Source: Pseudomonas sp. WJP1 (lineage in GTDB: Bacteria; Pseudomonadota; Gammaproteobacteria; Pseudomonadales; Pseudomonadaceae). From it: a stretch of DNA of 64,000 nt. The stretch's first letter is position 1; every line of letters starts with the position of its first letter. The stretch lies in the NCBI RefSeq assembly GCF_028471945.1, contig NZ_CP110128.1:4390501-4454500 (forward strand). The letters run 5' to 3'. The translations under genes were made by a program, and so were the position numbers. Below, in pieces: positions 1 through 64,000 of the stretch. Under the pieces are notes generated by a model. It saw nothing but the letters and a program-made list of their open reading frames with translations. It did no database searches and was not told the origin of the DNA.

Positions 1-975
1 GGGATGCCCGGCCGGCAAGCGCATGCGCTGGCTGGCGGCCTGGCACAGCCAGGGCTGGCCGACGCCGGAACGCAAGACGCGCATGGGTTGATCGAGGGCG
101 CGGTGGATCAGGCTCGCGGGTTCTTCCTGCCGCCATTCCAGCCCCCCCTTGTCGCCATAGACGCGGATCTTCAGCGGGTTTTCCTCGCCTGCGCAGACCT
201 GGCTGGCGATCAGTACGCCGCTGGCGCCCCCAGCCATCTTGAACAGCATCGAGGCGTCATCGTCCAGCTGACGGCCCGCGATGTGCACGCCCAACATCGC
301 GCACAGCTGCTGGATCGGCTGATCGGCGACAAACTCGGCCAGGGAAAAGGCGTGGGTACCAATGTCACCGATGCAGCCGCCCAGACCGGACTGCTCGGGT
401 CGGTCACGCCATTGCGCCTGCTTGTTGCCCTGCCCGGCCACATCCTGGCTGAGCCAGCCCTGGGGATACTCGACAATGACCTTGCGCACCGCACCGATCA
501 CGCCGTTGCGCACCATGTCGCGCGCCTGCCAGACCATCGGATAACCCAGGTAGGTGTGGGCCAGGCCGTACAAGCGGTTGCTGCGCTCGACCACGTCCTT
601 GAGCGCGAGCAATTCGGCCAGGTTCAGTGCCGCCGGTTTTTCGCTGAACACATGAAAACCCGCGCTCAGCGCCTGGCTGGCAACCGGGGCGTGCAAGTGG
701 TTGGGCGTGACGATCACCAGCAGCTCCATGCGCTGCTCGGCGGGCAATGCACGCTCGGCGTCGATCATCTGCTGCCAGTCGCTGTAACAGCGCGAGGCCG
801 GCAAGCCCAGCGCCGCGCCGGTGTTCCGATTGTTCTGGGTGTCACGGCTGAAAGCGCCGCACACCAGTTCAAAACGGCCATCGAGCCCGGCGGCCTGACG
901 GTGGGCTTGAGCGATGAATGCGCCCTCGCCGCCCCCGACAAATCCCATTCTTATTTTTGGCACTGCAGTGTTCAT
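1..975 (-). CDS. Gfo/Idh/MocA family oxidoreductase, 3' end cut by window
   Basis: This is the first 325 codons of an NAD(P)-dependent sugar or inositol dehydrogenase-like enzyme; the C-terminus lies outside the window. The protein starts MNTAVPKIRMGFVGGGEG, a Rossmann dinucleotide-binding turn near residues 9-18, and carries the family EKP motif at residues 112-114 and a GDIGTHA segment around the active-site histidine. The start is the ATG at 973-975. It is transcribed away from a LacI-family regulator, and a long perfect palindrome lies between them at 1021-1048. The arrangement suggests that the regulator controls this gene in response to a sugar or polyol. The substrate cannot be read from the sequence. 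Family assignment is firm; function within the family is not. Confidence 0.9.
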   Translation of the reverse strand, partial: MNTAVPKIRMGFVGGGEGAFIAQAHRQAAGLDGRFELVCGAFSRDTQNNRNTGAALGLPASRCYSDWQQMIDAERALPAEQRMELLVIVTPNHLHAPVASQALSAGFHVFSEKPAALNLAELLALKDVVERSNRLYGLAHTYLGYPMVWQARDMVRNGVIGAVRKVIVEYPQGWLSQDVAGQGNKQAQWRDRPEQSGLGGCIGDIGTHAFSLAEFVADQPIQQLCAMLGVHIAGRQLDDDASMLFKMAGGASGVLIASQVCAGEENPLKIRVYGDKGGLEWRQEEPASLIHRALDQPMRVLRSGVGQPWLCQAASQRMRLPAGHP

Positions 976-1020
976 CGCAATTTTCTCTGTTTGAAGCGGG
1001 GTTTTCAGACTTGAATCCGG

Positions 1021-1048
1021 GCCACGATGTAACCGGTTACATCGTGGC
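1021..1048. promoter_or_regulatory. LacI-family operator, 28-bp perfect palindrome
   Basis: The 28 bases are a perfect inverted repeat centred between 1034 and 1035, with core TGTAACCGGTTACA. A central CG within an even palindrome is the usual form of LacI/GalR operators. It sits between the divergent oxidoreductase (start 975) and lacI-type gene (start 1166), so one bound dimer could control both. The palindrome is seen directly; its use by the neighbouring regulator is inference. Confidence 0.85.
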
Positions 1049-1165
1049 GGAAATTTAGGCTCAGTTTTGAGGCCTGTCAAACCCGGGATTAAAATCGATG
1101 AACATTCCGGCCCATGGCCAACTGCGTTAAGCTCGCCGGCCGCGCGGTTCGATAACGAGGTGATT

Positions 1166-2197
1166 TTGTCCAATATCCGTGAAGTAGCCAGGCTGGCCGG
1201 CGTCTCGGTGGCCACGGTGTCCAGAACCCTGAAATCGCCTGAGCGTGTGCTGCCCGAAACGCGGGACAAGGTCAACGCGGCCGTGGAAAAGGCCGGCTAC
1301 AGGCCGAACCTGATGGCGGTGCAGTTTCGCTCCCGGCGCACCGGCAACCTGGTGATTCTGGTGCCGGCCATCGCCAACACTTTTTTCGCCCGAGTCATCA
1401 GCGGCGCCCAACAGGCGGCCCAGGCGGCCAACTATCGCCTGCTGCTGTGCGACACCCAGGGCCGCGAGGAGATCGAACGGGAATTCGCCGAACTGGTGTA
1501 CAACCATCAGGCCGACGGCGTGATTCAATTGCGCGCCTACGACCCCTTCGAAGCGCCCTTCCCCAACGCCGAGTTGCCGCCCATCGTTAACGCCTGCGAG
1601 GTGATTCAAGGCGGCCGTCATCCAACCATCAGCCTGGACAATCGCGCGGCCGCCAAGGCCATGACCGAACACCTGATCGAACTGGGCCACCGCCGGATCG
1701 GCCTGATCAAGGGCCCGAAAAGCAGCCCGTTGACCCGCGATCGCGTGGCCGGTTATCAGGATGCCTTGCTTGCGGCCGGGATTGATTGCGACCCGGCGCT
1801 GATCTGTCACGGTGATTTCAGTCTGAAGGCCGGTGACGACGGCGCAGCCGCCATGCTGGCCCTGCCCGAACGCGCCACTGCACTGTTCTGCGAAAACGAT
1901 GAAATGGCCATCGGCGCGTTGAAACGCATCAAGCAACAGGGGCTGCGGGTGCCCGAGGACATTTCCCTGGTGGGTTTTGACGACATTCCCTTTGCAGCGT
2001 ACTGCGACCCGCCGCTGACGACCATCGCGCAACCCGCCGAAGTCTTTGGCCAGAAAGCTGTCGAGATGTTGATTGCGCTGATCGAAAAGAAACCGCTACT
2101 GCAGCGACATGTGGTGTTGCCGTTCGAGCTGACACTGCGCAGCAGCACGGCAGCCCCCCGTAGGAGCGAGCATGCTCGCGATGGACGTCAACGATAA
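1166..2197 (+). CDS. LacI-family transcriptional regulator
   Basis: A 343-residue LacI/GalR regulator. The N-terminal helix-turn-helix and hinge (residues about 4-55) contain IREVARLAGVSVATVSR and GYRPN, followed by a periplasmic-binding-protein-like effector domain ending in VGFDDIPFA and the PPLTTIAQP segment. A TTG start at 1166 is chosen because a strong GAGGTGA Shine-Dalgarno sequence lies at 1157-1163 and the protein then begins exactly at the conserved SNIREVA; a GTG at 1160 would overlap that site. The last dozen residues (RRSEHARDGRQR) are encoded by a REP element that begins at about 2160, so the natural C-terminus has been overwritten. It probably represses the divergent oxidoreductase through the 1021-1048 palindrome. 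Confidence 0.93.
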   Translation: MSNIREVARLAGVSVATVSRTLKSPERVLPETRDKVNAAVEKAGYRPNLMAVQFRSRRTGNLVILVPAIANTFFARVISGAQQAAQAANYRLLLCDTQGREEIEREFAELVYNHQADGVIQLRAYDPFEAPFPNAELPPIVNACEVIQGGRHPTISLDNRAAAKAMTEHLIELGHRRIGLIKGPKSSPLTRDRVAGYQDALLAAGIDCDPALICHGDFSLKAGDDGAAAMLALPERATALFCENDEMAIGALKRIKQQGLRVPEDISLVGFDDIPFAAYCDPPLTTIAQPAEVFGQKAVEMLIALIEKKPLLQRHVVLPFELTLRSSTAAPRRSEHARDGRQR

Positions 2198-2260
2198 CGC
2201 GTGCTGTCTGAATGACCGCGTTGTCCGGGCGTCCATCGCGAGCAGGCTCGCTCCTACAGG
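2160..2260. repeat. REP pair (REPIN), CTCGC-type
   Basis: Two inverted copies of the REP with core GGAGCGAGC...GCTCGCGATGG face each other (2160-2187 and 2230-2260) around a short unique centre. The left copy is inside the 3' end of the LacI-type coding region. The right copy ends 20 bases before the stop codon of the convergent chemoreceptor gene, so the element probably also forms a bidirectional hairpin between the two genes. Confidence 0.9.
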
Positions 2261-2280
2261 TTACAAGTGCAGCCGCTGTA

Positions 2281-4269
2281 TCAATCCCTGAACTGCGTCA
2301 GTTGCTGGCTCAGGGACCCGGCCTGATCGCGCAGTTGCACCGACTGTTCGAGCAGGCTGCGGATCGCGTGGTCGTTCTGCTCGGAGATCCGGCTGACGCC
2401 CTGGATCGCCACCGACAGTTGCTCGCCCGTCGCCGCCTGGCTTTGGGTCTGGCGCGCCACTTCGCTGATGCGCGTGAGAATGTCCTGGGCATGCTGGCGG
2501 ATCTGGTCGACGCCCTGGGCCGAGGTGGTCAGTTGCACCACGCCCTGGCGTACCGCTTCGCCGACCTGTTGCACATTGGCCACGGTGTTGCGCACATCCG
2601 AACCGATGGCGCCGATCATCTCGCCGATTTCACCGGTCGAACGGCTGGTACGTTCCGCCAGCTGCCGCACCTCGTCCGCCACCACGGCGAACCCACGCCC
2701 CTGCTCCCCGGCCCGCGCCGCTTCAATCGCGGCGTTCAGGGCCAGCAGGTTGGTCTGGTCGGCGATGCTGCGAATCACCGCGATGATCCCGGCGATCTGT
2801 TGCGAGCGTTTTTCCAGGTCGCCCACCGCGCCGGCCACCACGTCCATGGTCTGGTCGATGTGGGTGATGCCGGCCAGGGTCTGGCTCATCTCCCCGGAAA
2901 TATTGGTGGTCAGTACTTCGGTGTTGCGCGCCAGTTGCTCCACGTCTTCGGCTTGCTGGGACATCTCGGTCACCGAGTGTGCCAACGCCGTGACGCCGCT
3001 GGCCATCTCCTCGGTAGCGGTGTGTTGCGAGGTCGCCCGTTCGGCGACGGCCTGGGTGGTGTCGCCCAGGTGATTGGAAATCTGCATCAAGGTGGTGCTG
3101 CTCTGGCGGATCGAACCCACCAGGTCGCCCAGGCGCTGGATGAACTGGTTGAACGCCCCCGCCAGCTTGCCGGTTTCATCGCCGCTGCGCTGCTGGAAAC
3201 GCAGGCCCAGCTCGCCGCCCCAGGCCTGGATGCCGACCGTCAGGCCGGATAACGGACGAATCTGCCACGCCAGCAAATGCCACAGCACAATGGCCAGCAC
3301 CAGCAACGCCACCAGGCCGATGACCACAGCGGTGTAGAGGAAGTGGTTGATGCTGGCCATGGCTTCGGCCAGCGGATAGGCGACCATCAACGCCCAGTTG
3401 TTCGGCGCCTTGCCGATACGCACCGGTTGCAACACATAGCCCCAGCCATCGCGCTGGAAACTGTAGGAGCGGCCCGCCTTGATCGCTTCCTTGGCAGCGC
3501 TCGGCAACTCGTCAGCCGGCTGGCTCAGGCGCTTGGCGTCGGGATGGCTGGCATACAGGCCGTCGCTGGAAACCAGGGCGCCATAGCCCTTGAAGGCATC
3601 GATGGTCGAGAGCTGGCGGTTGATGCTTTCCAGTGGAATGTCCACCCCGGCCACACCCAGCGCTTTGCCGCCCTGCAACAGCGGCACCATGATCGACACC
3701 ATCATCACCGATTGCCCGCTGCCACTGCTGTAGGCAAAGGGTTCGGAAGCCCAGGGCTGACGTGTGTGCAGCGGTCGGTAGTAATACTGGTTGTCGGCGT
3801 TTTCCGGGACGTAACCGCTCAACGCCTCGGCTTTGATCGTGCCACCGGCACGGTTCCAGTAGGTCAGGTAACGGCCCGTGGCGTCGTGGTGTGGCTGGTT
3901 GGCAAACTCACTGTCCTTGCCATCGAAGGCATTGGCTTCCCAATACTGGCCGAGCCCCGCCAGCCTGGGGTTGGCTTCGAACAGTTGCCGGGTCAGGGCA
4001 TCGGCGGTCTTGCGATCGACCTGTTGCTGCTGCATCGCCGTGGCGACGCTGGCCAGCGACTCGGCCACGGTAAAACCGGCACCGAGTTCGACTTCCACTT
4101 CCTTGGCATTGGCCTTGACGATGGTTTCGACCAGGGCGGCGGTTTCCTTGACGGAGGAGCCATAGGCGATATAGGCGATGGAACCCAGGAGCAGCGCCAT
4201 GACGACGACGGTGCCGATCAACGCGGTCCAGAACAGCTTGAAGTGCAGGGAGCGATTAGGCATGAGCAT
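2281..4269 (-). CDS. Methyl-accepting chemotaxis protein, dCache type
   Basis: A 662-residue chemoreceptor. Transmembrane segments lie at about 12-36 and 310-333 and enclose a roughly 270-residue periplasmic sensing domain of double-Cache type. A HAMP linker follows (about 334-388), then the cytoplasmic signalling domain with the hairpin tip IADQTNLLALNAAIEAARAG and GFAVVADEVRQLAERT. There is no C-terminal CheR/CheB-tethering pentapeptide; the protein ends QLTQFRD. The first membrane-distal Cache lobe has YYYRPLHTRQPW and, later, GVDIPLE, similar to but not identical with the amino-acid-binding Cache signature, so the ligand is left open. A second possible start lies two codons in (MPNRSLHF). 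The gene is monocistronic. Confidence 0.95.
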   Translation of the reverse strand: MLMPNRSLHFKLFWTALIGTVVVMALLLGSIAYIAYGSSVKETAALVETIVKANAKEVEVELGAGFTVAESLASVATAMQQQQVDRKTADALTRQLFEANPRLAGLGQYWEANAFDGKDSEFANQPHHDATGRYLTYWNRAGGTIKAEALSGYVPENADNQYYYRPLHTRQPWASEPFAYSSGSGQSVMMVSIMVPLLQGGKALGVAGVDIPLESINRQLSTIDAFKGYGALVSSDGLYASHPDAKRLSQPADELPSAAKEAIKAGRSYSFQRDGWGYVLQPVRIGKAPNNWALMVAYPLAEAMASINHFLYTAVVIGLVALLVLAIVLWHLLAWQIRPLSGLTVGIQAWGGELGLRFQQRSGDETGKLAGAFNQFIQRLGDLVGSIRQSSTTLMQISNHLGDTTQAVAERATSQHTATEEMASGVTALAHSVTEMSQQAEDVEQLARNTEVLTTNISGEMSQTLAGITHIDQTMDVVAGAVGDLEKRSQQIAGIIAVIRSIADQTNLLALNAAIEAARAGEQGRGFAVVADEVRQLAERTSRSTGEIGEMIGAIGSDVRNTVANVQQVGEAVRQGVVQLTTSAQGVDQIRQHAQDILTRISEVARQTQSQAATGEQLSVAIQGVSRISEQNDHAIRSLLEQSVQLRDQAGSLSQQLTQFRD

Positions 4270-4290
4270 TCTCGAATGAGCGATACGTCA

Positions 4291-4320
4291 GCCAGCACAG
4301 CGTGCCACGGCAGTGCTGGC
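4291..4320. other. Inverted repeat upstream of chemoreceptor gene
   Basis: GCCAGCAC at 4291-4298 is repeated in inverted form as GTGCTGGC at 4313-4320. It lies 22 bases upstream of the chemoreceptor start, in its likely leader, and could be an operator or a leader hairpin. No further support was seen. Confidence 0.35.
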
Positions 4321-4498
4321 GGATTATTCATAGTTGATATTATTTAGCCACTATATCGAGGCGAACATGCCTGATGCAACACAATTGAACGGTTGATCAG
4401 TTGGGGGGAGAAAGCGGGGAAAACGCGACGCCAGACAGCCTCGGCGAGCTATTGCAGCGCACCGAGGCGGGGGGAACAGGCCTGATGCAGAGGCTTGC

Positions 4499-4837
4499 TT
4501 AAAGACACGCCTGGGCTGCACGTTCGAGGGGCGATGGCCCGAACGTCGAGGCCAGCAACGCGCGTTCGTACAGGAACACCTTGCCGCCGCTCGAGGCCTT
4601 GTAAGCCTCGAGCACATCGTCGGCGGCAACTTTGCTCGACACGACGATTCGATAGCTGCGCTGGGTCTGCGAGATCGTTGCGCTCAGCGCGTCCTCCTGC
4701 AGTTTTGGCAAGACACAGTTGGCGTAGTCCGCCGGTGCCTTGTTGGTCTGCAGCGTCAGCGTCGGGTCATTGGGGGCAGAGGCACACCCCGCCAGCAGCA
4801 AGGGGGCGGCCAGCGCCAGTCGAGTCAACATCTTCAT
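4499..4837 (-). CDS. Small putative lipoprotein
   Basis: A 112-residue protein with a type II signal peptide: MKMLTRLALAAPLLLAGCASAP, with lipobox LAGC and the lipidated cysteine at residue 18. The mature part of about 95 residues contains two more cysteines (ANCVLP and the C-terminal QACL) that could pair. I do not recognise a functional domain. The start at 4837 is chosen because it opens directly on the signal peptide; the reading frame extends further upstream (to 4894) but that part is not signal-like. An inverted repeat GCCTCGG/CCGAGGC at 4438-4468 just downstream may form a terminator stem, although no T-run follows it. Confidence 0.72.
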   Translation of the reverse strand: MKMLTRLALAAPLLLAGCASAPNDPTLTLQTNKAPADYANCVLPKLQEDALSATISQTQRSYRIVVSSKVAADDVLEAYKASSGGKVFLYERALLASTFGPSPLERAAQACL

Positions 4838-4955
4838 CACAAGGTCCCGGATAAGCGTTTTCAATGCACGCCATGTTCCTTGTTTGCCGGCCACAACAGA
4901 ACTTGTGATGGATGATGATCACTATCAGTGCAACGAATAGTAAAACACGCATCCT

Positions 4956-5474
4956 TTACTGCGCGGATTTGGTGACAGGCCCGCGCTTGAAGGCCTCGCG
5001 TCGTTCCTGGCGCTCCAGGGCATAGGCCGCGCTCGGCTCGCTGGCCAGTTCATCCCGGCGCAACAGTTCGCCGCAGTGCTCGCACATCGGCCCCAGCCCG
5101 GCGGGCTGCCCGCAACGCTGGTGGGTATAGCGCACGGCCAAGCCCTCCTGCGGCGACTTGCACCAGGTTTCACCCCAGGCACGCAAGGCCAGGACGACTG
5201 AATAGAACGCCTGCCCCTTGGCCGTGAGGTGGTACTCGTAGCGTGGCGGCCGCTCGCTGTAGGCGCGGCGCTCGACCATCCCGTCAGCCTCCAGGCTTTT
5301 CAGGCGTGCCGCGACCATCTGTGGGGTGCCGCCCGTCTGCGCCTGGATCTCATCGTAACGATGATTGCGCATGAACAACTCGCGCAACACCAGCACGGTC
5401 CAGCGATCGCCGACGACGTCCTCGGCCCGGGCAATCGGACACAAGGTTTCAGGACTAGTCTTTTTTATCGCCAT
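4956..5474 (-). CDS. HxlR-family transcriptional regulator
   Basis: A 172-residue HxlR-type winged-helix regulator. Residues 12-100 carry the family pattern: CPIARAEDVVGDRWTVLVLRELF, then RYDEIQAQTGG...LKSLEADGMVERR and the wing PPRYEYHLTAKG. The C-terminal 50 residues hold several cysteines (RCGQPAG and MCEHCGELL) that could bind a metal or act as a redox sensor; this is less common in the family. It is divergent from the isochorismatase-like hydrolase gene, with a 23-bp near-perfect palindrome in the shared promoter region (5495-5517), and probably represses both. Confidence 0.92.
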   Translation of the reverse strand: MAIKKTSPETLCPIARAEDVVGDRWTVLVLRELFMRNHRYDEIQAQTGGTPQMVAARLKSLEADGMVERRAYSERPPRYEYHLTAKGQAFYSVVLALRAWGETWCKSPQEGLAVRYTHQRCGQPAGLGPMCEHCGELLRRDELASEPSAAYALERQERREAFKRGPVTKSAQ

Positions 5475-5494
5475 AGGGGCTTGTCTCTTTCCAA

Positions 5495-5517
5495 GTAACT
5501 ATGATTATCATATTTAC
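5495..5517. promoter_or_regulatory. Palindromic operator, probably for the HxlR regulator
   Basis: GTAACTATGAT at 5495-5505 and ATCATATTTAC at 5507-5517 form an inverted repeat around a single central base, with 10 of 11 positions matching. It lies 21 bases from the HxlR gene start and 55 bases from the hydrolase start, where a divergent operator would be expected. Confidence 0.75.
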
Positions 5518-5572
5518 ACATTGCCAAGGCAAGGCCATGGCACCGTCCCACCCATTTTCTGGAGTATCGATC

Positions 5573-6196
5573 ATGTCGAACACCCCCTACCCCCTAGCTC
5601 GAACCGCCTACCTGCTGGTCGATCCCTACAACGACTTTCTGTCCGAAGGTGGCAAGATCTTCCCGCTGATCGAGCCAATCGCCCAACAGGTCGGTCTGCT
5701 CGACAACCTGCGCACCCTCGACCGTACGGTCCGCGCGCTCGACCTGCCGGTGTTCATCGTACCGCACCGGCGCTGGGAGCAAGGCGACTACGAGAACTGG
5801 GATCACCCCAGTCCCACCCAATGCAAAATCCAGCACATGCACCACTTCGCGCGCGGCGAATGGGGCGGTGAATGGCACCCCGATTTCGCGCCCCAGCCAG
5901 GTGACATCGTCGTTCAGGAGCATTGGGGATCGAGCGGCTTTGCCAACACCGACCTGGACTTTCGCCTGAAGCAGAAAGGCATCACCCACGTGATCATCGT
6001 CGGCCTGCTGGCTAATACCTGCATCGAGGCCACCGCCCGCTACGCCCAGGAGCTGGGTTACCACGTCACCCTGGTGCGCGACGCCACCGCCGCTTTCAAG
6101 CCGGAGATGATGCACGCCGCCCATGAACTGAACGGCCCGACCTTCGCCCATTCGATCGTGACGACCGAGCAACTCATCGCCACCCTCAAGTCGTGA
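5573..6196 (+). CDS. Isochorismatase-family cysteine hydrolase
   Basis: A 207-residue alpha/beta hydrolase of the isochorismatase-like superfamily. The nucleophile segment is GLLANTCIEATARYAQELGY, the catalytic aspartate lies in LLVDPYNDF (residue 17 or 21), and the end of the fold has VRDATAAF. Between them the segment is VVQEHWGSSGFANTDLD. The lysine usually found six residues before the conserved GF is not evident here (histidine in that place), so the catalysed reaction may differ from classical members. The start at 5573 has a GGAG sequence at 5561-5564. The gene overlaps the following aldehyde dehydrogenase start by four bases, so the two are probably translationally coupled. Likely role: amide or similar hydrolysis ahead of aldehyde oxidation; substrate unknown. 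Confidence 0.88.
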   Translation: MSNTPYPLARTAYLLVDPYNDFLSEGGKIFPLIEPIAQQVGLLDNLRTLDRTVRALDLPVFIVPHRRWEQGDYENWDHPSPTQCKIQHMHHFARGEWGGEWHPDFAPQPGDIVVQEHWGSSGFANTDLDFRLKQKGITHVIIVGLLANTCIEATARYAQELGYHVTLVRDATAAFKPEMMHAAHELNGPTFAHSIVTTEQLIATLKS

Positions 6197-7770
6197 GCAC
6201 ACCCATGAATTTGACTGGAAACCTGTTACTCGGCGCCAAAGAAGTCCCCGCCAGCGCCGGGACGATGAAAGCGCTCAACCCCGCCACCCATCAGCTGATC
6301 GAGCCGGATTTCGCCTTCGGTGGCGCAGTAGAAGTGGACATGGCGGCGCAGCTCGCCGACGCCGCGTTTGACCAGTACAGCCATACCTCGCTCGCCGAGC
6401 GTGCGGCATTTCTGGAGCGCATCGCCGACAATCTCGATGCCGTCGCCCTGCCGCTCGCCGCACGGGCCGCACTGGAAACGGGCCTGCCCGAAGCACAGCT
6501 GCAGGGCGAAGCGGCCAGGGCCGCGACCCAATTCCGGCAATTCGCCGAGATCGTACGCCGGGGCCGCTTCCTCCAGGTGGCGATCGATCCGGCCCAACCT
6601 GAACGCCAGCCGCGCCCGCGCATGGATCACCGCCTGCAAAGTATCGCCATCGGCCCGGTGGCGGTGTTTGGCGCGAGCAATTTCCCGATCAGCTACTCGG
6701 TGGCCGGGGGCGACACCGCCGCCGCACTCGCGGCTGGCGCGACGGTGATCGTCAAGGCCCACAACGCACATCCCGGGGCCTCGGAAATCCAGGCACGGGC
6801 CATCCGCCAGGCGGTGCAGGACAGCGGCCTGCCTGAAGGCGTGTTCTCGATGGTGCGCGGCGCCGGCAACGCGATCGGCGAAGCGCTGGTCGATCATCCG
6901 TTGATCAAGGCGGTGACCTTCACCGGCTCCGAGCAGGGTGGCATGGCGCTGTATCGCCGGGCGCAGCAACGCCCTGAGCCAATCCCGGTGTTCACCGAAA
7001 TGGCCAGCGTCAACCCCACGTTCATCCTGCCCCGGGCCCTGGCTGAGCGTGGAGCACAGATCGGTGACGGCTTCATCGAGCGCATGCTGGTCAATGTCGG
7101 GCAAGCCTGCCTGAAACCGGCGATCCTGATCGCCATCGCCGGGGCCGGCTTCGAACCCTTGCGCGCCGCCATGATCAGCCGCGTGGCGACAGCACCGGCC
7201 CGTCCGATGCTGACACCGGGCATCCATGGGTCTTACTTGAGCGGTCTCGACAAACTGCACGGCGCCGGCGCCAGGCCCGCCGCCGAAGGCTTGGCCGCCT
7301 CGGCAGCGCTTGACGGCCAGGCTGCCTTGCTTGAGGTGGACGGCCAGCGCTTTCTCGACGAAACAGCCCTGGCCCAGGAAGTCTTCGGCCCGGCGGCCCT
7401 GCTGGTGAAGGTCGAGGACGAGACGCAAATGCTCGCGGTCGCCCGCTCGCTTCGCGGCCAGCTCAGCGCCGCCATGCACCTTGAAGAAGAGGACCTGGGA
7501 CTCGCCCGTCGTTTGCTGCCGATCCTGGAGCGACGCACCGGGCGGATTGTCGTCAACGCCTTCGCCCATCCCCAGGAGGTGTCTTTCGCCAGCGTGCACG
7601 GCGGACCGTTTCCGGCCTCGTCAGACAGCCGTTTCACCTCGGTGGGCATGACCTCCATCGAGCGTTTCCTGCGGCCGGTGTGCTACCAGGGCTTCCCCGA
7701 TGCGCTGCTGCCCGAGGCGCTGCGCGACACTAACCCGCTGGGCGTGCTGCGTAGCGTCGACGGTCAATAA
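6193..7770 (+). CDS. Aldehyde dehydrogenase (NADP+), ketoglutaric-semialdehyde type
   Basis: A 525-residue aldehyde dehydrogenase of the family that includes alpha-ketoglutaric semialdehyde dehydrogenases, recognisable by MNLTGNLLLGAKEV at the N-terminus and by FGASNFPISYSVAGGDTAAALAAG in the cofactor region. The catalytic cysteine is in NVGQACLKPA and the general-base glutamate in FTEMASVNP. Two starts are possible: GTG at 6193, overlapping the stop codon of the hydrolase gene in a GTGA junction, or ATG at 6205, which matches the usual family N-terminus. It should oxidise an aldehyde to a carboxylate in the cytoplasm. The pairing with the upstream hydrolase suggests a short, HxlR-controlled detoxification or catabolic route. 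Confidence 0.93.
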   Translation: MSTPMNLTGNLLLGAKEVPASAGTMKALNPATHQLIEPDFAFGGAVEVDMAAQLADAAFDQYSHTSLAERAAFLERIADNLDAVALPLAARAALETGLPEAQLQGEAARAATQFRQFAEIVRRGRFLQVAIDPAQPERQPRPRMDHRLQSIAIGPVAVFGASNFPISYSVAGGDTAAALAAGATVIVKAHNAHPGASEIQARAIRQAVQDSGLPEGVFSMVRGAGNAIGEALVDHPLIKAVTFTGSEQGGMALYRRAQQRPEPIPVFTEMASVNPTFILPRALAERGAQIGDGFIERMLVNVGQACLKPAILIAIAGAGFEPLRAAMISRVATAPARPMLTPGIHGSYLSGLDKLHGAGARPAAEGLAASAALDGQAALLEVDGQRFLDETALAQEVFGPAALLVKVEDETQMLAVARSLRGQLSAAMHLEEEDLGLARRLLPILERRTGRIVVNAFAHPQEVSFASVHGGPFPASSDSRFTSVGMTSIERFLRPVCYQGFPDALLPEALRDTNPLGVLRSVDGQ

Positions 7771-7797
7771 GCGGTTTCGTGACTGGCAAAAAGCCGA

Positions 7798-7821
7798 TGT
7801 GGGAGCGGGCTTGCTCCCACA
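7798..7821. terminator. Single REP-like hairpin between convergent genes
   Basis: A perfect stem, TGTGGGAGC/GCTCCCACA, with loop GGGCTT sits between two convergent stop codons (7770 and 7838). It has the sequence of a third, shorter Pseudomonas palindrome type (GGGAGCGGGCTTGCTCCC) and probably protects or terminates both transcripts. There is no T-run. Confidence 0.6.
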
Positions 7822-7837
7822 AGTAATCAGGGTCCGG

Positions 7838-8938
7838 TCAGGATAAGGTGGTCGCCGCCCCTATTTGCAAGGCAATCACCTGGTTACGCCCGTTGCGCTT
7901 GGCCTGGTACAGCCCGTCATCGGCACGGGTCAGCAGACTTTCCAGATTTTCACCGGGCTCTGCGAGGGCCACACCGAAGGACGCGGTCACGGTGTCCAGC
8001 ACGGTGTCGGTGCCGCGCGCCTTGATTCGCAAGGACTGGACCTTCAGGCGCAGGTGCTCGGCAAAAGCGCAGGCACTGCCCAGGTCGGCGCAATCGGGCA
8101 GGACCACGCAGAACTCTTCACCGCCATAACGCGCGGCGAAACCAGTGGCTGGCAACGCGCCGCGCAGCACCTGGGCGACATGCTGCAGGACCCGGTCGCC
8201 CAGTGGGTGACCGTACTGGTCATTGAATTGCTTGAAGTGGTCGATATCCAGGATCACCAGGGCCACCCCGCGGGAAGGCTTGCTCAGCGCCTGCTCCAGC
8301 AGACGGGTGAACGCCGTGCGGTTGAGCAGTTCGGTCAAGCCATCAAGGGTTGCGGCCAGTTGCGCACGTTGCAGTTTGTCGCGCAGGGTCTTGATTTCGT
8401 CCTGCGCCGAGTGCAGCTGCGCGAGGAAGTGCTCCTGCTGGCTCTGCATCAACCGGGTGCTCTGCTGCAGCTCGCTCAAGATGCCCGGCAGGCGATCACT
8501 GGCCGGTTCGTCGAGCATTTCCAGGCACTGCCCCAGGCGGTTCTGGAAATTGACACTGCCCTCCACACTGCGCGAGACGTCCCGCTCCATGCCATCGACC
8601 AGGTTGATGACCTGATGCTGTTCGGCGCGGGCATCCTCGAGCTCGTCACGAATGATGTACTGGCGAAACAGCCGGGTCGCAGCCTCTGGCGGGCAACCGT
8701 CGAAGTCTCTGACCACCCGGTCGAGGTGGCGAATGAGTTCCGGGTCCTGGCCCTTGCTGTAGGTGTACCAGAGTGCATAGTGCACGGGATTGGGCGGGAT
8801 GTTATGGCGAACCATCAGGGGCACGGCTTGCTTGAGCAGGGCCGCTGCCTCGCGGGAGTCTTCCGGATACAGCGCTAGGATATTCGCACGCGTTTCTGAT
8901 GAGCTCATGGCGTCACTGTGGTTGTTTATCATTGGCAT
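7838..8938 (-). CDS. Diguanylate cyclase (GGDEF) with N-terminal helical region
   Basis: A 366-residue cytosolic protein. Residues 1-190 are helical with a coiled coil near 165-195 (QQEHFLAQLHSAQDEIKTLRDKL) and no membrane segment; residues about 195-350 are a GGDEF domain with DGLTELLNR, DIDHFKQFND, an intact RYGGEEF active site and DDGLYQAK. The inhibitory RxxD site normally found just before the active site is absent, so product inhibition is not expected. It should make cyclic di-GMP. A start ten codons further in (MSSSETRA, at 8908) is also possible. No neighbours are co-transcribed. Confidence 0.93.
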   Translation of the reverse strand: MPMINNHSDAMSSSETRANILALYPEDSREAAALLKQAVPLMVRHNIPPNPVHYALWYTYSKGQDPELIRHLDRVVRDFDGCPPEAATRLFRQYIIRDELEDARAEQHQVINLVDGMERDVSRSVEGSVNFQNRLGQCLEMLDEPASDRLPGILSELQQSTRLMQSQQEHFLAQLHSAQDEIKTLRDKLQRAQLAATLDGLTELLNRTAFTRLLEQALSKPSRGVALVILDIDHFKQFNDQYGHPLGDRVLQHVAQVLRGALPATGFAARYGGEEFCVVLPDCADLGSACAFAEHLRLKVQSLRIKARGTDTVLDTVTASFGVALAEPGENLESLLTRADDGLYQAKRNGRNQVIALQIGAATTLS

Positions 8939-9305
8939 TCGGACTGTGCGCTGAGCATACCGATACGCCTGACAAACGGCTATCCCGCTTTAGCCTCAAA
9001 GCCGGTTTTGATCAGTGGCGATTAAACACCGCGCCCAGCAATGCTCTTCTCTAGTCAGTTCGCTGGGGTCGGCAATGAGCCTGTCTGAAAGTGCCTTCAG
9101 TGCCTCTGTCAGACGTCGCTAATTCGTAAATTCTCGCCGGTAATGCCGTGCCTTTTTTCTCACCCAGCAAAAGTCGCGCAAAGTTTGGAAGAGAACGCGA
9201 CGGCTCAGGGCGGGATCGTACGCACGACACATGAGCTCATGGTGATGTCCGAAGGGCTGGGGGGCATGTTGCAGCGGTTTAGCCTGTAGCCGACGCTGAC
9301 CTGAG
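8939..9305. other. Intergenic stretch without a convincing gene
   Basis: This stretch holds the promoter region of the GGDEF gene and then about 250 bases with no gene I can support. A short inverted repeat GTCTGA/TCAGAC lies at about 9083-9114. On the minus strand a frame ending at 9119 reads CWVRKKARHYRREFTN and could be the tail of a decayed gene cut off by the neighbouring repeats, but nothing confirms this. Confidence 0.4.
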
Positions 9306-9358
9306 TTGTGTTGTGTTGTGTTGTGTTGTGTTGTGTTGTGTTGTGTTGTGTTGTGTTG
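9306..9358. repeat. TTGTG pentanucleotide microsatellite, 10.6 copies
   Basis: Ten perfect tandem copies of TTGTG plus three further bases, with no interruptions. It abuts the left arm of the first composite repeat. Such uninterrupted arrays are prone to slipped-strand length change. Open reading frames through it (strings of Leu-Cys-Cys-Val) are artefacts. Confidence 0.97.
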
Positions 9359-9366
9359 ACCGAGTA

Positions 9367-10122
9367 CATATCCATTGCTGCGGTAACGGCCGCCTATGGT
9401 TTCGCCCTTACGGCGACTCCCTTTTTCAAACGCCAAAAAGGAAGCAAAAGGCTTTGCCCCACCACTCGGTGCCTCGCTGTGGCTCGGCATGCCCTCACTC
9501 CGGCATTGCTCCGTGGGTCGCCGCGATGGGCCGTCCCTGGCCCAGCGCGGCTAAACCGGCGTCCTGCCGGTTTCCCCACTGCGCAATGCCTGCGTTCGGC
9601 CAGCGTGGTTAACGGGGCACCCAGATCAAAAGCCAAAGCGAGGCGGCCTTATAGCCGACCTGACTTTTACAGATACCCCAATCCCCTGTAGGAGCCAGGC
9701 TTGCCGGCGAAGAACGATAACGCGGTACAACAGAGACACCGCAGCGCCTGGTTCGCCGGCAAGCCTGGCTCCTACAAGGGAAATGCGTACGGCTCCCGAT
9801 CAGGTCGGCTTAAGGCCGCCTCGCTTTGGCTTTTGCTCTGCTGTGGCTTTTGATTTTCTTGCCCCATCGAGAGGCCGAGTGGAGGTTCTGCGCAGTGGGT
9901 AAACCGGCATGGATGCCGGTTTAGCCGCGCTGGGCCAAGGATGGCCCATCGCGGCGGGCCCACGGAGCAGGACCGGAGCGAGGGCATGCCGAGCCTTAGC
10001 GAGGCACCGAACGCCAGGGGCAAGAGCCCTTGGTTACTTAGGGCCGGGCGACGTTCCGTTTTTCCAAGTGACTCGCTGTAAAAGCGAAACCATAAGTGGC
10101 CGTTACCGCAGGAATGGATATG
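9367..10122. repeat. Composite inverted-arm repeat, copy 1
   Basis: A long element of two related arms in inverted orientation around a REPIN. The outer ends mirror each other: ATATCCATTGCTGCGGTAAC at the left and, read inward from the right, ATATCCATTCCTGCGGTAAC. The left arm (9367-9687) is type alpha, with AACGCCAAAAAGGAAGC and CCACCACTCGGTGCC. The right arm (9777-10122) is type beta, with AAGAGCCCTTGGTTAC and GGCCCACGGAGCAGGAC. Each arm contains internal hairpins such as AAACCGGC...GCCGGTTT. The same architecture recurs at 35567-36309 and about 60566-61305. The arms hold open reading frames rich in Arg, Gly and Ala with no recognisable domain and no good ribosome site; I treat them as non-coding. 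Confidence 0.88.
9688..9776. repeat. REPIN, CCGGC-type, at the centre of composite copy 1
   Basis: Two inverted copies of GTAGGAGCCAGGCTTGCC face each other around a centre containing GATAACGCGGTACAAC. Nearly the same REPIN lies at the centre of the other two composite elements. Confidence 0.93.
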
Positions 10123-10171
10123 TACGCAAAAAAAAGGTACACCCAATCCAACACGCGAAACCCCAAACAAA

Positions 10172-10196
10172 AAACCCGGCTTTTTCGGCCGGGTTT
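10172..10196 (-). terminator. Rho-independent terminator of cstA-ybdD
   Basis: Stem AAACCCGGC (10172-10180) and GCCGGGTTT (10188-10196) with a seven-base loop. On the minus strand the stem is followed by TTTTTTGTTT, as expected for a terminator just after the ybdD stop codon. Confidence 0.9.
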
Positions 10197-10210
10197 CTTG
10201 ATTCATTCAT

Positions 10211-10408
10211 TCAACAACACTTCGGTCCGGCCTTGCTGCCGTAACGGGCCTCCTGGCGTTCGCGGAAGAACGCCTCGTAGTCCATCACCGGCTTGTCCGG
10301 GTGCTTGCTTTGCATGTGCTCGACGTAGTTGTCGTAGTCCGGCATCCCCACCATCAGGCGCGCGGCCTGACCGAGGTATTTGCCCAGGCGACTCAGGTCA
10401 TTGAACAT
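10211..10408 (-). CDS. ybdD: YbdD/YjiX-family small protein
   Basis: A 65-residue cytosolic protein of the YbdD/YjiX (DUF466) family: [21 protein letters not shown], then [11 protein letters not shown]...[22 protein letters not shown] and a C-terminal CC. The start at 10408 is the family start and overlaps the end of cstA by 11 bases, so the two are co-translated. In enterobacteria small proteins of this family are encoded with CstA/BtsT pyruvate transporters and are needed for their activity; the same pairing here supports that role. A terminator follows at 10172-10196. Confidence 0.93.
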
Positions 10409-12467
10409 GATCAGGCATCGGCAGCGCTTGGAACGGCGCTTCCTTGTCCGTGCGTTCCTTGGTGCCCCAGGCGGCGATACCGACCTTGAGCGCAAAGAAC
10501 AGGATGCTGAACACCACGAACAGGAACAGCGCAGTCAATGTGGCATTGGTGTAGGCATTGAAGATCACGTGCTGCATCTGGTCGATGCTCTTGGCCGGCG
10601 CCAGCACCTGACCGTTGGCCAGGGCGTCGCTGTATTTTTTCGCCAGGGCCAGGAAGCCGATCGCAGGGTTGGCGTCGAACAGCTTGATAAAGCCGGCGGT
10701 GGTGGTGCAGATCAGCAGCCATACCGCTGGCAGCAGAGTCACCCACACATACTGTTGACGCTTCATCTTGATCAGCACCACGGTGCCGAGCATCAGCGCG
10801 ATACCCGCCAGCATCTGGTTGGAGATGCCGAACAGCGGCCACAAGGTGTTGATGCCACCCAGCGGATCGATCACGCCCTGGTACAGCAGGTAACCCCACA
10901 TGGCCACACAACCGGCGGTGGCGATCAGGTTGGCGGTCCAGGATTCGGTGCGCTTGAGCGCTGGCACGAAGGAGCCGAGCAGGTCCTGCAGCATGAAACG
11001 CCCAGCACGGGTACCGGCGTCCACCGCGGTCAGGATGAACAACGCTTCGAACAGGATCGCGAAGTGGTACCAGAACGCCATGGTGTTTTCACCTGGCAGG
11101 ACGTGGTGCAGGATCTGCGCGATACCCACCGCTAGGGTCGGCGCACCGCCGGCACGGGCCAGGATGGTGGTTTCACCGATGTCCTTGGCCACTGCTTGCA
11201 GCGCCTCCGGAGTAATCGCAAAGCCCCAGCTGCTGACGGTCTGAGCAACCGAAACCGCATCGGAACCCACGATGGCCGCAGGGCTGTTCATGGCGAAGTA
11301 CACGCCCGGATCGATCACCGAGGCCGCGACCATGGCCATGATCGCCACGAACGATTCCATCAGCATGCCGCCGTAACCGATGTAACGGGCATGACCTTCG
11401 CTGGCCAGCAACTTCGGCGTAGTGCCGGAAGCGATCAGCGAGTGGAAACCCGATACCGCACCACAGGCAATGGTGATGAACAGGAACGGGAACATACCGC
11501 CCTTCCACACCGGTCCCGTGCCGTCGACGAACTGGGTCAGTGCCGGCATTCTCAGCTCGGGCATGGTCACCAGGATGCCGATCGCCAACGCGACGATGGT
11601 ACCGATTTTCAGGAAGGTGGAGAGGTAATCACGCGGTGCCAGGATCAGCCAAACCGGCAGGACGGCAGCCACGAAACCGTAGCCGATCAGCATCCAGGTG
11701 ATCTGGATACCGGTGAAGGTAAAGGCCTTGGCCCACACCGGGTCAGCAGCGATCTGCCCGCCCAGCCAGATCGAGCCCAGCAGCAGGAACACGCCGATGA
11801 TCGAGATTTCACCGATGCGGCCCGGACGGATGTAGCGCATGTAGATGCCCATGAACATCGCGATCGGGATGGTCGCCATGACCGTGAACATGCCCCACGG
11901 GCTTTCGGCCAGGGCCTTGACCACAATCAGCGCCAGCACCGCGAGGATGATGATCATGATCAGGAAGCAGCCGAACAGCGCGATGGTGCCGGGGATGCGG
12001 CCCATTTCTTCGCGGACCATGTCGCCCAGCGAACGACCATTGCGGCGGGTGGACATGAACAGGACCATGAAGTCCTGCACGGCACCGGCCAGCACCACCC
12101 CGGCAATCAGCCACAGCGTGCCGGGCAGGTAACCCATCTGCGCCGCCAGTACCGGGCCAACCAGCGGCCCCGCGCCGGCGATGGCCGCGAAGTGGTGACC
12201 GAAGAGTACGTGCTTGTTAGTCGGCACGAAGTCCAGGCCATCATTGTTGAGCACAGCGGGAGTGGCGCGATTGGGGTCCAGCTGCATCACTTTATTGGCG
12301 ATGAACAGGCTGTAGTAGCGGTACGCAACGAGGTAGATGGCGACGGCTGCGACGACGATCCACAGGGCGTTGATCGCTTCGCCGCGGCGCAGGGCCACGA
12401 CACTCAGCGCAATCGCTCCCAGGACAGCCACGGCAAACCAGGCGAGGTGTTTAGCCAGACGGGGCAT
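10398..12467 (-). CDS. cstA: Carbon starvation protein A, pyruvate/peptide-type transporter
   Basis: A 689-residue inner-membrane transporter of the CstA family with about 16-18 predicted membrane helices. Landmarks are the N-terminal [33 protein letters not shown] region, [42 protein letters not shown] and [25 protein letters not shown]. Homologues in enterobacteria import pyruvate and have been linked to peptide use under carbon starvation. It is followed by ybdD in an overlapping operon. The upstream region contains a striking repeat of CTACGTA units (12580-12614) and lies next to a Cache sensor kinase and a NarL-type regulator, which I infer control it. Confidence 0.95.
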
Positions 12468-12592
12468 AGAGGGTCTCCTGCCGACAGCTCGTGACTGCGG
12501 CGGTAATTTTTATAATTGTGTCCGCTGAGCGGAGCTGGCCCAATATCCGCGCATGCCGTCCACAAATAAATCCGCGTTACTACGTACGTGGC

Positions 12593-12614
12593 GTCTACGT
12601 AGTTCTACGTAGAC
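12593..12614. promoter_or_regulatory. CTACGTAG inverted repeat upstream of cstA
   Basis: GTCTACGTAG at 12593-12602 and CTACGTAGAC at 12605-12614 form a perfect ten-base inverted repeat with a two-base spacer. A third, partly matching unit (ACTACGTA) lies just to the left at about 12579-12586. The site is about 125 bases upstream of cstA and 150 bases upstream of the sensor kinase gene. Dimeric NarL/LuxR-type regulators bind such sites, and one is encoded at 14163. Confidence 0.65.
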
Positions 12615-12627
12615 ACCCCTATCCCCT

Positions 12628-12716
12628 GTAGGAGTGAGCCTGCTCGCGATAGCGGTGTGTCATTCAACATCGATTCGTCTGATACATCGCCATCGCGAGC
12701 AGGCTCGCTCCTACAG
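12628..12716. repeat. REPIN, CTCGC-type
   Basis: Inverted pair of the GTAGGAG(C/T)GAGCCTGCTCGCGAT repeat, ending about 50 bases before the sensor kinase start. Its position between the CTACGTAG site and the kinase gene suggests that the site serves cstA rather than the kinase. Confidence 0.9.
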
Positions 12717-12766
12717 GGCGTATCTTTGGCATATGATGCCGGCCCCCCGCGCGGGCAGGAGTAACC

Positions 12767-14134
12767 ATGCAGCTCAAACACAAGATCGTCGCGCTCGGCA
12801 TTTTGCCGCTGGTGTTGGCCATTGCCGTCATTTGCGCACTGGTGATTTCCCTCAATCGCCAACTGGGTGATCAACAGGCGCAGCTGATCGAAGACAGCAT
12901 CCTGATGAGCAAGCGCGCGGAACTGAAAAACTACGTCGAAATGGCGAAAAGCCTGATCGAGCCTCTGTACGACAACGGCCAGGGTGACGCACGCGCCCAG
13001 CAACAGGTGCTCGAAGAACTGCGCAAGCTCAGCTTTGGCATCAACGGCTATTTCTTCGTCTACGACCATGAAGGCCGCAGCCTGATGCACGCGCGCCAGT
13101 CGGAGCTGGTGGGCAAATACCTGTGGGACATGAAAGACCCGCACGGCCTGCCGGTGATCCAGGCGCTGCTCAAAAGCGCGCAATCGGGCGAAGGGTTTCA
13201 ACGCTACGCCTGGAACAAACCCTCCTCCGGCCAGGTGACCGACAAACTGGCCTACGTGGTAATGCTCGATCGCTGGGGCTGGATGCTTGGTACCGGCATC
13301 TACCTTGAGGATGTCGAGCGCGCCACCCAGCAAGCCCGTGCCGAAGTGGCCCAGGGCATCCGCAAGACCATGATGGCGATTGCCGTGGTGGCGCTGGTGG
13401 CGGTGCTGTTTGTCTTCGCCACCGGCATGACCCTCAATGTCAGCGAGCATCGCCTGGCGGACAAAAAGCTGCAGCGCCTGACCCAGCGTATCGTCAGCCT
13501 GCAGGAGGAAGAACGCTCGCGGGTGTCCCGTGAGTTGCACGACGGCATCAGCCAGGTGCTGGTCTCGATCAAGTTCCAGTTCGAACTGGCCAGCCACTTG
13601 CTGGAAAGCGGACAACACCACGACAAGGGCCTGGGCACGTTGAAAGATGCCACCGCGCGCCTCGGTGATGCCATTGGCGAGGTGCGCAGCCTCTCCCACG
13701 ACTTGCGCTCATCGTTGCTCGACACCCTCGGCCTGTCGGCGGCAATCGGTCAACTGGCGGCTGAGTTCGAACAGCGCAGCGGCCTTACCGTGACCTATGA
13801 CGACAATGAATTCGACTGCCAGCTGGTCGACGGCGCAGCGGTCTCGTTGTTTCGCATCGTCCAGGAAGGGCTGACCAATATCGAACGCCACGCCCAGGCC
13901 AGGCATGTCTCCATTACCCTGCGCGGCTGTGAACAGTCGGTGCGACTGACGGTGGTCGACGACGGTGTCGGTTTCAACGTCGCCCAGGTCGAACGTCGTC
14001 AACTCGGCATTGGCTTGCGTAATATTCGCGAACGCGTTGAACACTTTGGTGGCCGCTTCGAACTGATCTCGACACCCGGACGCTCCGAGCTGGATGTTCT
14101 ACTGCCGATGAAATTGCCCACCAGCAAACGCTGA
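12767..14134 (+). CDS. Sensor histidine kinase, single-Cache, NarX/DegS-like transmitter
   Basis: A 455-residue membrane kinase. Transmembrane helices at about 8-29 and 202-224 bracket a periplasmic single-Cache domain (NGYFFVYDHEGRSLMHAR, GKYLWDMKDPHG and the closing GWMLGTGIYLED). The HisKA_3 phospho-acceptor is His258 in RELHDGISQ and the ATPase domain has VDDGVGFN and GIGLRNIRERVEHFGG. Single-Cache domains of this kind commonly bind small carboxylates. The response regulator gene follows after 28 bases. With cstA-ybdD transcribed divergently next door, the simplest inference is a carboxylate-sensing system controlling CstA. The start at 12767 has the purine-rich sequence AGGAG nearby (12757-12761). 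Confidence 0.93.
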   Translation: MQLKHKIVALGILPLVLAIAVICALVISLNRQLGDQQAQLIEDSILMSKRAELKNYVEMAKSLIEPLYDNGQGDARAQQQVLEELRKLSFGINGYFFVYDHEGRSLMHARQSELVGKYLWDMKDPHGLPVIQALLKSAQSGEGFQRYAWNKPSSGQVTDKLAYVVMLDRWGWMLGTGIYLEDVERATQQARAEVAQGIRKTMMAIAVVALVAVLFVFATGMTLNVSEHRLADKKLQRLTQRIVSLQEEERSRVSRELHDGISQVLVSIKFQFELASHLLESGQHHDKGLGTLKDATARLGDAIGEVRSLSHDLRSSLLDTLGLSAAIGQLAAEFEQRSGLTVTYDDNEFDCQLVDGAAVSLFRIVQEGLTNIERHAQARHVSITLRGCEQSVRLTVVDDGVGFNVAQVERRQLGIGLRNIRERVEHFGGRFELISTPGRSELDVLLPMKLPTSKR

Positions 14135-14162
14135 TGCCCCAACAACAAGAGTGAAGCCTTCA

Positions 14163-14795
14163 ATGAACCTGCCCTCCCCGATCCGCGTCGCCCTGGTCGA
14201 CGATCACGCCCTGGTCCGCGACGGAATCAAGGCGCTGCTGTCGGTCATGGCCCCTCTGGAAGTGGTGGGCGAAGCCGAAAGTGGCGCCCAGGCAATCGAG
14301 ATGGTCGGACGCTGCCAGCCGGACCTGCTGCTGGTCGACATCAGCCTGCCGGACATGAACGGCCTGGAACTGACCCGCGTATTACGCAGCCAGTACCCGG
14401 CGCTCAAGGTGTTGGTGTTGAGCATGTACGATAACTATGAGTACGTGAGCGAGTCGCTGCGCTCGGGCGCCAGTGGCTATGTGCTGAAGAATGCCCCGTC
14501 ACGGGAAATCATCGCCGCCATCGAAGCCATCTCCAGCGGCGGGACCTTCTACAGCGCCGAAATCGCCCAGCGGCTGATCGCCGACAAAAACACCGACAAC
14601 GAGCTGACCCCCCGTGAAAGCCAGGTGCTGTCGAAGATGGCGCAAGGGCTGAACAACAAGGAAATGGCGCGGGAACTGGATATCAGCGTGCGCACGGTGG
14701 AGACACACCGCTTGAGCATTCGGCGCAAGCTCAACATCGACAAGCCGGCGGCGCTGGTCAAGTACGCGATCGATCACGGGCTGATTTCGCGCTAG
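14163..14795 (+). CDS. NarL/LuxR-family response regulator
   Basis: A 210-residue response regulator. The receiver domain has acidic residues DD at 13-14, phospho-acceptor Asp59 in LLVDISLPDMNG and the conserved lysine in YVLKNAPS. The C-terminal LuxR-type helix-turn-helix reads LTPRESQVLSKMAQGLNNKEMARELDIS...RTVETH. The ATG at 14163 is preferred because a purine-rich GAGTGAAG lies upstream; a GTG at 14151 is in frame. It forms an operon with the Cache kinase. Likely targets are cstA and perhaps the small repeat protein gene at 14920; this is inference from position. Confidence 0.93.
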   Translation: MNLPSPIRVALVDDHALVRDGIKALLSVMAPLEVVGEAESGAQAIEMVGRCQPDLLLVDISLPDMNGLELTRVLRSQYPALKVLVLSMYDNYEYVSESLRSGASGYVLKNAPSREIIAAIEAISSGGTFYSAEIAQRLIADKNTDNELTPRESQVLSKMAQGLNNKEMARELDISVRTVETHRLSIRRKLNIDKPAALVKYAIDHGLISR

Positions 14796-14919
14796 CGCGT
14801 GCTCCCATCCAACCATTGACTGCGTCAATAGTCACCATTAACTCAATGAAGTTCTCTTAAAAACTCCAGGGCGTAACATCAGCTCCATACCAACCAACAA
14901 CACCCCGGAGCATACGATC

Positions 14920-15243
14920 ATGAAACGCCAAACCCTCCTCAGCATCGCTTTCTCGGCTTTTGCAGTTAACGCTTTTGCCGCTACCTCTGTTCAGCCTGTC
15001 GTGGCTGAAGGTGGCTCGGATCGTCTGATTGAAAGCCGGGTGGCTGAAGGTGGTTCGGATCGTTTGATCGAGAATCGTGTGGCTGAAGGCGGTTCGGATC
15101 GCCTGATCGAAAATCGTGTGGCTGCCGATGGTTCCGATCGCCTGCAAGGCAACACCATTGCTGCCGATGGTTCCGATCGCCTGCAAGGCAAGACCATTGC
15201 TGCCGATGGTTCCGACCGCCTGCAAGGCAACACCGTCGCATGA
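14920..15243 (+). CDS. Small secreted protein with six 13-residue tandem repeats
   Basis: A 107-residue protein. Residues 1-20 are a Sec-type signal peptide (MKRQTLLSIAFSAFAVNAFA, cleavage likely after AFA). From residue 28 there are six perfect-register 13-residue units encoded at 15001-15234. The first three follow VAEGGSDRLIE(S/N)R and the last three (V/I)AADGSDRLQG(N/K)T. The mature protein therefore consists of little but repeats, with the constant core GSDRL. No enzymatic domain is possible. The start has a CGGAG sequence nine bases upstream. It has its own terminator and probably its own promoter. Function unknown. Confidence 0.88.
   Translation: MKRQTLLSIAFSAFAVNAFAATSVQPVVAEGGSDRLIESRVAEGGSDRLIENRVAEGGSDRLIENRVAADGSDRLQGNTIAADGSDRLQGKTIAADGSDRLQGNTVA
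15001..15234 (+). repeat. Six in-frame 39-bp tandem repeats
   Basis: Six units of 39 bases in two blocks of three, built around GGTTC(G/C)GATCG. The blocks differ at the third to fifth and last four codons. The last three units are almost identical at DNA level, which points to recent duplication. Confidence 0.93.
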
Positions 15244-15267
15244 CCCCCATCGCTGCACCGTACGAAC

Positions 15268-15298
15268 AAAAAGCCCGGCCTGATCAGCCGGGCTTTTT
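15268..15298 (+). terminator. Terminator of the repeat-protein gene
   Basis: Stem AAAAAGCCCGGC (15268-15279) and GCCGGGCTTTTT (15287-15298) with loop CTGATCA, followed by a further T. It begins 25 bases after the stop codon. Confidence 0.93.
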
Positions 15299-15508
15299 TA
15301 TGCCTGCTGCTTTTTGGAGGCCTATCGGAAAATCACCGCCAGAAAGCTTTTTTATTTCAATTTAATCGACAAACCTGTTAATTCTGACAGTTGTTCATTT
15401 CCCCACCCCCTTGTCTCATAGAGAGCAGTAGCACCATCCTGCCTTTGGCTTAACGAGTTGAGGATGCGAATGCAAACGTATTCGCCCACTACATCAAGGG
15501 AAAGTACA

Positions 15509-16900
15509 ATGACCACAGAACACATACACTCCTCTCCCCTATCAACTGAATATGATCCACTTTTTGGTGAAAACGGCTTTGCCTATCTTCATTCTCCATC
15601 CAACACTTACACGCAATTGTCATTACATGTTGTCTCTGTAGGCCCTGACAATAAGATTTACGTCGCGGGCTCGCTGAGTGATCCAGTCATCATCAGCAAA
15701 AGCCTCTACATGCTGGCATGCCTGAATGAAGACGGCTCTGTTGACACCAGTTTTGGTTACCAAGGTTTCTTCGGCGGTATTTTTTACGGATCAGATAGTT
15801 CAAAATTCATCGCCGAACAGATTGCCTTTGTGGATAACAGAATTCTGCTGACAGGAGAGCTCTTTCACTATGTAAACGGTGTTTTGCAGAAGGACAAGGC
15901 TGCCGTTCGTTTTCTTCTCGATGGCACCATTGATAAAACATTTGCCGTAGAAGGAAAATTCATTTTCCACGCTCCTGATACGAATGCTGATTTACGCGCT
16001 GTATCTAAGTACAACGAAAAATGTCTGGAAATCGCCAACTCCAGATGCGCTGCATCCAACTCTCCAAACGAGCTTACACCCTATGTGCTCGGAGCATCAC
16101 CAATACACGGCGACCACATCATATTGCTTCACGATTCAGGCAACTGGTTGTCAACTGATGCTTGGATCATCCGCCTGACCCAAAGTGGGGAGCTTGATGT
16201 TTCATTCAATGGCTCCGGATTTGTCCGTGTCCGGCATGACAGATTTACCCACATCAAACTGAAAAGCCTGACCGTTGACGATGCGGGCAACTACATCACT
16301 GCAGGCGAAGTCAAGTTGGATTTTTTGCATCACCCTGATGCCATTGTTCTCGTAAAACACAGACAAGATGGCAGACTGGATACCACCTTTCAGCAGAACG
16401 GTTCTCTGCTGATATACGATGAAGACCCACTCTATTATTGGGAACTTTTCGGTGCCGTAAAGCAACCCAACAATCGCATCCTGTGCACAGGCACAAGGCA
16501 TTCAAGACACGACACCTCTATTTCCGGGCTTTTAACCAGCAGGGAAGCAGACGGCTCAAAAAACATTCAATTCAACGGTGGGGATCCGGTATTCACGAAC
16601 ATAAATTCATCCAGCACAATTTGGTTCAACACCGACTTCCTGCCTGACGGAAGTTTTTTGAGTACCGGAATTATCGACATTGAAAATCGAGATAAAACTC
16701 ATTACGTGATCACGCGCTTTCTTTACAATGGCGTTCATGACAAGGACTATAATAATGGGGTTGGTTGGCTTGACTATAAGGAAGCGACAAGCGTTGGTTT
16801 TTATTCATCCGCCATCAAAAACAACAAGGTCGTTTTTACCGTAATCGTCAAAGAAGGCGAAGCACGCAATCGCTGCATAGCAAGAGGATTGATGCCCTGA
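15509..16900 (+). CDS. Delta-60 repeat (beta-propeller-like) protein
   Basis: A 463-residue protein with about seven copies of the delta-60 motif, a short pattern (I/L)DxxFxxxG that ends each roughly 60-residue blade. Examples are YDPLFGENGF, VDTSFGYQGF, IDKTFAVEGK, LDVSFNGSGF, LDTTFQQNGS and DKDYNNGVGW. No signal peptide or membrane helix is seen. The start at 15509 has an AAGGGAAAG ribosome site; the reading frame extends to 15458. Base composition is visibly richer in A and T than the neighbours, with many TTT, AAA and ATT codons, which suggests transfer from elsewhere. In related pseudomonads such proteins are accessory; a role in surface or secreted interactions is a guess. Terminator follows. 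Confidence 0.85.
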   Translation: MTTEHIHSSPLSTEYDPLFGENGFAYLHSPSNTYTQLSLHVVSVGPDNKIYVAGSLSDPVIISKSLYMLACLNEDGSVDTSFGYQGFFGGIFYGSDSSKFIAEQIAFVDNRILLTGELFHYVNGVLQKDKAAVRFLLDGTIDKTFAVEGKFIFHAPDTNADLRAVSKYNEKCLEIANSRCAASNSPNELTPYVLGASPIHGDHIILLHDSGNWLSTDAWIIRLTQSGELDVSFNGSGFVRVRHDRFTHIKLKSLTVDDAGNYITAGEVKLDFLHHPDAIVLVKHRQDGRLDTTFQQNGSLLIYDEDPLYYWELFGAVKQPNNRILCTGTRHSRHDTSISGLLTSREADGSKNIQFNGGDPVFTNINSSSTIWFNTDFLPDGSFLSTGIIDIENRDKTHYVITRFLYNGVHDKDYNNGVGWLDYKEATSVGFYSSAIKNNKVVFTVIVKEGEARNRCIARGLMP

Positions 16901-16906
16901 CCTGAC

Positions 16907-16942
16907 AAAAGCCCCGCCATGTAAATGGCGAGGCCTTTTTTT
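16907..16942 (+). terminator. Terminator between convergent genes
   Basis: Stem GCC-C-CGCCAT / ATGGCG-A-GGC with loop GTAA (16911-16934), preceded by AAAA and followed by seven to eight T residues. It serves the delta-60 repeat gene and may also terminate the convergent Mop-like gene. Confidence 0.9.
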
Positions 16943-16958
16943 ATTTCATACCCTGGGC

Positions 16959-17174
16959 TCACAGCTTGGCGATCGAGACTTCGGTAGATTTCACGAAGGC
17001 AATCACCTCGCTCCCCACCTTCAATTCAAGGTCACGCACCGAACGGGTGGTAATCACCGAGGTGACGATGCCCGACGCCGTTTGCACGTCGATTTCCGAG
17101 ACCACTTCGCCTTCCAGAATTTCCTTGATGACGCCCTTGAACTGGTTACGGACGTTGATCGCTTTGATGGTCAT
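16959..17174 (-). CDS. Mop/TOBE-type molybdate-binding protein
   Basis: A 71-residue single-domain molbindin: MTIKAINVRNQFKGVIKEILEGEVVSEIDVQTASGIVTSVITTRSV...LELKVGSEVIAFVKSTEVSIAKL. The pattern NQFKGxI, then G.V.SEV/ID, then TSVIT.RSV.DL.L..G..V.AF.K.TEV is the Mop signature. Such proteins assemble into hexamers and store or buffer molybdate (and sometimes tungstate) in the cytoplasm. The start at 17174 has an AGGAAG ribosome site; the frame extends upstream without similarity. The long AT-rich leader contains an inverted pair TTATCTATTT/AAATAGATAA. Confidence 0.92.
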   Translation of the reverse strand: MTIKAINVRNQFKGVIKEILEGEVVSEIDVQTASGIVTSVITTRSVRDLELKVGSEVIAFVKSTEVSIAKL

Positions 17175-17268
17175 GTTGAGGCTTCCTGTCTGGGTGTCTT
17201 GCCCTTGCGAATGAAGGGGCAGGCCTCCAAGGTGCACTGACTTTGATTACAACAAAAGGAATATATAA

Positions 17269-17364
17269 TTATCTATTTATATCTTTTTGGAATATCAAAT
17301 TCGCCTGACAAAATTCGGACGCGTCGCTTCTCAAAAGAACAAAAAGGAATTATCAAATAGATAA
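17269..17364. promoter_or_regulatory. AT-rich divergent promoter with distant inverted repeats
   Basis: TTATCTATTT at 17269-17278 and its reverse complement AAATAGATAA at 17355-17364 lie 76 bases apart, each preceded by a similar AAAAGGAAT stretch (17254-17262 and 17342-17350). They lie between the Mop-like gene and the small gene plus XRE regulator. They are good candidates for paired operator sites of the XRE regulator. Confidence 0.45.
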
Positions 17365-17436
17365 TCAGTATTTATGGTTATAACTATACGCAGGTATTCT
17401 CAACTCACCCCGTCATCGACCACAGTGAAGTGCCCC

Positions 17437-17598
17437 ATGAATCCGACTGACAACCTCATCGACTTCGCCAGCTACCGCAAGCGCAAACAGGCTCAGCAAC
17501 GGGCACGGGCCATGTGGGAAATGTACGCACGAAACGCCGCTCTCCAGGCCTTCCCGTGGGCGCAAGTGGCCAAGGCGACCGAGACTCGTCACGCGTGA
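17437..17598 (+). CDS. Small basic protein upstream of XRE-cupin regulator
   Basis: A 53-residue protein: MNPTDNLIDFASYRKRKQAQ, then RARAMWEMYARNAALQAFPWAQV and a short tail. It is basic and probably helical, with no recognisable domain. The ATG at 17437 is the most plausible start. Its stop codon overlaps the GTG start of the regulator in a GTGA junction, so translation of the regulator is probably coupled to it. It may be a genuine small protein or a leader peptide for the regulator. Confidence 0.6.
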   Translation: MNPTDNLIDFASYRKRKQAQQRARAMWEMYARNAALQAFPWAQVAKATETRHA

Positions 17599-18242
17599 AC
17601 GTGCACCCTCCCTCGCGCTATCTGGTCAGCGCCGATGAACCTGCGCTGGACTTCAATCAACTGGAGCATCAGGAGGAAGACGCCAACTGCGAACGGGTGG
17701 CGCAGAATCTTCAACGCCTGCGCAGCAAGCGTCACCTGTCTCTCGATGCGCTGGCCCGCCAGTGTGGCGTGAGCCGGGCAATGCTGGCGCAGATCGAATC
17801 GGGGCGCAGCGTGCCGTCGATCAAGGTGCTGTGCAAAATCGCCAAAGGCTTGAAGGTCTCGGTGGCCGCGTTTCTTGAGCATCGGGCCTTCGAGGGCGTA
17901 GCGCTGTTGTCGGCGAACCAGAGCAAACGCCTGGTCAGTGCCAACGGCGCGTTTGTCAGCCGTGCGCTGTTCCCGTTCGACGTGGCGCGCCAATCGGAGT
18001 TTTATGAGTTGCGCCTGAGCCCCTTGGGCGAGGACCAGAGCGAAGGCCATGGCCCCGGAGTCCAGGAAAACCTGGTGGTGTCCCAGGGTGTGCTGGAAAT
18101 CAGCGTCAATGATGAACGCTACCTGCTTTCAACAGGCGACTCGATCCTGTTTTATGCCGACCAGCCTCACCGCTATCGCAACCCGGCCGATAGCGAAGCG
18201 GTGGCTTATCTGGTGGTGACGTACCCGGAACGCCTGGACTGA
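17595..18242 (+). CDS. XRE-family regulator with C-terminal cupin
   Basis: A 215-residue regulator. Helix-turn-helix at about 36-92 (VAQNLQRLRSKRHLSLDALARQCGVSRAMLAQIESGRSVPS) and a cupin effector domain at about 130-212 (HGPGVQENLVVSQGVLEISVND...LSTGDSILFYADQPHRYRNP). The GTG start at 17595 overlaps the preceding small gene by four bases. Members of this class control amine, sulphur or amino-acid genes by sensing a small ligand in the cupin. It faces the Mop-like gene across an AT-rich spacer, so molybdate-related or oxyanion control is possible but unproven. Confidence 0.9.
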   Translation: MNVHPPSRYLVSADEPALDFNQLEHQEEDANCERVAQNLQRLRSKRHLSLDALARQCGVSRAMLAQIESGRSVPSIKVLCKIAKGLKVSVAAFLEHRAFEGVALLSANQSKRLVSANGAFVSRALFPFDVARQSEFYELRLSPLGEDQSEGHGPGVQENLVVSQGVLEISVNDERYLLSTGDSILFYADQPHRYRNPADSEAVAYLVVTYPERLD

Positions 18243-18270
18243 AAAAGCCATTTAAATTGCATATAAAAAT

Positions 18271-18302
18271 GCCCGACTGATTTTCATCAGCCGGGCTTTT
18301 TT
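18271..18302. terminator. Bidirectional terminator
   Basis: Stem GCCCG-A-CTGAT / ATCAG-C-CGGGC with loop TTTC (18271-18296), followed by six T residues on the plus strand; on the minus strand the stem runs into ATTTTTATA. It separates the XRE-cupin gene from the convergent methionine-rich gene. Confidence 0.9.
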
Positions 18303-18313
18303 GCTTCTATGGG

Positions 18314-18817
18314 TCAGCAGGTGCAGCACATCAACGGCATGCCGTTGCAGCTCATCATCATCGGCATGCTGCAGTCGTTCATCATCTTCATCATCAGGGC
18401 GCAGCAGTTTTTCATCATGTCCATGTTCATGCCGGCCATCGGCATGATTTTGCACATCATGCCGTCGGCCATCATGGTGCATTCCATCACGCACTTCATC
18501 GATGGCATCGGCATGCCCATCATCGGCATCGGCATCATCATGTTCGCCATCGGCATGCTCATGCTCGCCTGGGACATGCACATCATGCTCATGTTGGCGC
18601 AGTGCATCATCATCGGCATGCCGCAGTTCATCATCATCTGCATCATTTCAGCGCTGTTCTTGAACATGGCCATGTCCATGCCAGCGGCCGGCATCATCTT
18701 GCACATCATGCCGTCGTCCATCATCTCGCAGGTCATGGTCGCCATCATCATCGGCATGCCCATCATCGGCATCATCGGCATGTTGGTGTTCATCGGCATC
18801 TGCATGGCATTCATCAT
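18314..18817 (-). CDS. Methionine- and cysteine-rich protein with internal duplication
   Basis: A 167-residue protein containing 70 methionines (42%) and 15 cysteines. It has two homologous halves. The first (residues about 28-80) reads MTCEMMDDGMMCKMMPAAGM and later MMMNCGMPMMMHC; the second (about 107-165) reads MECTMMADGMMCKIMPMAGM and later MMNDCSMPMMMSC. A Met/Pro linker joins them. There is no signal peptide or membrane helix. Coding is supported by an AGGGAG ribosome site seven bases before the first ATG, a promoter-like sequence upstream and a terminator downstream. Such composition fits a soft-metal (copper or silver) chelator or a sacrificial scavenger of oxidants such as hypochlorite. 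No known family is assigned. Confidence 0.8.
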   Translation of the reverse strand: MMNAMQMPMNTNMPMMPMMGMPMMMATMTCEMMDDGMMCKMMPAAGMDMAMFKNSAEMMQMMMNCGMPMMMHCANMSMMCMSQASMSMPMANMMMPMPMMGMPMPSMKCVMECTMMADGMMCKIMPMAGMNMDMMKNCCALMMKMMNDCSMPMMMSCNGMPLMCCTC

Positions 18818-18866
18818 GGTGTTGCTCCCTGAAGGACTGGATAGTTGGACGAAGCTGATGGGGCGG

Positions 18867-18902
18867 ATTCTATGGATTCAGCCAGGCCCGACAAGCTGTC
18901 GG
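18867..18902 (-). promoter_or_regulatory. Putative promoter and inverted repeat of the Met-rich gene
   Basis: On the minus strand TTGTCG and TAGAAT are spaced by 16 bases, a reasonable sigma-70 promoter 50 bases upstream of the coding start. The -35 box lies within the inverted repeat CCGACA-AGC-TGTCGG (plus strand 18888-18902), a possible operator. Confidence 0.45.
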
Positions 18903-19098
18903 TCGAACAGTCAAAGTCGATGTCGGGGCAGCCTTAATGAAGCAGGCGGGACAGATTTTTCTGCCATGACGAACAATCGTCCTCGATAGCGGACAAGGTC
19001 AACGCCACTGCGTGGATTCTTCGGTCATGGATATGCAGATTGCGTCTATATAAATAGCTCAAGGAAATAATCGATCTAAATGACAGCGAATTTCAGGC
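18903..19098. other. Intergenic stretch, no gene seen
   Basis: About 200 bases between the Met-rich gene promoter and the terminator of the minus-strand amine operon. I see no ribosome site with a convincing coding frame and no structured RNA. Confidence 0.5.
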
Positions 19099-19133
19099 AA
19101 AAAAAATCCCGGGCAGCTGATGGACGCCCGGGA
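19099..19133 (-). terminator. Terminator of the gamma-glutamylation operon
   Basis: Stem TCCCGGGC (19107-19114) and GCCCGGGA (19126-19133) with an 11-base loop. On the minus strand it is followed by eight T residues. It lies about 155 bases after the synthetase stop codon. Confidence 0.88.
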
Positions 19134-19289
19134 CTTAAAAATGCATAAACCGTGGTGGTGAACGCGGGGCGAATATTACGCAATATTTCGCCCTGTAACA
19201 AGATGTTTTGATTAACCGTTTAGTTACTAAAATCTCTAAGCTATTATATATCCAGACATTTTTTACGGTTAACCTCGAAACCACCTTAA

Positions 19290-20636
19290 CTACAGGAACC
19301 AGCGATACTCCCGCGCACTGATGTCATTGAGGAACGCCAAGTGGTCCTGGCGCTTGTTCTCGCAGTACACATCGACGAATTCCGCACCCAGGCCTTCGCG
19401 CAGTTTTTGATGGCTTTGCATGGCTCGCACGGCCTCGAGCATTTCCAGCGGGAAGTCGATGCCACTGTTGCGGTCTTCGTTGAGCGGGGCGATCGGTTCA
19501 TGACCCTGTTCAAGGCCCTGCTCCATCCCCACCAGGATCGCGGCGAGCACCAGGTACGGGTTGGCATCGGCGCCAGCGAGGCGATGTTCGATGCGCAGGT
19601 TCCTGGCGTCCGACTCCGGCACCCGCAGGCACGCGTCTCGATCCTCGAAGCCCCAACTGGCGCGCGAGGCGACGTTCACCGTAGCGCTCAGGCGACGCAT
19701 CGCGTTGTGGTTCGGCGCGAAGATCGGCATGCACTGTGGCAACACATCCAGGCAACCGGCCACCGCATGGCGCAATGCTCGTTGCCCGTTCGCCGCCAGC
19801 AGGTTGTTGCCCGCCTCGTCGTAAAGGCTGACGTGCACATGCATACCGCTGCCGGGGTGCTGCAAGTAAGGCTTGGCCATGAAACTGGCGCGGTAGTCGT
19901 GCTTGAGTGCCACGCCTCGCGTGCTACGGCAGAACAGGGCTGCCCAGTCGGCGGCGCGCAGGCCATCGTCCAGATGACCGAAATTGATCTCGAACTGACC
20001 GGGGCCCAATTCAGCGGTGATCACCGTGGCATCGACGCCTTGGGCACGCGCGGTCTCGACCATTTCGTCGAGCACCGGGGCGAATCGCGAGAGTCGTTCG
20101 ATGTGCATGTTCGGCTGGTCGTCAGCATCGCCGGTCAGCGGGTCGCGGGCAAACTGCGGTAATCCATCGCGCAACCGGCTATCGAACAGATAGAACTCCA
20201 GCTCGAACGCCACCACCGGGAAAATGCCTTTGCGGCCAAGCCGCGCCAACACCTGCGCCAGGACTTCACGGGGTTCGAAGACGATCGGTTTTTCCGTGCC
20301 ATCGGAGGTGATCAACATCTGCCCCAGCGCCTGCTTCTCCCAGTTCACCAACTTCAGCGTGCCCGGTACCAGGCGACGCAGCGCGTCCGGATCGCCATCG
20401 TTGAAGCAGTAGTCGCCGATCTTGAACAGCCCGCCCTGGGTGCCGAGCAACACGCAGTTTTGCGGCAACTTGAGGGCGCTGCCAGCGGCCACTTTCTCGA
20501 GCATTTCGATCGGGTAGCGCTTGCCGTAGAAATGCCCCGGTATGTCCAGGGAAATCAGGTCGACGTGGCGCACCTCGGGGTAACGCTGACGAAACCCACG
20601 CACTTCGGCCAACAGATCAGAGCACACAGCATCCAT
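19290..20636 (-). CDS. Glutamine synthetase-family gamma-glutamyl-amine ligase (PuuA/PauA-like)
   Basis: A 448-residue enzyme of the glutamine synthetase fold that most probably ligates glutamate to an amine rather than ammonia. Metal and nucleotide motifs are present: VAFELEFYLFD, ELGPGQFEINFG, HPGSGMHVHVSLYD, NHNAMRRL and RIEHRLAGADANPYLVLAAIL. The adenylylation loop of housekeeping GlnA is absent. It is the third gene of an operon with a PuuB-like FAD oxidase and a PuuR-like regulator, which is the core of the gamma-glutamyl polyamine pathway of E. coli and P. aeruginosa. The amine cannot be named from sequence. Start ATG at 20636 is followed by MDAVCSDLL. Confidence 0.9.
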   Translation of the reverse strand: MDAVCSDLLAEVRGFRQRYPEVRHVDLISLDIPGHFYGKRYPIEMLEKVAAGSALKLPQNCVLLGTQGGLFKIGDYCFNDGDPDALRRLVPGTLKLVNWEKQALGQMLITSDGTEKPIVFEPREVLAQVLARLGRKGIFPVVAFELEFYLFDSRLRDGLPQFARDPLTGDADDQPNMHIERLSRFAPVLDEMVETARAQGVDATVITAELGPGQFEINFGHLDDGLRAADWAALFCRSTRGVALKHDYRASFMAKPYLQHPGSGMHVHVSLYDEAGNNLLAANGQRALRHAVAGCLDVLPQCMPIFAPNHNAMRRLSATVNVASRASWGFEDRDACLRVPESDARNLRIEHRLAGADANPYLVLAAILVGMEQGLEQGHEPIAPLNEDRNSGIDFPLEMLEAVRAMQSHQKLREGLGAEFVDVYCENKRQDHLAFLNDISAREYRWFL

Positions 20637-20657
20637 CGTTTTGTTCCTTTGTTTTTA

Positions 20658-21212
20658 TCAGGTGTAGACCCAAAGTACGCGGGTCAGTTGGTCCGAGAGG
20701 TTGCCGTAGCGGCAGTGGGCATGGCTGGCCAGTTGAAAGCTGTCGCCGGTGCGCAGGGTCACCGGTTCGTCCTGATCGAGCCACAGGGTCAGTTCCCCTT
20801 CCAGCACATAGCCGCCCTGCTCCGAGCTGTCTTTCATGTGCCGGTCGCCGCTGCTGGCACCGGGCTCCAGTTGGCTTTCGAGCATGGAAAAGGAGGCGCG
20901 CATTTTTGGCGAGACCAGGATGTCGGTGATGCCATCGGCGTAATACAACGTACGACGCTCATCCGGCCGGGTCACCCAGGGCAAGGCCATGGGTTTGGGC
21001 AGGCTGTAGAAATAGGTGGTCGGCACACCGAGGGTCTCGCTGATGGCGGTCAAGTCCGCCACCGTGGGGCGGGACAAGCCGCGCTCGACCTGGGAAAGAA
21101 AACCCACGGAGCGGCCGATCTTGTCGGCCAGATCCTTCAAGGTGTACTTCTTGTGCTTGCGCAGGTCCTGGATCAGGATCGCCAGCGCCGAAATCTCTTC
21201 TTGCATGTCCAT
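20658..21212 (-). CDS. XRE-cupin regulator (PuuR-like)
   Basis: A 184-residue regulator, the same size as PuuR. Helix-turn-helix at about 10-66 (IQDLRKHKKYTLKDLADKIG, then FLSQVERGLSRPTVADL) and a cupin domain from about 105 (LEPGASSGDRHMKDSSEQGGYVLEGELTLWLD...LRTGDSFQLAS). It sits between the FAD oxidase and the gamma-glutamyl ligase, with gaps of about 20 bases, so it is autoregulated. Its likely sites are the repeated TTTAATTTCATG units upstream of the operon at 22536-22590. Confidence 0.9.
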   Translation of the reverse strand: MDMQEEISALAILIQDLRKHKKYTLKDLADKIGRSVGFLSQVERGLSRPTVADLTAISETLGVPTTYFYSLPKPMALPWVTRPDERRTLYYADGITDILVSPKMRASFSMLESQLEPGASSGDRHMKDSSEQGGYVLEGELTLWLDQDEPVTLRTGDSFQLASHAHCRYGNLSDQLTRVLWVYT

Positions 21213-21237
21213 CTAAAGGCTTCCAGAAATGGCCGAT

Positions 21238-22527
21238 TCAAATGCTGTCGCGCAGCCGATACCAGGCTTTGCCGATGGCTTCAAGCGGTGCTGCCATGTA
21301 TTTACCGCCGGGAAAACTGCCGTTGCTCAACCCCTGATACAACGCCAGCTCATCCGGCTGGCCGAGAATGGCATCGGACACCGCCCGCGCCCCGGCCAGG
21401 GTCGGCAGCACGCCGTGCCCGGAATAGCCCTGTAACCAGTACAGGTCGCGGCGCCGACCAATGTCGGGCGTGCGCTTGAGCGTCAGGTCGATATGACCGC
21501 CCCAGGCGAACTCCAATTCTATGCCTTTCAATTGCGGAAACACCCTTTCCAGGCACGGCCGGGTGGCGCCGGCGATGTCTTTGGGCATGCCACCCAGATA
21601 GGTGCAGCCGCCGCCGAACAGCAGCCGGTTGTCCGGCGTGCGGCGGAAATAATCGAGCACGAACTGGTTGTCCGTGACGCAGACGTTGCCGGGTAGCAGC
21701 GCGGTCGCCTGGGCCTCGGACATCGGCGCCGTAGCCACCTGATAAGTGCCAACGGGCAACACGCAACTCGATAACTGCGGGTCGAGCCGGTCAAGATAGG
21801 CATTGCAGGCCAGTACCAGGACCTCGGCGCGGATGCGCCCGCGTTCAGTCGTCACCACGTAGCCATTGTCGTCCTCGCGGTAACTCAACGCCTTGCTTTG
21901 TTCATGAATCACACCACCGGCCCGTTCAATCGCGGCGGCCAGTCCCAGCGCCAGTTTCAGCGGGTTCAAATGCCCGCCTTCGGGATCGTACAAACCGGCC
22001 TGATAACGCTCGCTGGCCACCCACTCGGGCAACTGGGCGCGCTCGATGAAACGCAAACCGTCATGCCCCCATTTGTGGCTGGCCTCGTGCTGCCACTCGG
22101 TCAGCAGGCCGACCCGCCGTGGCATCACCGACGTCCAGAGGTGGCCGGGCCGGTAGTCGCAATCAAAACCATGGCGCATGGGCAATTCGCGCAGCTCTTT
22201 GGCCGCCCAGCGCATGCCGTCCCACAACCGCCGCGCGCGCTCATGCCCAAGCGCGGCTTCCAGCGGCGGCATGTCGCAGGACCAACCGAGAATGGCCTGG
22301 CCGCCATTACGGCCCGACGCGGCCCAGGCCACCCGGCTGGCCTCCAGCAAGGTCACGCGCTTGCCGGCCAGGGCCAGGCGCAGCGCCGTGTGCAAACCAC
22401 TGAAGCCGGCGCCGATGATCAGCACCTCGGTGTCCTGCTCGCCCTCCAACGCCGCCCGATTGACCAGGCGATCGGCGCACGTGTGGGCGTAATAGCTGGC
22501 GACATGCTGGGTGGATTGCTGAAACAT
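21238..22527 (-). CDS. FAD-dependent oxidase of the PuuB/PauB (DAO) family
   Basis: A 429-residue flavoprotein of the D-amino-acid-oxidase fold. The FAD-binding turn is VLIIGAGFSGLHTAL (about 35-48), followed by VAWAASGRNGGQAI, the PuuB-type signature after the second glycine-rich stretch. Near the C-terminus the flavin is closed by GYSGHGVLPTLAGARAV. It is the first gene of the operon, so it probably oxidises the gamma-glutamylated amine made by the ligase at 19290, releasing ammonia or an aldehyde and hydrogen peroxide. No dedicated aldehyde dehydrogenase or gamma-glutamyl hydrolase is in this operon; one must come from elsewhere. Confidence 0.9.
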   Translation of the reverse strand: MFQQSTQHVASYYAHTCADRLVNRAALEGEQDTEVLIIGAGFSGLHTALRLALAGKRVTLLEASRVAWAASGRNGGQAILGWSCDMPPLEAALGHERARRLWDGMRWAAKELRELPMRHGFDCDYRPGHLWTSVMPRRVGLLTEWQHEASHKWGHDGLRFIERAQLPEWVASERYQAGLYDPEGGHLNPLKLALGLAAAIERAGGVIHEQSKALSYREDDNGYVVTTERGRIRAEVLVLACNAYLDRLDPQLSSCVLPVGTYQVATAPMSEAQATALLPGNVCVTDNQFVLDYFRRTPDNRLLFGGGCTYLGGMPKDIAGATRPCLERVFPQLKGIELEFAWGGHIDLTLKRTPDIGRRRDLYWLQGYSGHGVLPTLAGARAVSDAILGQPDELALYQGLSNGSFPGGKYMAAPLEAIGKAWYRLRDSI

Positions 22528-22535
22528 ACCGGCTC

Positions 22536-22590
22536 CATGAAATTTTATAGTTTTAATTTCATGAAAAAATACATGTTTAATTTCATGTAT
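22536..22590. promoter_or_regulatory. Repeated TTTAATTTCATG operator cluster
   Basis: TTTAATTTCATG occurs at 22552-22563 and again at 22576-22587, 24 bases apart. A related inverted unit, CATGAAATTTTA, is at 22536-22547, giving the palindrome CATGAAATT/AATTTCATG. The right-hand copy is also flanked by TACATG/CATGTA. The cluster starts nine bases upstream of the oxidase gene, fitting repression by the co-encoded PuuR-like protein. Confidence 0.65.
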
Positions 22591-22616
22591 GCAAGAGGTG
22601 TGGCGAAGCCTCCCTC

Positions 22617-22701
22617 GTAGGAGCCAGGCTTGCCGGCGAAGGCGCCCGAGAGACCAACGTAACGCTCAAGGACGCCTTCGCCGGCAAGCCTGGCTCCTAC
22701 G
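22617..22701. repeat. REPIN, CCGGC-type
   Basis: Inverted pair of GTAGGAGCCAGGCTTGCC repeats around a short centre, in the divergent region between the oxidase operon and purU. It may insulate the two promoters. Confidence 0.92.
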
Positions 22702-22822
22702 AGGTCCGCGTCGGCAAGCGTTTTTACAGCGCGTCAATCACCCAATAAAATTCCCACCAGTTAAAAAACTTTCACAAAACCTCTGGACGCGCTGCCGTCA
22801 TTCCCCTTATAAAGCCACCAGC

Positions 22823-22839
22823 AGGAATATTTTATTCCT
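22823..22839. promoter_or_regulatory. Palindrome upstream of purU
   Basis: AGGAATA (22823-22829) and TATTCCT (22833-22839) form a perfect seven-base inverted repeat with a three-base centre, about 93 bases upstream of the purU start. It is a candidate operator for the purU-folD-sox operon. Confidence 0.45.
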
Positions 22840-22931
22840 AACAAGAAAATGCGCTCAAGGAATGAGCCTCGCTGTCCGCTGACATTTTTTCGCTATGCGA
22901 TGAGCTGCCGCCATCATCCCGAGGACGTGTC

Positions 22932-23798
22932 ATGCAACACGAAAAGAACCATTTCATCATCAAGATCACCTGTCCCGCGGTGTCCGGCATTGTCGCTGCC
23001 GTCACCACCTACCTGGCGGACAACGGTTGCTACATCGGGGAGATGGCGCAATTCGACGACGATTTCAGCGGCCGTTTTTTCATGCGCGCAGTGTTCCGTT
23101 TCAATGACGGCCACGCGGGGGATATCCAGCAGATCAAGGACGGTTTCAGCGACGTCGCCCAGGCTTTCGACATGCACTGGGAACTGCATGACACCCGTGA
23201 GCCCATGCGCGTGCTGCTGATGGTGAGCAAGTTCGACCACTGCCTCACCGACCTGCTCTACCGCTACCACAAGGGCGAGATGGACATGACCATCACCGCC
23301 ATCGTCTCCAACCACCTGAACCTTCGGCCCATGGCCGAGCGCGAGGGCATTCGCTTCATCTACTTGCCGGTCACCAAGGACACCAAGGCCCGCCAGGAAG
23401 CCGAGCTGATGAAGGTGGTCGACGACACCGGCACCGAACTGGTGGTGCTGGCGCGCTACATGCAGATTCTCTCCGACGACCTGTGCAAGCAACTCTCCGG
23501 TCGGGCGATCAACATTCATCATTCGTTCCTGCCCGGCTTCAAGGGCGCCAAGCCGTATCACCAGGCGTACCAGCGCGGCGTGAAGCTGATCGGCGCCACT
23601 GCCCACTACGTCACCAGCGACCTCGATGAGGGTCCGATCATCGAGCAGGAGGTGCAGCGGGTCGATCACGTCTACCTGCCGGACGACCTCGTGGCCACCG
23701 GCCGCGACACCGAGACCGTGGCCCTGTCCAAGGCGGTCAAGTACCACCTGGAGCACCGGGTTTTCCTCAACCAGGACAGAACGGTGATCTTCCGGTGA
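22932..23798 (+). CDS. purU: Formyltetrahydrofolate deformylase
   Basis: A 288-residue PurU. The N-terminal ACT domain (about 8-85) is followed by the formyltransferase-fold hydrolase domain with the catalytic Asn-His-Asp set in [20 protein letters not shown] and [15 protein letters not shown]. It hydrolyses 10-formyl-tetrahydrofolate to formate and tetrahydrofolate in the cytoplasm. It heads an operon with folD and soxBDAG, where it can discharge the one-carbon units produced by demethylation and regenerate folate. Its stop codon overlaps the folD start. A GAGG ribosome site lies at 22920-22923. Confidence 0.95.
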
Positions 23799-24691
23799 AC
23801 ACGCCCAGACTGATTGACGGCAAAGCCGCCGCCGCCCGGGTGTTGCTCGAGGTCCGCAAGGACGTCGACCGCCTGCGCGCGCAAGACATCCAGCCGGCCC
23901 TGGCGGTGATCCTGGTCGGCAGCGACCCGGCCAGCCAGGTCTACGTGCGCAACAAGATCTTGCGCGCAGACGAGGTTGGTATCCGCTCCCTGGAACATCG
24001 GTTGAGCGCAGACACCACCACCGAACAACTGCTCGACCTGATCGCCACACTGAATGCCGATCACTCGATCCACGGCATTCTCCTGCAACTGCCGTTACCC
24101 GCCCATGTCGATGAACTGCGGGCGCTGCAAGCCATCGATCCGGGCAAGGACGTCGACGGCTTCCACAGTGAAAACGTCGGCGGCCTCAGCCAGGGCCGAC
24201 CGGTGCTCGCGCCCTGCACACCCAGCGGCTGCCTGTACCTGCTGGAGCAAACCTGCGGCGATCTGCGCGGCAAGCACGCGGTGGTGATCGGCCGCTCGAA
24301 CATCGTCGGCAAACCCATGGTGGCGCTGCTGCTCAAGGCCGACTGCTCGGTGACGGTGTTGCATTCGCGCAGCCCCGATCCCCAGGCCCTCTGCCGTCAG
24401 GCAGACATCGTGATTGCCGCCGTGGGCCGTCCGCGCCTGATCGACGCCAGTTGGCTCAAGCCCGGTGCGGTGGTGATCGACGTCGGCATCAATCGCATCG
24501 ACGACGCCGGTCGCAGCCGCCTGGTCGGCGATGTCGACTTCGACAGTGCCCTGCCCCAGGTCGCGGCGATCACCCCGGTACCCGGTGGTGTCGGGCCGAT
24601 GACCATTGCCTTCCTGATGAAAAACACCGTGACCGCGGCCCTTATGCAACAGCACAGCCCATCGGAGGCCGTATGCCATTCAATCTCTTGA
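23795..24691 (+). CDS. folD: Bifunctional methylene-THF dehydrogenase/cyclohydrolase
   Basis: A 298-residue FolD. Conserved active-site parts are [12 protein letters not shown] (Tyr and Lys of the cyclohydrolase/dehydrogenase site), [19 protein letters not shown] and the nucleotide turn [12 protein letters not shown]. The C-terminus has [10 protein letters not shown]. It converts 5,10-methylene-tetrahydrofolate to 10-formyl-tetrahydrofolate. The GTG start at 23795 overlaps the purU stop codon (GTGA). Being inside the sox operon, it is probably a pathway-dedicated paralogue rather than the housekeeping enzyme. It overlaps soxB by 19 bases. Confidence 0.94.
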
Positions 24692-25914
24692 AGTACGGGC
24701 TGAGTTCCGAGTACCCGGTGGAAGTGGATCTGCCACCACCGCGTGAACTGAAATCCAGCTATGACGTGGTGATCATCGGTGCCGGTGGCCATGGCCTGGC
24801 CACCGCCTATTACCTCGCCAAATATCACGGCATCACCAACATCGCGGTGCTGGAAAAGTCCTATCTGGGCGGCGGCAATACCGCGCGCAACACCGCGGTG
24901 ATCCGCTCCAACTACCTCACCAGCGAAGGCGTGCGTTTTTACGCCGAATCGGTGCGGATGTTCCAGGGCCTGTCCAACGAATTCGACTTCAACATCATGT
25001 ACTCAGAGCGCGGCCAACTGACCCTGGCCCACACCGACGCCACCGTGCGTTCGTTCCGCCAGCGGGCCGAGGTCAACAAGCACTTCGGTGGTCGCACCGA
25101 AATGATCGACCGCCAGCAGATCCGCGAACTGGTGCCCAGCCTCAACCTCGACCCCGGCCACCTGCCGGTGATCGCCGGCCTCTGGCACATCGATGGCGCC
25201 ACCGCACGCCACGACGCCGTTGCCTGGGGCTACGCCAAGCAGGCGGCCAAGCGCGGCGTGGAAATCCACCAGCTCACCGAGGTGCAGGACCTGATCATCG
25301 AGAACGGCGCAATCACCGCCGTGAAGACCAACCGCGGCACCATCAAGTGCGGCTGCGCGGTGCAGGCGATTGCCGGGCACAGTTCGCTGCTGATGGCCAA
25401 GGCCGGGATTCGTTCGCCGATCCAGACCTTCCCGCTGCAAGCCATGGTCACCCAGCCCTTCAAACCCTTCCTCGATCCGCTGGTGAGCTCATCGGCGCTG
25501 CATTGCTACGTGCAACAGACCAGCCGCGGCGAGGTGGTGTTCGGTGGCGGCTCCGATCCGTACCCGCTGTTTAACACCCGATCGACCCTGGACCTCAAGG
25601 AGAGCCTGCTGGCCCACGCCATCGAGATGTTCCCGTTCCTGGCCAACACCAAGCTGATGCGCCAGTGGGCCGGGATCACCGACATGACCCCGGACTACAG
25701 CCCGATCATGGGCCTGTCGCCGGTCAAAAATTACTACCTGGACGCCGGCTGGGGCACCTGGGGCTTCAAGGCGACGCCTATTTGCGGCAAGACCATGGCG
25801 GAACTCGTGGCCAGCGGCGGCAAGGTGCCGGAGCTGATCAAGCCCTTTGGCCTGGAACGCTTCTCGACCTTCCGGCAAGTCAACGAAATGGGCGCTACGG
25901 CGGCCAGTCACTGA
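24673..25914 (+). CDS. soxB: Sarcosine oxidase-type beta subunit
   Basis: A 413-residue flavoprotein subunit. FAD-binding turn [17 protein letters not shown] at about 34-50; the sequence [12 protein letters not shown] follows. His180 in [14 protein letters not shown] corresponds to the histidine that carries covalent FMN in heterotetrameric sarcosine oxidase. The ATG at 24673 follows an AGGAGG-like site (GGAGG at 24662-24666) inside the end of folD. With soxD, soxA and soxG it forms a heterotetrameric oxidase or dehydrogenase that demethylates an N-methyl amino acid. The same subunit order is found in N-methylglutamate dehydrogenases, so sarcosine itself may not be the substrate. Confidence 0.93.
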
Positions 25915-25927
25915 GGCAGAGCGGACC

Positions 25928-26227
25928 ATGAAAATCATCATTTGCCCGCTCAACGGGCCACGCAACATCAGCGAATTCACCTACGGCGGCGAGTTCAAGC
26001 CGATGCCCGACGCGCTGCGCTGCAGCGATGCCGAGTGGGCCGACTACGTATTCAACACTGACAACCTCGCCGGTGTGGTGCGCGAGTGGTGGATGCACAC
26101 GCCATCGAGCTACTGGTTTCTCGCCGAACGTCACACCGTGACCGACGAAATCCTGCGCACCTTCGACCCCAAAGAAATTTTCACTGCCCGCGTCGACTTC
26201 AACGCCGCACAGGAGATCGCCGGATGA
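25928..26227 (+). CDS. soxD: Sarcosine oxidase-type delta subunit, zinc site degenerate
   Basis: A 99-residue delta subunit. The family pattern CPxCGPR...EFxYGGE is present as CPLNGPRNISEFTYGGE: Cys6 is kept but the second cysteine is Asn9. The later His-x3-Cys pair is His57 with Ser61 (MHTPSSYWF). Thus two of the four zinc ligands known from Corynebacterium sarcosine oxidase are missing and zinc binding is doubtful. Its stop codon overlaps the soxA start (ATGA). It should still bridge the alpha and beta subunits structurally. Confidence 0.92.
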   Translation: MKIIICPLNGPRNISEFTYGGEFKPMPDALRCSDAEWADYVFNTDNLAGVVREWWMHTPSSYWFLAERHTVTDEILRTFDPKEIFTARVDFNAAQEIAG

Positions 26228-29121
26228 ACCGCCTACCCGCCCCGATGGGCCTGCTGATCGACCGTGACCAGCCGCTCGATTTCAGTTTCGATGGCCAACC
26301 CTACCAGGGCCTGCAAGGCGACAGCATCGCCAGCGCCCTGCTCGCCAATGGACGTTTCCTGATTTCCCGCTCGTTCAAATACCACCGCCCCCGTGGCCCG
26401 TTGACCATGGCCGGGCAAGACGCCAATAGCCTGGTGCAATTGCCCCAAGAGCCCAACGTACTGGCCGATGCCCACGCGCTGGCGACCGGTTTGCAGGTGA
26501 CGGCGCAGAACGTCAACGGCTCGCTGGACAACGACCGCGATGCTTATCTGGGCAAGTTTTCCAAGTTCATGCCGGTGGGCTTCTACTACCGCTCGTTCTA
26601 CAAGCCCAAGGGCATGTGGAAAGTCTGGGAACCGATCATTCGCAAGAAGGCCGGCCTGGGCGTACTCGACCTGACGTTCAAGCCCGAATATTACGACAAG
26701 GCCTACCTGTTCACCGACCTGGCCGTGATCGGCGCCGGTCCCGCCGGGCTGCACGCGGCACTGACCGCGGCCAATGCCGGGGCCAAGGTGTTGCTCATCG
26801 AGCAACAGCCGGTCCTCGGCGGTTCACTGACCTATGCCCGCTTTGATATCCCGGGCAAACGCGCCGACGCCTTGCGCAGCGAACTGCTCGCGGCGGTGCA
26901 GCAGCACGCCAATATTCGCATCCTCACCGAGGCGACCTGCAACGCCTGGTTCACCGACAATTACCTGCCGGTGATCCAGGGTAAACGCATGTACAAGGTA
27001 CGCGCGCGACAGTGCCTGGTGTGCAGCGGTGCGTTCGACCAGCCGGTGGTGTTTCGCAACAACGACCTGCCCGGCGTGATGCTGACCAGCGCCGCACAGC
27101 GCCTGATGAAGCTGTACGCGGTCAAACCGGGCAAGCGCGCGGTGGTGCTGACTGGCAACGATGACGGATACCTCGCCGCCCTGGACTTGTTCGATCAGGG
27201 CGTGGAAGTCGCCGCAGTGGTGGACCTGCGCCATGGTCCGGGCGATGAGGCCCTGCTGGGCGCGCTGGCGCAACGCAAGATCCCCTGTCAGCGCAACAGC
27301 ACCGTGTATGAAGCCCTGCACGAAAAAGGTATGCGCCATGTCAACGGCGTCGACGTGCGCAAGATCACCGCCCAAGGCCAGGTCGCCGAGAGCGGGCAAC
27401 GTCTGGACTGCGACTTGTTGTGCATGTCCGCCGGTTACATGCCGGTCTATCAACTGCTGTGCCAGGCCGGCGGCAAGCTGGCCTACGATGATCAGCGCGC
27501 CGAATTCACCCTCAGCGGGCTGCCCCGGAACCTCACGGTCGCAGGCTCGGTCAATGGCCGTCACCGCCTCGACAACGTGATCGCCGACGGCGTCAATGCC
27601 GGTGCCGATGCCGCCTCTGCGCTGGGGCTGGCGGTCGGTGTGCACCGGGCGCCTCTGGGCAGCGAGGTACGGGTCAACTTCAACTGGCCGATCTTCCCCC
27701 ATCCCAAGGGCAAGGATTTCGTCGATTTCGACGAGGACCTGCAAGTGGCAGACATCGTCAATGCCACGCGCATCGGCTATCGCGACGTGCAACTGGTCAA
27801 GCGCTATTCCACGGTGGGCATGGGCCCCTCGCAAGGGCGTCACTCGGCACTGCCGACCGCGCGCCTGGTGGCCTGGGCGACCCAACGCAACATCAGCGAA
27901 ACCGGCGTGACCACCGCGCGTCCACCCTTTGTCGCGGAAAAACTGGCCCACGTCGCAGGTCGGGCGTTCGATCCGTATCGGCAAACACCCATGCACGCCC
28001 GGCACCTGCAAGCCGGCGCGAAGATGATGCCGGCGGGTATTTGGCAGCGTCCGGCCTACTACGGCGATGCCAAAGACCGCGAGGCGTGCATGCAAGCCGA
28101 AGCCCTGCACGTGCGCAACAAGGTCGGGATCATCGACGTCTCGACCTTGGGCGGCCTGGATGTGCGCGGCCCGGACGCCGCCGAACTGCTCAACCGGATG
28201 TACACCTTCGCCTTCCTCAAGCAGCCGATCGGTCGCTCCCGTTATGCGTTGATGACCAATGAACACGGGGTGGTGATCGACGACGGCGTCTGCGCGCGTT
28301 TCGCCGAAAACCACTTCTACGTCACCGCCACCACCAGCGGCGTGGATCGCATCTACCAGCAGATGCTCAAGTGGAACGCGCAATGGCGCCTGGACGTCGA
28401 CGTCGCCAACGTCACGGCGGCGATCTGCGCGGTCAATGTCGCCGGGCCGGATTCGCGCAAAGTGCTGGAGAAGGTCTGTAGCGATCTCGACCTGAGCGCT
28501 GAAGCGTTCCCCTACCTGGGCGTGCGCCAAGGCACCGTGGCCGGGATCAAGGCCCGGCTGCTGCGAGTCGGTTTTGTCGGCGAACTGGGTTATGAAATCC
28601 ACGTACCGGCGCGCCATGGCCTCAAGCTCTGGGACGCGCTGATGGAGGCCGGCAAGGCCCATGACATCCGCCCGTTCGGCGTGGAGACCCAGCGTTTGCT
28701 GCGCCTGGAAAAAGGCCATGTGATCATCAGCCAGGACACTGATGGCATGACCCATCCCCAGGAAATCGACATGGGCTGGGCCGTCAGTCGCAACAAGCCG
28801 TTCTTCGTCGGACGGCGCTCGGTGGACATCCTCGAAGCCCAGCCGCAAACACGCAAGCTTGTGGGTTTCACCTTGCCCAAGGCCAGCGCGCAACCGCTGG
28901 AAGGTCACCTGGTGCTCAATGGCCCGGACATCAGCGGCAACGTCACGTCCTGCGAGTACTCGGCGACCTTGGGCAAGATCATTGGCCTGGCCTACGCCGG
29001 CATCGACCAGAGCACACCCGGGCAACGGATTGCGATCCGCGTCGAAGGTGGCCGCGTGGTGCATGCCGATGTGGTGCCGTTACCCTTCTTCGACCCCTCC
29101 AACCTGCGCCAGGAGCTTTGA
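26224..29121 (+). CDS. soxA: Sarcosine oxidase-type alpha subunit
   Basis: A 965-residue subunit, slightly shorter than the usual 1000. Domains in order: an N-terminal ferredoxin-like beta domain (FSFDGQPYQGLQGDSIASALLANG, SRSFKYHRPRG); a NAD-binding Rossmann domain with VIGAGPAGLHAALTAA near residue 172; a central domain with CMSAGYMPVY and RLDNVIADG; and a C-terminal folate-binding aminomethyltransferase (GCV_T) domain from about 600 (GLDVRGPDAAELLNRMYT, ELGYEIHVP, LRLEKGHVIISQDTDGMT). The last domain passes the methyl carbon to tetrahydrofolate as methylene-THF, which folD and purU then process. Start ATG at 26224 overlaps soxD. Confidence 0.95.
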   Translation: MNRLPAPMGLLIDRDQPLDFSFDGQPYQGLQGDSIASALLANGRFLISRSFKYHRPRGPLTMAGQDANSLVQLPQEPNVLADAHALATGLQVTAQNVNGSLDNDRDAYLGKFSKFMPVGFYYRSFYKPKGMWKVWEPIIRKKAGLGVLDLTFKPEYYDKAYLFTDLAVIGAGPAGLHAALTAANAGAKVLLIEQQPVLGGSLTYARFDIPGKRADALRSELLAAVQQHANIRILTEATCNAWFTDNYLPVIQGKRMYKVRARQCLVCSGAFDQPVVFRNNDLPGVMLTSAAQRLMKLYAVKPGKRAVVLTGNDDGYLAALDLFDQGVEVAAVVDLRHGPGDEALLGALAQRKIPCQRNSTVYEALHEKGMRHVNGVDVRKITAQGQVAESGQRLDCDLLCMSAGYMPVYQLLCQAGGKLAYDDQRAEFTLSGLPRNLTVAGSVNGRHRLDNVIADGVNAGADAASALGLAVGVHRAPLGSEVRVNFNWPIFPHPKGKDFVDFDEDLQVADIVNATRIGYRDVQLVKRYSTVGMGPSQGRHSALPTARLVAWATQRNISETGVTTARPPFVAEKLAHVAGRAFDPYRQTPMHARHLQAGAKMMPAGIWQRPAYYGDAKDREACMQAEALHVRNKVGIIDVSTLGGLDVRGPDAAELLNRMYTFAFLKQPIGRSRYALMTNEHGVVIDDGVCARFAENHFYVTATTSGVDRIYQQMLKWNAQWRLDVDVANVTAAICAVNVAGPDSRKVLEKVCSDLDLSAEAFPYLGVRQGTVAGIKARLLRVGFVGELGYEIHVPARHGLKLWDALMEAGKAHDIRPFGVETQRLLRLEKGHVIISQDTDGMTHPQEIDMGWAVSRNKPFFVGRRSVDILEAQPQTRKLVGFTLPKASAQPLEGHLVLNGPDISGNVTSCEYSATLGKIIGLAYAGIDQSTPGQRIAIRVEGGRVVHADVVPLPFFDPSNLRQEL

Positions 29122-29124
29122 GCC

Positions 29125-29682
29125 ATGACCAGCCTGAGACAACAACACAGCGCCGGGCAGCCGGCCCTCGCCCTCCTGCCCACCTGTGCGCTGACCGACC
29201 TGACCGATCTGCCCCGGGTCGGGTTTCGCGGCGCCGACAGTGCGCGCTATTTGCAGAGCCGGGACTTCGTGCTGCCGGACGCGCCCAACCGCGCCGTCGC
29301 CCAGGTTGACGGCAGCTACACCGTGCGCCTGTCCCAGACCGAATATTTGCTGCTGGGCAGTGCGCAGGACCAGGGCCAACGCATTGCCAAAGAGGAGGAT
29401 CGCTGGGCGTTGGACCAGCAAGCCAATTACCTGCTGCCGCGCCAGGACAGCCATGCCTGGTTCGAGCTCAGTGGCCAGCACTTTCCCGAGGTCATGGCCA
29501 AACTCTGCGGCGTCGACTTGAGCCCCCAGGCCTTCAGCCCCGGCGCCGTGGCGCAAACCTCGGCGGCGCGCATCAACGTAATCGTGATCAACGCCACAAC
29601 CGCGCAACAGCCGAGGTTGTTCATCCTCTGCGACCGGGCATCGAAGGCTTACTTTCACGAGGCGTTGGTGGATGCCCTGTAG
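29125..29682 (+). CDS. soxG: Sarcosine oxidase-type gamma subunit
   Basis: A 185-residue gamma subunit that supports the alpha-subunit folate domain. The family pattern is visible in DLPRVGFRGADSARYLQSRD, LGSAQDQ, YLLPRQDSHAWFELSGQ and VINATTAQQPRLFILCDRASKAYFHEALVDAL. It lies three bases after soxA and ends the operon. Its TAG stop codon (29680-29682) is the TAG of an adjacent REP element (GTAGGAGCC), so the REP supplies the end of the gene. Confidence 0.92.
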   Translation: MTSLRQQHSAGQPALALLPTCALTDLTDLPRVGFRGADSARYLQSRDFVLPDAPNRAVAQVDGSYTVRLSQTEYLLLGSAQDQGQRIAKEEDRWALDQQANYLLPRQDSHAWFELSGQHFPEVMAKLCGVDLSPQAFSPGAVAQTSAARINVIVINATTAQQPRLFILCDRASKAYFHEALVDAL

Positions 29683-29883
29683 GAGCCAGGCTTGCCGGCG
29701 AAGAACGATTACGCGGTGTGGCAGGTACACCGCGTCGTCTGGTTCGCCGGCAAGCCTGGCTCCTACAGGCGAAGAACGATGACGCGGTGCGGCAGGTACA
29801 CCGCGGCGTCCGGTTCGCCGGCAAGCCTGGCTCCTACAAAGCGAAGAAACGCAGTGCGACAGGTACACCGCAGCGCCTACCTG
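29679..29883. repeat. REP array, CCGGC-type, three to four units
   Basis: A head-to-tail and inverted array: a complete REPIN (29679-29768), a partial copy beginning GCGAAGAACGATGACGCGG and ending CTGGCTCCTAC (29769-29839), and a decayed remnant to 29883. The left edge provides the soxG stop codon. The right, decayed edge contains the TAG stop codon (minus strand) of the AraC-type gene. Confidence 0.9.
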
Positions 29884-30650
29884 AAAAAATGACTGGGGGT
29901 CTTGCCGAACTGCTTCTTGAACATGCTGGTAAACGCACTGGGGCTGTCGTATCCCAGCTCCCCGGCAATGTCGATGATCTTCTCGCCGACGGCGATGCGC
30001 TCCAGGGCCAGCAGCAAACGCGCCTGTTGACGCCATTGGCCGAAGGTCATCCCGGTTTCCTTGCGGAACAGGCGCTGGATGGTTTTCTCGTCGAGGTCCA
30101 GGCGTGCGCTCCAGTGCGCCAGGGTCGAGCCATCGCCGGGGTCGCGTTGCAACGCTGAACACACCGCCTTGATCCGTGGGTCCGAGGGCTGGGGCAGGTG
30201 CAATGGCAAGGTGGGCAAAATCCTCAGTTCATCGAGGATCAGGCGCATGACCCGGCCTTCGCGCGAGTCCGCATCGTAGGGTGCGGTGATATCCACCGAG
30301 ACCTTGATCAACTCACTGAGCAACGCCGAAATACTCACCGCCCTGGGTTCGCTCGGCATGTCCGCAAATACGTCGGGACGCACGAACAGGCTGCGCATCT
30401 TCAACGGACCGACGCAACGAATCGAGTGAATGTGCCGGCTCGGCATCCATATCCCGCGGCTGGGCGGTACCGTCCATTGGCTCAATCCGGAGTGCACCAC
30501 CATCACGCCTTCGATGGCGTAGATCAGTTGGTGGGCTTGATGGGAATGCGCTTCGATCACCCAGTTTTCAGGGTAGTCGGTGGCGCTGCTGCTTACGGCG
30601 CAGGCTCGTCCGTCGATCTCCCGGAGGAATTCATCCAGCGACTTGATCAT
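29877..30650 (-). CDS. AraC-family regulator with N-terminal cupin
   Basis: A 257-residue regulator. N-terminal cupin-type sensing region at about 20-100 (HSHQAHQLIYAIEGVMVVHS, WMPSRHIHSI) and a C-terminal AraC double helix-turn-helix at about 165-257 (LAHWSARLDLDEKTIQRLFRKETGMTFGQWRQQ and IAGELGYDSPSAFTSMFKKQFGKTPS). The start at 30650 has an AAAAAGGG ribosome site. It is divergent from an Fsr-like exporter gene, a common arrangement for a local activator. Direct repeats TAGCGCT 22 bases apart lie between them. Confidence 0.92.
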   Translation of the reverse strand: MIKSLDEFLREIDGRACAVSSSATDYPENWVIEAHSHQAHQLIYAIEGVMVVHSGLSQWTVPPSRGIWMPSRHIHSIRCVGPLKMRSLFVRPDVFADMPSEPRAVSISALLSELIKVSVDITAPYDADSREGRVMRLILDELRILPTLPLHLPQPSDPRIKAVCSALQRDPGDGSTLAHWSARLDLDEKTIQRLFRKETGMTFGQWRQQARLLLALERIAVGEKIIDIAGELGYDSPSAFTSMFKKQFGKTPSHFFR

Positions 30651-30715
30651 GATGCCCTTTTTGCGATAGTCGATTCCCGAATTGCGCGAGACAGGCAATC
30701 GGACGGCACTTAGGA

Positions 30716-30744
30716 TAGCGCTGAACCCTGAAATGGCTAGCGCT
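30716..30744. promoter_or_regulatory. Direct repeats TAGCGCT between AraC regulator and exporter
   Basis: TAGCGCT at 30716-30722 and 30738-30744, start-to-start distance 22 bases (two helical turns). AraC proteins typically bind such direct repeats. They lie 51-79 bases upstream of the exporter start. Confidence 0.5.
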
Positions 30745-30794
30745 TTCGAGCCTGGCACCCAGCACAGCCGTACGTTTTTCTCTGGAAGGATCCC

Positions 30795-32012
30795 ATGTCC
30801 ATCAGTACCACTGCCCCCCTCTCAACCTCCCCTTCGGTGGCCAGCCAGGCCAGCCCGCTGGTGATGCGCGTCATCGGTGCCTGCGCCCTGGCGCACCTGA
30901 TCAACGACCTGATCCAGGCCGTGCTGCCATCGATCTACCCGATGCTCAAGGCCACCTATGGCCTGACCTTCACCCAGGTCGGCCTGATTACCCTGACCTT
31001 TCAACTGACCGCATCGCTGCTGCAACCCTGGGTCGGTTACTACACCGATCGCCACCCCAAGCCGTGGCTGTTGCCGGCCGGCATGGTCTGCACCCTGGTC
31101 GGCATCCTGATGCTGGCAATGGTCGGCAGCTTCGGGGCGATTCTCGTGGCCTCGGCCCTGGTAGGTATCGGCTCGTCGACCTTCCACCCGGAGACTTCCC
31201 GCGTCGCGCGCCTGGCCTCGGGCGGGCGCTACGGCCTGGCCCAATCAACCTTCCAGGTCGGAGGGAATGCCGGCAGCGCCTTCGGTCCGCTGCTGGCGGC
31301 GGCCATCGTCATCCCCTACGGCCAGGGTAACGTCGCCTGGTTCGGCCTGTTCGCGGTGTTCGCCATCCTCGTGCAATACGGCCTGAGCCGCTGGTACCGC
31401 AACCACCTGAACCTGTTCAAGCTCAAGCAAGGCACCCAGGCGACCCACGGCCTGTCGAGAAAACGCGTGACTTTTGCCCTGGTGGTCCTGGCCTTGCTGG
31501 TGTTCTCCAAGTATTTCTACATGGCCAGCTTCACCAGCTATTTCACCTTCTACCTGATCGAGAAATTCGACCTGTCAGTGGCCAGCTCGCAGCTGTACCT
31601 GTTCCTGTTTCTCGGCGCCGTGGCGGCCGGCACCTTCTTCGGCGGGCCGATCGGTGACCGCATCGGGCGCAAGCAGGTGATCTGGTTCTCGATCCTCGGT
31701 GCCGCGCCCTTCACTCTCGCCCTGCCCTATGTCGACCTGTTCTGGACGGGCGTGTTGAGCATGATCATCGGCTTCATCCTCGCCTCGGCCTTCTCTGCCA
31801 TCGTGGTCTTCGCCCAGGAACTGGTACCCGGCAACGTCGGCATGATCGCGGGGGTGTTCTTCGGCCTGATGTTCGGTTTTGGCGGCATTGGCGCGGCGCT
31901 GCTCGGGCACCTGGCGGACATCCACGGCATCGAGTACGTGTATACGCTGTGCTCGTTCCTGCCGCTGCTGGGCATTTTGACGATCCTGTTGCCGTCTACC
32001 AAAGGCGTTTAG
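30795..32012 (+). CDS. MFS exporter, fosmidomycin-resistance (Fsr) type
   Basis: A 405-residue 12-helix transporter of the Fsr branch of the major facilitator superfamily. Conserved parts are CALAHLINDLIQAVLPSIYP, GYYTDRHPKPWLLPAGM, GIGSSTFHPETSRVARLASGGRYGLAQSTFQVGGN and GGPIGDRIGRKQVIW. Family members export drugs or metabolites with proton exchange. It probably answers to the divergent AraC regulator. Natural substrate unknown. Confidence 0.92.
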   Translation: MSISTTAPLSTSPSVASQASPLVMRVIGACALAHLINDLIQAVLPSIYPMLKATYGLTFTQVGLITLTFQLTASLLQPWVGYYTDRHPKPWLLPAGMVCTLVGILMLAMVGSFGAILVASALVGIGSSTFHPETSRVARLASGGRYGLAQSTFQVGGNAGSAFGPLLAAAIVIPYGQGNVAWFGLFAVFAILVQYGLSRWYRNHLNLFKLKQGTQATHGLSRKRVTFALVVLALLVFSKYFYMASFTSYFTFYLIEKFDLSVASSQLYLFLFLGAVAAGTFFGGPIGDRIGRKQVIWFSILGAAPFTLALPYVDLFWTGVLSMIIGFILASAFSAIVVFAQELVPGNVGMIAGVFFGLMFGFGGIGAALLGHLADIHGIEYVYTLCSFLPLLGILTILLPSTKGV

Positions 32013-32126
32013 TGCGGGTCTTCGCACGCCCGGTTTTTAGAACCACCCATGCCCAGCCAGTGTCTCTGTTCAATAGACACTTCAAAAGGTCGCCTTCAAA
32101 TCGACGGGCATGGACGGAGATCTCAA

Positions 32127-32651
32127 ATGACCAGCTCGCAAGCGCGTACTCCCGTGAAAAAATTGATACTTGAACGCAATCGCTGGGTGCCGAATAACCC
32201 TCGCCTGCCGGTGCTGTTCTATCCCGGGGCCATCGCTGTCCAGGGCGACGATCCAGCGGCCCTGTTCGAGCAAATCTTCAGTGCCAACGGCTGGCCGCCG
32301 CAATGGCGCTATGGCGTTTATGACTTTCACCATTACCACACTGAAGGCCATGAAGTGCTCGGCGTGGCCAGCGGGCATGCGCGCCTGATGCTGGGCGGCC
32401 CCGATGGTCATGTGCTGCAAGTGCGTGCCGGGGATGTGCTGCTGTTGCCCGCCGGCACCGGTCATTGCGACCTGGATTCGAGCGATGACTTTCTGGTGGT
32501 CGGCGCCTATCCGCCCGGCCAGCACGCCGACATGTGCCGTGAAGCGCCGTGTGCCGCGCAACAGCAGAGCATCGACGCCCTGCCGTTTCCGGACCAGGAC
32601 CCGGTGCAAGGTACCCACGGCGCGGTAAGCGAGTTTTGGTCCAGAGGCTAG
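32127..32651 (+). CDS. Cupin-domain protein (YjlB-like)
   Basis: A 174-residue single cupin. Metal-binding histidines are likely in YDFHHYHTEGHEVLGVASGHARLMLGG and in GDVLLLPAGTGHCDL. The ATG at 32127 has a GGAGAT ribosome site at 32116-32121. It follows the exporter after about 115 bases, so it may be in the same transcript. The fold is clear; the reaction is not. Confidence 0.85.
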   Translation: MTSSQARTPVKKLILERNRWVPNNPRLPVLFYPGAIAVQGDDPAALFEQIFSANGWPPQWRYGVYDFHHYHTEGHEVLGVASGHARLMLGGPDGHVLQVRAGDVLLLPAGTGHCDLDSSDDFLVVGAYPPGQHADMCREAPCAAQQQSIDALPFPDQDPVQGTHGAVSEFWSRG

Positions 32652-32729
32652 CCATGGGGTATTTGTCGATAAATCTCGAACTCGCAGCCAAGGCCCCGAT
32701 CCAACGTGAAGACCCTGGAGGCAAGCACC

Positions 32730-32885
32730 ATGAACAACGATGACCGCATCACCCCAGCCGACACCCAGCCCACCGAGGAAGATGAGACCCTTGAGCCCTC
32801 TCCCCCCGAAACCATCGAGGAGGAAGCCGAGGATCTCAGGCGAAAAGTTGCCGAGATAGAACGCAAAGTGGCGGACGGTAATTGA
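32730..32885 (+). CDS. Small acidic protein, 51 residues
   Basis: A short reading frame with a strong GGAGG ribosome site (32717-32721). The product begins MNNDDRITPADTQPTEEDE, is very acidic in its first 35 residues, and ends in a short amphipathic helix (EDLRRKVAEIERKVADG). No domain is recognised. It is convergent with the methyltransferase gene, leaving 12 bases between stops. A similar-looking acidic protein is encoded on the other side of the methyltransferase/di-iron pair at 35251. Coding is inferred from the ribosome site and composition only. Confidence 0.6.
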   Translation: MNNDDRITPADTQPTEEDETLEPSPPETIEEEAEDLRRKVAEIERKVADGN

Positions 32886-32897
32886 ACCTGCATCGCA

Positions 32898-33842
32898 TCA
32901 CCGCAGCCGGGTCACTGTCAACGCCACCACCGCAATGCGCTCCACTCGTTCATAACCTGGCTTGAGCAGCTCCTCGCCGAACACGTCAGGGTCCAGCTCC
33001 CGATAGGTCCAGCTGAACCTGTCGTCACCCAGCAGCGGCTGGATGGATTCGAGAAAAGGGTCCGTCCCGTCCACCATCGCCACCCCGGTGTACAGCAGCA
33101 GGCTGCCGGCCTTTTCCAGGCGCGGCAGCGATTCGCGGACGATGCGCTGCGACAAGTATTCCCCGAGCGTGCCACCGCCATGGCGATAAGCACGCTGCTG
33201 GCTGTCGTTCATGTAGGGCGGATTGGCAATGATCAAGTCGAACTGCCCTTCGACACAGCCCAGTACGTCGCTGTGATAAACGCTGACATTGCCGGTGTCG
33301 GCCAGCTCGGCATTCACCGCCGTCAACCGCAATGCCCGTGGATTCATATCCACCGCCAGCACCTCGGCCTCCGGTCGGGCACACGCGACGACCAACGCAC
33401 CGATGCCGGCCCCGCAGCCGATGTCCACCACCCGCCGCACGGGCCCGGAGCACTTTTGCAAGTATGCTTCGATCAATTGGGCAAAGCGGTAGCTGTCGGG
33501 CCCGAAAAACACCGAATCGGGCTGCGTGGTCGGGTACGCCGAATGGGCAATCAACAAGTGCCCGAGGCTCGACCAGCGCACCGTGCTACGCCATAGCGAA
33601 CCCTCCTTTTCGACGATGTGCGCCTGCTGCAGGCCAGCCAGTTCTTGCGGTGAAAACAGCGTGTGTTCGAAGGGCATCGACCAACCGAATACATCACGCA
33701 GGTCCTTGGCCAAGGCCGGTGCGAAGCGCTGGCACACCCGCTCATGGGTCAAGGGCGTGGGCGTGATGAAACGGTAGCCCTCGGCAACCAGACGCCGGCC
33801 CAGCTCGAGCAACGTCCGATCAGCGATCTGTTGTACTGACAT
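32898..33842 (-). CDS. Class I SAM-dependent methyltransferase
   Basis: A 314-residue methyltransferase with a separate N-terminal domain of about 110 residues (FALTKDLR-type segment, FGWSMPFEHTLF). The SAM-binding motif is VVDIGCGAGIGAL at 138-150 and the catalytic-type motif IANPPYMND at about 204-212, as in N-methyltransferases acting on amide or amino groups (HemK/PrmC and RlmG-like). It is the last gene of a three-gene unit, 15 bases after the di-iron enzyme. The NPPY motif allows protein, nucleic acid or small-molecule substrates; the partner gene points to a small molecule. Confidence 0.88.
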   Translation of the reverse strand: MSVQQIADRTLLELGRRLVAEGYRFITPTPLTHERVCQRFAPALAKDLRDVFGWSMPFEHTLFSPQELAGLQQAHIVEKEGSLWRSTVRWSSLGHLLIAHSAYPTTQPDSVFFGPDSYRFAQLIEAYLQKCSGPVRRVVDIGCGAGIGALVVACARPEAEVLAVDMNPRALRLTAVNAELADTGNVSVYHSDVLGCVEGQFDLIIANPPYMNDSQQRAYRHGGGTLGEYLSQRIVRESLPRLEKAGSLLLYTGVAMVDGTDPFLESIQPLLGDDRFSWTYRELDPDVFGEELLKPGYERVERIAVVALTVTRLR

Positions 33843-33857
33843 GCATGACTCCTGAAA

Positions 33858-35237
33858 TCAGCGCAGATGGGCCACGCATTCGATAAAGCGCCGGGTGGCG
33901 AAGAGTCCGGCGGGCCGACAATGACGCTGTGCCGAGAGCCACGGGATCAGCATTTGCAATTGCTGTCGCGGTGACTGGTCGTGCAGGGATTCTTGCAATG
34001 CCTTGAGCTCGGGGTCGTCTGCGCCGATTTCATCGGCCCGGGCATCGTCGAATGGAGCGCGGCGTATCGCTGGCCGCCGCTGCGGTGCTTGCCAGTCACC
34101 GGCAATCCAGTCGTGCAGCAGTTGTTTCTCAAAGCCACTGAACACACCGAACATGGCCGCCTGATCACCCTCAATCAATTGCCAGAAGCGGCTTTCCCCG
34201 GGTGGGCAGTGCCGTTTGATCCAGCCCTTGCGTTGCAGCGCGCCGAGAAAATCCTCGATATGGCCAGGGGTCGCCAGCCACTGATTGACGGTCTTGCCTT
34301 CGACCTGGCAGTAATCGGAATGCATGTGCTGGCCGAAGCGGCGTTTGCGCTCGAGCATGGCGACGACTTCCTGCTGCAGATCGAAACTTGCAATCACCGC
34401 CGTCGAGCCCGGCCCCAGGTCATTGAGTCGATAGCCAAGGGCGACACGCCGATAGAACTCATCTCGTCCCCGCGCCATGGGCATCAGCTCGAGCAGCGCT
34501 TCAATCGCCTTGCGCCCGTGACCGCTGCTGACGTTGTCGATGGTCACGTGCAGGGTGAAATAGTAGGGATCGATCCCCAGCTCACGCAGCTCATAGGCGC
34601 TGATCAGCAGGTGCAGCGGCAGTTGCTCGTAGCCGAGGTTGTAGCCAATCACCTCCGGCATGAACATCGCGTTGCACTGCCCCAAGGCAAGTTGAATCGC
34701 GCCCTGACGAAAGTGTTCGTCGAGTAGTCCCTGCCTGTCGCCACAGTCGTGATAGGCCAGCAGCTTGCGGTAGATCACCACGTGATTGTGCCGGGGGTCG
34801 CCTCTGCCCAACTCTTCCAGATAGGTGCTCAGCAACCCGTTGTATCGCATGTCCTGCCAGTGCTCGAGCACACCGGTCAGCCATGCGCCGTCGACCTCCT
34901 TGGTCGGCGCCACCCGCTGCAGGAAAAACAATGCATGGGCTTTGTTCGAGAAATACCGACGTGGCCCGCCCTGCTTGCGTTCTTCGAGGTAGTGGGCGTA
35001 ATCGCGCGCCACAGCGGCACAATGTTGTTGCGCCCATGACGACAGCTGTTCTGGCGCTTCGGGCAGGTCACAGGGGAGTTCGGCCGCCAGGGCCAGTTGC
35101 TCGCGCAGGAACTGTTCGCCCAGCGTTCCTGCTTGCGGGCCGTTGCTGTAGAGCAAATCGTAGAGTTCGCGGTACTGGCCATCGGCGTCGGCATTCGCAG
35201 GCACCGAAGGCGGTCCCAGGGGCGTGAAGGTTGTCAT
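33858..35237 (-). CDS. Iron-containing redox enzyme, haem-oxygenase-like di-iron fold
   Basis: A 459-residue protein with an N-terminal extension and a haem-oxygenase-like helical domain. Candidate iron ligands are the glutamates and histidines of STYLEELGRGDPRHNHVV (about 137-154), the glutamates of MPEVIGYNLGYEQLP (about 193-207) and His230, Asp234, His240 in LHVTIDNVSSGHGRKA, a pattern typical of this superfamily. Members oxidise small organic molecules (for example amino acids or fatty acids) with oxygen. The ATG at 35237 has an AGGGGAAAG site. It lies between a small acidic protein gene and a methyltransferase gene in one transcript. Product unknown. Confidence 0.85.
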   Translation of the reverse strand: MTTFTPLGPPSVPANADADGQYRELYDLLYSNGPQAGTLGEQFLREQLALAAELPCDLPEAPEQLSSWAQQHCAAVARDYAHYLEERKQGGPRRYFSNKAHALFFLQRVAPTKEVDGAWLTGVLEHWQDMRYNGLLSTYLEELGRGDPRHNHVVIYRKLLAYHDCGDRQGLLDEHFRQGAIQLALGQCNAMFMPEVIGYNLGYEQLPLHLLISAYELRELGIDPYYFTLHVTIDNVSSGHGRKAIEALLELMPMARGRDEFYRRVALGYRLNDLGPGSTAVIASFDLQQEVVAMLERKRRFGQHMHSDYCQVEGKTVNQWLATPGHIEDFLGALQRKGWIKRHCPPGESRFWQLIEGDQAAMFGVFSGFEKQLLHDWIAGDWQAPQRRPAIRRAPFDDARADEIGADDPELKALQESLHDQSPRQQLQMLIPWLSAQRHCRPAGLFATRRFIECVAHLR

Positions 35238-35250
35238 CGGACGCTTTCCC

Positions 35251-35448
35251 CTATCGCCTGTCGTCGGACAAGGGTGTTTGCTCATCGGCCTCGGGAAGTT
35301 TCCTGTCGCGCTCATTCCAATCCTGCGCGCCCTCTTCATCTTCGAGGTCGGACTGGGTCAGGGGATCGTATTTGCCCGGATCGTCCGACGCGGGGAGCGT
35401 CTTGTCCGGGTCTTGCGTGTTGTCCTGGATGATCGACTCGCTGGACAT
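35251..35448 (-). CDS. Small acidic protein, 65 residues
   Basis: Begins MSSESIIQDNTQDPDKTLPASDD and is strongly acidic, with sequence predicted to be disordered; the end is more basic (NERDRKLPEADEQTPLSDDRR). The ribosome site GAGGTGA five bases before the ATG is excellent, so it is very likely translated. Its stop is 13 bases upstream of the di-iron enzyme start, placing it first in that operon. No domain is recognised. Confidence 0.78.
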   Translation of the reverse strand: MSSESIIQDNTQDPDKTLPASDDPGKYDPLTQSDLEDEEGAQDWNERDRKLPEADEQTPLSDDRR

Positions 35449-35566
35449 ACTTCACCTCACAACCTGGGCCCGGGATTTCCGGGGCGTATAGGTTTGAAGG
35501 TGTCTGGGGGCTAGCGTGCGGTCGAATAGACGAGTGGCATGTACGGTGCATATTTGGATTGGGTGT

Positions 35567-36309
35567 ATATCCATTCCTGCGGTAACGGCGACTTATGGTT
35601 TCGCCCTTACGGCGAGTCACTTGGAAAAGCCCCAAGTAACCAAGGGCTCTTGCCCCTGCCGTTCGGCCCCTCGCTAAGGCTCGGGGTACCCTCGCTCCGG
35701 TCCTGCTCCGTGGGCCCGCCGCGATGGGCCATCCTTGGCCCAGCGCGGCTAAACCGGCATCCATGCCGGTTTACCCACTGCGCAGAACCTCCACTCGGCC
35801 TCTCGATGGGGCAAGAAAATCAAAAGCCAAATCAAGATCGAACGCGAAAGCGAGGCGGCCTTAAAGCCGACCTGATCGGGAGCCATACGCGTTCCCACTG
35901 TAGGAGCCAGGCTTGCCGGCGAAGAACGATAACGCGGTACAACAGACACACCGCAGCGCCTGGTTCGCCGGCAAGCCTGGCTCCTACAGAGGATTGGGGG
36001 TATGTGCAAAAGTCAGGTCGGCTTTAAGGCCGCCTCGCTTTTGTTTTTGATCTGGGTGCCCCGTTAACCACGATGGCCGAACGCAGGCATTGCGCAGTGG
36101 GGAAACCGGCAGGACGCCGGTTTAGCCGCGCTGGGCCATGGATGGCCCATCGCGGCGACCCACGGAGCAATGCCGGAGTGAGGGCATGCCGAGCCTAGGC
36201 GAGGCACCGAGTGGTGGGGCAAAGCCTTTTGCTTACTTTTCGGCGTTTGGAAAAGTGAGTCGCTGTAAGAGCGAAACCATAAGTCGCCGTTACCGCAGCA
36301 ATGGATATC
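35567..36309. repeat. Composite inverted-arm repeat, copy 2 (opposite orientation)
   Basis: Same architecture as copy 1, but here the beta arm is on the left (35567-35899, with TCACTTGGAAAAGCC and CAAGGGCTCTTGCC) and the alpha arm on the right (35989-36309, with CACCGAGTGGTGGGG and GGCGTTTGG). The outer ends again read ATATCCATTCCTGCGG and, inward from the right, ATATCCATTGCTGCGG. Relative to copies 1 and 3 the whole element is inverted. It lies between the small acidic protein gene and the 3' end of the MHS transporter gene. Confidence 0.88.
35900..35988. repeat. REPIN, CCGGC-type, at the centre of composite copy 2
   Basis: Inverted GTAGGAGCCAGGCTTGCC pair with centre GAACGATAACGCGGTACAAC, nearly identical to the REPIN at the centre of copies 1 and 3. 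Confidence 0.93.
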
Positions 36310-36418
36310 CCCCCTATCCAGATCTGATATACAACCCAATGCTTAAGTGAACAGTATTGGGGAAGGAAGGTTCATCAGGCATCGCCCTTCCCCCTGCAGG
36401 AAAGGGCGAGCGCAGGCT

Positions 36419-38095
36419 TCAGGTGTGATGAATCTCCCGATCCTTGGTTTCCGGCAGGAAGAAGGTCCCCAGGATCGCCGTCATCACCGCGATCACGATC
36501 GGATACCACAACCCATAGTAGATATCACCGGTGGCCGCGACCATGGCGAAGGCCACGGTCGGCAGGAATCCGCCGAACCAGCCGTTGCCGATGTGGTAAG
36601 GCAGTGACATCGAGGTGTAGCGAATACGCGCCGGGAAGAGCTCAACCAGCCAGGCGGCGATCGGGCCGTAGACCATGGTCACGTAGATCACCAGGATGGT
36701 CAGCAGCAGGAGCACCATCGGGTAGTTGGTCTTGGCCGGATCGGCCTTCTCGGGGTAGCCGGCGTCCTTGAGGGCGGTGCCGAGGGTCGCGACGAAGGCG
36801 TCGTTGCGGGTCTTGAAGTCGGCGGCCGGCATGCCCGTGCCTTCGAAGCTCTGGATCACTTTGTCGCCGATGCGCACCTGCGCGACGGTGCCCGGTTCAG
36901 CCTTCTCGTTCTTGTAGGGGATGGCCCTTTTCGCCAGCACGGTCTTGGCCAGGTCGCAGGAACTGGTGAATTTGGCCTTGCCCACCGGGTCGAACTGGAA
37001 CGAACACTGGCCGGGATCGGCGACCACCGTGACCGGGTTCTTCTCCTGCGCGGCGAACACGTCGGGGTTACCGTATTGGGTCAACGCGTGGAAGATCGGG
37101 AAGTAGGTCAACGCCGCGAGGATGCAACCGGCCATGATGATGCCCTTGCGGCCGATGCGGTCGGACAGGCTGCCGAAGATGACGAAGAACGGCGTGCCGA
37201 TCAGCAGCGAACCGGCAATCAGCAGGTTGGCTGTCTGCGCGTCGATCTTCAGTGTCTGCAGCAGGAAGAACAACGCGTAGAACTGCCCGGTGTACCAGAC
37301 AACGGCCTGGCCGGCGGTACCGCCGAGCAACGCCATGATCACGATCTTGAGGTTCTCCCAGCGGGCGAAGGACTCGGTCAGCGGCGCCTTGGAGGATTTG
37401 CCTTCGGCCTTCATCTTCAAGAACACCGGCGACTCGCTGAGCTGCAGGCGGATGTAGACCGAGATGATCAGCAGCAGGATCGACAGCAGGAAGGGAATCC
37501 GCCAGCCCCAGGCTTCGAACGCCTCGGTGCCCAGGACGGTGCGGCAAGCGAGGATCACCAGCAGCGAGAGGAACAGGCCGAGGGTGGCAGTGGTCTGGAT
37601 CCACGAGGTGAAGTAGCCACGCTTGCCTTTGGGGGCATGCTCGGCCACGTACGTCGCCGCACCGCCGTATTCGCCACCCAGGGCCAGGCCTTGCAACAGG
37701 CGCAGGGTGATCAGGATGATCGGCGCCGCCACGCCAATGGTCGCGTAACCCGGCAAAAAGCCCACGACGGCGGTAGAGATACCCATGATCACGATGGTGA
37801 TCAGGAAGGTGTGCTTGCGCCCGATCATGTCACCCAGTCGGCCGAACACTATGGCGCCGAAGGGGCGTACGGCAAAACCTGCGGCGAACGCGAGCAAGGC
37901 AAAGATGAAGGAGGTTGTCTCATTGACGCCGGCGAAGAAGTGCTTGGCGATAATCGCGGCAAGGGAGCCGTAGAGGTAGAAGTCGTACCATTCGAACACC
38001 GTGCCCAGGGACGAGGCGAAAATGACCTTGCGCTCCTCCTTGGTGATCCCGCGGTTGGGCGTGCTGCCCGTGGTAGTGTTGTCGATTGCGGCCAT
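36419..38095 (-). CDS. MHS-family MFS metabolite transporter with periplasmic insert
   Basis: A 558-residue proton symporter of the metabolite:H+ symporter (MHS) group. Landmarks: VFEWYDFYLYGSLAAIIAKHFF, GAIVFGRLGDMIGRKHTFL, LQGLALGGEYGGAATYVAEHAPKGKRGYFTSWIQT and SDRIGRKGIIM. Between the eighth and ninth helices there is a soluble insert of about 110 residues (after FHALTQYGNPDVF, up to PEKADPAKTNYPM) with two cysteines (GQCSF, SSCDL) that may pair in the periplasm. The start at 38095 has a CGGAG ribosome site. The substrate is probably an organic acid or osmolyte. Confidence 0.92.
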   Translation of the reverse strand: MAAIDNTTTGSTPNRGITKEERKVIFASSLGTVFEWYDFYLYGSLAAIIAKHFFAGVNETTSFIFALLAFAAGFAVRPFGAIVFGRLGDMIGRKHTFLITIVIMGISTAVVGFLPGYATIGVAAPIILITLRLLQGLALGGEYGGAATYVAEHAPKGKRGYFTSWIQTTATLGLFLSLLVILACRTVLGTEAFEAWGWRIPFLLSILLLIISVYIRLQLSESPVFLKMKAEGKSSKAPLTESFARWENLKIVIMALLGGTAGQAVVWYTGQFYALFFLLQTLKIDAQTANLLIAGSLLIGTPFFVIFGSLSDRIGRKGIIMAGCILAALTYFPIFHALTQYGNPDVFAAQEKNPVTVVADPGQCSFQFDPVGKAKFTSSCDLAKTVLAKRAIPYKNEKAEPGTVAQVRIGDKVIQSFEGTGMPAADFKTRNDAFVATLGTALKDAGYPEKADPAKTNYPMVLLLLTILVIYVTMVYGPIAAWLVELFPARIRYTSMSLPYHIGNGWFGGFLPTVAFAMVAATGDIYYGLWYPIVIAVMTAILGTFFLPETKDREIHHT

Positions 38096-38366
38096 GAGTC
38101 TTCTCCGTCTTTCTCTTGTTATAGGCCGGAGTACCCCACTTTCTTGTTGCCGCACCCAGGCCCTGGGGCTGAAGTCGTCGGATTACGGATTGCGCAAAGC
38201 ATGCACACAGGCTGACGGCCTCGCATCGCTGCAAGGTTTCTAGAAGCATAATCGGCTTCTTGCAGATATCCACTCGCCATCATGCGCCAACAGGAGTGCA
38301 CACGAAGGTTACGAGAGATTGAGCCCTGAGCAGGTGTTTTTTGAGAGGGGATAAACAGAAGAAAAT
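38096..38366. other. Intergenic stretch, no gene seen
   Basis: Promoter region of the MHS transporter and about 250 bases of unassigned sequence before the tRNA. I see no coding frame with a ribosome site and no REP element. Confidence 0.5.
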
Positions 38367-38410
38367 CATCTGCACTCGGGCAATGCCTGCCGAACGAGTG
38401 ATTGCAGATG
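38367..38410. other. Hairpin just downstream of tRNA-Gln
   Basis: CATCTGCA (38367-38374) pairs with TGCAGATG (38403-38410), and the inner CTCG/CGAG can extend the stem. It lies 12 bases beyond the tRNA 3' end on the minus strand and may act in termination or processing. Confidence 0.45.
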
Positions 38411-38422
38411 ACCTGAAGAAAA

Positions 38423-38497
38423 TGGCAGGGGCGGCTGGATTCGAACCAACGCATGGCAGGATCAAAACCTGCTGCCTTACCGCTTGGCGACGCCCCT
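38423..38497 (-). tRNA. tRNA-Gln(UUG)
   Basis: A 75-base cloverleaf with CCA encoded (38423-38425). The acceptor stem is AGGGGCG/CGCCCCT, the D arm GCCAAGCGGTAAGGC, the anticodon stem GCAGG/CCTGC around loop TTTTGAT (anticodon TTG), and the T arm GTTGG-TTCGAAT-CCAGC. All expected invariant bases are present. No integrated element or duplicated 3' end is seen beside it. Confidence 0.97.
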
Positions 38498-38619
38498 GTA
38501 GCTGCTGCGTGGAGAGCCGGGGAAGGCCCTCTGCAACAATGGGCGGCAATTTATCAACTTTCTTGCCGCCTGGGAACCCCCCACGCATCATTATTTTATT
38601 TTAAAACAGCGACTTACCC

Positions 38620-39627
38620 TCAAGGATCGACCTGTCCCATCAGTTCAGGCACCGATTCCGGGCGATTGGCGAACCGCTGGGCAAGCACCGCGCAGACCAT
38701 CAACTGGATCTGGTGGAACAGCATCAGCGGCAGGATCAACACGCCGATGGTGCTGCCGGCGAACAATACCTGGGCCATCGGCACGCCCGTGGCCAGGCTT
38801 TTCTTCGAGCCACAGAAGAGGATGGTGATGCGATCTTGCTGGTTGAAACCCAAGGCCTTGCCCAGCACCGTGGAAGCCAGCAACACCAGCCCCAGCACCA
38901 CACAACAGGCGACCACCAGCCCGGCCAGGTCGAGCAACGGAATCTGGTGCCAGATGCCTTCGATCACCGCTTCGCTGAAAGCACCGTACACCACCAGCAG
39001 GATCGAGCCCTGATCGACAAATTTCAGCCAGCCCTTGTTGCGCGCGACCCAGGCGCCGATCCAGCGGCGAGCGATCTGCCCGGCAATGAACGGCAGCAAC
39101 AACTGCACGCTGATCTTCACGATGGCGTCGAGGGTCGAGCCGCCCTCGCCGTGCACGTCCAGCAGCAGGGTCACCAGCAACGGCGTGAGAAAGATCCCGA
39201 ACAGGCTGGACGCTGCCGCACTGCAAATCGCCGCCGGGATATTGCCTCGCGCCAACGAGGTAAAGGCAATCGCCGACTGCACCGTGGCCGGCAACGCGCA
39301 AAGGTAGAGCATGCCCATGTACAGGTCCGCGCCGATCATTGGCGACAACAAAGGCTTGAGCGCCAGGCCCAGCAGCGGGAACAGGACGAACGTCAGGCCG
39401 AACACCAGCAAGTGCAGGCGCCAGTGCCCGGCACCGGCAATGATCGACTCGCGGGACAGTTTTGCACCGTGGAGGAAAAACAGCAGCGCGATGGCGCTGT
39501 TGGTCAACCAGCCGAAGCCCACCGCCACCTGGCCACTGGCAGGCAGCAGGCTGGCGAGAAGGACCACACCGATCAGGGTCAGGGTGAAGTTGTCGGGCAA
39601 GAAACGGGGGCGGGTCATCGGGGTCAT
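38620..39627 (-). CDS. Bile acid:sodium symporter-like (SBF-like) transporter
   Basis: A roughly 335-residue membrane protein of the SBF-like/YfeH group with ten predicted helices. Typical segments are RPRFLPDNFTLTLIGVVLLASLLP, TNSAIALLFFLHGAKLS, LCALPATVQSAIAFTSLARGN, AASSLFGIFLTPLL and CGSKKSLATGVPMAQVLF. Two adjacent ATG codons (39627 and 39618) are possible starts. Homologues export or import organic anions with sodium; the substrate is unknown. Convergent neighbours are absent; it appears monocistronic. Confidence 0.9.
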   Translation of the reverse strand: MTPMTRPRFLPDNFTLTLIGVVLLASLLPASGQVAVGFGWLTNSAIALLFFLHGAKLSRESIIAGAGHWRLHLLVFGLTFVLFPLLGLALKPLLSPMIGADLYMGMLYLCALPATVQSAIAFTSLARGNIPAAICSAAASSLFGIFLTPLLVTLLLDVHGEGGSTLDAIVKISVQLLLPFIAGQIARRWIGAWVARNKGWLKFVDQGSILLVVYGAFSEAVIEGIWHQIPLLDLAGLVVACCVVLGLVLLASTVLGKALGFNQQDRITILFCGSKKSLATGVPMAQVLFAGSTIGVLILPLMLFHQIQLMVCAVLAQRFANRPESVPELMGQVDP

Positions 39628-39726
39628 CCAGGCTGCCGGGAACGTTGCGACCACTCTAGCGCGCCTGCTGATTGCCGGCTAACGCTAACAAGCCAGGAGA
39701 TATCGCCTAACGGACAGGACCTTCAT

Positions 39727-40119
39727 CTATCCCTCAAAACGACCGCTGCCCTCTCGATCACGCTCATAACGCCGCGCGAGCGCAAATGCCGGCAACCAGG
39801 ATTCTCGCCGTACGGTCCAGCTTTCATAGGTTGGCTTCAACTGGTCAGGGGCATCAAGTGAGCCCAGGTTCACTTCGATTTCATCGTCGGTACGGGCAAA
39901 CACCGACGAGCCACAACGCGGACAGAAATAACGCCCCGCGTAATCCCGGGTTTCGCCCTCGATCGTCACCGCGTCCTCAGGAAAAATCGCCGAGGCGTGA
40001 AACAGCGCACCGTGGTGCTTGCGGCAATCCAGGCAGTGACAGAGGCCGACCCGATAGGGCTGCCCCGACGCCACGATCCGCACATTGCCGCACAGGCAAC
40101 CGCCCGTAAATCGTTGCAT
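39727..40119 (-). CDS. GFA-family (glutathione-dependent formaldehyde-activating-like) protein
   Basis: A 130-residue zinc protein. Zinc ligands are visible in GGCLCGNVRI, GLCHCLDCRKHHGALF and FCPRCGSSVFA. The start at 40119 has a GGAGGTG ribosome site. The family includes a glutathione-formaldehyde enzyme but most members, with lengths near 130, are uncharacterised, so the name indicates fold rather than reaction. Confidence 0.9.
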   Translation of the reverse strand: MQRFTGGCLCGNVRIVASGQPYRVGLCHCLDCRKHHGALFHASAIFPEDAVTIEGETRDYAGRYFCPRCGSSVFARTDDEIEVNLGSLDAPDQLKPTYESWTVRRESWLPAFALARRYERDREGSGRFEG

Positions 40120-40335
40120 GCCGCACCTCCTCTCCAAGGGTTTGCAAGTCGCCGTTCGACGACTGTAGAGGGTCACACACCCTGCGCAGCAAAAACTTGC
40201 GAAAAGCGACAGTAGGCTAAGCTTACGCTCAGCTTATTGCCTACGATGCTCGCGGCGGCAGTTGTTGGTTTTTCTGGAGAGCGTCTGCAACAGCTATCTC
40301 AGACAGGCCCAAACAACTTGCGCAGGATTGCCGTG

Positions 40336-41709
40336 ATGACCGAGCCGTTACTCAGTTTTGACCAACTCAAGCGTGCTGCCGCCTCCGGCGAGATAGATAC
40401 CGTACTGGTGTGCATGGTCGACATGCAGGGCCGCCTGGTGGGCAAGCGCTTCCAGGTCGAGTTTTTCATCGACAGCGGCCATGAAGAAACCCACTGCTGC
40501 AACTACCTGCTGGCCGACGACATCGACATGGAGCCGGTGCCGGGTTATGCCGCCGCCAGTTGGAGCAAAGGCTACGGCGACTTTGTGCTCAAGCCCGACA
40601 TGCGCACCTTGCGCAAGGTGCCCTGGCTTGAATGCACGGCGCTGGTGCTGTGCGACGTGCTGGACCATCACCATCGCCAGGACCTGCCCCACAGCCCGCG
40701 GGCGATCCTGAAAAAACAGGTCGAGCGCCTGCGTGAACGCGGCTACACCGGCATGTTCGCCTCGGAACTGGAGTTCTACCTGTTCGACGAGAGCTACGAG
40801 AGCATCCACAAGCGCAACTACCTCAAGCCGAAAACCGCCGGGCACTACATCGAGGATTACAACATCCTGCAGACCACCCGCGAAGAGCCGGTGCTGCGGG
40901 CGATTCGCAAGCATCTGCAGGCCAGCGGCATCCCCGTGGAAAACTCCAAGGGCGAATGGGGCCCGGGCCAGGAAGAAATCAACATCCGTTACGCCGACGC
41001 CATGACCATGGCCGACCATCACGTCATCATCAAGCACGCGTGCAAGGAGATCGCCCAGCTGCAGGGCAAGGCGATCACCTTCATGGCCAAGTGGCGCTAT
41101 GACGCCGCCGGTTCCAGCAGCCACATCCACAATTCGCTGTGGGACAAGAACGCCAAGAAGCCGCTGTTCTTCGATGCCAAGGCCGAGTTCGGCATGTCGA
41201 AACTGATGCGCGCCTGGGTCGCCGGGCAGCTCAAGTACGCCAACGACATCACCTGTTTTCTCGCGCCCTATATCAACTCCTACAAGCGCTTCCAGGCCGG
41301 CACCTTCGCCCCTACCCGCGCGGTGTGGAGCCGGGACAATCGCACCGCAGGCTTTCGCTTGTGCGCCGAGGGCAGCAAATCGATCCGTATCGAATGCCGC
41401 ATCGGCGGTGCCGACCTCAACCCTTACCTGGCCTTCGCCGCGCTGATCGCTGCGGGGCTGGCGGGCATCGATGAAAAACTCGAGCTCGCCGCGCCCTTCG
41501 AGGGTGATGCCTATGTGGACGAGCATTTGCCCGAGGTCTCCAAGACCTTGCGTGAGGCCAGCGCCGCCTTGCAGAAGTCGAGCATGTTGCGCGAGGCCTT
41601 CGGCGACGAGGTGATCGACCACTACGTGCATACCGCCGAATGGGAACAGAAAGAGTACGACCGGCGAATCACCGACTGGGAACTGCAGCGCGGCTTCGAG
41701 CGCTATTGA
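40336..41709 (+). CDS. Glutamine synthetase-family gamma-glutamyl-amine ligase
   Basis: A 457-residue enzyme of the glutamine synthetase fold without the GlnA adenylylation region. It shows VCMVDMQGRLVGKRF, ASELEFYLFDESY, EWGPGQEEINIRYADA, FMAKWRYDAAGSSSHIHNSLWD and RIECRIGGADLNPYLAFAALIAAG. The ATG at 40336 matches the family N-terminus. It opens a transcript with an aldehyde dehydrogenase (7-base gap), an iron alcohol dehydrogenase (3-base gap) and an APC permease. Precedents such as IpuC of Pseudomonas sp. KIE171 and GlnA4 of Streptomyces glutamylate isopropylamine or ethanolamine. That, with the two dehydrogenases, suggests an amino-alcohol substrate here. The substrate is inference. Confidence 0.9.
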   Translation: MTEPLLSFDQLKRAAASGEIDTVLVCMVDMQGRLVGKRFQVEFFIDSGHEETHCCNYLLADDIDMEPVPGYAAASWSKGYGDFVLKPDMRTLRKVPWLECTALVLCDVLDHHHRQDLPHSPRAILKKQVERLRERGYTGMFASELEFYLFDESYESIHKRNYLKPKTAGHYIEDYNILQTTREEPVLRAIRKHLQASGIPVENSKGEWGPGQEEINIRYADAMTMADHHVIIKHACKEIAQLQGKAITFMAKWRYDAAGSSSHIHNSLWDKNAKKPLFFDAKAEFGMSKLMRAWVAGQLKYANDITCFLAPYINSYKRFQAGTFAPTRAVWSRDNRTAGFRLCAEGSKSIRIECRIGGADLNPYLAFAALIAAGLAGIDEKLELAAPFEGDAYVDEHLPEVSKTLREASAALQKSSMLREAFGDEVIDHYVHTAEWEQKEYDRRITDWELQRGFERY

Positions 41710-41716
41710 GAGCACC

Positions 41717-43108
41717 ATGACCAACATTGTCCAACTCATCTCGCCGGTCGATGGCCGACTCGTCGCCGAACGTCAGTACGCCGATATCGTGCAGATCGAA
41801 CAGGCATTGGCGGCGGCGGCCCGCGCCCAGGCGCAATGGAAGCGCCGGCCACTGAGCGAACGCGCGGCGTTTTGCAGCGCCGCCGTGGACGCGATGTTGG
41901 CCATGAAGGATGAAATCGTCCCGGAACTGGCCTGGCAAATGGGCCGCCCGGTGCGCTATGGCGCCGGCGAGCTGCGCGGTTTCGAAGAGCGTGCCCGGCA
42001 CATGATCGCCATTGCGCCGCAAGCCTTGGCGGCGCTCGAAGCCGATCCGGTCGCGGGTTTTCGCCGGTACATCAAGCGTGAGCCGATGGGCACCGTGCTG
42101 GTTGTCGCGCCGTGGAATTACCCGTACCTGACGGCGGTCAACACGATCATTCCGGCACTGATGGCCGGCAACAGCGTGATCCTCAAGCACGCTTCGCAAA
42201 CGCTGCTGGTGGGCGAACGTTTTGCCCAGGCCATGCGCCAGGCCAATCTGCCGGAAGGGTTGTTCCAGAACCTGTTGCTCAGTCACATCCATACCGGTGT
42301 GGTCATCGGCTCCGACCAGGTGCAGCAGGTGAACTTCACCGGCTCAGTGGCGGCCGGCCTGGAAATGCAACGCTCTGCGGTCGACGGTTTCCTGCGCGTG
42401 GGCCTGGAGCTCGGCGGCAAGGACCCGGCCTATGTCCGGGCAGACGCCAACCTCGAGCATGCGGTGGAGAACCTGGTGGACGGCAGTTTCTTCAACTCCG
42501 GACAAAGTTGCTGCGCCGTGGAACGCATCTACGTCGACCAGAAAATCTACCCGGCGTTTGTCGAACGCTTCGCCGAACTGACCCGCCAGTACGTGCTGGG
42601 CAACCCGCTGGACGAAGCCACCACGCTCGGCCCGATGGTGAGCCCGGGCGCGGCGGATTTCGTCCGCGAACAGATTGCCGATGCGCAGGCCCAAGGCGCG
42701 AAGGCGTTGATCGACCCGCGAGCATTTGCCGCCGACGCGCCGGGCAGCGCCTACCTCGCCCCGCAAGTGTTGGTCGAGGTCAATCATCAAATGTCGGTCA
42801 TGCGCGATGAAAGCTTCGGCCCGGTGGTCGGCATCATGCCGGTAGCTAGCGACGACGAAGCCGTGGCCTTGATGAACGACAGCGAGTTCGGCCTCAGCGC
42901 GTCGATCTGGACCCGGGACCTGGCCGCCGCCGAACGCCTGGGGGACGCGATCGACACCGGCACCCTGTTCATGAATCGCTGCGATTACCTGGACCCGGCC
43001 CTGGCCTGGACCGGGGTCAAGAACAGTGGGCGCGGCGTCACGCTGTCGGCCCTGGGTTATGAACACCTGACCCGCGCCAAATCCTTCCATCTGCGCCACG
43101 AGACCTGA
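41717..43108 (+). CDS. Aldehyde dehydrogenase (NAD+)
   Basis: A 463-residue aldehyde dehydrogenase. Conserved elements: APWNYPYLTAVNTIIPALMAGN, FTGSVAAG, the general-base glutamate in GLELGGKDPAYV, the nucleophile cysteine in NSGQSCCAVERIYV, and DESFGPVVGI. It follows the gamma-glutamyl ligase by seven bases and precedes the iron alcohol dehydrogenase by three. In the proposed route it would oxidise the aldehyde formed from a gamma-glutamylated amino alcohol. Confidence 0.94.
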   Translation: MTNIVQLISPVDGRLVAERQYADIVQIEQALAAAARAQAQWKRRPLSERAAFCSAAVDAMLAMKDEIVPELAWQMGRPVRYGAGELRGFEERARHMIAIAPQALAALEADPVAGFRRYIKREPMGTVLVVAPWNYPYLTAVNTIIPALMAGNSVILKHASQTLLVGERFAQAMRQANLPEGLFQNLLLSHIHTGVVIGSDQVQQVNFTGSVAAGLEMQRSAVDGFLRVGLELGGKDPAYVRADANLEHAVENLVDGSFFNSGQSCCAVERIYVDQKIYPAFVERFAELTRQYVLGNPLDEATTLGPMVSPGAADFVREQIADAQAQGAKALIDPRAFAADAPGSAYLAPQVLVEVNHQMSVMRDESFGPVVGIMPVASDDEAVALMNDSEFGLSASIWTRDLAAAERLGDAIDTGTLFMNRCDYLDPALAWTGVKNSGRGVTLSALGYEHLTRAKSFHLRHET

Positions 43109-43111
43109 ACC

Positions 43112-44275
43112 ATGAGCCTGACTGGAAACTGGAACTACCCCACGAGCATCCGCTTTGGTATCGGCCGCATTGCGGAACTGGCCGAGGCCTGTCGCAGCCA
43201 GGGTATCCAGCGCCCGCTGCTGGTCACCGACAGCGGCCTGGGGCGAGCGTCGATCACCACTGCTGCGCTGGACGCTTTACGTAACGCAGGGCTGGGCGCT
43301 GCGCTGTTCTGCGACCTCAAGCCCAACCCGGTCGAAGCCAACCTGGCAGGCGGGCTCGACGCTTGGCGTGCGGGCAACCACGATGGCGTGGTGGCCTTTG
43401 GCGGGGGCAGCGGCCTGGACATGGGCAAGCTCATCGCCTTCATGAGTGGCCAGACCCGCCCGGTCTGGGATTTCGAAGACATCGGCGACTACTGGACCCG
43501 CGCCGATGAAAGCCGTATAGCCCCGGTCATCGCGGTGCCGACCACCGCGGGCACGGGCTCCGAAGTGGGCCGCGCGGCGGTGATCATCGACGATCGCACC
43601 CACACCAAGCGCATCATCTTCCACCCGAAAATGATGCCGCGGGTGGTCATCAGCGACCCGGCCCTGACCGTCGGCATGCCGGCCAAAGTCACCGCCGGCA
43701 CGGGCATGGACGCCCTGGCGCACTGCCTGGAATCGTACTGTGCCCCCGGTTTCCACCCCATGGCCGACGGCATCGCGGTCGAAGGCATGCGCCTGGTGAG
43801 CAATGCCCTGGTGCGTGCGGTTCATACCCCTTCAGACCTCGACGCACGTGGGCAAATGCTGGCAGCGGCGGCGATGGGCGCCACCGCGTTCCAGAAAGGC
43901 CTTGGCGGGATGCACGCGCTCGCGCACCCGATCGGCGCGCTGTACGACACCCACCACGGCATGACCAACGCCACCCTGATGCCCTATGTGCTGAAGTTCA
44001 ATCGCCCGGCCATCGAGGAACGCATCACGCGCCTGGCCGCGTACCTGCACCTGCCCTCCCCGGGCTTCGACAGCTTCCTGGCCTTCGTCCTCAAATTGCG
44101 CAAGGACATCGCCGTGCCGCATACGCTGTTCGAGCTGGGGGTGGATGACAAGCAGGCCGACCTGATCGCCGACATGGCAGTGGTCGACCCGTCGGCCGGC
44201 GGCAACCCGTTGCCCCTGACCCGGGCTGGCGTGGCGGAAATTTTCCAGGCGGCCTTCCACGGCCGCCTTTTGTAG
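43112..44275 (+). CDS. Iron-containing alcohol dehydrogenase
   Basis: A 387-residue group III alcohol dehydrogenase. NAD-binding: GGGSGLDMGKLIAF and PTTAGTGSEVGRAAVI. Metal-binding histidines and aspartate lie in GMDALAHCLESYCAPGFHPMADGIA, LGGMHALAHPIGALYDTHHGMTNA. It should oxidise a terminal alcohol to the aldehyde used by the preceding gene product. Its TAG stop codon (44273-44275) is contributed by the REP element GTAGGAGCG that begins at 44272. Confidence 0.94.
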   Translation: MSLTGNWNYPTSIRFGIGRIAELAEACRSQGIQRPLLVTDSGLGRASITTAALDALRNAGLGAALFCDLKPNPVEANLAGGLDAWRAGNHDGVVAFGGGSGLDMGKLIAFMSGQTRPVWDFEDIGDYWTRADESRIAPVIAVPTTAGTGSEVGRAAVIIDDRTHTKRIIFHPKMMPRVVISDPALTVGMPAKVTAGTGMDALAHCLESYCAPGFHPMADGIAVEGMRLVSNALVRAVHTPSDLDARGQMLAAAAMGATAFQKGLGGMHALAHPIGALYDTHHGMTNATLMPYVLKFNRPAIEERITRLAAYLHLPSPGFDSFLAFVLKLRKDIAVPHTLFELGVDDKQADLIADMAVVDPSAGGNPLPLTRAGVAEIFQAAFHGRLL

Positions 44276-44371
44276 GAGCGAGCCTGCTCGCGATGGACGT
44301 CAACGATTACGCGGGGAACCTGACACCCTGCGTTGTCCTCAACTCCATCGCGAGCAGGCTCACTCCTACAG
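44272..44371. repeat. REPIN, CTCGC-type
   Basis: Inverted pair of GTAGGAGCGAGCCTGCTCGCG repeats (right copy GCTCACTCCTAC has one change). It supplies the stop codon of the alcohol dehydrogenase and lies between it and the permease gene of the same pathway. Confidence 0.92.
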
Positions 44372-44485
44372 AAAAGCAGGCAGGTTTCACCGGTTGCAAA
44401 CAGGAGCAGTACGACAAGGGGTTGAAAGCCAATCCATCCGGAGCGCCGGATGGCTGCGTATCAAAACCTGAAGGGGCACACATCA

Positions 44486-46039
44486 ATGAACCCAGCAAGC
44501 CAGCCCGGCACCGACGCTCACGACGATGACGTCAAGGTGCTGCACAGCATGGGCTATGCCCAGCAGCTCTCGCGACGAATGGGGGTTTTCTCCAACTTCG
44601 CGATTTCCTTTTCGATCATCTGCATCCTCTCCGGTGGCATCAACTCACTCGCCCAGGGCACCTCAGGCGCCGGCGGTGCGTCGATCGGCATCGGCTGGCC
44701 GATCGGTTGCCTGATTTCCGGGGTGTTCGCCCTGGCCATGGCGCAGATTTCCTCGGCCTACCCCACCGCTGGCGGCCTGTATCACTGGGGCTCGATCCTC
44801 GGCAACCGTTTCACCGGTTGGCTAACGGCCTGGTTCAACCTGCTGGGGCTGGTCACGGTGCTCGGGGCGATCAACGTCGGCACCTATTACTTCTTTTTTG
44901 GCGCCTTCGGCCCCACGCTGGGCATGGAAGACACCACCACGACACGGGTGATTTTCCTGGCGATCCTTACCGGTCTCCAGGCCCTGTGCAATCACCTGGG
45001 GATCGGCCTGACCGCCAAGCTCACCGATTTCTCCGGCTACCTGATCTTCGCCACCGCACTGGCGCTGACCATCGTCTGCCTGATCTCCGCCCCCAGTTTC
45101 GAGTTTTCGCGGCTGGTGACCTTCGGCAACTACTCCGGCGCGGCAGGTGGCGGCGTCTGGCCGGAAGTCTCCAACGGCTGGATCTTCATGCTCGGCCTGC
45201 TGCTGCCGATCTACACCATCACCGGCTACGACGCCTCCGCCCACACCTCGGAGGAAACCCGCAACGCGGCCATGTCGGTGCCCCGGGGCATGGTCATGTC
45301 GGTGGTCTGGTCGCTGCTGTTTGGCTGGGTGATGCTCAGTGCGTTCGTGCTGATGCTGCCGAGCATGGACGAAGCGGCCAAGCAAGGCTGGAGCGTGTTC
45401 TTCTGGGCCATGAACACCCAGGTCAATCCGCTGCTCAAAGACGGCTTGTACGTGGCGATCTTCATCTCCCAGGTGCTCTGTGGCCTGGCGACCGTGACCT
45501 CGGTTTCGCGCATGATTTTCGCGTTCTCCCGCGACGGCGGCCTGCCTTGCTCGAAAGCCCTGGCCTCGGTTTCGCCAACCTTTCGCAGCCCGGTGGCAGC
45601 CATCTGGACCGGTGCCACACTCGCGGTGCTGTTCGTCTGGGGATCGTCGGTGATATCGATTGGCGAGACGCCGGTCTACACCATCGTGGTCTCCTGCACG
45701 GTGATCTTCCTGTTCTTCTCCTTCGTCATCCCCATCGTGCTGGGCCTGTTTGCCTATGGCACCTCGAAGTGGCCGACCATGGGGCCATGGAACATGGGGC
45801 GCTTCTGGTACACGGTGTTCGCCCTGCTCTCGGTCCTGTCGATGGTGATCATCTTCGTCATCGGCATCCAGCCACCGAACGACTGGGCGTTGTACATCAC
45901 CATCGGCTTCCTGGTGTTGACGGCCATCGTCTGGTTCGGTTTCGAAGCGCGACGTTTCCAGGGACCGCCGGTGGGCGACATGATCGTCAAGCGCCAGGCT
46001 GAAATTGCGGCGGCGGAAGCGGCGTTGGACAAGCGCTGA
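44486..46039 (+). CDS. APC-family amine/amino acid permease
   Basis: A 517-residue, 12-helix permease of the amino acid-polyamine-organocation family. Signature parts are RMGVFSNFAISFSIICILSGGINS, ISSAYPTAGGLYHWGSILGNRF, ITGYDASAHTSEETRNAAMSVPRGM and FSRDGGLPCSKALASVSPTF. The ATG at 44486 has an AAGGGG site at 44471-44476. It probably imports the substrate of the gamma-glutamyl ligase/dehydrogenase genes upstream. A REPIN separates it from them, which may lower or decouple its expression. Confidence 0.93.
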   Translation: MNPASQPGTDAHDDDVKVLHSMGYAQQLSRRMGVFSNFAISFSIICILSGGINSLAQGTSGAGGASIGIGWPIGCLISGVFALAMAQISSAYPTAGGLYHWGSILGNRFTGWLTAWFNLLGLVTVLGAINVGTYYFFFGAFGPTLGMEDTTTTRVIFLAILTGLQALCNHLGIGLTAKLTDFSGYLIFATALALTIVCLISAPSFEFSRLVTFGNYSGAAGGGVWPEVSNGWIFMLGLLLPIYTITGYDASAHTSEETRNAAMSVPRGMVMSVVWSLLFGWVMLSAFVLMLPSMDEAAKQGWSVFFWAMNTQVNPLLKDGLYVAIFISQVLCGLATVTSVSRMIFAFSRDGGLPCSKALASVSPTFRSPVAAIWTGATLAVLFVWGSSVISIGETPVYTIVVSCTVIFLFFSFVIPIVLGLFAYGTSKWPTMGPWNMGRFWYTVFALLSVLSMVIIFVIGIQPPNDWALYITIGFLVLTAIVWFGFEARRFQGPPVGDMIVKRQAEIAAAEAALDKR

Positions 46040-46077
46040 AGCGACCGACCTGACACACCGCGGAACATGATTCACCC

Positions 46078-46145
46078 GTAGGCGCCAGGCTTGCCGGCGT
46101 AGGCGATTTCAAATACGCCTTCGCCGGCAAGCCGGGCACCTACAA
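46078..46145. repeat. REPIN, CCGGC-type, short variant
   Basis: Inverted pair around a 15-base centre, GTAGGCGCCAGGCTTGCC and its partner GGCAAGCCGGGCACCTAC. The GGAGCC to GGCGCC change is matched by the compensating change in the other arm. Confidence 0.88.
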
Positions 46146-46474
46146 GTTTTGCGTCCCGCGATCTCTGCGCTTCTATTCCGGCGGATTCAAAATGCAGGCG
46201 TAAAACCTGACTGATGGAAGCGTCATGCGACTTAGGTTATCGCGGGCTGCTAAACCCGATCAGTGATGGGCAGTGACACGAATCAAGTTACCGAGCGGCC
46301 CCAAGGCGCCGTGGCTTTTGCGAAGGACCATCTGACAAAGACGAGGACGATCAACATTGCCCTACGCCCCATCAGAAACGCCCTATATCCACCTCGACCA
46401 ACTTCGTAAAAACTTGCGAAGCCTTGGGATAATCACATGGGGGGGATGGCCCTCCCTCATTGACTAATGATGAT
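46146..46474. other. Intergenic stretch, no gene seen
   Basis: About 330 bases downstream of the RHS-type gene with no supported gene. A frame at 46372-46560 on the minus strand overlaps the RHS tail in another frame but has no ribosome site, so there is no visible immunity gene. Confidence 0.5.
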
Positions 46475-47512
46475 TTACTTTTTCTTCCGTAGTTCGCTGG
46501 AAGTTCCTGGCAAATCAGAAGATTTCTTCGCAGCTTTTTTACTGGGTTTTGGTAGCGCATTCGCTCTGGTGGTTATATCGACCTGTAGGTCCCAAATCTT
46601 TTGCTGGAGATCATGAATTTTTGCATTCAGCCCCTTAATTTCATAAGTGGCCTGGCGATCAATAAATTTAATATTATCGAACTCTGCGTACAGCCGGGGG
46701 AGGTAGGAGCTCTCTAATTCTTCTAGCTCAGCCATACTTTTCTTCGCAGGGAGTAAACCGCCTATTTCATCCATAATTTCTATTGCGTTCGAACTGCTTT
46801 TTTCACTAGTTTTTCTCACTAAATATTGCTCGGGGGTTTCATTGTTTATACTTGCAAATGCCTTTAAACCCTTCTCACCGCCCAGATTTCTTTTCACTTG
46901 ACGCATCGCATCTTTTAAGCCGGGAGGCGGTTTTTTACGAGTCGTCGCCGCCATGGCTGCAATCATTTCCTTCACCATATGCCCCGATGGATCGACCCTG
47001 TTGACAGGATCCCCCACACAATAAGCATAAGCGTTCAACCCTCCTTTGCCGAACGGACTCAAGCTATCCGGGCTATTGAACCGCATAAGTACCGGATTAA
47101 ACGCGCGATACCCATTACCCAACAGATAGCACCCGGTAACGGGATCCGGCCGTTCTCCATTAAAGCCCAGCAGGCTGAGCAATCCGTTTTCAGCCGCGCG
47201 GTGCCCGTAAGGTGAATAACTACCGGACTGCCCTGGATGATCCGCCTTGAGCGAATGCAGCACCGAACGTTGCTGATCGGTAGCCAGCAGCGTGGTAGCG
47301 GGTGCTGTATCTTTCTCATGTTGACGCTGAGCCAACAGCTGGTCGTCGTTCTGGAAAATCGATAAGCCCACCCCGCCCTGTATTTCGGTTGCCAGCCGGC
47401 GTTTGCAGTAGAAACGCTGGCGCTGCGGGATATCCGGCAGCGCGTGACGGGTCAGTCGGTCGAGGGCGTCGTAGTGATATTGGCATAGCAGTGTTTTGGG
47501 CAGGTCAGTCAT
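46475..47512 (-). CDS. Orphan RHS-core protein with variable C-terminal domain
   Basis: A 345-residue protein. Residues 10-46 are a YD-repeat remnant (CQYHYDALDRLTRH) and residues 97-178 the RHS-associated core (YSPYGHRAAENG, LLGFNGERPDPVTGCYLLGNGYR, and GLNAYAYCVGDPVNRVDPSGH). The C-terminal 167 residues change character: lysine-rich, coiled-coil-forming (LNAKIHDLQQKIWDLQVDITTR), low-GC and unrelated to the core, as is typical of exchangeable RHS toxin or effector tips. No signal peptide, VgrG, PAAR or immunity gene is nearby. Start ATG at 47512 has GGAG nine bases upstream, buried in a perfect hairpin. Toxin activity is a possibility, not shown. Confidence 0.85.
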   Translation of the reverse strand: MTDLPKTLLCQYHYDALDRLTRHALPDIPQRQRFYCKRRLATEIQGGVGLSIFQNDDQLLAQRQHEKDTAPATTLLATDQQRSVLHSLKADHPGQSGSYSPYGHRAAENGLLSLLGFNGERPDPVTGCYLLGNGYRAFNPVLMRFNSPDSLSPFGKGGLNAYAYCVGDPVNRVDPSGHMVKEMIAAMAATTRKKPPPGLKDAMRQVKRNLGGEKGLKAFASINNETPEQYLVRKTSEKSSSNAIEIMDEIGGLLPAKKSMAELEELESSYLPRLYAEFDNIKFIDRQATYEIKGLNAKIHDLQQKIWDLQVDITTRANALPKPSKKAAKKSSDLPGTSSELRKKK

Positions 47513-47513
47513 G

Positions 47514-47545
47514 ATACTGAGCTCCGAAGTATTGGAGCTCAGTAT
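47514..47545 (-). promoter_or_regulatory. Perfect 12-bp hairpin covering the RHS ribosome site
   Basis: ATACTGAGCTCC (47514-47525) and GGAGCTCAGTAT (47534-47545) are exact inverted repeats with an eight-base loop. In the minus-strand transcript the 3' arm starts with GGAG, the only Shine-Dalgarno sequence, and ends one base before the ATG. The stem would therefore hide the ribosome site; it could also be a protein-binding operator. Confidence 0.8.
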
Positions 47546-47591
47546 TGACGCCCCTGCCTGGCATTGGAACTAGCAGAACTGATAGTCCAAA

Positions 47592-47841
47592 GCGGGCGGC
47601 AATCCGGCTTGCCTGCGAAGAACGATAACGCGGTGTGACAGATACACCGCAGCGTCTGGTTCGCCCGTAGGAGCCAGGCTTGCCGGCGAAAAACGATGAC
47701 GCGGTCCAGCAGATACATCGCGGCGTCTGGTTCGCGGGCAAGTCGGATCGCTGCCCGCTCGCTCCTACAGGCGAAGAACGATGACGCGGTGTGACAGATG
47801 CACCGCAGCGTCTGGTTCGCCGGCAAGCCTGGCTCCTACAG
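47592..47841. repeat. Mixed REP array
   Basis: At least four REP units in about 250 bases: a diverged CCGGC-type copy (CCGGCTTGCCTGCGAAG), a good copy at 47668-47690, a third-type copy GCGGGCAAGTCGGATCGCTG (47734-47768), and a final copy GCCGGCAAGCCTGGCTCCTAC ending at 47839. The right edge supplies the minus-strand TAG stop codon of the isomerase gene. Confidence 0.88.
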
Positions 47842-48642
47842 TAGTGGGTTGCGATGACCGTCCAACCACGCCCGGGTCATCGTGAACGCCTGCGCCAACC
47901 GCTCAGGTGCACAAATCTCGGAGCACGGCACCTCCACACTCCAGTGCACCTGAGGCGCCAGCACCTCGAGCAATCCCGCCAAGGCCAGTTGCCCCTGCCC
48001 CGCCGGCAAGCGACCCTCGCGGGCTTCGCGGATGATGCCCTCCCCCGTAGGTGCCTGCGCCGGCGCGTCGCACCACTGCACGCCATGGATATAGCGCCGG
48101 TCCAGTTCGGCCACGGCAGCGACGTCGCCGCCGGAGCGGAACAGGTGCAACGTATCGAGCAGCACGCCGCCGTTAACCTGACCCGCCGCCACGATCAACG
48201 CGACGGCCTGTTGCAGGTTGGCAATGTGACGCCAGCGCATGAACTCCAGATCGACACGCAAGCCATAACCTGCTGCCAACTCGCACACTGCAGCGAAATT
48301 ATCCGTGAGCCGGGAATGCTGCGGATCGTCCCCCGATACCGTGAGGCAACGCGCGCCCAGTTGCGCCCCGGACTCCAGCAGCGGTGCGAGCGCGGCGACG
48401 TCCACCTGCGGCGTGAGCTCGACGAATTCGATCTCGTTGACCGCCACTCCTTCGGCATCCAGCGCAGTCTTCAACTGCTGCAGCGCCTGGCTGCCCGGCA
48501 ACAGCGGGTAGGCAATGCCTCCCGCCATGGCCGGGTGCAGACGCAGCCCGACTGAACTGAAACCGGCGCGTGCCGCCTCGCGTACCCACTCGATGGGCGC
48601 CAGTTCCAGCGCAGTCAGGTGCGCTACACCAAGGCCGCTCAA
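47836..48642 (-). CDS. Sugar phosphate isomerase/epimerase-like TIM-barrel protein
   Basis: A 268-residue xylose-isomerase-like barrel. Typical acidic and histidine metal ligands lie in EIEFVELTPQ, RVDLEFMRW, GGVLLDTLHLFRSG, HGVQWCDA and WSVEVPCSE. The start is a TTG at 48642 that overlaps the stop codon of the preceding dehydrogenase (TTGA), so the two are translationally coupled; no ATG or GTG occurs before conserved sequence. The TAG stop is contributed by a REP element. It is the last gene of the amidohydrolase-MFS-SDR operon. It probably isomerises a keto sugar or keto acid; substrate unknown. Confidence 0.86.
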   Translation of the reverse strand: MSGLGVAHLTALELAPIEWVREAARAGFSSVGLRLHPAMAGGIAYPLLPGSQALQQLKTALDAEGVAVNEIEFVELTPQVDVAALAPLLESGAQLGARCLTVSGDDPQHSRLTDNFAAVCELAAGYGLRVDLEFMRWRHIANLQQAVALIVAAGQVNGGVLLDTLHLFRSGGDVAAVAELDRRYIHGVQWCDAPAQAPTGEGIIREAREGRLPAGQGQLALAGLLEVLAPQVHWSVEVPCSEICAPERLAQAFTMTRAWLDGHRNPLL

Positions 48643-49379
48643 TAGGTGGCCCTGCCGCCGCTGAGGTCGAACACAAACCCCGTGGTGAAGCTGCATTCGG
48701 GCCCGGCGATCCAGGTCACCATGTTGGCGATCTCTTCGATTTGCAGGAAACGCCCCATGGGAATCTTCGCCTTGCTGGCGACAATATGCTCGGGGGTCAT
48801 TTCCGCCATCAGCCCGGTTTCCACCATGGCCGGGGCAATGCAATTGAGCAGCACGCCGTCCTGGGCCAATTCCTTGGCCGCCGCCTTGGTAAATGCGATC
48901 ACACCGGCCTTCGCCGCCGAATAACCGGAGATGTATTGCACGCCGTCCTTGCCAGCCATCGAGGCGACATTGACGATGCGCCCGTAACCACGCTCACGCA
49001 TATGCGGGATGACGGTGCGACAGCAATAGAACACCCCCGTCAGGTCGATGGCGATGACCTGGTCCCAGGCCTCTGGCGGGTACTCCCAGGAAGGCATCAC
49101 CGGCCCGTTGATCCCGGCATTGTTGACCAGGATATCGACGCGCCCCTGTTGCTCAACGACCTCCTTGAAGGCCGCCTCCACGGATGCCAGCGAGGCGACG
49201 TTGACGGCCTGGCGCAACACCGGTTCAAAGCCGTTGGCGATGCTGTCCCAGCCATCGACCGCCAGGTCCCAGATGACGATCTGCGCGCCAGCGCTGTGCA
49301 AGCGACGGGCGATGCCCAGGCCGATGCCACGCATGCCGCCGGTGACGATGGCCGTCTGGCCTTCCAGGTATCGAGTCAT
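48639..49379 (-). CDS. Short-chain dehydrogenase/reductase
   Basis: A 246-residue classical SDR. NAD-binding TGGMRGIGLGIA, structural NNAG, and the catalytic Ser140, Tyr153, Lys157 (NVASMAGKDGVQYISGYSAAKAG). The ATG at 49379 has an AGGAG site seven bases upstream and touches the MFS stop codon by one base. By context it oxidises or reduces a sugar or sugar-acid intermediate. Confidence 0.93.
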   Translation of the reverse strand: MTRYLEGQTAIVTGGMRGIGLGIARRLHSAGAQIVIWDLAVDGWDSIANGFEPVLRQAVNVASLASVEAAFKEVVEQQGRVDILVNNAGINGPVMPSWEYPPEAWDQVIAIDLTGVFYCCRTVIPHMRERGYGRIVNVASMAGKDGVQYISGYSAAKAGVIAFTKAAAKELAQDGVLLNCIAPAMVETGLMAEMTPEHIVASKAKIPMGRFLQIEEIANMVTWIAGPECSFTTGFVFDLSGGRATY

Positions 49380-50725
49380 CAAACTGCTCCTTGTTGTACG
49401 GATTGGATTTCAGGCAGGCGGCGCAGATCACGCACCATGAACAGGTAACACAGCGCGCCCAGCACGGTGATCGAGGACACGAACGCCAGGGCCCAGACGA
49501 ACGAGCCCGTGGTGGTGACAATCACGCCGATGGTCAGCGGGGTGACGATGCCGGCCGCATTGGCGAACAGGTTGAACACGCCACCGCTCAAACCGAGCAG
49601 GCCTTTGGGGGCGATATCGGACACGATCATCCAGGCCAGTGCGGACATGCCCTGGGCGAAATAGGCCACGCACAGAATGGCGATCACCAGCGCGTCGGAG
49701 TCCACGTAGTTGGCCAGCACGATCACCGATGCGGTCAGGAGTCCTGCAATCACCGGCAATTTGCGCGCGACATTCAGCGAGTAGCCGCGACGCAGCAAGG
49801 CGTCCGACAGCCAGCCACCGGCCAGGGTGCCGAGGGACGCGGCAATGAATGGCAGCACCGCCACCCAACCCACCTTGAGCCAGGGCATGTGCCGCTCGGT
49901 GACCAGGTAGGTCGGGAACCAGGTCAGGAAGAACACGTTCGTCGAGTTGCAGGCAAACTGCCCCAGGCAGATCCCCAGCATGTTGCGATGCTTGAGCAAC
50001 GCGGGTATCTGCGACCAACGAAAGCGCGTGGCCTTCTGCCCGCCATCGACCACCCCGCCGCCGGCGGCAATGTAGTCCAGCTCCGCCTGATTGGCCGTGG
50101 TCGACTCATGGGGCTCGTGGTACTTGCGCCACCACACCAGGCCATAGAGCACACCCAGGATGCCCACGGCCACCAGCAACACACGCCAGCCATAGGCGTG
50201 CAGTACCCAGAACAGCAGTGGCGTGAGGAACGCCAGCCCGACGTACTCGGCGAAGGTATAGATGCCGGTCGCCCGCGCCCGCTCGCTTTGCGGGAACCAG
50301 GTCGCGACCACCCGACTGTTGGTGGGAAAGCACGGTGCCTCGGTGGCGCCCACCAGCAAGCGAAAGCCCAGCAGCGAAAGAAAGCCCTGGGCGAGGCCCT
50401 GCAGGCCGGTGAACACCGACCATAAGGTCAGCGCCAGCCAGTAGGTGAACTTGGTGCCCAAGCGGTCGATCAGGATGCCGCCAGGAATCTGCGCGGCGGC
50501 GTAGGTCCAGGAAAATGCGGAAAAGATCAGCCCCATCATGACCGCGTTCAGGCCCAGGTCGGCACTGATGCTGGGCGCGGCGATGCCCATCACGCTGCGG
50601 TCCAGGTAGTTGATCATGGTGCCGCCGGAAATCAGCGCCAGGATCATGAACCGGGTGCGGGTCCTGACGGTTTGCGCCGCCGGACAGGCGAGCGTTGCCG
50701 CTACGAATCGATTGTCGGTCGTCAT
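49379..50725 (-). CDS. MFS transporter, anion:cation symporter (sugar acid) type
   Basis: A 448-residue transporter of the ACS branch of the major facilitator superfamily, which imports sugar acids such as galactonate or glucarate. Segments: MINYLDRSVMGIAAPSISADLGLN, GGILIDRLGTKFTYWLAL, GATEAPCFPTNSRVVATWFPQSERARATGIY and AWMIVSDIAPKGLLGLSGGVFNLF. Start has an AAGGAAC site. It lies between the amidohydrolase (61-base gap) and the SDR (one-base overlap) and probably brings in the pathway substrate. Confidence 0.93.
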   Translation of the reverse strand: MTTDNRFVAATLACPAAQTVRTRTRFMILALISGGTMINYLDRSVMGIAAPSISADLGLNAVMMGLIFSAFSWTYAAAQIPGGILIDRLGTKFTYWLALTLWSVFTGLQGLAQGFLSLLGFRLLVGATEAPCFPTNSRVVATWFPQSERARATGIYTFAEYVGLAFLTPLLFWVLHAYGWRVLLVAVGILGVLYGLVWWRKYHEPHESTTANQAELDYIAAGGGVVDGGQKATRFRWSQIPALLKHRNMLGICLGQFACNSTNVFFLTWFPTYLVTERHMPWLKVGWVAVLPFIAASLGTLAGGWLSDALLRRGYSLNVARKLPVIAGLLTASVIVLANYVDSDALVIAILCVAYFAQGMSALAWMIVSDIAPKGLLGLSGGVFNLFANAAGIVTPLTIGVIVTTTGSFVWALAFVSSITVLGALCYLFMVRDLRRLPEIQSVQQGAV

Positions 50726-50786
50726 TGTTTTTGTTCCTTGTTGTTATCGGGGGTATTGCGCCAACACAGCCCGCCCGGGGGCGGAT

Positions 50787-51620
50787 TCAACGCTCGCCGA
50801 AGCCGAACAGTCGGCGCGGCGTGTCCCACATCACCTTCCTGCGCACACTGGCATCGGCCATCAACTGCTCGGCCAGCTTGAGCAGCGGCCCGTAGTCCAG
50901 GCGCGATTGTTCGCGAATGAACGGCCAGTCCGAGCCCCACACACAAGCATCCGGGCCAAAGGCCTGAAGCAGTTCACGTACGTATGCACCGGCTTGCTCC
51001 TGAAAATGATCGTGGGCGACGAACTTATGCATGCCGGAAATTTTCACGCAGGCCCGGCCGCTGCCAGCCAGACCCAGTAGTGCCTGGAACCCTGGCTGGC
51101 CCACACCTGCTCGGGCCTCAGGGCGGCCGCAGTGGTCGATGAGCAGCCGCGGCGCAGTAGATTCAATCAAGCCCAGCAGCTCGACCAGTTGGTTGCCCTG
51201 CACCTGGATCTGAGCGAACAGATCCAGCTCGGCCAGCCGGCCGAAGAGACCTGCGACGCCATTCATGCTGGCCAAACCTTCCAGCGCCGGATTGAAGGCG
51301 ACGCCCACCACGCCCTGTTCCTTGAGCGCTGCCAGTTCTTCCAGGCCGATGGCATGCTCGACCACGGCGATGCCCTTGAACCGGCCCTCGCCTTGCGCCA
51401 GCGCATGCAGCAGGCAACGGTTGTCCGTGCGGTAGCCACTGGTTGGCCCCACCAGCAACGCGTGCTGCACGCCATAGGCGTCCATCACCCGACCGAACTG
51501 CTCCAGGGTCGCGACCTCCTGCCCGGAGGGTGCATAGATGGTGTCGGCGCGATAGGGAAACCGCGCGGGGTCGAACAGGTGGTTATGGCAATCGATCTTG
51601 GGTTCGTCGTAGATGCTCAA
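50787..51620 (-). CDS. Amidohydrolase/lactonase (COG3618-like)
   Basis: A 277-residue TIM-barrel metal-dependent hydrolase of the PF04909/COG3618 group, which includes sugar-acid lactonases and galactarolactone isomerase. Metal motif IDCHNHLFDP near the N-terminus, later LLIDHCGRP and the catalytic aspartate in CVWGSDWPF. A TTG start at 51620 is chosen because AGGAG lies five bases before it and the product then starts MSIYDEPKID; a TTG at 51635 is also in frame but lacks such a site. It heads an operon with MFS, SDR and isomerase genes and is divergent from a LysR regulator. Confidence 0.88.
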   Translation of the reverse strand: MSIYDEPKIDCHNHLFDPARFPYRADTIYAPSGQEVATLEQFGRVMDAYGVQHALLVGPTSGYRTDNRCLLHALAQGEGRFKGIAVVEHAIGLEELAALKEQGVVGVAFNPALEGLASMNGVAGLFGRLAELDLFAQIQVQGNQLVELLGLIESTAPRLLIDHCGRPEARAGVGQPGFQALLGLAGSGRACVKISGMHKFVAHDHFQEQAGAYVRELLQAFGPDACVWGSDWPFIREQSRLDYGPLLKLAEQLMADASVRRKVMWDTPRRLFGFGER

Positions 51621-51663
51621 GGCTGCTCCTGCCAAGCGTCACTGCGCTTGCTCACTGAACTTT

Positions 51664-51754
51664 GTTATTGTTTCGCCGCTTTGGGCGATGCGTTGCAGTG
51701 ACGATACGACCAGGCGGTAAATAGCGCTCATACACAGATCGCTCGAACAATAAC
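51664..51754. promoter_or_regulatory. Paired inverted GTTATTGTT sites in the LysR divergent promoter
   Basis: GTTATTGTT at 51664-51672 and AACAATAAC at 51746-51754 are exact reverse complements, with near-identical flanks (TT(T/G)GTTATTGTT(T)CG). One lies 43 bases before the amidohydrolase start and the other 16 bases before the lysR-type start. They may be binding sites that let one regulator control both promoters. Confidence 0.5.
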
Positions 51755-51770
51755 CAAAGGTTAATGACCC

Positions 51771-52724
51771 ATGCCCAACGGCGAAGGCCCCGACGCCACC
51801 TCGATGGTGTTCAAGCTGCGGCACATGGAAGTGTTCCGGGCGGTGATGCTCACCGGCTCGATCAGCGGTGCGGCGAAAATGCTCTACGTGTCGCAGCCGG
51901 CGGTCAGCAAGCTGATCGCCTATATCGAGAGCCGGCTGGTCTACCGCCTGTTCCAGCGCATCAACAATCGCCTGGTGCCCACCGCCGAGGCGCTGACCCT
52001 TTACCGCGAAGTCGAGCGTGTCTACCAGGCCGCGCTGGCGGTCAACGAATGTGCCCGGGCCCTGGCCAGCGGCCCGAACCGCCAGTTGCGCATCTGCTGC
52101 AGTGCATCGCTGTCGACGGTGGTCATCCCGGTCGCCCTGGCCCGGCTCAAGCGGGAAATGCCGTCGCTGAACATCGAATGGCAAACGACCTTGATGGGCG
52201 ACATGCCCAACCAGATCCTCTCGAAGAAAGTCGACCTGGCCATTTCCGCCCTGCCGCTGATCCACGACCACCTTCACTCACTGGCCTTCATGCGCGCACG
52301 CATGGTCTGCGTGATGCCGGCTGATCACCCCTTGGCCGACAGCGCTTCATTGTCACTGCACGAGTTGGTCGACCAGCCGTTGCTGCTGTTTCGCCCCGAC
52401 ATGCCCTTTGGCCGATTGCTGGCCGAGGAGATCGAACGCCAGGGCCTGAACCTGCACTCGATGCTCAACTTCACCAATGCCAACGAAGCAGTGGCCCTGG
52501 TCAAGCAAGGCATGGGCCTGACCATCATCGATGAGTTCGTGGCCCAGGACAGCGGCCTGGTCGTGGTACCGCTGGTTGAGGCGATTCACTTCGACATCAG
52601 TTTCGTCTACTCGCGGTTCGAGCCGCTGTCCCAGTCTGCCGCGCAGCTCATGCAGGTGCTGCATGGCCAGGCGGTCAAACTGGGGCGGGTGATCCCCGGG
52701 GTCGAGTTGCCGAGCTTCGACTGA
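51771..52724 (+). CDS. LysR-family transcriptional regulator
   Basis: A 317-residue LysR regulator. N-terminal helix-turn-helix (LRHMEVFRAVMLTGSISGAAKMLYVSQPAVSKLIAYIE) and a periplasmic-binding-like effector domain (LRICCSASLSTVVIPVALARLKREMPSLNI, GMGLTIIDEFVAQ). It is divergent from the amidohydrolase-MFS-SDR-isomerase operon and probably activates it in response to the substrate or an intermediate. Confidence 0.94.
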   Translation: MPNGEGPDATSMVFKLRHMEVFRAVMLTGSISGAAKMLYVSQPAVSKLIAYIESRLVYRLFQRINNRLVPTAEALTLYREVERVYQAALAVNECARALASGPNRQLRICCSASLSTVVIPVALARLKREMPSLNIEWQTTLMGDMPNQILSKKVDLAISALPLIHDHLHSLAFMRARMVCVMPADHPLADSASLSLHELVDQPLLLFRPDMPFGRLLAEEIERQGLNLHSMLNFTNANEAVALVKQGMGLTIIDEFVAQDSGLVVVPLVEAIHFDISFVYSRFEPLSQSAAQLMQVLHGQAVKLGRVIPGVELPSFD

Positions 52725-52904
52725 TCAGCGCAGGCCCGCTTGAAGCGCTTGGCGCGCAGACATCGGCGGTCGCAATTTCACGGCAGGCTCGCCCCTGCCG
52801 ATGAGCCTGTTCCTGGCAAAATAGCCAAATCGTGATGTGTTCCCTTCGTTCTTTCATACGTCGCAGACTTCACTGCCCGTTTTCCCCTGTCTGGAGTTTT
52901 CTCA

Positions 52905-55031
52905 ATGCCCTCGCCCCAATCCCTGTCCGCCGCGTTGCTGGGCCTGGCCCTTGTTTGTCCGGCGATGGCCGAGGCCCAGGGCCTGGAGTTGGGGCAAGTG
53001 CTGATCGGGGCCGAGGAGCAGAGTGACGAAGACCAGGGGATCGAGGACGCCAAGGCGCGGCTCGACCAGGTGCCTGGCGGCACCAACGTGGTCGACATGC
53101 GCCGCCCCCTGCAGGGCCGGGTGGCGAGCAATCAGGATGTGCTGGCTTATCAGCCAGGCATCTATGCCCAGTCGGCGGGCAACGAAGGGGTGAAGATCTC
53201 GATCCGCGGATCGGGCATCAACCGTGCGCCGGGCGCCCATGCCTCGGGCCTGTACGCCATGCTCGACGGCCTGCCGCTGACCGGCCCCGGCGGCACGCCC
53301 TATGAGCTGCTGGAGCCGCTATGGCTTGACCATGTGGAAGTGCTGCGCGGCGCCAACGGTTTCGACCGCGGTGCCCTGGCCTTGGGCGGGGCCATCGACT
53401 ACGTCAGCCATACCGGCTACACCGCACCGCGCTTGCAGATGCGCTATGCCACGGGCAGCCACGGTTATCAGCAACGCCAGGTCAGCTCCGGGCAGGTGCT
53501 GGGCGACTTCGACTACTACCTGGCCCTGACCGACGCACGCGCCGACGGCTATCAGGATCACACCGCCAGCGAGAGCCAGGGCGTCATCGCCAACTTCGGC
53601 TATCGCTTCAACCCGAACCTGGAAACGCGCTTCTATCTGCGCTACCGCCAGACCGACAACGACCTCGCCGGCCGGGTCACCAAGCACTCCATCGAGCACG
53701 ACCCGCGCGCGGCCAACCCCGCCTACGTGGCGCGCGACGATCGCCGTGAACAGCCGGGCAGCACCTTCATCGGCAACAAGACCACCTGGTTCATCGATGA
53801 CGACTCGAGCATCCAGGCCGGCCTTGCCTACCATGACTACCCCATGGACTTGCGCGAGGGGCCCAACCGCCTGAAAGTCGCGTACACGGATGTCAGCGGC
53901 ACCCTCGACTACAAGCGTCGCGACACGCTCTGGGGCCTGCAGAGCCAGAGCACCCTGGGCCTGCGCGTGACCAAGCACCTGCCCAACGCCGGCGCCAGCG
54001 AGCAGGTGCGCATCCCCACCGGCAACACGGCCGGTTATGCGCCGGGCACACCCATGCGCAATTTCACCTACCAGGGTTCGGACAGCGTCCTGCATGTGGG
54101 CAATGACCTGGAGATCGCCGACGACCTGTGGCTGACCACGGGCCTCGCCGCTATCTACACTCGCAGGGAAAGCGCGGTGACTTACCCGCAAGGCGGTGGC
54201 AAGACCAGCCAGGGCGACTGGGACTATGCCCCGCGCCTTGGCCTGCGCTACCAACTGACACCCGACCTGCAACTGTTCGGCAACCTCAGCCGCTCGGTCG
54301 AGGCGCCGCACCCCTGGTCGCTGATCTACAGCTCCAACATTCGATTCCCGGCCGGCAGCGGCCCCGCCACCGGCACCCAGCGTGACCCAATCGAGCTGCA
54401 GAACCAGACCGCGACCACCCTGGAGCTCGGCGGTCGCGGCGACAGCGCGATGGGCCAATGGAGCCTGGCCTGGTACTACGCCCAGGTACGCCACGAATTG
54501 CTTTCGGTGTTGCCGGATGCCAACGCCACCACGCCCTACGAGCTCAATGCCAGCCCTACCGTGCACCAGGGCGTGGAAGCCAGCCTGCAGAGCAATCTGT
54601 GGTCCGGCGCCGATGGCGGTCAACTGAGCCTGCGCCAGAGCTATACCTTCAGTGACTTCCACTACCAGGACGACGAGCGCTTCGGCGACAACCGCCTGCC
54701 GGGCCTGCCGATGCACTACTACCAGGGCGAACTGCGCTACGACTGGCCCCAGGGCTTCTTCGCCGCGCTCAACACGCAATGGGTGTCCAAGGTGGCGGTC
54801 GATTACGCCAACAGCTACTACGCCGATCCTTACGCGCTGTTCGGCGCGACCCTGGGCTACAACGCACCCAAGGGTGACTGGCAGACGTGGGTGGACATGC
54901 GCAACCTGACCGACAAGCACTACGCCGCCACCGTCACACCAGGCTACGACGACAAAGGGCTGGACGCGGCGCGGTCGACGCCGGGTGAAGGTATGGGAGT
55001 GTATGTCGGGGTGTCGTGGAGTCTGCTGTGA
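52905..55031 (+). CDS. TonB-dependent outer-membrane receptor
   Basis: A 708-residue receptor. Signal peptide at 1-25 (LSAALLGLALVCPAMAEAQG), plug domain at about 45-165 (VASNQDVLAYQPGIYAQSAG, VKISIRGSGINRAPG, LDHVEVLRGANGFDRGALALGGAIDYV) and a 22-strand beta-barrel ending in VGVSWSLL, a hydrophobic-terminated last strand as required for assembly. A CTGGAG ribosome site lies eleven bases upstream. No convincing Fur box was seen in the 180 bases before it, so it may transport a carbohydrate or other non-iron ligand; its position beside the sugar operon fits but does not prove this. Confidence 0.93.
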   Translation: MPSPQSLSAALLGLALVCPAMAEAQGLELGQVLIGAEEQSDEDQGIEDAKARLDQVPGGTNVVDMRRPLQGRVASNQDVLAYQPGIYAQSAGNEGVKISIRGSGINRAPGAHASGLYAMLDGLPLTGPGGTPYELLEPLWLDHVEVLRGANGFDRGALALGGAIDYVSHTGYTAPRLQMRYATGSHGYQQRQVSSGQVLGDFDYYLALTDARADGYQDHTASESQGVIANFGYRFNPNLETRFYLRYRQTDNDLAGRVTKHSIEHDPRAANPAYVARDDRREQPGSTFIGNKTTWFIDDDSSIQAGLAYHDYPMDLREGPNRLKVAYTDVSGTLDYKRRDTLWGLQSQSTLGLRVTKHLPNAGASEQVRIPTGNTAGYAPGTPMRNFTYQGSDSVLHVGNDLEIADDLWLTTGLAAIYTRRESAVTYPQGGGKTSQGDWDYAPRLGLRYQLTPDLQLFGNLSRSVEAPHPWSLIYSSNIRFPAGSGPATGTQRDPIELQNQTATTLELGGRGDSAMGQWSLAWYYAQVRHELLSVLPDANATTPYELNASPTVHQGVEASLQSNLWSGADGGQLSLRQSYTFSDFHYQDDERFGDNRLPGLPMHYYQGELRYDWPQGFFAALNTQWVSKVAVDYANSYYADPYALFGATLGYNAPKGDWQTWVDMRNLTDKHYAATVTPGYDDKGLDAARSTPGEGMGVYVGVSWSLL

Positions 55032-55074
55032 GGTTCTGGTGTGCAGCAGAGGTTCCACGCCCTGCACAAATATC

Positions 55075-55160
55075 GTAGGAGCCAGGCTTGCCGGCGAAGA
55101 GGCCTGAAAGGTCAACGCAACATCCGAGGACGCCTTCGCCGGCAAGCCGGGCTCCTACAG
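55075..55160. repeat. REPIN, CCGGC-type
   Basis: Inverted pair GTAGGAGCCAGGCTTGCC / GGCAAGCCGGGCTCCTAC between the convergent TonB receptor and GntR genes; it may act as a transcript-end hairpin for both. Confidence 0.92.
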
Positions 55161-55189
55161 GTCAGCGGCGATGCCCGGCGCGCGCGGTG

Positions 55190-55975
55190 CTACGAGGTTC
55201 TCGCCCCCGGATTCTGCCAGAACGCGGGATCGGCACTCTTGAGCCGCTCGACCGCATTATTGATGTGGTTAAGGGCAGCATGGCGCGCGCCTTCAGGGTC
55301 ACGTGCGGCGATGGCTTCGTACACGGCGGAGTGTTCGACATGCACCGTCCTGGCCAGGTCATGGCGGCGTTCCTCGTTGGAGCGGGTGATGCGGATCGCT
55401 TCCTTGATGTACTGCGCGATGAACTCGTGCAGTGACGGGTACAGCGGATTGCCCGTTGCCCTGGAAATGGAGTGATGGAACGCCAGGTCTTCCTCGACGC
55501 CATCGCGCCCCGCCTGCTCGGCGGCATCGATGGCCTTGAGCGCCTGGTGGATGGCCTCCAGTTGCGCCGGCGAGTGCCGCTGCGCCGCCAGTGCCGCCGC
55601 CTCCCCTTCGATACCGCGGCGCAGTTCGGTGACCCGCAACACCGCCTCGATCGAGCCGCTGACATCCAGGTCGATGGTGAACGCCTTGATGTGCGCGCCT
55701 TCGCTGACGACGGTGCCGCTGCCTTGACGGACCTCGACCAAACCGGCTGATTTAAGGCGCGAGATTGCCTCGCGGATGACCGTCCTGCTCACCCCGAAAC
55801 GCTCCGAGAGCACGGGCTCGGTGGGCAGGCGCGCGCCCGGCAGCACTTCACCATTGGCGATGTAGGCCTTCAGGGCCGCCGTCACCTGATCGGACAACGT
55901 GCCCTTGGCGGAGTCCTTCAAAACGGCCAGCGCCTCGGCGGAACAGGGGGATTTGTCAGGAGTGGGCATAGGCAT
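55190..55975 (-). CDS. GntR-family (FadR/FCD) regulator
   Basis: A 261-residue regulator. Winged helix at about 25-95 (LPGARLPTEPVLSERFGVSRTVIREAISRLKSAGLVEVRQGSGTVV) and an all-helical FCD effector domain (ELRRGIEGEAAALAAQR, EEDLAFHHSISRATGNP, EHSAVYEAIAARDPEGARHAALNHI). The start is most likely the ATG at 55975; a TTG lies four codons upstream. It is divergent from the erythronate operon, and a 17-bp palindrome with GT-ATG-AC centre (56044-56060) lies between, so it is the likely repressor of that operon. Confidence 0.92.
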   Translation of the reverse strand: MPMPTPDKSPCSAEALAVLKDSAKGTLSDQVTAALKAYIANGEVLPGARLPTEPVLSERFGVSRTVIREAISRLKSAGLVEVRQGSGTVVSEGAHIKAFTIDLDVSGSIEAVLRVTELRRGIEGEAAALAAQRHSPAQLEAIHQALKAIDAAEQAGRDGVEEDLAFHHSISRATGNPLYPSLHEFIAQYIKEAIRITRSNEERRHDLARTVHVEHSAVYEAIAARDPEGARHAALNHINNAVERLKSADPAFWQNPGARTS

Positions 55976-56043
55976 CTCTGGGCTCAAATCGGTGAACGGT
56001 ACTGCATTTTAGACCCGTCGTCCTCTTTGGATTCTGCGCCTTG

Positions 56044-56060
56044 AATTCGTATGACGTATT
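56044..56060. promoter_or_regulatory. FCD-type GntR operator
   Basis: AATTCGT-ATG-ACGTATT, an inverted repeat with six of seven arm positions matching and the GT-N3-AC core characteristic of FadR-group regulators. It lies 69 bases from the GntR gene and 78 bases from the transporter gene start. Confidence 0.7.
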
Positions 56061-56137
56061 ATGATAAAAAACCGATCTTCATGTAAGTCCGATAAAAACA
56101 ACGTCACCCACTACAAAAATAAGGATGGGGGAAACAC

Positions 56138-57448
56138 ATGACTGAATCAGTGATTCAAACCGGTGCCATCGCGCCCGCCGATCGCTTCGAGGACCTTGCG
56201 TATCGCAAAGCCGCGTGGCGTATCCTGCCGTTGTTGCTGCTGTGCTACCTCGTCGCCTATCTGGATCGGGTGAACGTGGGTTTCGCCAAATTGCAGATGT
56301 CCGACGATCTGCAGTTTTCCGAAGCCGTCTACGGCCTTGGCGCAGGGATTTTCTTCATTGCCTACTTCCTCGTGGAAATTCCCAGCAACCTGATCCTGCA
56401 TCGCGTCGGTGCGCGGTTGTGGATCGCGCGCATCATGATCACCTGGGGCATCATCTCCTCGGCCATGGCGCTGGTCAGTACGCCGATGTCCTTCTACATC
56501 ATGCGTTTCCTGCTGGGCATCGCCGAAGCCGGGTTCTACCCGGGCGTCATCCTCTACCTGTCCTACTGGTTCCCGACCCATCGCCGCGGCAAGATGTACG
56601 CCCTGTTCGCCACGGCCGTGCCACTCTCGGGTCTGATCGGTGCGCCCCTGTCCGGCTGGATCATGAGCGCCTTCAACGGTGACCATGGGTTTGCCGGCTG
56701 GCAATGGCTGTTCTTTCTCGAAGGGCTGCCTTCGATCGCCGTCGGCATCCTGGTGATCTTCTGCCTCAGCGACCGCATCTCCAGTGCCGGCTGGCTCACC
56801 CGGGAAGAGAAAACCCTGCTGCAGACGCGCATCGACGCGGAATCCGCCGGCCACCAGAAACACAGCCTGAAAGAAGTGTTCCTGCAGCCGCGCATCTGGC
56901 TGCTGACGGCCATCTATTTCTGCATGATCGCCGGCTTCTATACCGTGGGCTTCTGGTTGCCGACGCTGATCCGCCAGGCCGGCGTCAGCGATGTGTTGCA
57001 GGTCGGCATGCTCACCGCCATCCCTTATGCCGCCGCCGCAATGACCATGATCCTGGTGTCGCGCAGCGCCGACCGGCTGCGCGAGCGTCGCTGGCACCTG
57101 GCACTGACCGCAGTGCTGGGCGGTATCGGGCTGTTCATCTCCGCCACCTGGAGCGACAACTTCACCATTTCGATGATCGGCCTGACCCTGGGCTCCATGG
57201 GCGCCATGAGCACCCTGCCGCTGTTCTGGAGCCTGCCAACGGCCTTCCTCGGCGGCACCGCCGCGGCAGCCGGCATCGCCCTGATCAACTCCTGGGGCAA
57301 CCTGGCGGGCTTCGTCTCGCCGTACCTGATGGGCTTCCTCAAGGACACCACCCACAGCACCACGATCGGCATGTATGTGATGGCGAGCGCGTTGTTCCTC
57401 GGCGCCCTGCTGGTCTTCAAAATTCCCGGAAAACTCGTCAACCGCTGA
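56138..57448 (+). CDS. MFS transporter, probable erythronate/tetronate uptake
   Basis: A 436-residue ACS-branch MFS permease. Typical segments: LCYLVAYLDRVNVGFAKLQM, FFIAYFLVEIPSNLILHRVGAR, GIAEAGFYPGVILYLSYWFPTHRRGKM and an SSRP-like tail of FYTVGFWLPTLIRQAGV. It heads the denD-otnK-otnC operon and so should import the four-carbon acid sugar. A long open frame runs antisense through it and the next two genes but lacks coding features. Confidence 0.93.
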   Translation: MTESVIQTGAIAPADRFEDLAYRKAAWRILPLLLLCYLVAYLDRVNVGFAKLQMSDDLQFSEAVYGLGAGIFFIAYFLVEIPSNLILHRVGARLWIARIMITWGIISSAMALVSTPMSFYIMRFLLGIAEAGFYPGVILYLSYWFPTHRRGKMYALFATAVPLSGLIGAPLSGWIMSAFNGDHGFAGWQWLFFLEGLPSIAVGILVIFCLSDRISSAGWLTREEKTLLQTRIDAESAGHQKHSLKEVFLQPRIWLLTAIYFCMIAGFYTVGFWLPTLIRQAGVSDVLQVGMLTAIPYAAAAMTMILVSRSADRLRERRWHLALTAVLGGIGLFISATWSDNFTISMIGLTLGSMGAMSTLPLFWSLPTAFLGGTAAAAGIALINSWGNLAGFVSPYLMGFLKDTTHSTTIGMYVMASALFLGALLVFKIPGKLVNR

Positions 57449-57463
57449 CGTTTGGAGCAACTC

Positions 57464-58438
57464 ATGAAAATTCTCGTGACCGGTGCAGCCGGCTTCCTTG
57501 GCCGCCGTCTGATCGAAGCCCTGCTGCTGCGCGGCTCGCTCACCGACCGTGCAGGCCAGTCCCAGCCCATCGGGCAAATCGTCGCCTTCGACATGGTCGC
57601 GCTCGAGGGCATCGATGATCCGCGGGTAACGGTGGTGTGTGGCGATATCGCCAACCCTGAAGTGCTGGACAGCCTGATCGACGCCAGCACCGACAGCATC
57701 TTCCACTTGGCCGCGGTGGTTTCCAGCCAGGCGGAGGCCGACTTCGAACTGGGCATGCGCATCAACTTCACCGCGACCCAGAACATGCTCGAACGCATTC
57801 GCCAGCTCGGCACCTGCCCGAAATGGGTGATGACCAGCTCCGTCGCGGTATTCGGTGGGCAACTGCCGGAACGCGTGCGTGATGATCAGGTGTGGGCACC
57901 GCAGAGTTCCTATGGCACGCAAAAGGCCATGAACGACCTGCTGCTCGCCGACTACAGCCGGCGCGGTTTTGTGGATGGTCGCAGCCTGCGCATGCCGACC
58001 ATCGTGGTGCGCCCGGGCAAACCCAACCTGGCCGCTTCCAGCTTTGCCAGCGGGATCATCCGCGAACCGCTCAACGGCCAGCCAAGCGTGTGCCCAGTGC
58101 CGCTCGATACGCGGCTCTGGCTGATGTCGCCAGCGCAGGCGATCGCCAACCTGATCCATGGTCATGAACTGGCCGGCGAGCAGATGACCGAGGGTCGGGT
58201 GATCAACATGCCAGGCCTGTCGATTACCGTCGAACAGATGATCGATGCCCTGCGCCAGGTCGCCGGTGAACACGTGGCCGCGCGGATCAGCCTGGAGCGC
58301 AATCCGGCGATCGAGCGCATCGTCGGTTCGTGGCCAGGGTCCTTTTGCGCCACCTACTCCCGGGACCTGGGATTCACCGCGGATGAGGATTTCCGCGCCG
58401 TGATCAAGCAGTACATGACTGATTATCTGCCCGGATGA
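57464..58438 (+). CDS. denD: D-erythronate dehydrogenase
   Basis: A 324-residue NAD-dependent epimerase/dehydratase-fold protein: KILVTGAAGFLGRRLIEALL at the N-terminus, DSIFHLAAVVSSQAEADFELGM, MTSSVAVFGG and the catalytic YGTQKAMNDLLL (Tyr and Lys). In characterised clusters DenD oxidises D-erythronate to 2-oxo-tetronate, and the neighbours otnK, otnC and otnI are exactly those that finish the route, which supports the assignment over a general epimerase. The ATG at 57464 has a TTTGGAG site. Confidence 0.9.
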   Translation: MKILVTGAAGFLGRRLIEALLLRGSLTDRAGQSQPIGQIVAFDMVALEGIDDPRVTVVCGDIANPEVLDSLIDASTDSIFHLAAVVSSQAEADFELGMRINFTATQNMLERIRQLGTCPKWVMTSSVAVFGGQLPERVRDDQVWAPQSSYGTQKAMNDLLLADYSRRGFVDGRSLRMPTIVVRPGKPNLAASSFASGIIREPLNGQPSVCPVPLDTRLWLMSPAQAIANLIHGHELAGEQMTEGRVINMPGLSITVEQMIDALRQVAGEHVAARISLERNPAIERIVGSWPGSFCATYSRDLGFTADEDFRAVIKQYMTDYLPG

Positions 58439-58448
58439 GGAGCCCGAC

Positions 58449-59741
58449 ATGTTGAATGCCCCTGCCCGCCCTCTGCTGGGCTGCATCGCTGACGATTTCA
58501 CCGGTGCCACCGACCTTGCCAACATGCTGGTGCGCGGCGGTATGCGCACCGTGCAAAGCATCGGCATACCCGGCGCCGAGGTTGCTGAACGACTCGATGC
58601 CGACGCGATCGTCATCGCCCTGAAGTCGCGGACCGTGCCGGCCGCCGACGCTGTGCAGGCCTCGCTCGAAGCGCTGCGCTGGTTGCGTGAGCGTGGCTGC
58701 GAACAGATTTTCTTCAAGTACTGCTCGACGTTCGACTCTACCGCTGCCGGCAACATCGGCCCGGTCAGCGAAGCGCTGTTGGACGCGCTGGACAGTGATT
58801 TCACCCTGGCGTGCCCCGCCTTCCCGGAAAACGGGCGCACGGTGTTTCGCGGGCATTTGTTCGTTCAGGACCAGTTGCTCAGCGAGTCGGGCATGCAGCA
58901 TCACCCGCTGACGCCGATGACCGACGCTAACCTGGTTCGGGTGTTGCAAGCGCAGAGCCAGGGCAAAGTCGGCCTGTTGCGCCATGACACGGTGTCCAAG
59001 GGCGTGGAGAGCATTCGCGCCCGCATGACGCAGCTTCGCGCCGAAGGTGTGCGCATGGCGATCGCCGATGCCGTGTCCGATGCCGACCTGCATCTGTTGG
59101 GCGAAGCCTGCGCCGGGCTTGCCCTGCTGACGGGTGGTTCGGGACTGGCGCTGGGCTTGCCGGAGAACTTCCGTCGGGCCGGTAAACTGCGCGAGCTGAA
59201 TGCAGCCGAGGTACCCGCAGTCGACGGCGGCGAAGTGGTGCTCGCGGGCAGCGCTTCGCAAGCCACCAACGGGCAAGTGGCGAGCTGGCTGCAGGCAGGT
59301 CGTCCGGCCTTTCGGATCGACCCGTTGGCCTTGGCTGCGGGAGCGCCGGTGATCGAACAGGCACTGGCCTTCGCCGCTGACTCGGCAGAAACGGTGCTGA
59401 TCTACGCCACCAGCTCCCCGGATGAGGTCAAGACCGTACAACGTGAACTGGGCACCGAGCGCGCGGGGAACATGGTTGAGCAGGCCATGGGCCGGATAGC
59501 CAGCGGGCTGCGCCAGGCCGGTGTGCGACGCTTTGTGGTCGCAGGCGGGGAAACCTCCGGAGCCGTGGTGCAAGCGCTGGGGATCCAGCTCTTGCAGATC
59601 GGTGCGCAAATTGATCCGGGCGTGCCCGCTTGTGTCAGCACACCTGGGGAACCACTGGCCCTGGCGCTCAAGTCCGGCAACTTCGGTGGCCCTGACTTTT
59701 TCTCCAAGGCGCTGAAACACCTGGCGGGAGTTCAAGCATGA
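58449..59741 (+). CDS. otnK: 3-oxo-tetronate kinase (DUF1537 family)
   Basis: A 430-residue four-carbon acid-sugar kinase. Substrate-binding N-terminal domain with GCIADDFTGATDLANMLV and KYCSTFDSTAAGNIGP; nucleotide-binding C-terminal domain with FVVAGGETSGAVVQALG and ALKSGNFGGPDFF. It phosphorylates 3-oxo-tetronate to the 4-phosphate. A GAGGAG ribosome site precedes the ATG. Its end overlaps the otnC start by four bases (ATGA). Confidence 0.94.
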   Translation: MLNAPARPLLGCIADDFTGATDLANMLVRGGMRTVQSIGIPGAEVAERLDADAIVIALKSRTVPAADAVQASLEALRWLRERGCEQIFFKYCSTFDSTAAGNIGPVSEALLDALDSDFTLACPAFPENGRTVFRGHLFVQDQLLSESGMQHHPLTPMTDANLVRVLQAQSQGKVGLLRHDTVSKGVESIRARMTQLRAEGVRMAIADAVSDADLHLLGEACAGLALLTGGSGLALGLPENFRRAGKLRELNAAEVPAVDGGEVVLAGSASQATNGQVASWLQAGRPAFRIDPLALAAGAPVIEQALAFAADSAETVLIYATSSPDEVKTVQRELGTERAGNMVEQAMGRIASGLRQAGVRRFVVAGGETSGAVVQALGIQLLQIGAQIDPGVPACVSTPGEPLALALKSGNFGGPDFFSKALKHLAGVQA

Positions 59742-60376
59742 GCAATGAAAATGCCCTGCGCGAAGAAATCTGTGACGTCGGCGGCCAGTTGTACAGCCGT
59801 GGCTACACGGTAGGCAGTGCCGGCAACATCAGCGCCCGGCTCGACGATGGCTGGCTGATCACGCCCACGGACGCGTGCCTGGGCCGCCTGGATCCGGCCG
59901 CCCTCTCCAAGGTCAACCTGGCAGGGGAATGGGTCAGCGGCGACAAACCGTCGAAGACCCTGGCCTTGCACCGAGAGGTCTATGACCGCAACCCGGGTGT
60001 CGGCGGCGTGGTGCACACCCACTCCACGCACCTGGTGGCGTTGACGCTGGCCGGGGTCTGGCAGCAGGATGACATCCTGCCGCCGCTGACGCCCTACCAG
60101 GTGATGAAGGTCGGGCACATCCCGTTGATCGCCTATGAGCGTCCCGGCTCGCCGAAGGTCGCCGAGCGGGTTGCGCAACTGGCCAACAGCGTGCGCGGGG
60201 TGATGCTCGAGCGCCTGGGTCCGGTGGTGTGGGAAAGCTCGGTGTCGAAGGCGAGTTATGCCCTGGAGGAGCTGGAAGAAACGGCACGCCTCTGGCTGAT
60301 GAGCAACCCCAAGCCGGCCCCGCTTGACCAGGCCGCACTGGATGAACTGCACGAGGTTTTTGGCGTGCAGTGGTAA
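59738..60376 (+). CDS. otnC: 3-oxo-tetronate 4-phosphate decarboxylase (class II aldolase family)
   Basis: A 212-residue class II aldolase/adducin-fold enzyme. Zinc-binding region GVVHTHSTHLVALTLAG, the loop GSAGNISARLDDGWLITPTDA and a C-terminal tail matching OtnC. It decarboxylates 3-oxo-tetronate 4-phosphate to dihydroxyacetone phosphate, feeding glycolysis. It is coupled to otnK by overlap. The gene otnI that normally follows directly is about 1 kb away behind repeats. Confidence 0.92.
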   Translation: MSNENALREEICDVGGQLYSRGYTVGSAGNISARLDDGWLITPTDACLGRLDPAALSKVNLAGEWVSGDKPSKTLALHREVYDRNPGVGGVVHTHSTHLVALTLAGVWQQDDILPPLTPYQVMKVGHIPLIAYERPGSPKVAERVAQLANSVRGVMLERLGPVVWESSVSKASYALEELEETARLWLMSNPKPAPLDQAALDELHEVFGVQW

Positions 60377-60403
60377 CCACCGGGCCTTACGCTAAATGCA
60401 TTT

Positions 60404-60501
60404 GTAGGAGCGAGCCTGCTCGCGATGGACGACAACGATAACGCTGGAAGCCTGACACCCTGCGGCGCTCTCAGGTTTTTCGCGAGCAGGCTCGCTCCTA
60501 C
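60404..60501. repeat. REPIN, CTCGC-type
   Basis: Inverted pair GTAGGAGCGAGCCTGCTCGCG / CGCGAGCAGGCTCGCTCCTAC, 27 bases after the otnC stop codon, inside the otn operon. Confidence 0.93.
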
Positions 60502-60539
60502 AAACAATGCTGTTCACTTAAGCTTGACGTTATATGTAT

Positions 60540-60561
60540 GGATTGGATTGGATTGGATTGG
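60540..60561. repeat. GGATT pentanucleotide microsatellite, 4.4 copies
   Basis: Uninterrupted GGATT repeats directly outside the left arm of composite copy 3. A single GGATT also lies outside the left arm of copy 2 (at about 35556), and a longer TTGTG array outside copy 1. Confidence 0.92.
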
Positions 60562-60565
60562 GAGC

Positions 60566-61305
60566 TTATCCGTTTCTTCGGTGATGGCGACTGGCGGTTT
60601 CGCCCTTACGGCGAGTCCCTTTTTCAAACGCCAAAAAGGAACCAAAAGGCTTTGCCCCACCACTCGGTGCCTCGCCAGGGCTCGGCATGCCCTCTCTCCG
60701 GCATTGCTCCGTGGGTCGCCGCGATGGGCCATCCCTGGCCCAGCGCGGCTAAACCGGCGTCCTGCCGGTTTCCCCACTGCGCAATGCCTGCGTTCGGCCA
60801 TCGTGGTTAACGGGGCGCCCCAGATCAAAAACAAAAGCGAGGCGGCCTTAAAGCCGACCTGACTTTTGCAGATACCCCCGATCCCTTGTAGGAGCCAGGC
60901 TTGCCGGCGAACCAGGCGCTGCGGTGTGTCTGTTGTACCGCGTTATCGTTCTTCGCCGGCAAGCCTGGCTCCTACAGGGGGAACGCGTACGGCTCCCGAT
61001 CAGGTCGGCTTTAAGGCCGCCTCGCTTTGCTTTTGATCTGCTTTGGCTTTTGATTTTCTTGCCCCATCGAGAGGCTTCGTTCCGGTTCTGCGCAGTGGGT
61101 AAACCGGCATGGATGCCGGTTTAGCCGCGCTGGGCCATGGATGGCCCATCGCGGCGACCCACGGAGCAGGACCGGAGCGAGGGCATGCCGAGCCCTAGCG
61201 AGGCACCGAACGTCAGGGGCAAGAGCCCTTGGTTACCTGGGGCTCTTCCAAGTGACTCGCTGTAAGAGCGAAACCATAGGTGGCCGTTACCGCAGGAATG
61301 GATAT
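60566..61305. repeat. Composite inverted-arm repeat, copy 3
   Basis: Same orientation as copy 1: alpha arm left (60566-60887) and beta arm right (60977-61305) around a CCGGC-type REPIN. The left outer end is diverged (TTATCCGTTTCTTCGGTGATGG) while the right end keeps TTACCGCAGGAATGGATAT. It lies between otnC and otnI, so it has been placed within a metabolic operon. Confidence 0.87.
60888..60976. repeat. REPIN, CCGGC-type, at the centre of composite copy 3
   Basis: Inverted GTAGGAGCCAGGCTTGCC pair. Its centre (GCGCTGCGGTGTGTCTGTTGTACCGCG) is the reverse complement of the centre in copies 1 and 2, so the REPIN is inverted relative to the arms when compared with copy 1. Confidence 0.9.
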
Positions 61306-61389
61306 GCACTCCGTCAACAAATTACGCTTCTACAAGGACTTTTTCGCTTAACTGAACCTACGCTGGTATTTTTAATTTCAGGAGTCACC

Positions 61390-62175
61390 ATGCCTCGTTT
61401 CGCTGCCAACCTCAGCATGCTCTACCCGGAACACGATTTTCTCGAGCGCTTCGCCGCAGCCGCCGCCGATGGTTTCCAGGCGGTGGAATACCTGTTCCCC
61501 TACGACTTCAGCGCGCAACAAATCAAACAGCGACTGGACGACAACGGCCTGGTCCAGGCCCTGTTCAACGCGCCGCCCGGCAATTGGGCGGCAGGTGAAA
61601 GAGGCATCGTATCCTTGCCTGGGCGCGAAGCGGAGTTTCGCGCTGGTTTCGACCAGGCCCTGGAATACGCCGCGATCCTGGGCAATGACCGCATCCACGT
61701 CATGGCCGGGCTGCTGGCGAGCGAAGCGGACCGAGCCCGACACCACGAAACCTACCTGGAAAACCTCAGCCACGCGGCGACGCAAGCGGCCAAGGTCGGG
61801 ATCACCGTGTTGCTGGAGCCGATCAACACCCGTGACATGCCGGGCTTTTTCCTCAACCGCCAGGATCAGGCCCAGGCCGTCTGCAAAGCCGTCGGCAAGG
61901 ACAATCTCAAGGTCCAGTTCGACATCTACCACTGCCAGATCGTCGAGGGTGACGTGGCGACGAAGCTGCGTCGGGATTTCGCCGGCATCGGTCATATCCA
62001 GATCGCGGGCGTGCCGGATCGCCACGAACCGGACCTGCACAACGAGTTGAACTACCCCTACCTGTTCGAGCTGATCGATCAACTGGGCTACCGCGGCTGG
62101 GTGGGTTGCGAGTACCGGCCGCGCGGCAACACGAGCGAGGGGTTGCGATGGTTGCGCGATTGGCAGGCGCGCTGA
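61390..62175 (+). CDS. otnI: 2-oxo-tetronate isomerase (hydroxypyruvate isomerase family)
   Basis: A 261-residue TIM-barrel isomerase: [80 protein letters not shown] and CEYRPRG give the metal ligands and family signature. It interconverts 2-oxo-tetronate and 3-oxo-tetronate, the step between denD and otnK. A CAGGAG ribosome site lies seven bases before the ATG. Because of the REPIN and composite repeat it needs either read-through or its own promoter. Confidence 0.93.
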
Positions 62176-62299
62176 ATCAATAGCGAGCAGCCCTATCAAT
62201 CCTGGCACGACCTTTTTTCAATGCACCGGGATCTGCGAAAAACCGGCCCAGCATTTACAATCACACCTTTCATCGCAGATCAGAAAGGTTCTACAGGCT

Positions 62300-63469
62300 A
62301 TGGCGCTCGACCCACCCACGATGTTGACCATTTCGACCGCCCTCGCAGCCGCCGCCGCGCTGTACCTGGCGATCGAATGGCGGAGCATTCGCGAGCCCTC
62401 GCTGCTGTTCTGGAGCGCGGGTTTCGCAACCATCACCCTGGGGTCGACACTCGCCTTGCTGCGCGGGGCCGGCCTTCTGCTGGTCGGCATATGGTTCGCC
62501 AATGGCCTGCTGGTGGTGGCCCACTGGTGTTTCCTGCTGGGTGTCGCGCGCTTCACGCAGACGCGGCTGTCGCGTGCCTGGTACCTGATCTTCGTCGCCT
62601 GGGTGGCCTTGCTGTTGTTGCCGGACGAGCCGTCGTGGTCGAAGGTCATGCTGCTGGCCAATTCGCTACTGGTGGCCCTGGTGACGCTCAGGGCCAGTTT
62701 CCTCCTGCGCCCCCATGGCAAGTCGTTGAGCGTGGGAGCGGTGCAACTGCGTTATGTACTGCTGGTCCATGGGCTGTTCTATCTGGCCAAGTCGATCACC
62801 GCCATCGTTCCCGGCACGCTGATCGACCTTGCCGCGTTTCGTGGCGAGATCATTCAGATTTCCCTGGTCGAGGGCGCGATGGCGATCATGCTGATCGCCC
62901 TATCCATGACCGGTACCGAACGCTACAGGCGCGAGAAACGCATCGCCCGGCTGGCCGCACGTGATCCGCTGACCTCTTTGTACAACCGCCGCGCCCTCGA
63001 AGTGCGGGCACCGCGCCTGCTCGATGACGTCTCCACCGCACGACCCGGCGCCCTGCTGCTGATCGATATCGACAACTTCAAACAGGTCAACGACCTGTAC
63101 GGCCATACCGCAGGCGACCGACTGCTGGTCACGCTGAGCGGGTTGATCCGTTCGGTCCTGCCTGAGGGCGCACTGGCGGCGCGGCTGGGCGGTGACGAAT
63201 TCGTGATCCTGCTGCGCAACGCATCGAATGAGCAAATCGTCGGGTTGGGCAACGCCCTGCGTGAGCAGTTTCACCACGCCGCCGCACAGACATTCGCCAC
63301 ACCTGCAGCGGTGACCCTGAGCATCGGCGCCAACCTGTTCGACCATCCGCCAGCGAGCCTGGCGGCATTGATCGAGCAAGGCGATGCGGCGCTCTACCAG
63401 TCCAAGCGTGGCGGACGCGACAGCATACGTTTGGTTGATCAGACCTTTGCCAGCAATGAACCGCTTTGA
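62300..63469 (+). CDS. Membrane-bound diguanylate cyclase (GGDEF)
   Basis: A 389-residue protein. Residues 1-210 form about seven membrane helices without recognised periplasmic domain; a linker (TERYRREKRIARLAARDPLTSLYNRR) leads to a GGDEF domain with DIDNFKQVNDLYGH, an intact ARLGGDEFVILL active site and ALYQSKRGGRD. No RxxD inhibitory site precedes the active site. It should make cyclic di-GMP at the inner membrane in response to an unknown signal. Confidence 0.93.
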   Translation: MALDPPTMLTISTALAAAAALYLAIEWRSIREPSLLFWSAGFATITLGSTLALLRGAGLLLVGIWFANGLLVVAHWCFLLGVARFTQTRLSRAWYLIFVAWVALLLLPDEPSWSKVMLLANSLLVALVTLRASFLLRPHGKSLSVGAVQLRYVLLVHGLFYLAKSITAIVPGTLIDLAAFRGEIIQISLVEGAMAIMLIALSMTGTERYRREKRIARLAARDPLTSLYNRRALEVRAPRLLDDVSTARPGALLLIDIDNFKQVNDLYGHTAGDRLLVTLSGLIRSVLPEGALAARLGGDEFVILLRNASNEQIVGLGNALREQFHHAAAQTFATPAAVTLSIGANLFDHPPASLAALIEQGDAALYQSKRGGRDSIRLVDQTFASNEPL

Positions 63470-63478
63470 TTACCGGGT

Positions 63479-63883
63479 CTAATAATCAGGAAAATCGCTC
63501 AGATAGCATACTGGCGAGCTGGGTTCCGCGAACCGCTCCAACTCATCTTCCAGCCAATGAGCCAGGACAATTGCATTGTTCGCCTGCAGATCCCTGGCCG
63601 CAAAAACCAGGGTAAGCGTGCCCCTTTCGCCGAGCAGCAACAATTGCCACCAGCCCTGCGGTTTGGCCGCCAGCTCGCGCCGATAGGCAACGGTGAACTG
63701 CGCAAAGCTGATTTTTTTGCTGTTGAAGGCTTTGCGTAATTCCGTCGAGGGGGCGACATCGGGAAGCCATGCCGTCAATTGAAGACTGCCCTTTGGACAA
63801 TTGCGCGGCCACAGGCGGTCAACCAGCACACGGTTTCCGTCTCCGTCAGTCGCATCTGCATAGGCACTCTTGCACTGAATCAT
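63479..63883 (-). CDS. DUF488 family protein
   Basis: A 134-residue DUF488 protein: KSAYADATDGDGNRVLVDRLWPRNCPKGSL, LPDVAPSTELRKAF, FTVAYRRELAA and LTLVFAARDLQANNAIVLAHWLED. The ATG at 63883 has a GAGGAG ribosome site. The family is widespread and without established biochemical function. It ends nine bases from the convergent GGDEF gene. Confidence 0.92.
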   Translation of the reverse strand: MIQCKSAYADATDGDGNRVLVDRLWPRNCPKGSLQLTAWLPDVAPSTELRKAFNSKKISFAQFTVAYRRELAAKPQGWWQLLLLGERGTLTLVFAARDLQANNAIVLAHWLEDELERFAEPSSPVCYLSDFPDY

Positions 63884-63967
63884 GGCGGTATGCTCCTCGC
63901 TGCGAGGTCGCTTTATGATGCCCCAGTCCAGGGAAGGCTCGTATCTTTAGGTTGGGTACGATTTATT

Positions 63968-64000
63968 GTAGGAGCGAGCCTGCTCGCGAAAAACCTGAGC
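63968..64000. repeat. REP element, CTCGC-type, cut by window end
   Basis: GTAGGAGCGAGCCTGCTCGCG begins at 63968; the inverted partner would lie beyond the window. Confidence 0.85.

Follow-up and report, generated by a model that had tools for sequence, protein, structure and literature searches.

A dispersed Pseudomonas repeat with two outward TwoAYGGAY-type RNA motifs around a REPIN, a candidate mobile carrier of CsrA/Rsm-type sites

Three regions within 64,000 nucleotides of Pseudomonas sp. WJP1 (NZ_CP110128.1, positions 4,390,501 to 4,454,500; the whole stretch is called the window) raise the question of what a long composite repeat of this kind carries and how it has spread. An earlier note on this DNA had described three copies in 52 kb, each with an alpha and a beta arm in inverted orientation around a REPIN, and had guessed at a non-autonomous mobile element, a structured RNA or a nucleoid element. 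These observations proved real: the coordinates hold, the arms are related to each other, copy 2 is inverted and a REPIN lies at the centre (Table 1). Corresponding stretches of different copies gave ungapped matches of 165-312 nt at 88-97% identity, far above chance. The order is alpha-REPIN-beta in copies 1 and 3, and copy 2 is the entire unit inverted; measured against the unit around it, the REPIN has one direction in copy 1 and the opposite one in copies 2 and 3 (loci L086-L088). The arms are 314 and 341 bp long, with a G+C of 61.5 and 60.7%.

Table 1. Parts of the three window copies (positions in the window)
Feature	Position	Strand	Evidence
Copy 1 alpha arm	9367..9680	- (GGA sense on - strand)	sequence comparison
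Copy 1 alpha TwoAYGGAY-type RNA core	9514..9577	-	R1 71.7 bits; under Rfam gathering score
Copy 1 central REPIN	9683..9781	+	sequence comparison between copies
Copy 1 beta arm	9782..10122	+	sequence comparison
Copy 1 beta TwoAYGGAY RNA core	9897..9961	+	RF01731 54.9 bits; also model R1
Copy 2 beta arm (unit inverted)	35567..35894	-	sequence comparison
Copy 2 beta TwoAYGGAY RNA core	35712..35776	-	RF01731 54.9 bits; also R1
Copy 2 central REPIN	35895..35993	+	sequence comparison between copies
Copy 2 alpha arm	35997..36308	+	sequence comparison between copies
Copy 2 alpha TwoAYGGAY RNA core	36099..36162	+	RF01731 44.2 bits; also R1
Copy 2 outer terminal repeat remnant (AATACTGTTCACTTAAG)	36342..36358	-	chance 0.07 per window
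Copy 3 outer terminal repeat (AATGCTGTTCACTTAAG)	60506..60522	+	repeat match
Copy 3 alpha arm	60567..60878	- (GGA sense on - strand)	sequence comparison
Copy 3 alpha TwoAYGGAY-type RNA core	60712..60775	-	R1 75.1 bits; under Rfam gathering score
Copy 3 central REPIN, inverted	60882..60980	-	sequence comparison between copies
Copy 3 beta arm	60981..61305	+	sequence comparison
Copy 3 beta TwoAYGGAY RNA core	61097..61160	+	RF01731 53.4 bits, full-length Rfam match 61069-61188; R1

The three copies in 52 kb are not all, however. Across the 7.0-Mb genome, 148 termini were found with at most 3 mismatches, while the reversed pattern gave 0 matches in the same genome, and the family occupies at least 78 places. 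Wherever a unit retains both arm cores, its two arms point away from a palindromic centre of REPIN type (46/46), so the fixed arm order claimed before stands for these units, but 26 further loci retain one core only. The centre belongs to the REPIN class of the window in 38 of the 46 units, as judged by similarity, and is another palindrome in the remaining 8. The REPIN is thus an exchangeable insert and not the unit itself. Furthermore, the same core bears several different tails, REP-type tails among them, and its inner end GGATAT(G)TAC is constant regardless of the tail. A protein-coding reading was rejected, since eight ORFs lying over units gave no Pfam match above the cut-off.

The hairpins listed in the earlier note turned out to be the two hairpins of Rfam family RF01731 (TwoAYGGAY), the gathering score of which was exceeded in 4 of the 6 window arms. 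The other two, both alpha arms, were found only by model R1, which finds 6/6 and was built from sequences including two of these six arms. One of the four window matches spans the 168-position Rfam model, as do many in other species; most matches cover model positions 45-113 only. Within the genus, RF01731 was above the gathering score in 42/79 genomes. The earlier note had recognised neither the catalogued RNA motif in the arms nor the CsrA/Rsm type of its loops.

Each arm contains two hairpins with GGA loops, and the guess of a structured RNA, with compensatory changes in its hairpins, was supported. In the cross-species alignment, 14 of the 23 base pairs showed double changes, and 97.7% of cells were paired, compared with 83.8% after shuffling (0/500 shuffles reached the observed value) and 25.5-49.1% in sliding controls. 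The beta core of copy 3 had a fold z of -5.98. Compensatory changes by themselves do not distinguish DNA hairpins from RNA hairpins. In the own genome, GGA was present in the first loop of 119/119 cores and in the second loop of 118/119, and across species there was a single exception in 270 GGA cells. The first loop was the five-base AGGAC in 66 of the 119 own cores, in which the GGA is kept and the A-N-GGA spacing is not. Since AAGGAU, AGGGAU and AGGAC loops are present, AYGGAY is satisfied in its GGA core, not letter for letter. A near-invariant GGA in the loops is what CsrA/Rsm sites would show, and three CsrA-family genes are present in the genome; on this pattern, the arms are putative Rsm-binding RNAs. 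The GGA strand points outward in both arms, and read-through from either side therefore gives one GGA-bearing arm. Divergent arms were also the rule in the cross-species set (20/27, the 3 window units included).

We then asked how such a unit spreads. Within the genus, the core was present in 199 of 297 genomes, the own genome counted, and elsewhere in the class in 2/228 genomes; a plasmid collection and a phage collection gave one record each, both partial matches. Four other genomes together contain eight elements that carry arms and are delimited by the same terminal repeat as an IS4-family element of 1.42 kb. Target duplications of 9-12 bp were found in 7 of these 8 (4 exact, 3 imperfect), and 7 of the 8 were hosted by terminator-like palindromes. 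Taken together, these features identify the eight as non-autonomous mobile elements. The partner insertion sequence, about 1.42 kb with an IS4 transposase, was identified in other genomes. In the own genome, the outer repeat occurred only beside units (9/9), which fits the former description of the repeat as lacking a transposase as far as tested. The mobile-element guess is thus backed by terminal repeats and target duplications as well as by an autonomous partner, but these were seen in other genomes. In the window, the terminal repeat is reduced to degenerate traces, one remnant each at copy 2 and copy 3, and most copies elsewhere lack such ends, an IS4-type repeat being near 3/43 foreign loci. 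Therefore, the IS4 route is shown in some lineages only.

The arms could also be RNA motifs in a composite that grows as a mosaic, as BIMEs do, and owes its spread chiefly to recombination and to REPIN/REP traffic, with IS4 repeats gained in a few lineages. The several tails on the same core and the scarcity of IS4-type repeats near foreign loci speak for such a spread, and so does the comparison with the closest relative (G286). Here 44 terminus pairs were compared and 22 sites queried; 19 orthologous loci were found, and at none of them was the site cleanly empty and marked by a duplication. The unit was absent at L065, L077, L080 and L107, a terminal scrap was left at L033, and other repeats occupy the sites; the comparison stopped short of the far side at L049, L070 and L087 (copy 2). 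In an unbiased search, a terminal repeat together with a duplication was seen in 3/120 units, where the control mean was 1.2 or 1.65; L092, one of these units, is explained by IS110 copies at its flanks. No target duplication was found for own-genome copies, those of the window included, and no arm core was found near the IS4 copies examined. Nevertheless, the eight elements with IS4 repeats, seven of them with duplications, and the inner end that is unchanged whatever the tail argue against recombination as the main route, which we consider somewhat doubtful. An empty site in relatives, as sought in the earlier note, was seen for copy 3, in 6 of the 7 nearest relatives compared.

The hairpins might instead act only at the level of single-stranded DNA, in the manner of REP hairpins, with a transposase or a recombinase recognising them; the repeat would then be selfish DNA without any role for RNA. 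The REPIN centre and the REP-type tails agree with this, and no promoter-like site was found in copy 1. Moreover, a 1438-bp IS110-family element was inserted, secondarily, at one exact site in nine loci, namely one terminal hairpin of the unit, which indicates that such hairpins can be recognised at the DNA level. (Units with this insert, about 2.15 kb long, resembled autonomous parents but were rejected as mobilisers.) However, loops in which GGA is fixed and the adjoining base is free, a core that passes as a curated RNA family, and the CsrA-family genes of the genome speak against DNA structures alone, and we regard a role without RNA as unlikely. A nucleoid or supercoiling element with gyrase-type binding, a role that REPs were formerly suggested to have, would account for the long palindromes and the REPIN centre and make the RNA likeness a by-product of palindromes, but it predicts neither the GGA loops nor the outward strand polarity nor the terminator insertion, and is very improbable.

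We therefore lean, with modest confidence, towards a dispersed MITE-like element without transposase, the cargo of which is two outward CsrA/Rsm-type RNA motifs around a REPIN slot, and which would be moved at least partly by IS4 and act as Rsm-bound read-through RNA. The earlier interpretation is partly supported: of its three guesses, structured RNA and mobile element hold together. The transposase of an ISPpu8-like IS4 element would have mobilised some or all of the family in trans. On rough gene calls, 36/78 units lay between tail-to-tail genes, compared with 30/225 background pairs, and 73/78 had a neighbour gene reading toward the unit. A unit placed beyond genes, splitting a terminator when new, would be transcribed by read-through. 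With diverging arms, read-through from either flank would carry the antisense of the near arm and the GGA strand of the far one. The arm RNA may then bind RsmA, RsmE or RsmI and so provide the transcript of the neighbouring gene with a 3'-terminal Rsm site; together, the approximately 120 cores could form a diffuse Rsm sponge. More tentatively, a genus-wide mobile family might disperse CsrA/Rsm-binding RNA, with terminator insertion opening read-through, so that neighbours are wired into the Gac/Rsm network and the network is titrated; with outward arms, a transcript from either side would gain an Rsm-binding 3' region. In P. putida KT2440, RsmA, RsmE and RsmI were reported to pull down ISPpu8-associated intergenic RNA (accessible text of PMC7937890). 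This is an unconfirmed lead for Rsm binding of the arms; KT2440 was not among the 55 loci examined.

TwoAYGGAY has been listed for human gut, gamma-Proteobacteria and Clostridiales (excerpts of PMC2864571) and proposed as CsrA-binding (excerpts of PMC4333381). It shares with the arms two A-N-GGA-loop hairpins and, as far as matches span the whole model, the closing stem around them. In the repeat described here, the motif makes up a single arm, is present in high copy number and is paired divergently around a REPIN. The sponge RNAs CsrB, RsmX, RsmY and RsmZ likewise have several GGA hairpin loops per molecule; unlike them, some 120 cores are dispersed here in a mobile-type repeat, copy 1 having no detected promoter of its own. 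Like MITEs, of which QMITE1 and QMITE2 of Coxiella were reported to give small RNAs (PMC10969869, in part), the elements are short, lack a transposase, share terminal repeats with an insertion sequence and, in other species, have target duplications; they are set apart by two conserved RNA motifs whose outward orientation is fixed, by the REPIN they enclose and by a length of 570-940 bp. ISPpu8 (IS4 family, 1419 bp, IR 18, DR 11; PMC3056050) resembles by description the partner insertion sequence, not the window repeats, in family, length (~1420), and terminal-repeat and duplication lengths, but terminator targeting is not mentioned in the accessible text of PMC3056050. Among P. fluorescens repeats, R200 (320 bp, 47 in SBW25, 8 in Pf-5, G+C 60.25%) and R26 (352 bp, 20 in Pf0-1, G+C 60.76%) are, by description and not by consensus sequence, similarly arm-sized, with similar G+C, tens of copies and a tail-to-tail bias, but neither a two-arm unit nor an RNA motif is described in the available portion of PMC2718517, the source of these values. 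The centre of the unit equals a REPIN-type palindrome of two inverted REPs (compare PMC3116915, in part). A literature search, mostly without subscription papers, found no paper joining TwoAYGGAY with a Pseudomonas repeat and none linking ISPpu8/IS4 to terminator targeting.

These results join three separate records: a candidate RNA without known function, the large Pseudomonas repeats and a terminator-hitting insertion sequence. TwoAYGGAY thereby gains concrete, testable biology. If the proposed explanation is true, Rsm titration in Pseudomonas extends past RsmX/Y/Z to about a hundred dispersed sites, the number of which shifts fast between species, and unique-mapping rules would tend to hide such sites in RNA-seq and pull-down data. 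Each arm encodes an RNA structure whose GGA loops are of the type bound by Rsm/CsrA proteins, and a mobile element may thus spread binding sites for a global regulator through Pseudomonas genomes.

Sequence comparison placed three composite units, as proposed in the earlier note, at the positions listed in the table. The order is alpha-REPIN-beta in copies 1 and 3; in copy 2 the entire unit is inverted. The matches between corresponding stretches of the copies were ungapped, 165-312 bases long and 88-97% identical. Since the REPINs of copies 2 and 3 lie, relative to the unit, opposite to that of copy 1, the unit centre varies independently of the arms. The repeats, described as three copies in 52 kb, are real, but the family is larger. 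In the WJP1 genome (one contig, 7,004,124 bases), the terminal motif had 148 matches at up to three mismatches, compared with none for its reversed control, and clustering of the alpha matches, the beta matches and 100 of the 148 termini gave at least 78 places, a lower bound because the alpha and beta searches each scored 40 candidates. All 78 places were retrieved for mapping. Five-base repeat runs (GTTGT-type and GGATT-type) adjoin two of the window units; the copy 3 flank has four GGATT units in the window and two in G286, the nearest relative.

Positions and loci of the units and associated features
Feature	Record or genome	Position or loci
Copy 1	Window	9367-10122
Copy 2	Window	35567-36309
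Copy 3	Window	60566-61305
Five-base repeat run	Window	9305-9358
Five-base repeat run	Window	60540-60562
IS110 insertions	WJP1	L039, L053, L057, L072, L073, L078, L090, L092, L100
Arm-bearing elements	G059	L268, L294, L298
Arm-bearing elements	G052	L270, L295
Arm-bearing elements	G148	L271, L296
Arm-bearing element	G191	L288
Partial arm match, Pseudomonas phage	MT121968.1	5279-5479
Partial arm match, P. antarctica plasmid	NZ_CP015601.1	58031-58541

The arm hairpins noticed earlier are also real, but their identity had been missed: they are the two hairpins of the Rfam family RF01731 (TwoAYGGAY). RF01731 exceeded the curated score in four of the six window arms, was matched at more WJP1 loci, and in other species matched 47 of 79 genomes (42 above the cut-off) and 0 of 14 control genomes. 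A model, R1, was built from 14 cores of WJP1 and other genomes (two from the window), aligned with MAFFT without structure. It matched 119 cores in the 78 WJP1 loci, and 85 cores in the window plus 52 loci from other genomes; the latter set, with 46 distinct rows, was used for the covariation test. Compensatory changes were found, both sides having changed in 14 of 23 base pairs; paired cells made up 97.7% compared with 83.8% after shuffling, the covariation score was 0.324 compared with 0.080, and none of 500 shuffles reached any of five covariation measures, all of these figures being biased upward by related rows and an alignment fitted to the tested structure. The same pair changes were also seen in A1, an alignment not fitted to the structure. 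Sliding the structure by 1-3 columns dropped the pairing to 25.5-49.1%. For the copy 3 beta arm (158 nt), the predicted fold had -91.3 kcal/mol and a z of -5.98, with both GGA loops exposed.

One layout was shared across the mapped WJP1 loci, with frequent internal deletions and the REPIN in either orientation. The arm order was fixed in this genome, the GGA strands pointing outward in 46 of 46 two-core units; a single core was left in 26 further loci. In a second set that included the window's three units, 20 of 27 neighbouring core pairs were divergent, 5 tandem and 2 convergent. The convergent pairs (L211 of G070 and L212 of G085) belong to a distinct sequence subfamily with both cores facing inward, not outward. 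Of the 46 WJP1 units, 38 had a centre of the window's REPIN class, and the other 8 centres were, as judged by eye, a different palindrome. Twelve divergent centres from other genomes, also judged by eye, held a REP-type palindrome (8), single REPs (3) or none (1).

Within the genus, R1 matched 199 of 297 genomes at E <= 1e-6, a count that includes WJP1 and for which up to 17 candidates were scored in each genome; elsewhere in the class it matched 2 of 228 genomes at E <= 1e-5. G564, one of the two, belongs to another bacterial family and carries two near-identical intergenic copies (L254, L256) of a related double AUGGAU hairpin, which may be an independent repeat sharing this RNA motif. At the copy 3 site, the unit was absent from G287, G343, G256, G204, G050 and G403, where the two genes lie about 35-55 bases apart; however, G286 has a rearranged unit instead of an empty site. 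In that locus (L140) the centre is gone, one arm core lies across the joint and an extra terminal piece is present, as if inverted arms had undergone an exchange. Since no R1 match was found in the G050 genome, the copy number changes fast.

An outer repeat similar to AATGCTGTTCACTTAAG was reached by 13 of 147 WJP1 termini (12 loci), and AATGCTGTTCACTTAAG with its flank occurred nine times in this genome, every time beside a unit. The outer 23-mer was matched at up to two mismatches in 26 of 249 genomes of the genus, WJP1 included. In the matching genomes, the repeat bounds elements of about 1.42 kb encoding an IS4 transposase, and also eight transposase-less elements of 573-937 bp that contain R1 cores (one or two each). 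Four of the eight had exact duplications of 9-10 bp, three had imperfect ones of 10-12 bp (one or two differences), and one had none. On visual inspection, seven were placed in terminator-type palindromes (e.g., AAGCCC...GGGCTTTTTTT), and L270 in a REP. Duplications at the IS4 element follow a similar pattern: among 34 bounded copies in named genomes, 12 of them from a single Xanthomonas genome and several internally deleted, 20 had exact duplications of 9-12 bp, 2 had one difference, 3 ran off the contig end and 9 had no duplication. Furthermore, a full-length IS (L299) and arm-bearing elements coexist in G059. By eye, nearly all bounded copies of the ISPpu8-like IS4 (L317-L365, L273-L313) lie in terminator-type hairpins, in Pseudomonas, Xanthomonas, Azotobacter-like and marine genera. 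L202 of G044, a 530-bp one-core element, has the variant repeat CCAATGCCGTTCAGTTAAG and an 8-bp duplication inside a palindrome; its ends are a putative second IS4-like end type.

The proposal of a non-autonomous mobile element is supported by IS4 repeats and duplications in other genomes, but for the window copies the IS4 route is only plausible. Of 43 sufficiently flanked loci in other genomes, 3 had an IS4-type repeat alongside (on both sides in 2), compared with 2 chance matches in a shuffled-locus control. An unbiased scan for a terminal repeat plus a duplication found 3 of 120 units, compared with 1.2 or 1.65 by chance, and most WJP1 termini carry other tails, some with REP ends. Therefore, the IS4 route is shown for some lineages.

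A 1438-bp IS110-family element is present in WJP1 as nine full-length copies and one partial copy, 98-100% identical. The copies share one position in the terminal hairpin of the unit, and their orientation relative to the unit end was constant in the four junctions inspected. The element is an RNA-guided IS with the unit repeat as its target. A C4 antisense RNA (phage immunity type) lies within 1.5 kb of arm cores at L018, L206 and L213, and partial arm matches occur in a phage record and on a plasmid.

When a promoter-like site was searched for in copy 1, none was found. The neighbouring genes were tail-to-tail at 36 of 78 places compared with 30 among 225 pairs of adjacent genes (odds ratio 5.6, p 1.4e-8), head-to-head at 5 of 78 compared with 49 of 225, and at least one neighbour was transcribed toward the unit at 73 of 78, counts that are approximate given a rough gene caller and at least one wrong place: L088 (copy 3) was miscalled and actually lies between two plus-strand genes. 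With this layout, read-through from either side transcribes the near arm as antisense and the far one in GGA sense, a symmetry evident from the arrangement that may be put to use.

Among the 119 WJP1 cores, every first loop (119 of 119) and all but one second loop (118 of 119) had GGA, the one lacking it belonging to a disrupted arm. The base before GGA in the second loop was T in 43, A in 37 and G in 37. Across species, in 45 distinct and near-complete rows, a single one of the 270 cells in the GGA columns deviated, the A preceding N was invariant, and the N column varied in 37% of rows in the first loop (35 rows with a letter) and 13% in the second, compared with means of 13% for paired columns and 19% for seven other unpaired columns. 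The first loop was the five-base AGGAC in 66 of 119 WJP1 cores, which keeps GGA and loses the A-N-GGA spacing; this counts against a CsrA/Rsm site. WJP1 has three CsrA-family genes, and clan CL00106 is presumably a group of CsrA-binding RNAs. The published CsrA/RsmA consensus is RUACARGGAUGU in short hairpin loops (PMC7937890), and TwoAYGGAY was proposed earlier as CsrA-binding from motif matches (PMC4333381). The conserved arm motif is probably Rsm-binding.

A published lead comes from KT2440, where RsmA, RsmE and RsmI each pulled down intergenic RNA beside ISPpu8 copies; other pulled-down regions share identity with ISPpu8 flanks, one region is listed as a long palindromic region, and the authors did not settle on an interpretation (PMC7937890). 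ISPpu8 is described as an IS4 element of 1419 bp with IR 18, DR 11 and six KT2440 copies (PMC3056050), and by this published description it fits the IS4 element found here. No R1 core was found in the IS4 loci examined, and we take the pull-down as a lead for Rsm binding of the arm cores.

The separate parts are of known kinds, and their combination was not found in the literature searched. The original observation was sound but under-read: the repeat is a mobile or formerly mobile composite around a conserved RNA motif that probably binds Rsm proteins.
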